A DNA stretch of 18,818 bases from Roseomonas xinghualingensis (GTDB taxonomy: Bacteria; Pseudomonadota; Alphaproteobacteria; Acetobacterales; Acetobacteraceae): contig NZ_JAOXLP010000049.1 of NCBI RefSeq assembly GCF_025791835.1, positions 1 through 18,818 of the forward strand, written 5' to 3'. The position numbers and the translations under genes were made by a program. Below are positions 1 through 18,818 of this stretch, piece after piece. The notes under the pieces were generated by a model, which saw nothing but the letters and a program-made list of their open reading frames with translations, did not search any database and was not told where the DNA came from. Position 1 is the first letter of the stretch; each line of letters starts with the position of its first letter.

Positions 1-333
1 CAGCTCTATGCGGAACTACCGCCCATCGCGCTCCGCGAGGGCGTTGTCGCGTACTGCCTGGACGGCCGCGGCGGCCTGCCCTGCTGGGCCTGGGTGCGCG
101 GCGGTCAGTGGTGCCTGCTCAACAGCGAGACACCGGTGTCCACCATCCCGGGCGCGCTTGGCCTGCCGGTAACCCACCCGCTGGATACGGGCTTCGCCCG
201 TAGCAACGAGCCAGCTCTTCGCGTCACCGCCCGGTGGTTTGAGCCGGCCCTTCGCATCAGTGCCCGCGCCCGGCGCGGCTTTCTTTCGGATAACGGCAGC
301 CCCGGGCGGGCCATGCTGGGAGCGCGCGCATGA
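1..333 (+). CDS. Phage-region hypothetical protein, 5' truncated by window edge
   Basis: The reading frame is open from the first base to a TGA at 331-333, giving about 110 residues of a protein whose start lies outside the window. The visible part has no motif I recognise. It contains a Trp/Cys-rich stretch (PCWAWVRGGQWC, near residues 28-39) and an Arg-rich tail. Its stop overlaps the ATG of the next gene (ATGA at 330-333), so the two are probably translationally coupled members of one late phage operon. A GTG at 94 could be read as a start, but the frame continues upstream of it without a stop, so a partial gene is more likely. Function is unknown; a small virion or tail-associated protein is only a guess from position. 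Confidence 0.6.
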   Translation, partial: QLYAELPPIALREGVVAYCLDGRGGLPCWAWVRGGQWCLLNSETPVSTIPGALGLPVTHPLDTGFARSNEPALRVTARWFEPALRISARARRGFLSDNGSPGRAMLGARA

Positions 334-1589
334 AGATCGATCGCCTCGTCACCTATTCCCGCGCTGATCGGGCGATTCATTGGGATGAGGGTGGACTGCC
401 GCTGAGCCACGCGGCCAACGTCCTGCCCTACGAGTATAGCCTGGCCTCGCCCTACGAGCTGCTCGGCTGGCCCTGCTTCGATGAGCTGGTGAACTTCATC
501 CGCAACCCGCTGGGGGTTCCCTCCGGCGGTGCGGGGAGCGCGCCGGTCAACGTCAGCACCTCCATCAACGCCGGCGGGCCGAGTGTGTCGTGGCTCGGGC
601 CCATGACCGTTGACGGCATCGAGGGCTGGGGCTTCGCGCTCGGCGGCACGTCAACCGCCGTTGGAACGGTCCAGATCCTGCTGGAGGCGGCCAATGTCGT
701 CACCCAGCCAAGCTCCTACAGCGCGGCGGACGGGCTGGCGCTGGGCTTCTACACCAAGCTGCTGGGAGGCTCGACCGCGCTGCTCCTCAGCTCCGGCACC
801 CGCATTTCCGAGTACAACGCCGACAACTCCAGCATCGCGACGGGTTCCCAGACCGGCCTGGCGCTGCCGACGACGGAGCCGGCGGTGGATCAGTACCGGG
901 AGCAGAGCCGGTCCTCCGCCCTCAGCGCGAGCGCGGCCTATGCCCGGCCCATTCTCCAGTGGGGCTATCAGGCCGGGGAGCACAACGCGCAGATCTTCAT
1001 CGGTGCTCCCCGTTTCCGGCCCGCCAATCAGCCGGCCGGCATCGTCCTGCCGGCGGCCGGCACGGTCGCCACCTCCTACCGACGCGCCGGCCTGCTGGCC
1101 TACGCGCCCCGCTACGTGGCCAGCCAGCTGAACCCTCTTGGCGGCATGACCTGGGTCGAGTTCCTGGTCTCCGGCGTCTCCCCGAAGGAGCGGGTCATCG
1201 TCCAGCGCGACGATGGCACGGATGCCAGCCGTGTGGCGCTGGTGATCCCGGCCGGCACGCTGCAGGTCGAGGCGCGCGCCTATGTCGGCGGGGTGCTGGT
1301 GGGTGTGACGGGACGGGTCAGCACGATCACCCCGGGCGTGGTCTCCCGCGCCGGCCTACGCGCCGTGCCGGCCCGCGTGGCGGGGAACATCGCGAGCCAG
1401 ATCGGTGTGTGCCTGGACGGCGGCGAGATCCAGTCCGTCGCATGCGCCCTGCCGACCTGCACCGCCCGCCTGGTCGGCCGCGCCCGCGCTGCTGGAGCGG
1501 CGCTGGATGGGTGGGTGCAGGACACTGGCGAGTTCAACCTGCGCGTGGGCGACGGCGACTTCCGCCGGTTCAGCGTGGCGGGCGCCTGA
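330..1589 (+). CDS. Probable phage tail fibre / structural protein
   Basis: A 419-residue protein starting at an ATG that overlaps the upstream stop. The sequence is rich in Gly, Ala, Ser, Thr and Val with alternating hydrophobic residues, typical of beta-sandwich or fibrous virion proteins. It has no signal peptide or membrane segment. Residues ~65-190 (many G-S-T-rich strands, with repeated WGFALGG- and LGFYTKL-like strands) look like a lectin/jelly-roll domain, and the C-terminal ~100 residues are again beta-rich. It lies just upstream of a holin, pectate lyase and endolysin on the same strand, where siphophage-like genomes carry tail-tip or fibre genes. The structural role is inferred from composition and position; no named family was recognised. 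A decoration or capsid-associated protein is an alternative. Confidence 0.5.
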   Translation: MKIDRLVTYSRADRAIHWDEGGLPLSHAANVLPYEYSLASPYELLGWPCFDELVNFIRNPLGVPSGGAGSAPVNVSTSINAGGPSVSWLGPMTVDGIEGWGFALGGTSTAVGTVQILLEAANVVTQPSSYSAADGLALGFYTKLLGGSTALLLSSGTRISEYNADNSSIATGSQTGLALPTTEPAVDQYREQSRSSALSASAAYARPILQWGYQAGEHNAQIFIGAPRFRPANQPAGIVLPAAGTVATSYRRAGLLAYAPRYVASQLNPLGGMTWVEFLVSGVSPKERVIVQRDDGTDASRVALVIPAGTLQVEARAYVGGVLVGVTGRVSTITPGVVSRAGLRAVPARVAGNIASQIGVCLDGGEIQSVACALPTCTARLVGRARAAGAALDGWVQDTGEFNLRVGDGDFRRFSVAGA

Positions 1590-1615
1590 CCATGCCGCAG
1601 AGGGGGAGGGGGTAG

Positions 1616-2305
1616 ATGCCGGACAGTGGTGGCGCTGAGGCCAAGATCGACATCGTGGCGATCCTTCAAAGGCTGGAGGATCGGGTCAACAAGATCGACA
1701 CCGACGTAGCGGCGGCCAAGCAGCAGACCCACGACGTGAAGGGCTACCAGCAGCAGCGCATCGCCGCTGATGTGATGGCGGCGCGTCTTCCGCCTGCTTC
1801 ACCAGCGCCCGCCGCCGCGCCCACCACGCCCGACGTTCCTGTCTGGCTCAAGATCGCTGGAGCGCTCACCGCGTTCACGGCGGCCACAGCAGCCATCCTC
1901 GGCATCGTCTGGAATGCTGCCATCTCGCCGACCCAGACGCGGATCGACGTCCTGGAACGCACACGGACGGAAATCTCGGCATCTCTCGTCGCCATGACGA
2001 CGCGGATGCAGACGCTGGAGGCGCGCCAGGTCCAGACGGACACGCAGATGGCGACGGCGACCCGAATCCGGGACCAGCAGATCCAGGCCCTACAGGATCA
2101 GAACCGTGTGCTGTCGCAGGCAGACCAGGCTGGAACCGAGCGCATCGCCCAGCTCGCCCAGACCATCGCCGGGTTGCTCCCCCGCGTGGAGGAAATCCTG
2201 CGGCGGCAGGAGCGGTTGGAGAGCCGGTTAAGCCTCCCCATGCCGCGCAATGGGATGGACGACGAGACGCCCGCGTTCTTCGAGCATCCGGAGCGGCACA
2301 TCTAA
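1616..2305 (+). CDS. Phage coiled-coil protein with one central transmembrane helix
   Basis: A 229-residue protein. Residues ~10-55 form a heptad-like charged helix, ~58-75 are a Pro/Ala linker, ~78-103 are one clear hydrophobic helix, and ~105-215 are a long Gln/Arg/Glu-rich coiled coil with repeated TRxxxLE- and QIQALQDQ-type heptads. The gene sits directly before the holin-like gene. A small membrane coiled-coil protein in a lysis cassette suggests a role in lysis (a spanin- or XhlA-like accessory) or in membrane anchoring, but no family signature decides this. The C-terminus (NGMDDETPAFFEHP) resembles the end of the partial gene at 18688-18818 (NGEAPAFWFVPP), supporting homologous lysis regions in the two prophages. 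Confidence 0.6.
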   Translation: MPDSGGAEAKIDIVAILQRLEDRVNKIDTDVAAAKQQTHDVKGYQQQRIAADVMAARLPPASPAPAAAPTTPDVPVWLKIAGALTAFTAATAAILGIVWNAAISPTQTRIDVLERTRTEISASLVAMTTRMQTLEARQVQTDTQMATATRIRDQQIQALQDQNRVLSQADQAGTERIAQLAQTIAGLLPRVEEILRRQERLESRLSLPMPRNGMDDETPAFFEHPERHI

Positions 2306-2306
2306 C

Positions 2307-2320
2307 CCGCCGCCCGGCGG
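2307..2320 (+). repeat. Conserved intergenic hairpin shared by both prophage lysis regions
   Basis: The sequence CCGCCGCCCGGCGG can fold into a 5-6 bp stem. It lies just after the coiled-coil gene's stop and before the holin-like gene's ribosome site. An identical 14-mer (on the - strand) with the same flanking CACC occurs at 18673-18686 before the other prophage's holin-like gene. It may be an attenuator or mRNA-processing element. There is no U-tract. Confidence 0.45.
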
Positions 2321-2351
2321 CACCCCTGACAATCTGGAGAAGGAAGCGCGC

Positions 2352-3005
2352 ATGCTTGCCGCGTTGCTGCCGCTTGCCCTGGGCTTGGCCCCGGAGCTGG
2401 CGAAGTGGGTTGCTGGCGACAAGGCCGGCACGGTCGCCGCGCAGGCGGCTGAGATGGTGAGGACGGTCACGGGGACGGACGACCCTGCGGCCTCCGAGGC
2501 GATCCTGGCCGATCCCGTGAAGAACGCGGAACTCCGCATCCGCTTGGCCGAAATCGCGGCACAGAGGGAGGCGGCGGCGGATCTGGCGCGGCTCGAGATG
2601 TTCCGGGCTGCCACGGCAGACGCTGCCAGCGCCAGGGATATGGCGGGCAAGTCCTCGCTGATCGCCTGGGCACAGGTGGCCGGATTCGTCGCGGTAATGG
2701 CTGTCTTCGCTGCGGCCTTCCTGGCGCCGATCGTCACCGGCAACCCCGCGCCGAAAGACGACCTGATGACGGGCGCCCTGATTGGCGTGTTCGCCTCGGT
2801 CTTCGGATTCTTCTACGGCAACAGCACTGCCGCCAACACCGCGAACACGACCACGGCGGCCCTCGCTGCTCGAGCCGGTGCGGCGCCGTCGCCCGTGTCG
2901 ATCCAGTCTGCGGGGCCGGTCAACGCCGCCCCTCCGGATCCATCCCCCCTCGGAACCACAGCCGACGCCCTGAACGGCGCCGAGCTGGCGCGCATCCGTT
3001 CGTAA
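2352..3005 (+). CDS. Holin-like phage membrane protein (3TM holin type)
   Basis: A 217-residue protein from the ATG at 2352, preceded by a good ribosome site (GGAGAAGGA, 2336-2344). An in-frame start at 2250 overlaps the upstream gene and lacks one. The N-terminus (residues 1-20) is hydrophobic and amphipathic, residues ~45-100 are a charged helix, and two strong membrane helices follow at ~104-128 and ~139-156. The ~60-residue C-terminal tail is Ala/Pro/Thr-rich. This order (hydrophobic N-terminus, charged helix, paired membrane helices) fits the large three-TM holin type of alphaproteobacterial phages and gene transfer agents. The endolysin is two genes downstream. Holins form membrane lesions that release or activate the endolysin; the assignment rests on topology and position. 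Confidence 0.65.
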   Translation: MLAALLPLALGLAPELAKWVAGDKAGTVAAQAAEMVRTVTGTDDPAASEAILADPVKNAELRIRLAEIAAQREAAADLARLEMFRAATADAASARDMAGKSSLIAWAQVAGFVAVMAVFAAAFLAPIVTGNPAPKDDLMTGALIGVFASVFGFFYGNSTAANTANTTTAALAARAGAAPSPVSIQSAGPVNAAPPDPSPLGTTADALNGAELARIRS

Positions 3006-3015
3006 GGAGAGCACC

Positions 3016-4149
3016 ATGACCCCCTCGCATCCCGACCTCGACTTCTACGACCCCCTCTTCGGCTATGCGGCCGGCACGACCGGCGGGGAGGGCGGGCCGA
3101 TCGTCACCTGTACCAGCCTAGCCGAAGCGCAGGCGGCCATCGACAAGAGCGACGGCTCGCCGCTGATCGTCTTTCTGGCCGGCGAGATCACCGGCAAGGA
3201 CGACCTGCTGGTGAAGGGCAAGAAGAACCTCACCATCCTCGGCGACGGCGCCTCCAGCTTCATGAATGGCGTCGGCATCCGCCTGGTGCAGAGTGAGAAC
3301 GTCATCCTCTTCAACCTCCGCATCGCCAAGGTGAAGGCCGGTGCAAAGGACGCGATCGGCATGGAGACCGACTGCGCGCGGGTGGTTGCGCTGCATTGCG
3401 ACCTGTCGGGCGACATGGACGCGGGCAAGGACACCTATGACGGCTGCTTCGACGGCAAGCGAGGCACCGAGAAATACGCCATCGTCCTGAGCAAGACGCA
3501 CGACCACCACAAGGCGTGGCTCCAGGGCTATTCGGACAGCGACACCAAGCCCGATGCGGTGCGCGAGTTCACCGCCGCCCTCAATCTGGTGAAGAATGTC
3601 GGCTCCCGCTGCCCCTCCGTCCGCTTCGGCGTGGCCCATGTCTGGGGCAACGTGCTGGAGGACGTGGAGACCAGCGGCGTGAACTGCCGCCAGGGCGCGC
3701 AGGTTCACATCGAGCGCAACACCTTCATCCGCGTCCACAACCCGGTGGTGGCGATCGACAGCAAGCAGGTCGGTGCCTGGCACCTGGAGGACAACGCCTT
3801 CGAGGACTGCTCCTGGGGGAAGGTGGGCAAGGGCGAGGCGTCGGCGCAGGACGGGCGCTCCACCACCGACTACCGAGCGCCCTATGAGGTGCCAGGCTGG
3901 ACGCGGGAGCAGTGCGCGGAGATGGTGCGCGCCTACGCCGGCATCCTCCCGCCCGGCATGGTGGTGCCGCTGCCCGGCCATGGCGCGCCCGACCCGGAGC
4001 CGGTGGAGCAGGTGCCGGAGCAGCCACAGGAGCCGGAGCCCCAGCCGGAACAGCCCGCCCTGCCCACGCCTGATCTCACGGCCATGCGGGAGGCGGCCGA
4101 CGCCATGGTGGAGGCGGTGGTGCGGTTCAGGAAGGCGCTGGGCGCATGA
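3016..4149 (+). CDS. Pectate lyase, polysaccharide lyase family 1-like, phage encoded
   Basis: A 377-residue protein with the parallel beta-helix pattern of PL1 pectate lyases. Recognisable blocks are the early strand series with LTILGDGAS (72-80), then YDGCFDGKRGTEKY (141-154), the HDHHKAWLQGYSDSD block (162-176) that matches the family's H-K-x-x-L-x-G-x-S-D signature, and RCPSVRFGVAHVWGN (198-212) that matches RxPxxRxGxxHvxNN with the catalytic arginine. PL1 enzymes cleave polygalacturonate by calcium-dependent beta-elimination. No signal peptide is visible. Residues ~325-350 are a Pro/Glu/Gln-rich linker followed by a short helix, which suggests attachment to another protein. The gene lies between holin and endolysin and overlaps the endolysin ATG (ATGA, 4146-4149). 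It could be a virion depolymerase or an enzyme released at lysis. The fold is confident; substrate and role are inferred. Confidence 0.82.
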   Translation: MTPSHPDLDFYDPLFGYAAGTTGGEGGPIVTCTSLAEAQAAIDKSDGSPLIVFLAGEITGKDDLLVKGKKNLTILGDGASSFMNGVGIRLVQSENVILFNLRIAKVKAGAKDAIGMETDCARVVALHCDLSGDMDAGKDTYDGCFDGKRGTEKYAIVLSKTHDHHKAWLQGYSDSDTKPDAVREFTAALNLVKNVGSRCPSVRFGVAHVWGNVLEDVETSGVNCRQGAQVHIERNTFIRVHNPVVAIDSKQVGAWHLEDNAFEDCSWGKVGKGEASAQDGRSTTDYRAPYEVPGWTREQCAEMVRAYAGILPPGMVVPLPGHGAPDPEPVEQVPEQPQEPEPQPEQPALPTPDLTAMREAADAMVEAVVRFRKALGA

Positions 4150-4805
4150 CCTTCCTCCAGAGCCTGGCCCGGCTGTTCGGCACCTACCGGGCGCCGGCGA
4201 CGTTCCCGGCGACCCCTGTTTTAGCGCCGGCCATCCCTGTCTCGGTGGGAAGCGCCACACCCAAGCCTCCTATGGACCGCTGGCAAGGCGACGTGCCGCG
4301 CGAGGCGGTGGAACTCTCCGCCGCCTTTGAAGCCTGCCGGCTCAAGCCCTACGACGACGGATATGGCTTTGCGACCATAGGCTTTGGGAGCCGGACCTAT
4401 CTGGATGGCCGCCCGGTGAAGCTGAGCGATCCACCCATCACCCTCGCCGTGGCAGAGGCGATGACGTCGCGGGACCTGGGCCGGGCCGCCGCGTTAACGA
4501 GAGCAGCGGTGAAGGTGCCGCTGTCAAACCGCCAGGCCGCTGCGTTGATCCTGCTGGCGAACAACCTGGGCAGCCTTACGGCCGCCGCGCCAACACTGGT
4601 GAACCTCGTGAACTCCGACAACTGGCCTGCGGCGGCCGAGCAGTTCAAGGCCTACCGCATCAGCGCCGGCAGGCCCTCGCTCGGCCTCCGTCGCCGGCGG
4701 TGGACCGAGGCAGCCTTCAGCCTGGGGATGGATGCGAAGGCCGCTTATGACCGTGCCTGGGCGGAGATCACAACGGCGGATGGGTGGCCGAAACTGCCAG
4801 GATGA
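4146..4805 (+). CDS. Phage endolysin, GH24 lysozyme (muramidase)
   Basis: A 219-residue protein. The GH24/T4-lysozyme triad is visible with exact spacing: Glu62 (FEACRLKPYDD), Asp71 and Thr77 (GYGFATIGFGS), as in Glu-x8-Asp-x5-Thr. Further family features are the QAAALILLANNLGSL helix (134-148) and the RRRWTEAAFSLG segment near residues 183-194. It hydrolyses the MurNAc-GlcNAc bond of peptidoglycan to release phage. The first ~45 residues are Pro/Ala-rich with only a short hydrophobic patch, so this looks like a holin-dependent enzyme, unlike the membrane-anchored endolysin at 17662-18243. It is coupled to the pectate lyase gene and converges with hicB, whose stop is 16 bp away. Confidence 0.88.
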   Translation: MTFLQSLARLFGTYRAPATFPATPVLAPAIPVSVGSATPKPPMDRWQGDVPREAVELSAAFEACRLKPYDDGYGFATIGFGSRTYLDGRPVKLSDPPITLAVAEAMTSRDLGRAAALTRAAVKVPLSNRQAAALILLANNLGSLTAAAPTLVNLVNSDNWPAAAEQFKAYRISAGRPSLGLRRRRWTEAAFSLGMDAKAAYDRAWAEITTADGWPKLPG

Positions 4806-4821
4806 AGCGGTCCCGACAGCT

Positions 4822-5226
4822 TCACGCCGTCCGTGCCTCCTGCATAGCGGCTCGGGCGGCGTCCGCCAGGAACGCTGACCTGGTCTTGCCCTGCTGCTTG
4901 GCAAAGGTGTCCACTGCCGCCAGCAAGCCTTCCTCCATGGTGATGTTCGCACGCACCGCGCGGCCGGGCAGCTCGGCACGCACCAGAATACGGGCGAACT
5001 CCTCCACCTCTGGATCGCGCTCAACACGCTCCAGCGGAGTGGGATCGGGAATGGCATCGCCGTCCTCGATCATGCCGCGCAGATGCAGGGCCAGGGCCTC
5101 TTCGGCCTGGCGCGCGGCATCCTCGGTGGTCGCGCCATGGGCAACACACCCGTCGAAGTCGGGGAAGAAGACCCCGAAGCCGTCCGAAGACTGCTCCAGG
5201 ATCGCTGGATAGTAGCGGGTCGCCAT
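4822..5226 (-). CDS. hicB: HicB family antitoxin (copy A)
   Basis: A 134-residue protein. Residues 1-50 form the HicB partial RNase-H-like fold (YYPAILEQ, then GFGVFFPDFDGCVAHGAT, then a DAARQAEEALALHL helix). Residues ~92-130 look like a ribbon-helix-helix DNA-binding domain (RAVRANITMEEGLLAAVDTFAKQQGKTRSAFLADAAR, a strand followed by two helices). HicB proteins bind and neutralise the HicA mRNase and repress their own operon. The gene lies 45 bp after hicA on the same strand with ribosome site AAGGAAAC. It is about 90% identical to the copy at 16949-17353 (13 differences of 134 by eye), far more diverged than its neighbours; the changes cluster in the helix region and the last 30 residues. 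Confidence 0.9.
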   Translation of the reverse strand: MATRYYPAILEQSSDGFGVFFPDFDGCVAHGATTEDAARQAEEALALHLRGMIEDGDAIPDPTPLERVERDPEVEEFARILVRAELPGRAVRANITMEEGLLAAVDTFAKQQGKTRSAFLADAARAAMQEARTA

Positions 5227-5271
5227 GATTAGTTTCCTTGTCGATCATCGATTGGACGGAAGCCCCGGTTC

Positions 5272-5472
5272 TCACCGGAGCTTCACGCCTGTCTGCCTCT
5301 CGATGCTCTTCACGGTTCCGATCGGAAGCTCTTTCGAGGGGTGGGGGACGGTTGCTCGTCCTCTCTTGGTCGGGTGCTTGAACTGCTTGTGGCTGCCTTC
5401 CTGAGCAACTTCGAACCACCCGTCCGCTTCGATGGCGGCGATTGCCGCCTTGCTGCTCACCGTCTTCCCCAT
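5272..5472 (-). CDS. hicA: HicA family mRNA interferase toxin (copy A)
   Basis: A 66-residue protein with a dsRBD-like HicA fold. The signature GSHKQFKHP carries the catalytic His28, followed by the VPHPSKELPIGTVKSIERQTGV block typical of the family. HicA cleaves mRNA and causes growth arrest until neutralised by HicB. The ATG at 5472 is preferred over one at 5511 because a strong ribosome site (GAAGGGG) sits six bases before it and the upstream codons overlap the promoter/operator. The toxin gene is first in the operon, as is usual for hicAB. It differs from the copy at 16667-16867 at only two residues (A/T and T/A). Confidence 0.9.
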   Translation of the reverse strand: MGKTVSSKAAIAAIEADGWFEVAQEGSHKQFKHPTKRGRATVPHPSKELPIGTVKSIERQTGVKLR

Positions 5473-5492
5473 CCAGTCCCCTTCGTTGCCTG

Positions 5493-5553
5493 TATGCGCA
5501 TTTATACGCATTGGACGGGGCTAGGGCAAGAGTTAATGCGCATAGATGCGCAT
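5493..5553 (-). promoter_or_regulatory. hicAB promoter and HicB operator (copy A)
   Basis: Four near-identical octamer-type sites (consensus ATGCGCAT) lie at 5493-5501, 5503-5511, 5535-5543 and 5545-5553. They form two pairs with 10-bp spacing, the pairs 42 bp apart. A sigma70-like promoter reading toward hicA is embedded: -35 TTGCCC (complement of 5524-5529) and -10 TATAAA (complement of 5501-5506), with a 17-bp spacer. Tandem 10-bp spaced half-sites suit a ribbon-helix-helix repressor, so HicB autoregulation is inferred. The same architecture recurs at 16585-16645. Confidence 0.7.
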
Positions 5554-5574
5554 ACATCTTCGGGGCTGATTGAG

Positions 5575-5698
5575 CCCCGGAGGTCCGCCACGCCGCCGAA
5601 GCGGTGCGGGGGCTCAGGCTGTTTGCACCAGCCCAAGCCGCACGGGTGATGACCGTGCACGGATAAACCGCCCCGCTACCTCCGGCCGGAGGCGGGGC
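5575..5698 (+). promoter_or_regulatory. Structured spacer upstream of dam (copy A)
   Basis: The spacer holds a series of hairpin-forming sequences: a GC-rich stem around 5588-5609, GGCTG/CAGCC around 5617-5633, GCACGG/CCGTGC (5640-5658) overlapping the palindrome CCGTGCACGG (5653-5662), and a 29-nt hairpin centred on CCTCCGGCCGGAGG (5670-5698) that ends 20 bases before the dam ATG. The second cassette copy keeps all of them. It could be a dam leader or attenuator, or a small RNA. No clear U-tract follows. Confidence 0.45.
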
Positions 5699-5718
5699 TA
5701 ATAGAGTTGTCCCATTCA

Positions 5719-6507
5719 ATGCTGGCAAGTCCCACACCCGCCCCCTACCTGGGCGGGAAGCGTAACCTCGCGCGCCGAGTTATCGCCCGGATTGAGGCCA
5801 TCCCGCACCGCACCTATGCGGAGCCGTTCGTAGGCATGGGCGGCGTGTTCCTGCGGCGCAGCCGCCCGGCACCAGCGGAGGTCATCAACGACCTGTCTGC
5901 CGATGTCGCAAACCTCTTCCGGATCCTCCAGCGCCACTATGTGCAGCTGATGGATACCCTGCGCTGGCAGGTCACCAGCCGGGCCGAGTTCACCCGGCTG
6001 TGCGCCGCCAACGCGGACACGCTCACCGACCTGGAGCGCGCGGCCCGCTTCCTCTACCTCCAGCGCTTGGCCTTCGGCGGGAAGGTGAGAGGCCGGACTT
6101 TCGGCATAGATCCTCGGTCGCCCGGCCGCTTCGACGTGAACAAGCTGGGGCCTCAGCTGGAGGCAATCCACGATCGTTTATCGGGGGTCGTGATCGAGCG
6201 TCTACACTATGCGGAGTTCCTGTCCCGCTATGACCGGCCTGAGACGCTGTTCTACCTGGATCCGCCGTATTTCGGGAACGAGGGCGACTATGGTGAGGAC
6301 GCCTTCAGCCGTGCCGATTTCGAACGCCTCGCTGAGGTGTTAGCGGGGCTGAAGGGCCGGTTTCTACTCTCGCTGAATGACCACCCGGAGGTGCGGCGGA
6401 TCTTCGCGGGCTTCCAGATCGAGGAGGTCGATGTGACCTACACGGTTGGGTCGCGTATCGGCTGCGGGGCGCGGCGCGGGGAGGTTCTGATCAGCGGTCC
6501 CGCATGA
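5719..6507 (+). CDS. dam: DNA adenine N6-methyltransferase, D12 class (copy A)
   Basis: A 262-residue D12-class adenine methylase. Visible motifs are the N-terminal PYLGGKR (residues 9-15), the SAM-binding motif AEPFVGMGG (34-42), NDLS with the ribose-contacting acidic residue (57-60), the catalytic DPPY (181-184) and the target-recognition region between. It transfers methyl from S-adenosylmethionine to adenine in DNA, in this family commonly GATC, but specificity cannot be read here. No restriction endonuclease is adjacent, so this is an orphan phage-type enzyme that may protect phage DNA or alter host regulation. The ATG at 5719 was chosen; an in-frame TTG at 5707 is possible in both copies. 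It diverges from hicA across the structured spacer and converges with the two-gene operon, 26 bp between stops. It is about 98% identical to the copy at 15632-16420. Confidence 0.9.
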   Translation: MLASPTPAPYLGGKRNLARRVIARIEAIPHRTYAEPFVGMGGVFLRRSRPAPAEVINDLSADVANLFRILQRHYVQLMDTLRWQVTSRAEFTRLCAANADTLTDLERAARFLYLQRLAFGGKVRGRTFGIDPRSPGRFDVNKLGPQLEAIHDRLSGVVIERLHYAEFLSRYDRPETLFYLDPPYFGNEGDYGEDAFSRADFERLAEVLAGLKGRFLLSLNDHPEVRRIFAGFQIEEVDVTYTVGSRIGCGARRGEVLISGPA

Positions 6508-6533
6508 CTGCTGGCAGTTACCGTGCCTGGGGA

Positions 6534-6779
6534 TCAATCTTCCCGCAGGTGCACGGTCAGTCCGAATGCCTCTGCCATCTCGAGCAACGCTGCGACCTCT
6601 TCGTCGCAGCCGTCCGCCACCTCAGGAGCCCCATGGCGCCTGAGGCTGGCGCCGAAGGCAATCGTCGCGTCGATGTCGCGCTGGATGGCGCGGGTCAGAA
6701 GGGCGCCGTGCTGCTCGGTCAGGACAAACATGTCCGAACTGCCAGGTGCAGCGGCGTGGGACTGGCGCACCTGGCTCAT
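6534..6779 (-). CDS. Cassette protein of unknown function, 81 residues (copy A)
   Basis: An 81-residue acidic, mostly helical protein that I do not recognise. The first ~15 residues are polar and low in structure, then helices span SDMFVLTEQHGALLTRAIQR and, near the C-terminus, EEVAALLEMAEAFGLTVHLRED. It has no Cys motif, signal peptide or membrane segment. Its ATG overlaps the stop of the upstream 117-residue gene (ATGA on the - strand, 6776-6779), so the two are translationally coupled and their products probably act together. It is nearly invariant between the two copies: one residue change (V4/E4), and four of five nucleotide differences by eye are silent, which implies purifying selection or recent exchange. 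Confidence 0.7.
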   Translation of the reverse strand: MSQVRQSHAAAPGSSDMFVLTEQHGALLTRAIQRDIDATIAFGASLRRHGAPEVADGCDEEVAALLEMAEAFGLTVHLRED

Positions 6780-7129
6780 GCCGCAACCGGCATCGCCAGG
6801 TGCTGCGAGAAGGCATCGCGCACGGCCGCCATCGCCCTGGCGGCGTTCTCGGCCGCGCGCCGGGCCGCCTTCTCGGTGCTCTCCACCTCATCGATCGCCT
6901 CGGCGGCTGCCTCCGCGCTCTCGGCGAACCCGTCGCGCATCTCCTCCAGCCATTCCTGTACCTGCTCGGCGTCGCCCTGCTCGCGCAGGGTGGCCACCAC
7001 GGCATCCACCTGCCGCACCATACGGTCGGGCGTGGCGCCGCGGGCCATGGCCTCCATAAGGCGGGCCATCGCGGCACGCTGTGGAGACGAGGCGCGCTTG
7101 GGTGTAGGAGAGCTGGGCTGGCGGGCCAT
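6776..7129 (-). CDS. Cassette protein of unknown function, 117 residues, Ala-rich helical (copy A)
   Basis: A 117-residue, strongly helical Ala/Glu/Arg-rich protein of unknown family. Residues ~1-17 are Pro/Ser/Arg-rich, then come helix-forming SPQRAAMARLMEAMARG, DRMVRQVDAVVATLREQG and EQVQEWLEEMRDGF segments, and a long Ala/Glu coiled-coil-like helix from ~70 to 112. It is the first gene of a two-gene operon with the 81-residue gene. The first ~12 residues differ from the counterpart at 15031-15363, whereas the rest has only three substitutions, so the homology breakpoint falls in the N-terminus. No nucleic-acid-binding or enzymatic motif is visible. A helical partner of the downstream protein, or a small phage-encoded inhibitor, are possibilities without direct support. 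Confidence 0.68.
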   Translation of the reverse strand: MARQPSSPTPKRASSPQRAAMARLMEAMARGATPDRMVRQVDAVVATLREQGDAEQVQEWLEEMRDGFAESAEAAAEAIDEVESTEKAARRAAENAARAMAAVRDAFSQHLAMPVAA

Positions 7130-7188
7130 GCATGGGTCCTTCAGTGGAGTCGTCCCATTCCGTAGCTCATGTTTCCATTATGTTCTAG

Positions 7189-7663
7189 TTCGACGGAGAG
7201 GCAGAGCCCCTCCCCTGCCCTTTTTTTGCGTCCCACTATAGCTACTCACTCGGCCGGGTAATGGACCGGGTAACAGAAGGAACGGCGCGATCTGCCAAGT
7301 AGAAATTTCAACGGACTAGGGCCTAAAAAATATAGACACCCTCTCCGCCAGCCCCCAAAGCATCAGCCGCGGTCCATGCCGCCCTCAGTTCCGCGTCACC
7401 GCCAATGGCGCAGATCGGTGGTGTTTGTGGCGAAGGCCTCCAGGCGGGCACGCAATTGGCGCCACCTCCGCACGAGATCATGCGCTTGGTTTTCTGCCGG
7501 TTACCCGGAGACACTGAGAACTCCTCCGATCGCCGCCACAGGCGTGACAAAGGCGTGCCCAACCCCAGCCTGCCCTCAGAACGCTCGGATTACGGTCAGG
7601 CCGGATACGCGGGGCTTCCACCCTCCCCGCCTGACTGCCTTGTAGGCAGAGCCCCCCCATGTC
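7189..7663. other. Gene-free junction between cassette copy A and host genes
   Basis: I find no convincing gene in this stretch. It has lower G+C than its surroundings, a T7 run (7221-7227) after a weak GGCAG/CTGCC stem, and two CCGGGTA sites (7254-7260, 7266-7272) like those before the integrase at 13708. Open frames over 7376-7645 lack coding character. The region is probably the end of prophage A or debris at its junction. No integrase, tRNA or clear attachment core is visible. Confidence 0.5.
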
Positions 7664-7710
7664 ATGTTTCAGGACATTGGCAAGCGAACTGTCGTGAAAG
7701 AGGACATTTT
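7660..7710 (+). promoter_or_regulatory. Direct repeats at the start of the Xre-type gene
   Basis: Two similar 21-mers, TGTCATGTTTCAGGACATTGG (7660-7680) and TGTCGTGAAAGAGGACATTTT (7690-7710), share TGTC-TG and AGGACATT and are exactly 30 bp apart. They overlap the first codons of the regulator gene. They may be an autoregulatory operator, or may show that the true start is further downstream, for example GTG at 7694. Confidence 0.35.
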
Positions 7711-7969
7711 GCCCGCGCAGCTCCGGGCAGCGCGGGCTCTGGTGGATTGGAGCCGCGAGGACCTGGCGGCTGCAGCGAAAACGACAACCCGCACGCTGGC
7801 CCGCATCGAGGCTGGCGAGACAATGCCGCGCAGTTCCACGCTTGCCGCTATCCGCGGCGCTTTGGAGGCGGCCGGCGTCATCTTCGTGGCCGAGAACGGC
7901 GAAGGGCCCGGCGTGCGTCTGCACAAGACGACCCGCGCACCATACATACATAGTTCAGAGGGAGATTGA
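7664..7969 (+). CDS. Xre-family helix-turn-helix regulator
   Basis: A 101-residue protein with a compact Xre/Cro-type HTH at residues ~18-72. PAQLRAARALVDWSREDLA is followed by the recognition helix region TTTRTLARIEAGETMPRSSTLAAIRGALEAAGV, then a short VIFVAENGEGPGVRL tail. This tail is common in small single-domain regulators of alphaproteobacteria. It presumably binds DNA as a dimer. The ATG at 7664 lacks a ribosome site. A GTG at 7694 would start just before the conserved PAQLRAAR block and is a reasonable alternative. The next small gene begins 2 bp after the stop, suggesting co-transcription. It could be a host gene or a prophage-border regulator. Confidence 0.75.
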   Translation: MFQDIGKRTVVKEDILPAQLRAARALVDWSREDLAAAAKTTTRTLARIEAGETMPRSSTLAAIRGALEAAGVIFVAENGEGPGVRLHKTTRAPYIHSSEGD

Positions 7970-7971
7970 AT

Positions 7972-8139
7972 TTGCGGAAGCCGAACTACGGACAGGATCG
8001 CGCCCAGCGCGAGCGGGACAAGGCTGCGAAGGCTCAAGCCAAGGAGCAGAAGAGGCTGGCCCAGAAGGAAGCGAAGCTGGGCATGCCGGCGGAGCACCAG
8101 GAGGGTGGGCCGGAAAACGGCGAGGAGAGGGCTGAGTGA
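7972..8139 (+). CDS. Small conserved basic KPNY-type protein
   Basis: A 55-residue lysine/arginine/glutamate-rich peptide. It begins with TTG at 7972, preceded by a good ribosome site (GAGGGAG, 7958-7964). The N-terminus reads MRKPNYGQDRAQRERDKAAK, and the middle is a charged helix of alternating K, E, Q and A. Small proteins with a KPNY-type start and a charged helical body recur as conserved hypotheticals in alphaproteobacteria, which is why I accept this non-ATG gene. It begins 2 bp after the regulator's stop, so the two are likely in one operon. Function is unknown; the charge suggests nucleic-acid or ribosome association, but that is speculation. Confidence 0.6.
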   Translation: MRKPNYGQDRAQRERDKAAKAQAKEQKRLAQKEAKLGMPAEHQEGGPENGEERAE

Positions 8140-8329
8140 GGTCCTGAAGTTAACCCATCGCTGAAGCCGGGGCGGGGCTGGAGCAAGGCTGAAGGAAAGC
8201 CGAACCAGGGCTCCCGGACGGAGCCAGGGAAACCAGCCTTGAGGCCATCTCGTTTGTAACGGACTGCCGCAGCCGCAGCCCTTGTGCGCGCGGCTGGCGG
8301 CAGCCCAATATCGACGAGAGGTAGGCCGC

Positions 8330-8611
8330 ATGGACGGAGTTGCTTCCGAGTGGTCCTCGGAGGGCGGCGATGCCTGGACAAAGACTCTTCCCATTGCAGC
8401 GGGAGAACCGCCACTGCTGCTCCGGGTCTATGCCAGCGCAATGGCGGATCGAGGCGATGATCCGTGGCTTTGGGAGGTCGTGGAAGCGGATTTCGGTGAC
8501 AACCTGGCCGAAGGGCGGATCGACGCGGGCGGCACTGCTACCCGGGAGACAGCCATGATGGCGGCTATCGAGCAGGCAACCGCTCATATCGGGATCTTAG
8601 CGGACGAGTAA
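8330..8611 (+). CDS. Hypothetical protein, 93 residues
   Basis: A 93-residue acidic protein from the ATG at 8330, chosen because GAGAGGTAGG precedes it; an in-frame start at 8282 lacks such a site. The order is a polar N-terminus, a strand-like segment (PPLLLRVYASAMAD), the DDPWLWEVVEADFGDNLAEGRI block and a C-terminal helix (ETAMMAAIEQATAHIGIL). No signal peptide, membrane segment or metal motif is present. I do not recognise the family. Codon use matches the surrounding host genes. It stands alone, 190 bp after the previous gene and about 40 bp before the ExoD-like gene. Confidence 0.6.
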   Translation: MDGVASEWSSEGGDAWTKTLPIAAGEPPLLLRVYASAMADRGDDPWLWEVVEADFGDNLAEGRIDAGGTATRETAMMAAIEQATAHIGILADE

Positions 8612-8652
8612 GCGCCACCCTGGGGTCACCGGCATCGGGTTCATTCCAGAGA

Positions 8653-9312
8653 ATGGCCGGAGAATGGCCGGCCGCTGGGGTGAGTGCTGAGGAAGGACGC
8701 GTGGCCGTCAGGAAGGCGCAGTTCGCTCGGGGTCCCCACATCCCGACGTCTCGTCTGCTGGAGCGCCTGGCGGCTGAGGCGCCGGACGAGGTGACGCTCG
8801 CCTGGCTGCTTGCCCAACTAGAGGAGCGATCCTTTGGGATTGTCCTCTTGCTGCTGGGGTTGCTCGGGGTGCTGCCGGCCGTGTCGGTTGGTGCGGGCCT
8901 GTTGCTCGTAATCTCGGCCTTCCAGATGATCCTGGGGCACCCCGCGCCCGTCTTTCCGCATCGGCTCGCGGAGCGCCCATTCGCGACGGCACGTCTCCGC
9001 CGTCCCCTGGCCCGGCTTATCCTCGTGCTGCGTGCACTGGAGCGGGTCATCCATCCCCGGTGGCCTATCCCATTCCAAGCGACGAAGCGCGCCGTCGGCG
9101 GAGCGGTCCTGCTGCTCGGTGCCGGCCTTTTCGTGCCCGTGCCATTGAGCAACATCCCGGTCGGCCTCACCGTCATCCTCGTTGCCTTTGCCTATCTGGA
9201 GGAGGACGGCGTGCTCCTTGCCCTGGCCGGGATGCTCGTGCTCGCGCTGCTCACCGCCGCGCTCGCAGCACTATGGGGTACGGTCGCAACCGCGGCCTGG
9301 TTCATCGCCTGA
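8653..9312 (+). CDS. exoD: ExoD-family membrane protein (exopolysaccharide synthesis)
   Basis: A 219-residue integral membrane protein resembling the ExoD family. After a polar N-terminus the family-like block RLLERLAAEAPDEVTLAWLLAQLEERSFGIVL (34-65) leads into the first hydrophobic pair (61-91). A conserved cytoplasmic-looking loop follows (GHPAPVFPHRLAERPF, 95-110, and RLILVLRALERVIHPR, 121-136), then further hydrophobic helices (147-184 and 186-218). ExoD proteins affect exopolysaccharide production and alkaline tolerance in rhizobia by an unknown mechanism. The start at 8653 is one option; a GTG at 8701 in the same frame would remove 16 residues outside the conserved part. Confidence 0.8.
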   Translation: MAGEWPAAGVSAEEGRVAVRKAQFARGPHIPTSRLLERLAAEAPDEVTLAWLLAQLEERSFGIVLLLLGLLGVLPAVSVGAGLLLVISAFQMILGHPAPVFPHRLAERPFATARLRRPLARLILVLRALERVIHPRWPIPFQATKRAVGGAVLLLGAGLFVPVPLSNIPVGLTVILVAFAYLEEDGVLLALAGMLVLALLTAALAALWGTVATAAWFIA

Positions 9313-9395
9313 AGGCGCCGCCATGAACACATGGGGGCACCCCATGATGCCGGAAACGTGTGCCGGCATCGCCGCCGCCCATGCTAGGTTGATCA

Positions 9396-9545
9396 ATGAT
9401 CCCGACCTCATCGATCGCCGTTCAGAGCTATCTCCTCCGGTGGCGCATCGCCGGGGGCGGCGTTGCCAGGGACATCCTGCCGGCTCTCGCCCTTATGGGC
9501 GGCACCCTGTTCGTGCTGATGCTGACCGGCCTGATCTCGCCATGA
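9396..9545 (+). CDS. Possible 49-residue small membrane protein
   Basis: A short frame from the ATG at 9396 to a TGA at 9543-9545. It encodes a polar, Arg-containing first half (SYLLRWRIAGGGVARDI) and one hydrophobic helix near the C-terminus (LPALALMGGTLFVLMLTGLIS), the layout of a single-pass small membrane protein. The ribosome site is weak. A second overlapping frame (9323-9574) gives plausible protein for its first ~30 residues (MPETCAGIAAAHARLIND) and then looks like an out-of-frame shadow. So a longer frameshifted ancestor is possible. No family recognised. Confidence 0.35.
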   Translation: MIPTSSIAVQSYLLRWRIAGGGVARDILPALALMGGTLFVLMLTGLISP

Positions 9546-9815
9546 ACGAAGACGGCAGGCCGCTCCTCTCCTAGCCGCGCTGGAGCCACGACTGCGTCTT
9601 TAAGATCGAGAACGAAGGCGCCGATCATTCCCCGCTCCGCTTCCAAAGGCGTGGTGCCAGGAGCCCATCCTTCTGCAGCTCCTCGTCCGTCGTGACACCC
9701 GGCCAGCGGGCACGCTACAACTGCAACGTGTGCTCGCAGGAAGTCTTTCACCGAGGTGTGACATGATAGATCCTGAGGCCAGATCGTTCTGAGCAAGCAT
9801 CGGGCTGGGAAGACT

Positions 9816-10052
9816 ATGGTGGCTGGCATGAGCAAGTACTGGGATGCGATGGAGGAAAGGCGCGCCGCCTGGAAGCGCCGCGCCGCCGGGCCAGGCTTCG
9901 GTAAATGCGCCGGATGCGGGATGCGGCTCGTCGTGCTTGGGGCAGCGGATGACCCAACCCCGGAGGCACCTTTCCAGAAGCGCGTGAGCCTCGGCTGCAT
10001 GAAGTGCCGCATCCAAACGACTCAGGCCTTCGACCCCTCCGTGGATTGGTAG
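9816..10052 (+). CDS. Small CxxC-CxxC zinc-ribbon-like protein
   Basis: A 78-residue basic protein with two CxxC knuckles, Cys31/Cys34 (KCAGCGMRL) and Cys61/Cys64 (GCMKCRIQ). This pattern is compatible with a four-cysteine zinc ribbon. The N-terminal ~28 residues are a basic helix (YWDAMEERRAAWKRRAA). A GGGAAG sits just before the ATG at 9816, and a second in-frame ATG at 9828 is equally possible. No specific family was recognised; small zinc-ribbon proteins like this can bind nucleic acid or partner proteins. It is a single gene, convergent with the MarR-like gene, with a hairpin between them. Confidence 0.6.
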   Translation: MVAGMSKYWDAMEERRAAWKRRAAGPGFGKCAGCGMRLVVLGAADDPTPEAPFQKRVSLGCMKCRIQTTQAFDPSVDW

Positions 10053-10059
10053 CCTCGGG

Positions 10060-10076
10060 CCGGGTTTTGAACCCGG
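10060..10076. terminator. Intergenic hairpin between convergent genes
   Basis: CCGGGTTTTGAACCCGG forms a 7-bp stem with a 3-base loop. It sits 8 bp after the zinc-ribbon gene's stop and 20 bp from the stop of the convergent MarR-like gene. It may act as a bidirectional terminator or mRNA 3' stabiliser. It lacks a U-tract. Confidence 0.4.
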
Positions 10077-10096
10077 TGGCCTGCCTCAGGAAGGCG

Positions 10097-10666
10097 TCAT
10101 CCGCGATACAGCGCCACCTCGCCAACCAGCGTTTCCATGACAAGCCTGAGCCCTTCATCCGTCAGGCCGATATGAACCCGCCGGCCATCCGTGCCGCGAG
10201 CATAACGATGCACAAGCTTCGCGCGCTCCAGCGCCGCCAGCTTACGCAAGGCGGTGCTCTGGGGCGCCCCTGACGAAATGCACACCGCCGAGACGGAAAT
10301 GTGCCCCTCCTCGATCCTGACGACGGCGAGATCCAGAAGCATGTCCCAGGCGGGCCAGTCGAACAGATCCTCGTACTGGGAGCGGCGGCGATCCGCGCGC
10401 AGCTTGACCAGGCGCCTTATGCGGGCCGCCAGTTCCTTTCCCTCCAGCCGTCCGGGCAGCTCTGGAACATCCACCGCCTCCGGCCGCTCCTCCACCGCCT
10501 CTCTGGCAGGCTTCGTTTCGCCATAGACCTCGAAGAACCGCGTGAAGGTATGGGTCAAGTGCTTCAGCAGCTTGATCTGGTCGCCGTTCAGGCTTGGGGG
10601 AAACGCCTGACTCAGCCGGGCATCCGCCTGTCCACCGACGGGCTGAGGAGGCTTGGGCGGGGGCAT
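10097..10666 (-). CDS. MarR-like winged-helix transcriptional regulator
   Basis: A 189-residue protein from the ATG at 10666, with ribosome site AGGAAGG eight bases upstream; a longer frame to 10831 has no such site. Residues ~1-70 are Pro-rich and helical, ~75-100 are a basic helical linker, and ~105-185 match a winged helix. There, WDMLLDLAVVRIEEGHISVSAVC is followed by SSGAPQSTALRKLAALERAKLVHR as the recognition helix, and a basic wing (YARGTDGRRVHIGLTDEG). The C-terminal layout is that of MarR-type regulators. The long N-terminal extension is unusual for MarR proteins, which average about 145 residues. Ligand and targets are unknown. The 260 bp upstream hold no gene that I can support. 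Confidence 0.68.
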   Translation of the reverse strand: MPPPKPPQPVGGQADARLSQAFPPSLNGDQIKLLKHLTHTFTRFFEVYGETKPAREAVEERPEAVDVPELPGRLEGKELAARIRRLVKLRADRRRSQYEDLFDWPAWDMLLDLAVVRIEEGHISVSAVCISSGAPQSTALRKLAALERAKLVHRYARGTDGRRVHIGLTDEGLRLVMETLVGEVALYRG

Positions 10667-10929
10667 ACGCGCAACCTTCCTGGATGAGGTGGTGCAGCGT
10701 TCTTGCAGCCGCTGCTCGCAGGCTCGGGCGGCTGGGTCCGCCGGGCGGCTCAACAGGCGCGGCGCCCAGGCATCGCAATGCCGGCACAAAAACAAGAATC
10801 TTTCCGCTGCTTCCAGGCCACCTTGCCTCACCCCCGCTGATCAGGATTCAAGGCCGTACAAGGGCTTGGTTTTGTGTTGGGAGTTGGGCCTGATTTTGCT
10901 GCCTCGCCCAAGTCATGGCGAGAAGGTGG

Positions 10930-11490
10930 TCAGGCGAAGCGGCGGCTGAGAAAGGCCGAGCCCGCACGGCCGAAGCGCCAGGGCGTCTCCGCCCCGCGCG
11001 TGATGCCGATACGGCGCCCCGTGACCACATCCACCGCCTGCCCGGGCAGCAGCGCGAAGGGAGCGCGATCCAGCGGAAGGCCATCCATGGCGTCTGTCAC
11101 CCCCAGGGCCTGGCACAGCCGCCCCGGACCGCTGCAGAGCAGCCTCGCCTTCTCCACCCCGCGCCGCTGCCGCATCACCTCGATGCCAGCAGCCGGCTCC
11201 AGCGCGCGGATGAGCACCGCGCTCCCGCGCGGCTCGGCGCCGCAGACGAAGTTGAGGCACCAGTGCAGGCCATAGGAGCGATAGACATAGGCATGGCCGG
11301 CAGGGCCGAACATCGAGGCGTTGCGGCGGGTCGGCCCGCCGAAGCTGTGCGACGCCGGATCCTCATGGTCATAGGCCTCGGTCTCGACCACCACGCCGCC
11401 TATCCCGTCGATCAGCAGCGTGGTCCCGATCAGGTCACGCGCGACCTCCGCCGCGGGGCGCCTGAAGAAGGACTGGGGAAGGGATGCCAA
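10930..11490 (-). CDS. mpg: 3-methyladenine DNA glycosylase, AAG/MPG family
   Basis: A 186-residue protein with the AAG/MPG fold. The catalytic block VETEAYDHEDPASHSF (35-50) carries Glu38, the water-activating glutamate, together with Tyr40 and His48, residues that line the base pocket in human AAG. Other family signatures are RRNASMFGPAGHAYVYRSYG (55-74, containing the intercalating-tyrosine region), LIRALEP (93-99), SGPGRLCQALG (120-130) and a GITRGAETPWRF end. It excises alkylated and deaminated purines in base excision repair. Length is typical for the bacterial family. It is transcribed on its own on the - strand and appears to be an intact host gene. Confidence 0.93.
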   Translation of the reverse strand: MASLPQSFFRRPAAEVARDLIGTTLLIDGIGGVVVETEAYDHEDPASHSFGGPTRRNASMFGPAGHAYVYRSYGLHWCLNFVCGAEPRGSAVLIRALEPAAGIEVMRQRRGVEKARLLCSGPGRLCQALGVTDAMDGLPLDRAPFALLPGQAVDVVTGRRIGITRGAETPWRFGRAGSAFLSRRFA

Positions 11491-11596
11491 GACGCCTCCG
11501 GAACGCGGTCGCGGCTCTGCTCCTAACCAGGATGCCGCGGGCGATACAGGGGCCCACCGCTATTCTCCGGACAGTCACGCCCAAGAGTGATCAGGC

Positions 11597-11788
11597 CTAG
11601 CCGCCGGCGACGCCCTGGATGACGATGCCGGTACCACCGCAATCCGGGCATTCGCCACTTTCGATGCGGCCCTTGCCCTGGCACTTCGGGCACACATCCT
11701 CGCCCGTGCCCGGCGTTCCCGGCGCCGCCTCGTCGCCTGGATTGAGGCGTGGGGCACCGCCTTCCTTCTCGGTCTTTTCCTCAGGCAT
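11597..11788 (-). CDS. Small DnaJ-type zinc-ribbon protein
   Basis: A 63-residue protein. After a charged, Pro/Gly-rich first half (residues 1-31) it carries two DnaJ-like CxxCxGxG repeats: CPKCQGKG (33-40) and CPDCGGTG (47-54). The four cysteines (33, 36, 47, 50) can hold one zinc ion as in the central domain of DnaJ. There is no J domain. Such stand-alone zinc centres are found as small conserved proteins; a chaperone- or redox-related binding role is inferred only from the motif. It lies upstream of, and is transcribed away from, nothing obvious; the rhodanese gene is next on the same strand. Confidence 0.75.
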   Translation of the reverse strand: MPEEKTEKEGGAPRLNPGDEAAPGTPGTGEDVCPKCQGKGRIESGECPDCGGTGIVIQGVAGG

Positions 11789-11871
11789 GACAGCCTCCTG
11801 GAGCAGGACTCACCGCGCACAACGTGCGTGCGCCCCGCCGCGTTGCGCGCCTGCCCGGCCAGGCGCCGCGA

Positions 11872-12422
11872 TCAGACGATCACCTTCGGCGAGATCGGAT
11901 CGCTGGCGGGGAAGGTTTCCTGCAACGCCTGATCGAGCAGCTGGTCCTGGCGGCGCTGCAGGTCCTCGCCCGGCTTCCTGGGCCCGGGCGCAGCTTCCGC
12001 GGCCTTGTCCGCATTCTGCTGCCCGCCGCTCACCATGTGCGGGGAACCGGCTTGCTCCACCTCCCCCCCTGCCGCGGCCCAGTCCTTGAAGCCGCCGAGG
12101 TTGCGCACATCGGCATAGCCGAGATCCCGCAGCGTCTTCCCGGCCAGGGCAGCCCGCCCGCCGGAGGCGCAGTAGAGGATCACCGTGCGGCCAGGCTCGA
12201 AGGCGGGATCATGGGAAGGGGAAGACGGATCCGCGCGGAACTCCAGAAACCCGCGCGGCACATGCAGCGCGCCCTTCACCTTCCCCCCCCCAGCTCGGAG
12301 GTCTCGCGCAGATCGACGACCAGCGCGTTCCGCTCGCTTATCAGGCGGGCGGCTTCCGATTGCGTCACCCTCGGCACAACGGCCTCGGCCGCGGCGAGCA
12401 TGTCCTTCACTGAACTCGGCAT
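11872..12422 (-). pseudogene. Rhodanese-domain protein, frameshifted at a C9 tract
   Basis: Two frames together make one rhodanese. From the ATG at 12422, 48 codons encode the domain start (VTQSEAARLISERNALVVDLRETSEL) and run into a stop just after a run of nine C (12283-12291, + strand). The rest of the domain continues in another frame (KGALHVPRGF, then the active-site loop ILYCASGGRAALAGKTL with the catalytic Cys, then LGGFKDWAAAGG), ending at 11872. A tract of seven or ten would restore one ~183-residue protein. Rhodaneses transfer sulfane sulfur from thiosulfate or persulfides. After the domain comes a ~65-residue tail ending with DQALQETFPASDPISP, a motif I associate with separate small alphaproteobacterial proteins. 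The break may be real, phase-variable or a base-calling error. Confidence 0.75.
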
Positions 12423-12541
12423 GGGCGTCCTTCCGTTGCTTCTGATCCGGAAGCTTAACGCATCATGCCCCCCGGATAGCTGCGCCTCCGCCTGGCCGAA
12501 CTGGATCGTCGGAAAGCGCGCATTGCTCCCCGGGCAGTGCC

Positions 12542-13183
12542 CTAGCTGCGGCAGGCCCGCTTTCCGGCCGGAACGCCGGAAGTCTGCGCCGGCCGGGCAG
12601 CGCCCCGCGCGGCAGGCACCGGGGCGCAATTCGCAGCCATCTGCCGCACGGCCCGGACCGGCGGCTTTGCGGCATGGGCGGGCGGCGCGGCCGGGCGGGG
12701 GCTTGCCGCCCGCGCTGGCAGGCGCAGTGGCTGCGCCTGCGGTGCCTTGCCCTGCGAGATGACTGCGGCCGCCCTCACCGGGGCCACGACCCTGGGCTGG
12801 ACGTTGCGGGACGGCGCCACGGGGTTCGGCACCTGCGCCGTGCGGATGCCATGCGCGGCGGCCGGCGCCCTGGAGGTCCTCTCCACCTGCCGGAAGCGCG
12901 GTTGGACTTCCTCTGTAAGGAAGCGGGCCACGTTCGGGGTGCGGATCACCTCGCGATAGGTGTCGATCGGCACGTCCAGGAACTCCTCCGCCCCGCCGCC
13001 ACGGCGGTTCATGCGGAGCGTTCCCGGGCCAGGCGGATGCCCGCACCAGCGTGCCGAGGCATAGCCGGAGGAGGTCAGGGTGGAGGTGCTGCAGGTTTCC
13101 GCGGCGCCGGATGCCAAGGCCGGCCCGGAGGCCGAAGCGGCGAGGATGACGAGGGAGACCCTCAGGAGACGAGGAAGGCCCAA
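12542..13183 (-). CDS. Secreted protein with KTSC-like domain and Pro/Ala-rich tail
   Basis: From a TTG at 13183 the protein has 213 residues. It starts with a signal peptide (GLPRLLRVSLVILAASASGPALA, cleavage after about residue 23), then a ~65-residue domain resembling KTSC (TSSGYASARW, TLRMNRRGGGAEEFLDVP, IDTYREVIRTPNVARFLTEEVQPRF). In that family a strand pair precedes a helix and an FxxxI/V motif. The remaining ~120 residues are low-complexity Pro/Ala/Arg/Val, plausibly a periplasmic or wall-associated linker. The frame is open to an ATG at 13258 that overlaps the YjbQ stop, but that extension would put 25 residues, encoded by a hairpin, before the signal peptide. The KTSC assignment is tentative. 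Confidence 0.55.
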   Translation of the reverse strand: MGLPRLLRVSLVILAASASGPALASGAAETCSTSTLTSSGYASARWCGHPPGPGTLRMNRRGGGAEEFLDVPIDTYREVIRTPNVARFLTEEVQPRFRQVERTSRAPAAAHGIRTAQVPNPVAPSRNVQPRVVAPVRAAAVISQGKAPQAQPLRLPARAASPRPAAPPAHAAKPPVRAVRQMAANCAPVPAARGAARPAQTSGVPAGKRACRS

Positions 13184-13256
13184 GAGGCGTGGCTCCGCCA
13201 AAGAATTCCACCCGCCATATCCCGGACGGCAGCGTCCGGGAAGGCGGCCACGCCTC
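13184..13256. repeat. Long stem-loop between yjbQ and the secreted-protein gene
   Basis: The outer arms GAGGCGTGG (13184-13192) and CCACGCCTC (13248-13256) pair perfectly. The stem continues with CCGCC (13195-13199) against GGCGG (13243-13247) after a 2-base bulge. Inside it, CCCGGACG-GCAG-CGTCCGGG (13221-13240) is a perfect 8-bp hairpin. One outer arm overlaps the yjbQ stop and the other abuts the proposed TTG start of the next gene, so it could terminate or regulate that transcript, or be a REP-like element. Confidence 0.65.
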
Positions 13257-13536
13257 ATGCCTCCTCCCCAAGAAGATGCAGCACCAGCTCCCGCCGGTGC
13301 GGTGTGGTCCGGTGCTCATAGAGGTAGATGCCCTGCCATGTGCCCAGCACCGGTGCTCCATGCTCCACGGGAATGGAAAGCTGGGTCTGGGTCAGGGCCG
13401 CCCGGATATGAGCTGGCATGTCGTCAGGCCCCTCCTCCTCATGCCTGTAGCGGCCGCCCCCGCCATCCGGCACCAGCCTGGCCAGGAACTCCTCCAGGTC
13501 GATCCGCACATCCGGCGAGGCATTCTCCTGCACCAT
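13255..13536 (-). CDS. yjbQ: YjbQ-family (UPF0047) protein, N-terminally truncated
   Basis: The 93 residues match the last two thirds of YjbQ: QENASPDVRIDLEEFLARLVP, YRHEEEGPDDMPAHIRAAL, LSIPVEHG, LGTWQGIYLYEHR and the LVLHLLGE end. Family members are about 135-140 residues. They start with a ~45-residue region ending in an HTSASL-type motif that holds an active-site His; all of this is missing. Upstream codons in this frame (CWINTGR) and the other frames show no trace of it. The loss coincides with the integrase side, suggesting that prophage insertion or a later rearrangement cut the gene at about 13535-13545. YjbQ proteins can show thiamine-phosphate synthase activity in vitro; this remnant is unlikely to be active. 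Confidence 0.8.
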   Translation of the reverse strand: MVQENASPDVRIDLEEFLARLVPDGGGGRYRHEEEGPDDMPAHIRAALTQTQLSIPVEHGAPVLGTWQGIYLYEHRTTPHRRELVLHLLGEEA

Positions 13537-13570
13537 CCGGCCCGTGTTGATCCAGCATCGCGCAAAGATG

Positions 13571-13593
13571 CCCGTTTTGCCCCAAAATACGGG
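13571..13593. other. Inverted repeat near the prophage B junction (candidate attachment site)
   Basis: CCCGTTTTG-CCC-CAAAATACGGG has arms CCCG/CGGG and TTTTG/CAAAA with a TA bulge. It lies 35 bp outside the truncated yjbQ and 115 bp before the integrase start, where a core or integrase-binding site would be expected. No tRNA gene is present, although P4-type integrases often use one. The other attachment site lies outside the window. Confidence 0.35.
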
Positions 13594-13644
13594 AGGGTCT
13601 GACGCTCACAGGATCCCCCGAACTCCCGCCTCACCCACAACAAT

Positions 13645-13695
13645 CCGGGTATCGACCGGGTATGATCCGGGTACAAAGGAGATGTTTCCCGGGTA
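13645..13695 (+). promoter_or_regulatory. Phased CCGGGTA repeats upstream of the integrase
   Basis: Four copies of CCGGGTA lie at 13645, 13656, 13667 and 13689, with spacing 11, 11 and 22 bp. The last is 13 bp before the integrase ATG. Helical phasing suggests cooperative binding of one protein: an integrase arm site, an excisionase site or an autoregulatory operator. Two more copies 12 bp apart are at 7254 and 7266. Confidence 0.55.
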
Positions 13696-13707
13696 TAGGA
13701 TCTCCGC

Positions 13708-14970
13708 ATGAAGCTGACCGATGCCGCCATCCGAAAGGCCAAGGCCCTCGATGGGAAGCCCATAAAGCTGGCGGATGGGGCCGGGCTCTACCTGCAGGTC
13801 ACGCCTGCCGGCGGCCGCCATTGGCGCTACCGGTACGAGATCCAGGGGCGGGAGAAGTTGCTGGCGCTGGGGAGCTACCCCGCCGTTTCTCTTGCTGATG
13901 CCAGGAAGGCCCGAGAGGCGGCCCGGGAAGACCTGGAGGCGGGCCATGATCCCTCGGTGCAAAAAAAAATTCGTCGTGCCACCGCCGCGCAGGAGGCCGC
14001 CTCCACCTTCGAGGTCGTCGCCCGCGCCTGGCACGCCCTCTACAAGCCGACTTGGTCGGAGCGCCACGCCACCGATGTGATGCGGAACCTGGAGAACGAC
14101 GTCTTCCCCGCCCTCGGGTCTCTCCCAATCAGGTCCATCACCCCGAAGATGGTGCTGACGCTCATGCGGGACGTCGAGGAGCGTTCCCCCACCACCGCGC
14201 GAAAGATGCGCCAGCAGATCAGCGCCGTCTTCGTGTATGCCATCGCGGCGGACCTCGCCGAGACCGATCCCGCCCAGACGATCCGCGGCGCCATGCAGCC
14301 TACCGGGGCTGTTCGTCACCACCCGGCTGTGACTTCGGCCCAAGGCGTTCGAGACGTGTTGGCGAAGCTGGACACCATACCAGCCCACCCCGGAACCCGC
14401 TTGGCGGCGCGGCTGCTGGCCCTCACGGCTCTCCGAAGCAAAGAACTGCGCGGCGCCACGGACGACGAGTTCGAGGGCCTGGATGGGCCAGAGCCGACAT
14501 GGACCGTGCCGGCCGAGCGCATGAAGGGCAGGAAGAACAAGCGCCGGCCCCACAAGGTCCCCCTCTCCCGCCAGGCGGTGGAGATCGTGAAGGCCGCCAG
14601 GGCACTCGCCGGCCGCCAGAAGTACCTCTTCCCTGCCGTGCGGCACTCACACCGGCAGATGAGCGAGACGACGCTGGGGCAGCTCCTGATCCGGGCCGGG
14701 TTCGAGGGCGTCCAGACGCCTCACGGCTTCCGCAGCTCCTTCAGCACCTGCATGAATGAGTTGCTCGCTAACCACCACGACCGCGCGGTTATCGATCTTA
14801 TGTTGGCGCACAAGCCGACCAACCATGTGGAAGGCATCTATAACCAAGCCGCCTACATGGCGCGGCGGCGGGAAATTGCGCAGCAGTGGGCAGACCTGAT
14901 CACTGAAGGCTTGGTGCCGCCCATGGATCTCCTGGTCCTTCCCAGGAGCGGCCTGGGACGAGAGGGCTAG
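13708..14970 (+). CDS. int: Tyrosine recombinase / prophage integrase, P4 type
   Basis: A 420-residue integrase. Residues 1-85 are the DUF4102-type arm-binding domain (LTDAAIRKAKALDGKPIKLADGAGLYLQV, then LALGSYPAVSLADARKARE). Residues ~100-195 are the SAM-like core-binding domain, and ~205-400 the catalytic domain. The catalytic set is visible: Arg243 (TALRSKELRG), Lys273 (RMKGRK), His339 and Arg342 (TPHGFRSSF), His368 (LAHKP) and nucleophile Tyr378 (IYNQAAYMARRR). It integrates and excises DNA by site-specific strand exchange. It borders the truncated yjbQ and reads toward cassette copy B, so it marks one end of prophage B. The start at 13708 is preceded by AGGA and phased CCGGGTA repeats. 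The frame is intact. Confidence 0.93.
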   Translation: MKLTDAAIRKAKALDGKPIKLADGAGLYLQVTPAGGRHWRYRYEIQGREKLLALGSYPAVSLADARKAREAAREDLEAGHDPSVQKKIRRATAAQEAASTFEVVARAWHALYKPTWSERHATDVMRNLENDVFPALGSLPIRSITPKMVLTLMRDVEERSPTTARKMRQQISAVFVYAIAADLAETDPAQTIRGAMQPTGAVRHHPAVTSAQGVRDVLAKLDTIPAHPGTRLAARLLALTALRSKELRGATDDEFEGLDGPEPTWTVPAERMKGRKNKRRPHKVPLSRQAVEIVKAARALAGRQKYLFPAVRHSHRQMSETTLGQLLIRAGFEGVQTPHGFRSSFSTCMNELLANHHDRAVIDLMLAHKPTNHVEGIYNQAAYMARRREIAQQWADLITEGLVPPMDLLVLPRSGLGREG

Positions 14971-15030
14971 AACATACTACGAACATCGCTTAGAGATCAG
15001 GGCCCGGACCACTATCGAGGAAACCCGACC

Positions 15031-15363
15031 TTGGCCCAGAAGCGTCCCCCTTCCCCCCAGCGCGCCGCAATGACCCGCCTCATGGAAGCCATGGCCCGCG
15101 GCGCCACGCCCGACCGTATGGTGCGGCATGTGGATGCCGTGGTGGCCACCCTGCGTGAGCAGGGGGACGCCGAGCAGGTACAGGAATGGCTGGAGGAGAT
15201 GCGCGACGGGTTCGCCGAAAGCGCGGAGGCCGCTGCTGAGGCGATCGATGAGGTGGAGAGCACCGAGAAGGCAGCCCGGCGCGCGGCCGAGAACGCGGCC
15301 AGGGCAATGACGGCTGTGCGTGACGCCTTCTCGCAGCACCTGGCGATGCCGGTTGCGGCATGA
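15031..15363 (+). CDS. Cassette protein of unknown function, 110 residues, Ala-rich helical (copy B)
   Basis: Counterpart of the 117-residue protein at 6776-7129, with a different, shorter N-terminus (MAQKRPPSPQRAAM) and only three substitutions over the remaining ~100 residues (A/T, Q/H and A/T). It starts with TTG at 15031 after a moderately conserved leader; an in-frame ATG at 15070 is a later alternative. The body is an amphipathic Ala/Glu/Arg helix set with no recognised motif. It lies 60 bp after the integrase stop on the same strand, so integrase read-through transcription could reach this operon, which is not the case for copy A. Confidence 0.68.
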   Translation: MAQKRPPSPQRAAMTRLMEAMARGATPDRMVRHVDAVVATLREQGDAEQVQEWLEEMRDGFAESAEAAAEAIDEVESTEKAARRAAENAARAMTAVRDAFSQHLAMPVAA

Positions 15364-15605
15364 GCCAGGAGCGCCAGTCCCACGCCGCTGCGCCTGGCAG
15401 TTCGGACATGTTTGTCCTGACCGAGCAGCACGGCGCCCTTCTGACCCGCGCCATCCAGCGCGACATCGATGCGACGATTGCCTTCGGCGCCAGCCTCAGG
15501 CGCCATGGGGCTCCTGAGGTGGCGGACGGCTGTGACGAAGAGGTCGCGGCGTTGCTCGAGATGGCAGAGGCATTCGGACTGACCGTGCACCTGCGGGAAG
15601 ATTGA
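15360..15605 (+). CDS. Cassette protein of unknown function, 81 residues (copy B)
   Basis: Identical to the copy at 6534-6779 except for Glu instead of Val at residue 4. The ATG overlaps the upstream stop (ATGA, 15360-15363), keeping translational coupling. The near-absence of amino-acid change and the mainly silent nucleotide differences indicate a functional protein, or very recent copying. Helical and acidic toward the C-terminus; no known family recognised. Confidence 0.7.
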   Translation: MSQERQSHAAAPGSSDMFVLTEQHGALLTRAIQRDIDATIAFGASLRRHGAPEVADGCDEEVAALLEMAEAFGLTVHLRED

Positions 15606-15631
15606 TCCCCAGGCACGGTAACTGCCAGCAG

Positions 15632-16420
15632 TCATGCGGGACCGCTGATCAGAACCTCCCCGCGCCGCGCCCCGCAGCCGATACGCGACCCAACCGTGTA
15701 GGTCACTTCGACCTCCTCGACATGGAAGCCCGCGAAGATCCGTCGCACCTCCGGGTGGTCATTCAGCGAGAGCAGAAACCGGCCCTTCAGGCCCGCCAAC
15801 ACCTCGGCAAGGCGCTCGAAATCGGCACGGCTGAAGGCGTCCTCACCATAGTCGCCCTCGTTCCCGAAATACGGCGGATCCAGGTAGAACAGCGTCTCAG
15901 GCCGGTCGTAACGGCACAGGAACTCCGCATAGTGCAGGCGCTCGATCACGACCCCCGATAAGCGATCGTGGATTGCCTCCAGCTGAGGCCCCAGCTTGTT
16001 CACGTCGAAGCGGCCGGGCGACCGCGGATCTATGCCGAAAGTCCGGCCTCTCACCTTCCCGCCGAAGGCCAAGCGCTGGAGATAGAGGAAGCGGGCTGCA
16101 CGCTCCAAGTCGGTAAGCGTGTCCGCGTTGGCGGCACACAGCCGGGTGAACTCGGCCCGGCTGGTGACCTGCCAGCGCAGGGTATCCATCAGCTGCACAT
16201 AGTGGCGCTGGAGAATGCGAAACAGGTTCGCGACGTCAGCAGATAGGTCGTTGATGACCTCCGCCGGTGCCGGGCGGCTGCGCCGCAGGAACACGCCACC
16301 CATCCCTACGAACGGCTCCGCATAGGTGCGGTGCGGGATGGCCTCGATCCGGGCGATAACCCGGCGCGCGAGGTTACGCTTCCCGCCCAGGTAGGGGGCG
16401 GGGGTTGGGCTTGTCAGCAT
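15632..16420 (-). CDS. dam: DNA adenine N6-methyltransferase, D12 class (copy B)
   Basis: A 262-residue D12-class adenine methylase with the same motifs as copy A: PYLGGKR near the N-terminus, AEPFVGMGG (SAM binding), NDLS and DPPY. Differences from copy A over the shared frame are few and conservative (A/T near the start, S/C in the EFLCRYD segment, and QI/HV and D/E in the GFHVEEVEV segment near the C-terminus). None touches a motif, so both copies should be active with the same specificity. It converges with the two-gene operon (26 bp between stops) and diverges from hicA across the structured spacer. A TTG at 16432 is an alternative start. Confidence 0.9.
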   Translation of the reverse strand: MLTSPTPAPYLGGKRNLARRVIARIEAIPHRTYAEPFVGMGGVFLRRSRPAPAEVINDLSADVANLFRILQRHYVQLMDTLRWQVTSRAEFTRLCAANADTLTDLERAARFLYLQRLAFGGKVRGRTFGIDPRSPGRFDVNKLGPQLEAIHDRLSGVVIERLHYAEFLCRYDRPETLFYLDPPYFGNEGDYGEDAFSRADFERLAEVLAGLKGRFLLSLNDHPEVRRIFAGFHVEEVEVTYTVGSRIGCGARRGEVLISGPA

Positions 16421-16440
16421 TGATGAGGACAACTCTACTA

Positions 16441-16560
16441 GCCCCGCCTCCGGCCGGAGGTAGCGGGGCGGTTTATCCGTGCACGGTCATCACCCGTGCG
16501 GCTCGGGCTGTTGCAACCAGCCTGGGCCCCCGCGCCGCTTCAGCGGCGTGGCGGACCTCC
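16441..16560 (-). promoter_or_regulatory. Structured spacer upstream of dam (copy B)
   Basis: Counterpart of 5575-5698. It keeps the 29-nt hairpin around CCTCCGGCCGGAGG (16441-16469), the CCGTGCACGG palindrome (16477-16486) within GCACGG/CCGTGC (16481-16499), the GGCTG/CAGCC stem and the CGCCGC-TTCA-GCGGCG stem (about 16533-16549). Nucleotide changes relative to copy A fall mostly in loops, bulges and outer stem positions. This supports a conserved structure but does not prove an RNA. Confidence 0.45.
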
Positions 16561-16584
16561 GGCGCTCAATCGGCCCCGAAGTTT

Positions 16585-16645
16585 TATGCACATCTATGCG
16601 CATTCAGCCTTGCCCCAACCCCGCCCAATGCGTATAAATGCGCAT
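16585..16645 (+). promoter_or_regulatory. hicAB promoter and HicB operator (copy B)
   Basis: Four ATGCGCAT-type sites lie at 16585-16593, 16595-16603, 16627-16635 and 16637-16645: two pairs with 10-bp spacing, 42 bp apart, exactly as in copy A. The promoter is -35 TTGCCC (16610-16615) and -10 TATAAA (16633-16638) with a 17-bp spacer. The inner pair overlaps the -10, so repressor binding would block polymerase. One outer site is degenerate (TATGCACAT). Confidence 0.7.
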
Positions 16646-16666
16646 ATAGACAACGAAGGGGACTGG

Positions 16667-16867
16667 ATGGGGAAGACGGTGAGCAGCAAGGCGGCAATCA
16701 CCGCCATCGAAGCGGACGGGTGGTTCGAAGTTGCTCAGGAAGGCAGCCACAAGCAGTTCAAGCACCCGGCCAAGAGAGGACGAGCAACCGTCCCCCACCC
16801 CTCGAAAGAGCTTCCGATCGGAACCGTGAAGAGCATCGAGAGGCAGACAGGCGTGAAGCTCCGGTGA
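16667..16867 (+). CDS. hicA: HicA family mRNA interferase toxin (copy B)
   Basis: A 66-residue HicA with the GSHKQFKHP signature and catalytic His28 intact. It differs from copy A at two positions (Thr for Ala in the first helix, Ala for Thr in HPAKRG). Nucleotide identity across the gene is about 99% by eye. It starts at the ATG at 16667, with AAGGGG just upstream. Longer in-frame starts overlap the operator. It is first in the operon, followed by hicB after 81 bp and then a third gene. Confidence 0.9.
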   Translation: MGKTVSSKAAITAIEADGWFEVAQEGSHKQFKHPAKRGRATVPHPSKELPIGTVKSIERQTGVKLR

Positions 16868-16948
16868 GAACCGGGGCTTCCGCCCTTCCAGCGCAACCGG
16901 GCAGGGCAATTAGGCCCAGCCTAAGTCAGGGTATAGGACCCGAAGGAA

Positions 16949-17353
16949 ATGGCGACCCGCTACTATCCAGCGATCCTGGAGCAGTCTTCGGACGGCTTCG
17001 GAGTTTTCTTCCCCGATTTCGACGGGTGCGTCGCCCATGGCGCGACCGCCGAGGACGCAGCGCGTGAAGCCGAGGAGGCTCTTGCCCTCCACATCCGCGG
17101 CATGATCGAGGATGGCGACGCCATTCCCGATCCTACTCCCCTGGAGCGCGTCGAACGCGATCCGGAGGTGGAGGAGTTCGCCCGTATTCTGGTGCGTGCC
17201 GAGCTGCCCGGCCGCGCGGTGCGGGTGAACATGACCATGGAAGAGGGCTTGCTGGCGGCGGTGGATGCCACCGCGCAGCGGCAGGGCAAGAGCCGCTCCG
17301 CGTTCCTGGCGGATGCGGCTCGCGCGGCAATTCAGGGAGCGCGCGCGGCATGA
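16949..17353 (+). CDS. hicB: HicB family antitoxin (copy B)
   Basis: A 134-residue HicB with the same two-domain layout as copy A: an N-terminal RNase-H-like antitoxin fold and a C-terminal ribbon-helix-helix (RAVRVNMTMEEGLLAAVDATAQRQGKSRSAFLADAARAAI). About 13 residues differ from copy A, several in the predicted DNA-binding half (A93V, I95M and the TFAKQQ to ATAQRQ stretch). This raises the question whether the two HicBs still cross-neutralise and cross-repress. The ribosome site is GAAGGA immediately before the ATG. Its stop overlaps the next gene's ATG (ATGA, 17350-17353). Confidence 0.9.
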   Translation: MATRYYPAILEQSSDGFGVFFPDFDGCVAHGATAEDAAREAEEALALHIRGMIEDGDAIPDPTPLERVERDPEVEEFARILVRAELPGRAVRVNMTMEEGLLAAVDATAQRQGKSRSAFLADAARAAIQGARAA

Positions 17354-17658
17354 GCCAGTGGAAGGTGACAGATTACGGCATAGAGGCTGCAGACGGGACC
17401 TACCACATTCCCAAGGCCCGCTTACACGAACTGCGGGCGGGAACCGATCTCTACGATTGGCCCTTGCACATGGCCGAGAAGGAATGGGTGAACATGGACC
17501 AGTTTCTCTCGGCCTTCTGCCTTGCCCTGCAACGCCACCGCATGGACGCTTACGATCCTGACCGCTGCATCCGGTCAGAAGCCAAGGCCCGCAAGGATCA
17601 CGCGGCTGCGGTGGCTTACATGGAGCGTGTCAGCAAGCCGGGGAAGCTGACCTTCTAA
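17350..17658 (+). CDS. Hypothetical protein translationally coupled to hicB (copy B only)
   Basis: A 102-residue protein overlapping the hicB stop by ATGA. It begins with a strand-rich part (WKVTDYGIEAADGTYHIPKARL), then a Trp-containing helical part (DWPLHMAEKEWVNMDQFLSAFCLALQRH) and a basic C-terminal helix (SEAKARKDHAAAVAYMERV). It has no membrane segment or metal motif and no family I recognise. It is absent from cassette copy A. Being the third gene of a toxin-antitoxin operon it may be a passenger or an accessory regulator. Its stop is 3 bp from the stop of the convergent endolysin gene, so it could also belong to the prophage B lysis end. Confidence 0.65.
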   Translation: MSQWKVTDYGIEAADGTYHIPKARLHELRAGTDLYDWPLHMAEKEWVNMDQFLSAFCLALQRHRMDAYDPDRCIRSEAKARKDHAAAVAYMERVSKPGKLTF

Positions 17659-17661
17659 CCC

Positions 17662-18243
17662 CTACAGCCCCGTCTCGCAGAGCGCCCGCTCCTCCGCGCG
17701 CCGCCTCACCAGCCCAGGCAGCCTGATCCCCGCCGCAGTGACCCACTGCGGCTGGCCTGCGTCGTTCTCGTTGAAGGCCCGGCAGCCGCCGCGCCAGTCG
17801 CCGGCGTTGAAGCGACGTGCCGCCGTGGAGCGGCAGAAGGCCCCCGTGCCGATGTTGTAGGCGAAGGACACGGAGGCCGCGAGTTGGTTGGTTCGGCCGG
17901 CAAGCCCCGGCACGCAGGCCAGCACCGGGGCGGCATGGGCGAGCAGCTGCGTCTCCAGGCTCTCCTGGCATTCCGCCTCGGTGTAGCGGCGCCCCACCAC
18001 CACGTCGGTGGTGTCGCCCATGCACTTCGTCGGGATGCCGATCGGGTCCAGGTAGCCGCGGAGCACGACGCCCTCATGGACGGGGACGATGGCGAGGAGG
18101 ATGCTTGCCGCCGCAGCGCCGACCAGCGTCACCAGCGCGCCTTTCCGCCCGGCTGGCACCGGCGCCTTGGCGGGCGGTGCTGTCTTCGGCGCCTCATCCT
18201 GCCAGGTGGCGGCCGTGCCGGCAGCGTTCCACACCCAGGGCAT
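17662..18243 (-). CDS. Phage endolysin, GH24 lysozyme with SAR-like N-terminus
   Basis: A 193-residue GH24 muramidase with the exact E-x8-D-x5-T triad: Glu57 (VHEGVVLRGYLD), Asp66 and Thr72 (PIGIPTKCMGDTT). Further family features are NQLAASVSFAYNIGTGAFCRS and the RFNAGDW and GLVRRRAEERALC segments. Residues ~35-54 form a weakly hydrophobic Ala/Gly/Val/Leu helix right before the catalytic Glu, as in signal-arrest-release endolysins such as that of phage 21. Such enzymes are exported by the host Sec system and activated when released from the membrane. Several cysteines (74, 95, 107 and others) could support disulfide control. Its ATG overlaps the stop of the holin-like gene. It is not closely similar to the endolysin of prophage A. 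Confidence 0.88.
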   Translation of the reverse strand: MPWVWNAAGTAATWQDEAPKTAPPAKAPVPAGRKGALVTLVGAAAASILLAIVPVHEGVVLRGYLDPIGIPTKCMGDTTDVVVGRRYTEAECQESLETQLLAHAAPVLACVPGLAGRTNQLAASVSFAYNIGTGAFCRSTAARRFNAGDWRGGCRAFNENDAGQPQWVTAAGIRLPGLVRRRAEERALCETGL

Positions 18244-18641
18244 CAGGCGGGCCTCATGCCATCCGCCGGAGCGGGGGTCGCTGCCGGCGAGGCCTGGGCC
18301 TTGGCCAGCAGCTCGCCGAAGGCGCCTTGCACCATCGAGCGCAGATCCTCGGCCGACACGCCGACCTTGGCCAGCGTCTCGCCCAGGCGGTTCTGCATGT
18401 AGCGCACGCCCGTGGCGAGCAGCCGCTCCAGCCGGGCGGGATCCACGGGGCCGCCCGCATAGCCCTCGGCCACGAGGATGCTGAACATCTGCCCGCCGGC
18501 ACGCTTCAGGGCTAGGTCAATCATCCATACGCGGACGGCGTGAACGAGAGACGGCAGGGCGAAGCGCAGGCCGATGCCGAGGACGGTGGCCACGGGCGCA
18601 GACAGGCCCAGGGCCGCCAGAATGGCGGTCCAGTCGATCAT
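18243..18641 (-). CDS. Phage holin-like / lysis-region membrane protein
   Basis: A 132-residue protein from the ATG at 18641, with GGAG eight bases before it; a longer frame to 18737 overlaps the upstream gene. The N-terminus has hydrophobic segments (WTAILAALGLSAPVATVLGIGLRFALPSLVHAV, residues ~3-35). It is followed by a mostly helical soluble part (VDPARLERLLATGVRYMQNRLGETL, then AEDLRSMVQGAFGELLAKA) and an Ala/Pro tail. It overlaps the endolysin start by ATGA, so it is coupled to it. Position and topology suggest a holin or pinholin partner for the SAR-like endolysin; an alternative is another small phage membrane protein. Confidence 0.6.
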   Translation of the reverse strand: MIDWTAILAALGLSAPVATVLGIGLRFALPSLVHAVRVWMIDLALKRAGGQMFSILVAEGYAGGPVDPARLERLLATGVRYMQNRLGETLAKVGVSAEDLRSMVQGAFGELLAKAQASPAATPAPADGMRPA

Positions 18642-18672
18642 GATCGTCTCCGAATTGTCTGATTGCCCGGTG

Positions 18673-18686
18673 CCGCCGGGCGGCGG
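18673..18686 (-). repeat. Conserved intergenic hairpin (prophage B copy)
   Basis: Same 14-mer as at 2307-2320, with shared flanks, placed between the stop of the upstream gene and the ribosome site of the holin-like gene. Conservation in the same position of two otherwise different lysis regions suggests a function in mRNA processing or translation. Confidence 0.45.
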
Positions 18687-18687
18687 G

Positions 18688-18818
18688 TCAGGTGCCTTGA
18701 GCGGGCGGGACGAACCAGAAGGCCGGGGCCTCTCCATTCCCGCGCTGGGCGGGGGACGGGAAGAACGCCCCCCGGTTCAGCTGTGATTTGATTTCGCTGA
18801 GCTGGCGGATGATGTCTT
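18688..18818 (-). CDS. C-terminal part of a phage protein, truncated by window edge
   Basis: On the - strand a frame runs from the window edge to a TGA at 18688-18690, giving about 43 residues: DIIRQLSEIKSQLNRG, then a Pro/Gly-rich end with NGEAPAFWFVPP. The first part is coiled-coil-like. The end resembles that of the coiled-coil membrane protein at 1616-2305, which likewise precedes a holin-like gene. It is therefore probably the equivalent gene of prophage B. Only the end is visible, so the assignment is tentative. Confidence 0.5.
   Translation of the reverse strand, partial: DIIRQLSEIKSQLNRGAFFPSPAQRGNGEAPAFWFVPPAQGT

Follow-up and report, generated by a model that had tools for sequence, protein, structure and literature searches.

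Two related prophages with a common end cassette probably account for an inverted repeat in Roseomonas xinghualingensis

A long inverted repeat in an 18,818-nucleotide contig of Roseomonas xinghualingensis (NZ_JAOXLP010000049.1, analysed whole and called the window) is the attachment-end cassette, i.e. HicBA, a Dam-type methylase and ORF117-ORF81, of two separate, related prophages, A and B. Very probably, two related phages with this same end cassette integrated in opposite orientations at sites separated by 6.2 kb, and the repeat arose because the cassette lay beside the attachment site of both temperate phages; phage A would have entered tRNA-Ser(CGA) and phage B yjbQ, each with the cassette at its attachment-site end. 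Our analysis shows both pairs of att sites, for each prophage an integrase adjoining one of its sites, a split yjbQ alongside an unbroken one in a related genome, and the common cassette.

Alignment of the two copies within the window places them at 4822-7099 and 15040-17353, 7.9 kb apart; the kilobase length puts the inverted repeat far beyond chance. They align over 2,251 bp with 153 differences (93% overall), in one block of 1,846 bp (94.8% identity, 96 mismatches) and another of 405 bp (85.9%, 57 mismatches), with a spacer between the blocks of 27 bp in one copy and 63 bp in the other; the longest perfect stretch is 158 bp. The first-pass annotation had set the copies at 4822-7188 and 14967-17353, 97-99% identical over most of their length, with all five genes intact. 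The inverted copies and the open reading frames in both bear this out, but the inner bounds do not hold, since similarity ends at 7099 and 15040 and the sole remnant further in is a common promoter-like motif, which accounts for the wider bounds; the identity was also overstated, 97% being reached in 8 of 17 successive segments of 100 alignment columns each (5322 to 7021).

Copy A comprises a HicB-like antitoxin (4822..5226, minus strand; PF15919), the HicA toxin (5272..5511, minus; PF07927), a D12-class (Dam-type) DNA adenine methylase (5707..6507, plus; PF02086, phrog_56), ORF81 (6534..6779, minus) and ORF117 (6776..7129, minus), the last two reading frames sharing an ATGA overlap. In copy B lie the reading frames of ORF110, a member of the ORF117 family (15031..15363, plus), and ORF81 (15360..15605, plus), followed by the methylase (15632..16432, minus), HicA (16628..16867, plus) and HicB-like antitoxin (16949..17353, plus), which were assigned from reading frames and alignment with copy A. 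Mismatches fall mostly at third codon positions (4/2/37 at first, second and third positions in the methylase, 8/5/44 in HicB), so we read the copies as old and selected and reject a recent duplication as the origin of the repeat. Along the 1,846 bp the mismatches are clustered, by gap variance (P 0.0002) and by longest run (P 0.015) in 5,000 shuffles. Some exchange in the past would be compatible with this, as would uneven selection. The complete cassette was seen in prophages A and B only; partial cassettes occur in two further prophages of the genome, C (ORF110 alone) and D (methylase alone), and in R. rosea (methylase and ORF117).

Prophage B, to judge from its integrase and from a host gene that is split here but intact in a relative, is integrated in yjbQ (UPF0047). 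Its left-hand part (13536..18818; reading frames, Pfam and PHROGs) holds a tyrosine integrase (13708..14970, plus; PF00589, PF22022, PF13356, phrog_1), the end cassette, ORF102, an endolysin (17662-18243, minus) and ORF164 (18243-18737, minus), which is holin-like by position only and had no family match in PHROGs and NCBIfam searches. The attachment core, TGGTGCA (13529..13535, minus), recurs on contig C46 (17196-17202), and four CCGGGTA repeats at 13645..13695 (plus) are proposed integrase arm sites. The 3' part of yjbQ (13255..13536, minus; Pfam) covers profile positions 32-116 in the window (C73) and the 5' part (C46:17102-17200) positions 1-33, the C46 piece alone scoring under the family cut-off (21.2 vs 27 bits); the host flanks, once joined, align to the intact yjbQ of a same-genus genome, G005, over 427 bp without gaps at 81%.

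The right-hand part of prophage A (1..7352, plus; Pfam, PHROGs and att match) includes a tail-region protein (330-1589), so labelled from position only, with no Pfam or PHROGs family match, a pectate-lyase-like protein (3016-4149) and an endolysin (4146-4805), both recognised by Pfam/PHROGs, as well as the end cassette and the attachment end. The attachment core (7337..7352, plus) duplicates 16 bp from the 3' end of tRNA-Ser(CGA), the whole gene for which lies on contig C98 (156505-156594); the copy runs in the same direction as on C98. CCGGGTA repeats adjoin this core on both sides, in the window, where two at 7254..7272 (plus) are proposed arm sites, and on C98, where similar repeats precede an integrase that follows the tRNA gene and has 52% amino acid identity to that of B. 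The idea that prophage A has no integrase was rejected, since one adjoins its tRNA on C98. A's att site was identified from two matches on C98, each with an E value of 2.25 in a search with 40 others (not counting the query itself), so that their weight rests on position beside the tRNA gene and the integrase, not on the E value. Integrase and tRNA-derived duplicated core thus point, across unjoined contigs, to tRNA-Ser(CGA) as the site of prophage A. The two prophages face each other across 7353-13528, a 6.2-kb stretch of host DNA encoding an HTH protein, ExoD, a methylpurine-DNA glycosylase, a rhodanese and the 3' part of yjbQ (Pfam), with a weak winged-helix match below the Pfam cut-off.

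Each prophage thus has its own integrase and att pair, fitting the assembled orientation, and the sister prophages give a comparison. Prophage D (contig C53) matches A in its tail-region protein (95% amino acid identity), pectate-lyase-like protein (60%) and methylase (75%), after which we read a tRNA 3' fragment; no integrase was found on C53, and HicBA, ORF81, ORF117 and A's endolysin are missing. Prophage C (C75) has an integrase (65%) and ORF110 (93%) and, beyond these, the ORF164 protein (96%) and an endolysin with 98% identity to that of B, with no HicBA or methylase at the corresponding place. Because of these missing genes the end layouts of C and D match those of A and B only in part; since they are comparable, integration itself is the simplest source of the assembled orientation, which we infer on this basis. 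The middle parts of A and B are absent from the assembly, and C98 and C46 end in an identical 127 bases, so the joining of C98 to the left and of C46 to the right is inferred as well. At the window's end there is likewise a 127-base overlap with C122 and with C75; overlaps of this length point to short-read assembly at k = 127.

The genome has recA, and RecA recombination of the cassettes could flip roughly 7100-15039. The flip would set B's attL inverted relative to attR, and the same for A, so that Int would invert rather than excise; it would thereby strand both prophages. We expect such a flip to be rare, a passive by-product of homology with no dedicated switch; RecA inversion between prophages is an already known kind of event. 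The annotation's two prophages, its appeal to long inverted homology and RecA, and its prediction that a flip would swap the prophage to which the integrase and attachment site belong all agree with the mapped integrases, att pairs and homologous blocks and with the presence of recA: an inversion would carry the integrase of B, and with it an att half-site from either prophage, to the opposite side. Its segment of host genes and integrase, 7189-14966, does contain B's integrase, but is not host DNA throughout, as A's attachment end (7130-7352) and B's left end (13529-14970) lie inside.

A truly invertible element, in which RecA flips often, both orientations coexist in cultures and excision of both prophages is locked and unlocked, is unlikely. 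It would draw on 2.25 kb of inverted homology with a perfect stretch of 158 bp, on the clustered mismatches, on recA, and on prophage-prophage inversions described in parts of PMC6379469, PMC8112680 and PMC8743559. Against it, no homogenisation of the A and B copies relative to C is seen in the 304 bp common to all three: the pairwise differences are 25, 22 and 27, A and B showing no closer likeness to each other than to C, which gives no sign of frequent exchange there. Nor was a dedicated invertase among the proteins of the window that were scanned (20 in Pfam, 10 in PHROGs), the only recombinase being B's phage integrase, with its att site in yjbQ; and the O157:H7 survey (PMC8743559) kept to repeats of 5 kb or longer with identity of 98% or more, a survey limit and not a biological minimum, whereas the present repeat is shorter and less alike. 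Very unlikely is a single inversion after integration, the window being the flipped state and the left phage really the yjbQ one: the missing prophage middles leave the far connections unread, yet the window combines end types with lysis or tail types in the way that prophages C and D do. Least probable of all is a wrong join of the two copies in assembly, for although the 127-base overlaps (window end with C122 and C75; C98 with C46) suggest k = 127 and the perfect stretch (6433-6590 / 15549-15706) exceeds it, 153 differences in 2,251 aligned bases tell the copies apart, their flanks and att sites are distinct, and prophages C and D show comparable layouts.

The inner operon of the cassette carries a LexA-type box in both copies, with one mismatch in A (GAACATAATGGAAAC, 7171..7185, minus) and perfect in B (GAACATACTACGAAC, 14970..14984, plus). 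A perfect box also stands upstream of ORF110 in prophage C, and just upstream in 23 of the 30 Acetobacteraceae ORF117-family loci fetched. The box of the alphaproteobacterial LexA regulon is given in passages of PMC3323433 and PMC12907096 as GTTC-N7-GTTC; this direct repeat is found upstream of both ORF110 and recA in this genome. The likeness to that regulon is in this putative box; the difference is in the ORF117 protein, which matches no family in Pfam, NCBIfam or PHROGs. It is conceivable, at somewhat short of even chances, that the cassette is SOS-controlled, ORF117-ORF81 being LexA-regulated and ORF117 an unnamed LexA-regulon family of Acetobacteraceae, found at prophage ends and apparently at other chromosomal sites. 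If so, DNA damage would induce the operon and RecA together, just when a flip would strand both prophages. The family offers a lead that can be tested towards a DNA-damage response gene not yet described.

Several related prophages in one genome may share modules and carry accessory genes beside the attachment site. The present pair is like such polylysogeny by related temperate phages in its common modules and attachment-end accessory genes, and differs in what the cassette holds: HicBA, a methylase and a LexA-box operon. In this way inverted homology can arise within a few kilobases in a genome that has several related prophages, through opposite integrations of cassette-sharing phages; if inversion occurs, it would be a simple route to stranding two prophages at once. 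Elements of the Hin/Gin type are site-specific invertible segments bounded by inverted repeats; here too a segment lies between inverted repeats, but the repeats are whole genes and no invertase was seen among the window proteins scanned. The nearest likeness in kind is E. coli O157:H7, in which homologous recombination between prophages causes inversions (PMC8743559; Iguchi 2006, as cited in PMC6379469), and in which, as here, homologous prophage regions lie inverted in one chromosome. Unlike the repeats of that survey, those here align over 2.25 kb at 93%, short of the 5 kb and 98% that it required, and are 7.9 kb apart; they are known from one consensus assembly, in one orientation, and the stretch between them would include the integrase of one prophage and an att half-site of each.

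The inverted repeat formed by the end cassettes of prophages A and B is real, and is an ordinary consequence of polylysogeny; it lies on an 18,818-bp contig (C73) of a 4.88-Mb draft genome in 132 contigs. Alignment of the two copies gives one inverted block of 1,846 bp with 96 mismatches (5254-7099 / 15040-16885) and another of 405 bp with 57 mismatches (4822-5226 / 16949-17353); the spacers separating both blocks differ in length between copies, and the longest perfect stretches common to both are 158, 113 and 92 bp. The first-pass annotation had put identity at 97-99% over most of the length, which holds in 8 of the 17 100-column windows between 5322 and 7021 and not in the others; it had also described all five genes as intact, and all are indeed open in both copies. 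Between copies A and B, identity is 348/405 bases and 121/134 residues for HicB, 236/240 and 75/79 for HicA, 758/801 and 260/266 for the methylase, and 241/246 and 80/81 for ORF81 (stop codons left out of the residue counts), with 299/324 bases for the aligned part of ORF117. The ORF81 copies (6534-6779 / 15360-15605) are thus 5 bases and one residue apart, and a protein search with ORF81 returned almost no relatives; a relative of the methylase is also present on a contig of Roseomonas rosea DSM 14916.

Over 304 bp common to copies A, B and prophage C there are 25 differences for A-B, 22 for A-C and 27 for B-C; since A and B are no closer to each other than either is to C, the inverted pair has not been homogenised over this stretch. 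Counted against this result, the mismatches in the 1,846-bp block are clustered (P 0.0002 for gap variance, P 0.015 for the longest run); selection, a mosaic origin or exchange long ago may account for this. Mismatches in the methylase number 4/2/37 at codon positions 1/2/3.

With 7130-7660 as query and E values as high as 10 allowed, a genome search returned 41 matches, one of which was the query itself. Two others lie on contig C98: 156581-156596 (16/16) and 156720-156740 (90%), both at E 2.25 and neither significant singly. At the former site lies the 3' end of tRNA-Ser(CGA); the latter consists of CCGGGTA repeats, the same as those adjoining B's integrase, past which C98 carries an integrase 52% identical to B's; from this combination we infer that A's attR is 7337-7352 and that A's integrase lies at A's far end. 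Of the own-genome stretches checked, that of C98 contains the 16-mer once and the 14 others lack it; CCGGGTA occurs 8 times in the window, 2 of them (7502, 8539) outside the att regions and hence not exclusive to these. Prophage B splits yjbQ, a UPF0047 gene whose part in the window (13255-13536) is without a start; the single other match to the family in the genome is profile 1-33 on contig C46 (17102-17200), alone below the family cut-off, and the family search of the draft genome found no yjbQ copy besides the split one. TGGTGCA is common to both parts (13529-13535 in the window, 17196-17202 on C46). Joining B's host flanks gives a sequence that aligns with the intact yjbQ of the same-genus genome G005 over 427 bp, gapless, at 81%. 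Genes at 7353-13528 have relatives in 14 other same-genus genomes searched, but scattered in pieces: in G005 the yjbQ-rhodanese part and the glycosylase lie on different contigs, with short matches only to 7353-10900, so that part of this stretch is accessory.

C98 and C46 have identical last 127 bases, a stretch that recurs on C64 (97% over 200 bp), indicating that the middles of the prophages were not assembled; indirect evidence favours the assembled orientation. Modules are shared among no fewer than four related prophages of the genome (A, B, C, D), and there are signs of more; contig C122 overlaps C73 and C75 at their ends and C40 in its start region. In prophage C (C75) an integrase is followed by ORF110 and, ~3 kb on, by an endolysin 98% identical to B's, and on contig C37 of the same-genus genome G011 an integrase likewise adjoins ORF110. 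Prophage D (C53) has counterparts of A's tail-region protein (95% aa), pectate-lyase-like protein (60%) and methylase (75%). Beyond these we read the sequence near 6597-6620 as a tRNA 3' fragment; ARAGORN detected no complete tRNA at that place, and no integrase was found on C53. Likeness of layout to A and B is partial, C being without HicBA and methylase at that place and D without HicBA, ORF81, ORF117 and the A-type endolysin. A pectate-lyase-like protein (window 3016-4149; L024:3311-4510; L028:1090-2040) is thus encoded in both A and D, and C88 has another relative.

When the inner edges of the copies are aligned, the two share a motif upstream of ORF117/110. It reads GAAC-N7-GAAC and is the LexA direct repeat of alphaproteobacteria as given in portions of PMC3323433 and PMC12907096. 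The box of copy A has one mismatch, and the single perfect box in the window (14970-14984) proves little alone, as 53 of 200 shuffles have one too; a LexA-type box also lies upstream of recA in the source genome (GAACATAATATGAAC), and another in prophage C (GAACATAAGATGAAC). ORF117 relatives occur in 33 of 249 genomes of the Acetobacteraceae, the window's own counted. In 23 of 30 loci (L188-L217), fetched one per genome from 30 of these 33, a perfect box of either orientation begins no more than 121 bp upstream of the matched stretch; these are not all independent cases, since L198-L200, L211-L212, and L210 with L213 are near-identical relatives; one more perfect box lies elsewhere in the 30. 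Five of the 7 remaining loci (copy A included) have a one-mismatch site and 2 have none. Six longer family stretches (L218-L223), partly overlapping the 30, have a perfect box close upstream in 5 cases and two further boxes elsewhere; the copy on C87 of the source genome lacks one. Pfam, PHROGs and NCBIfam contain no match to the window's ORF117, whose 28 relatives from a protein search have no Pfam domain; its predicted model is a four-helix protein, for which a fold search gave no informative matches. In three same-genus loci (L198-L200) we read a neighbour as aldolase-like, so that the family apparently occurs outside prophages too. ORF117/110 (6776-7129; 15031-15363), of an unnamed family, is a candidate for an undescribed SOS gene, and this LexA-box family merits a separate look.

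Inversion between the cassette copies is possible, and would probably be rare. Inversions between prophages are established, according to portions of PMC6379469, PMC8112680 and PMC8743559, so the proposed inversion would be a known kind of event.
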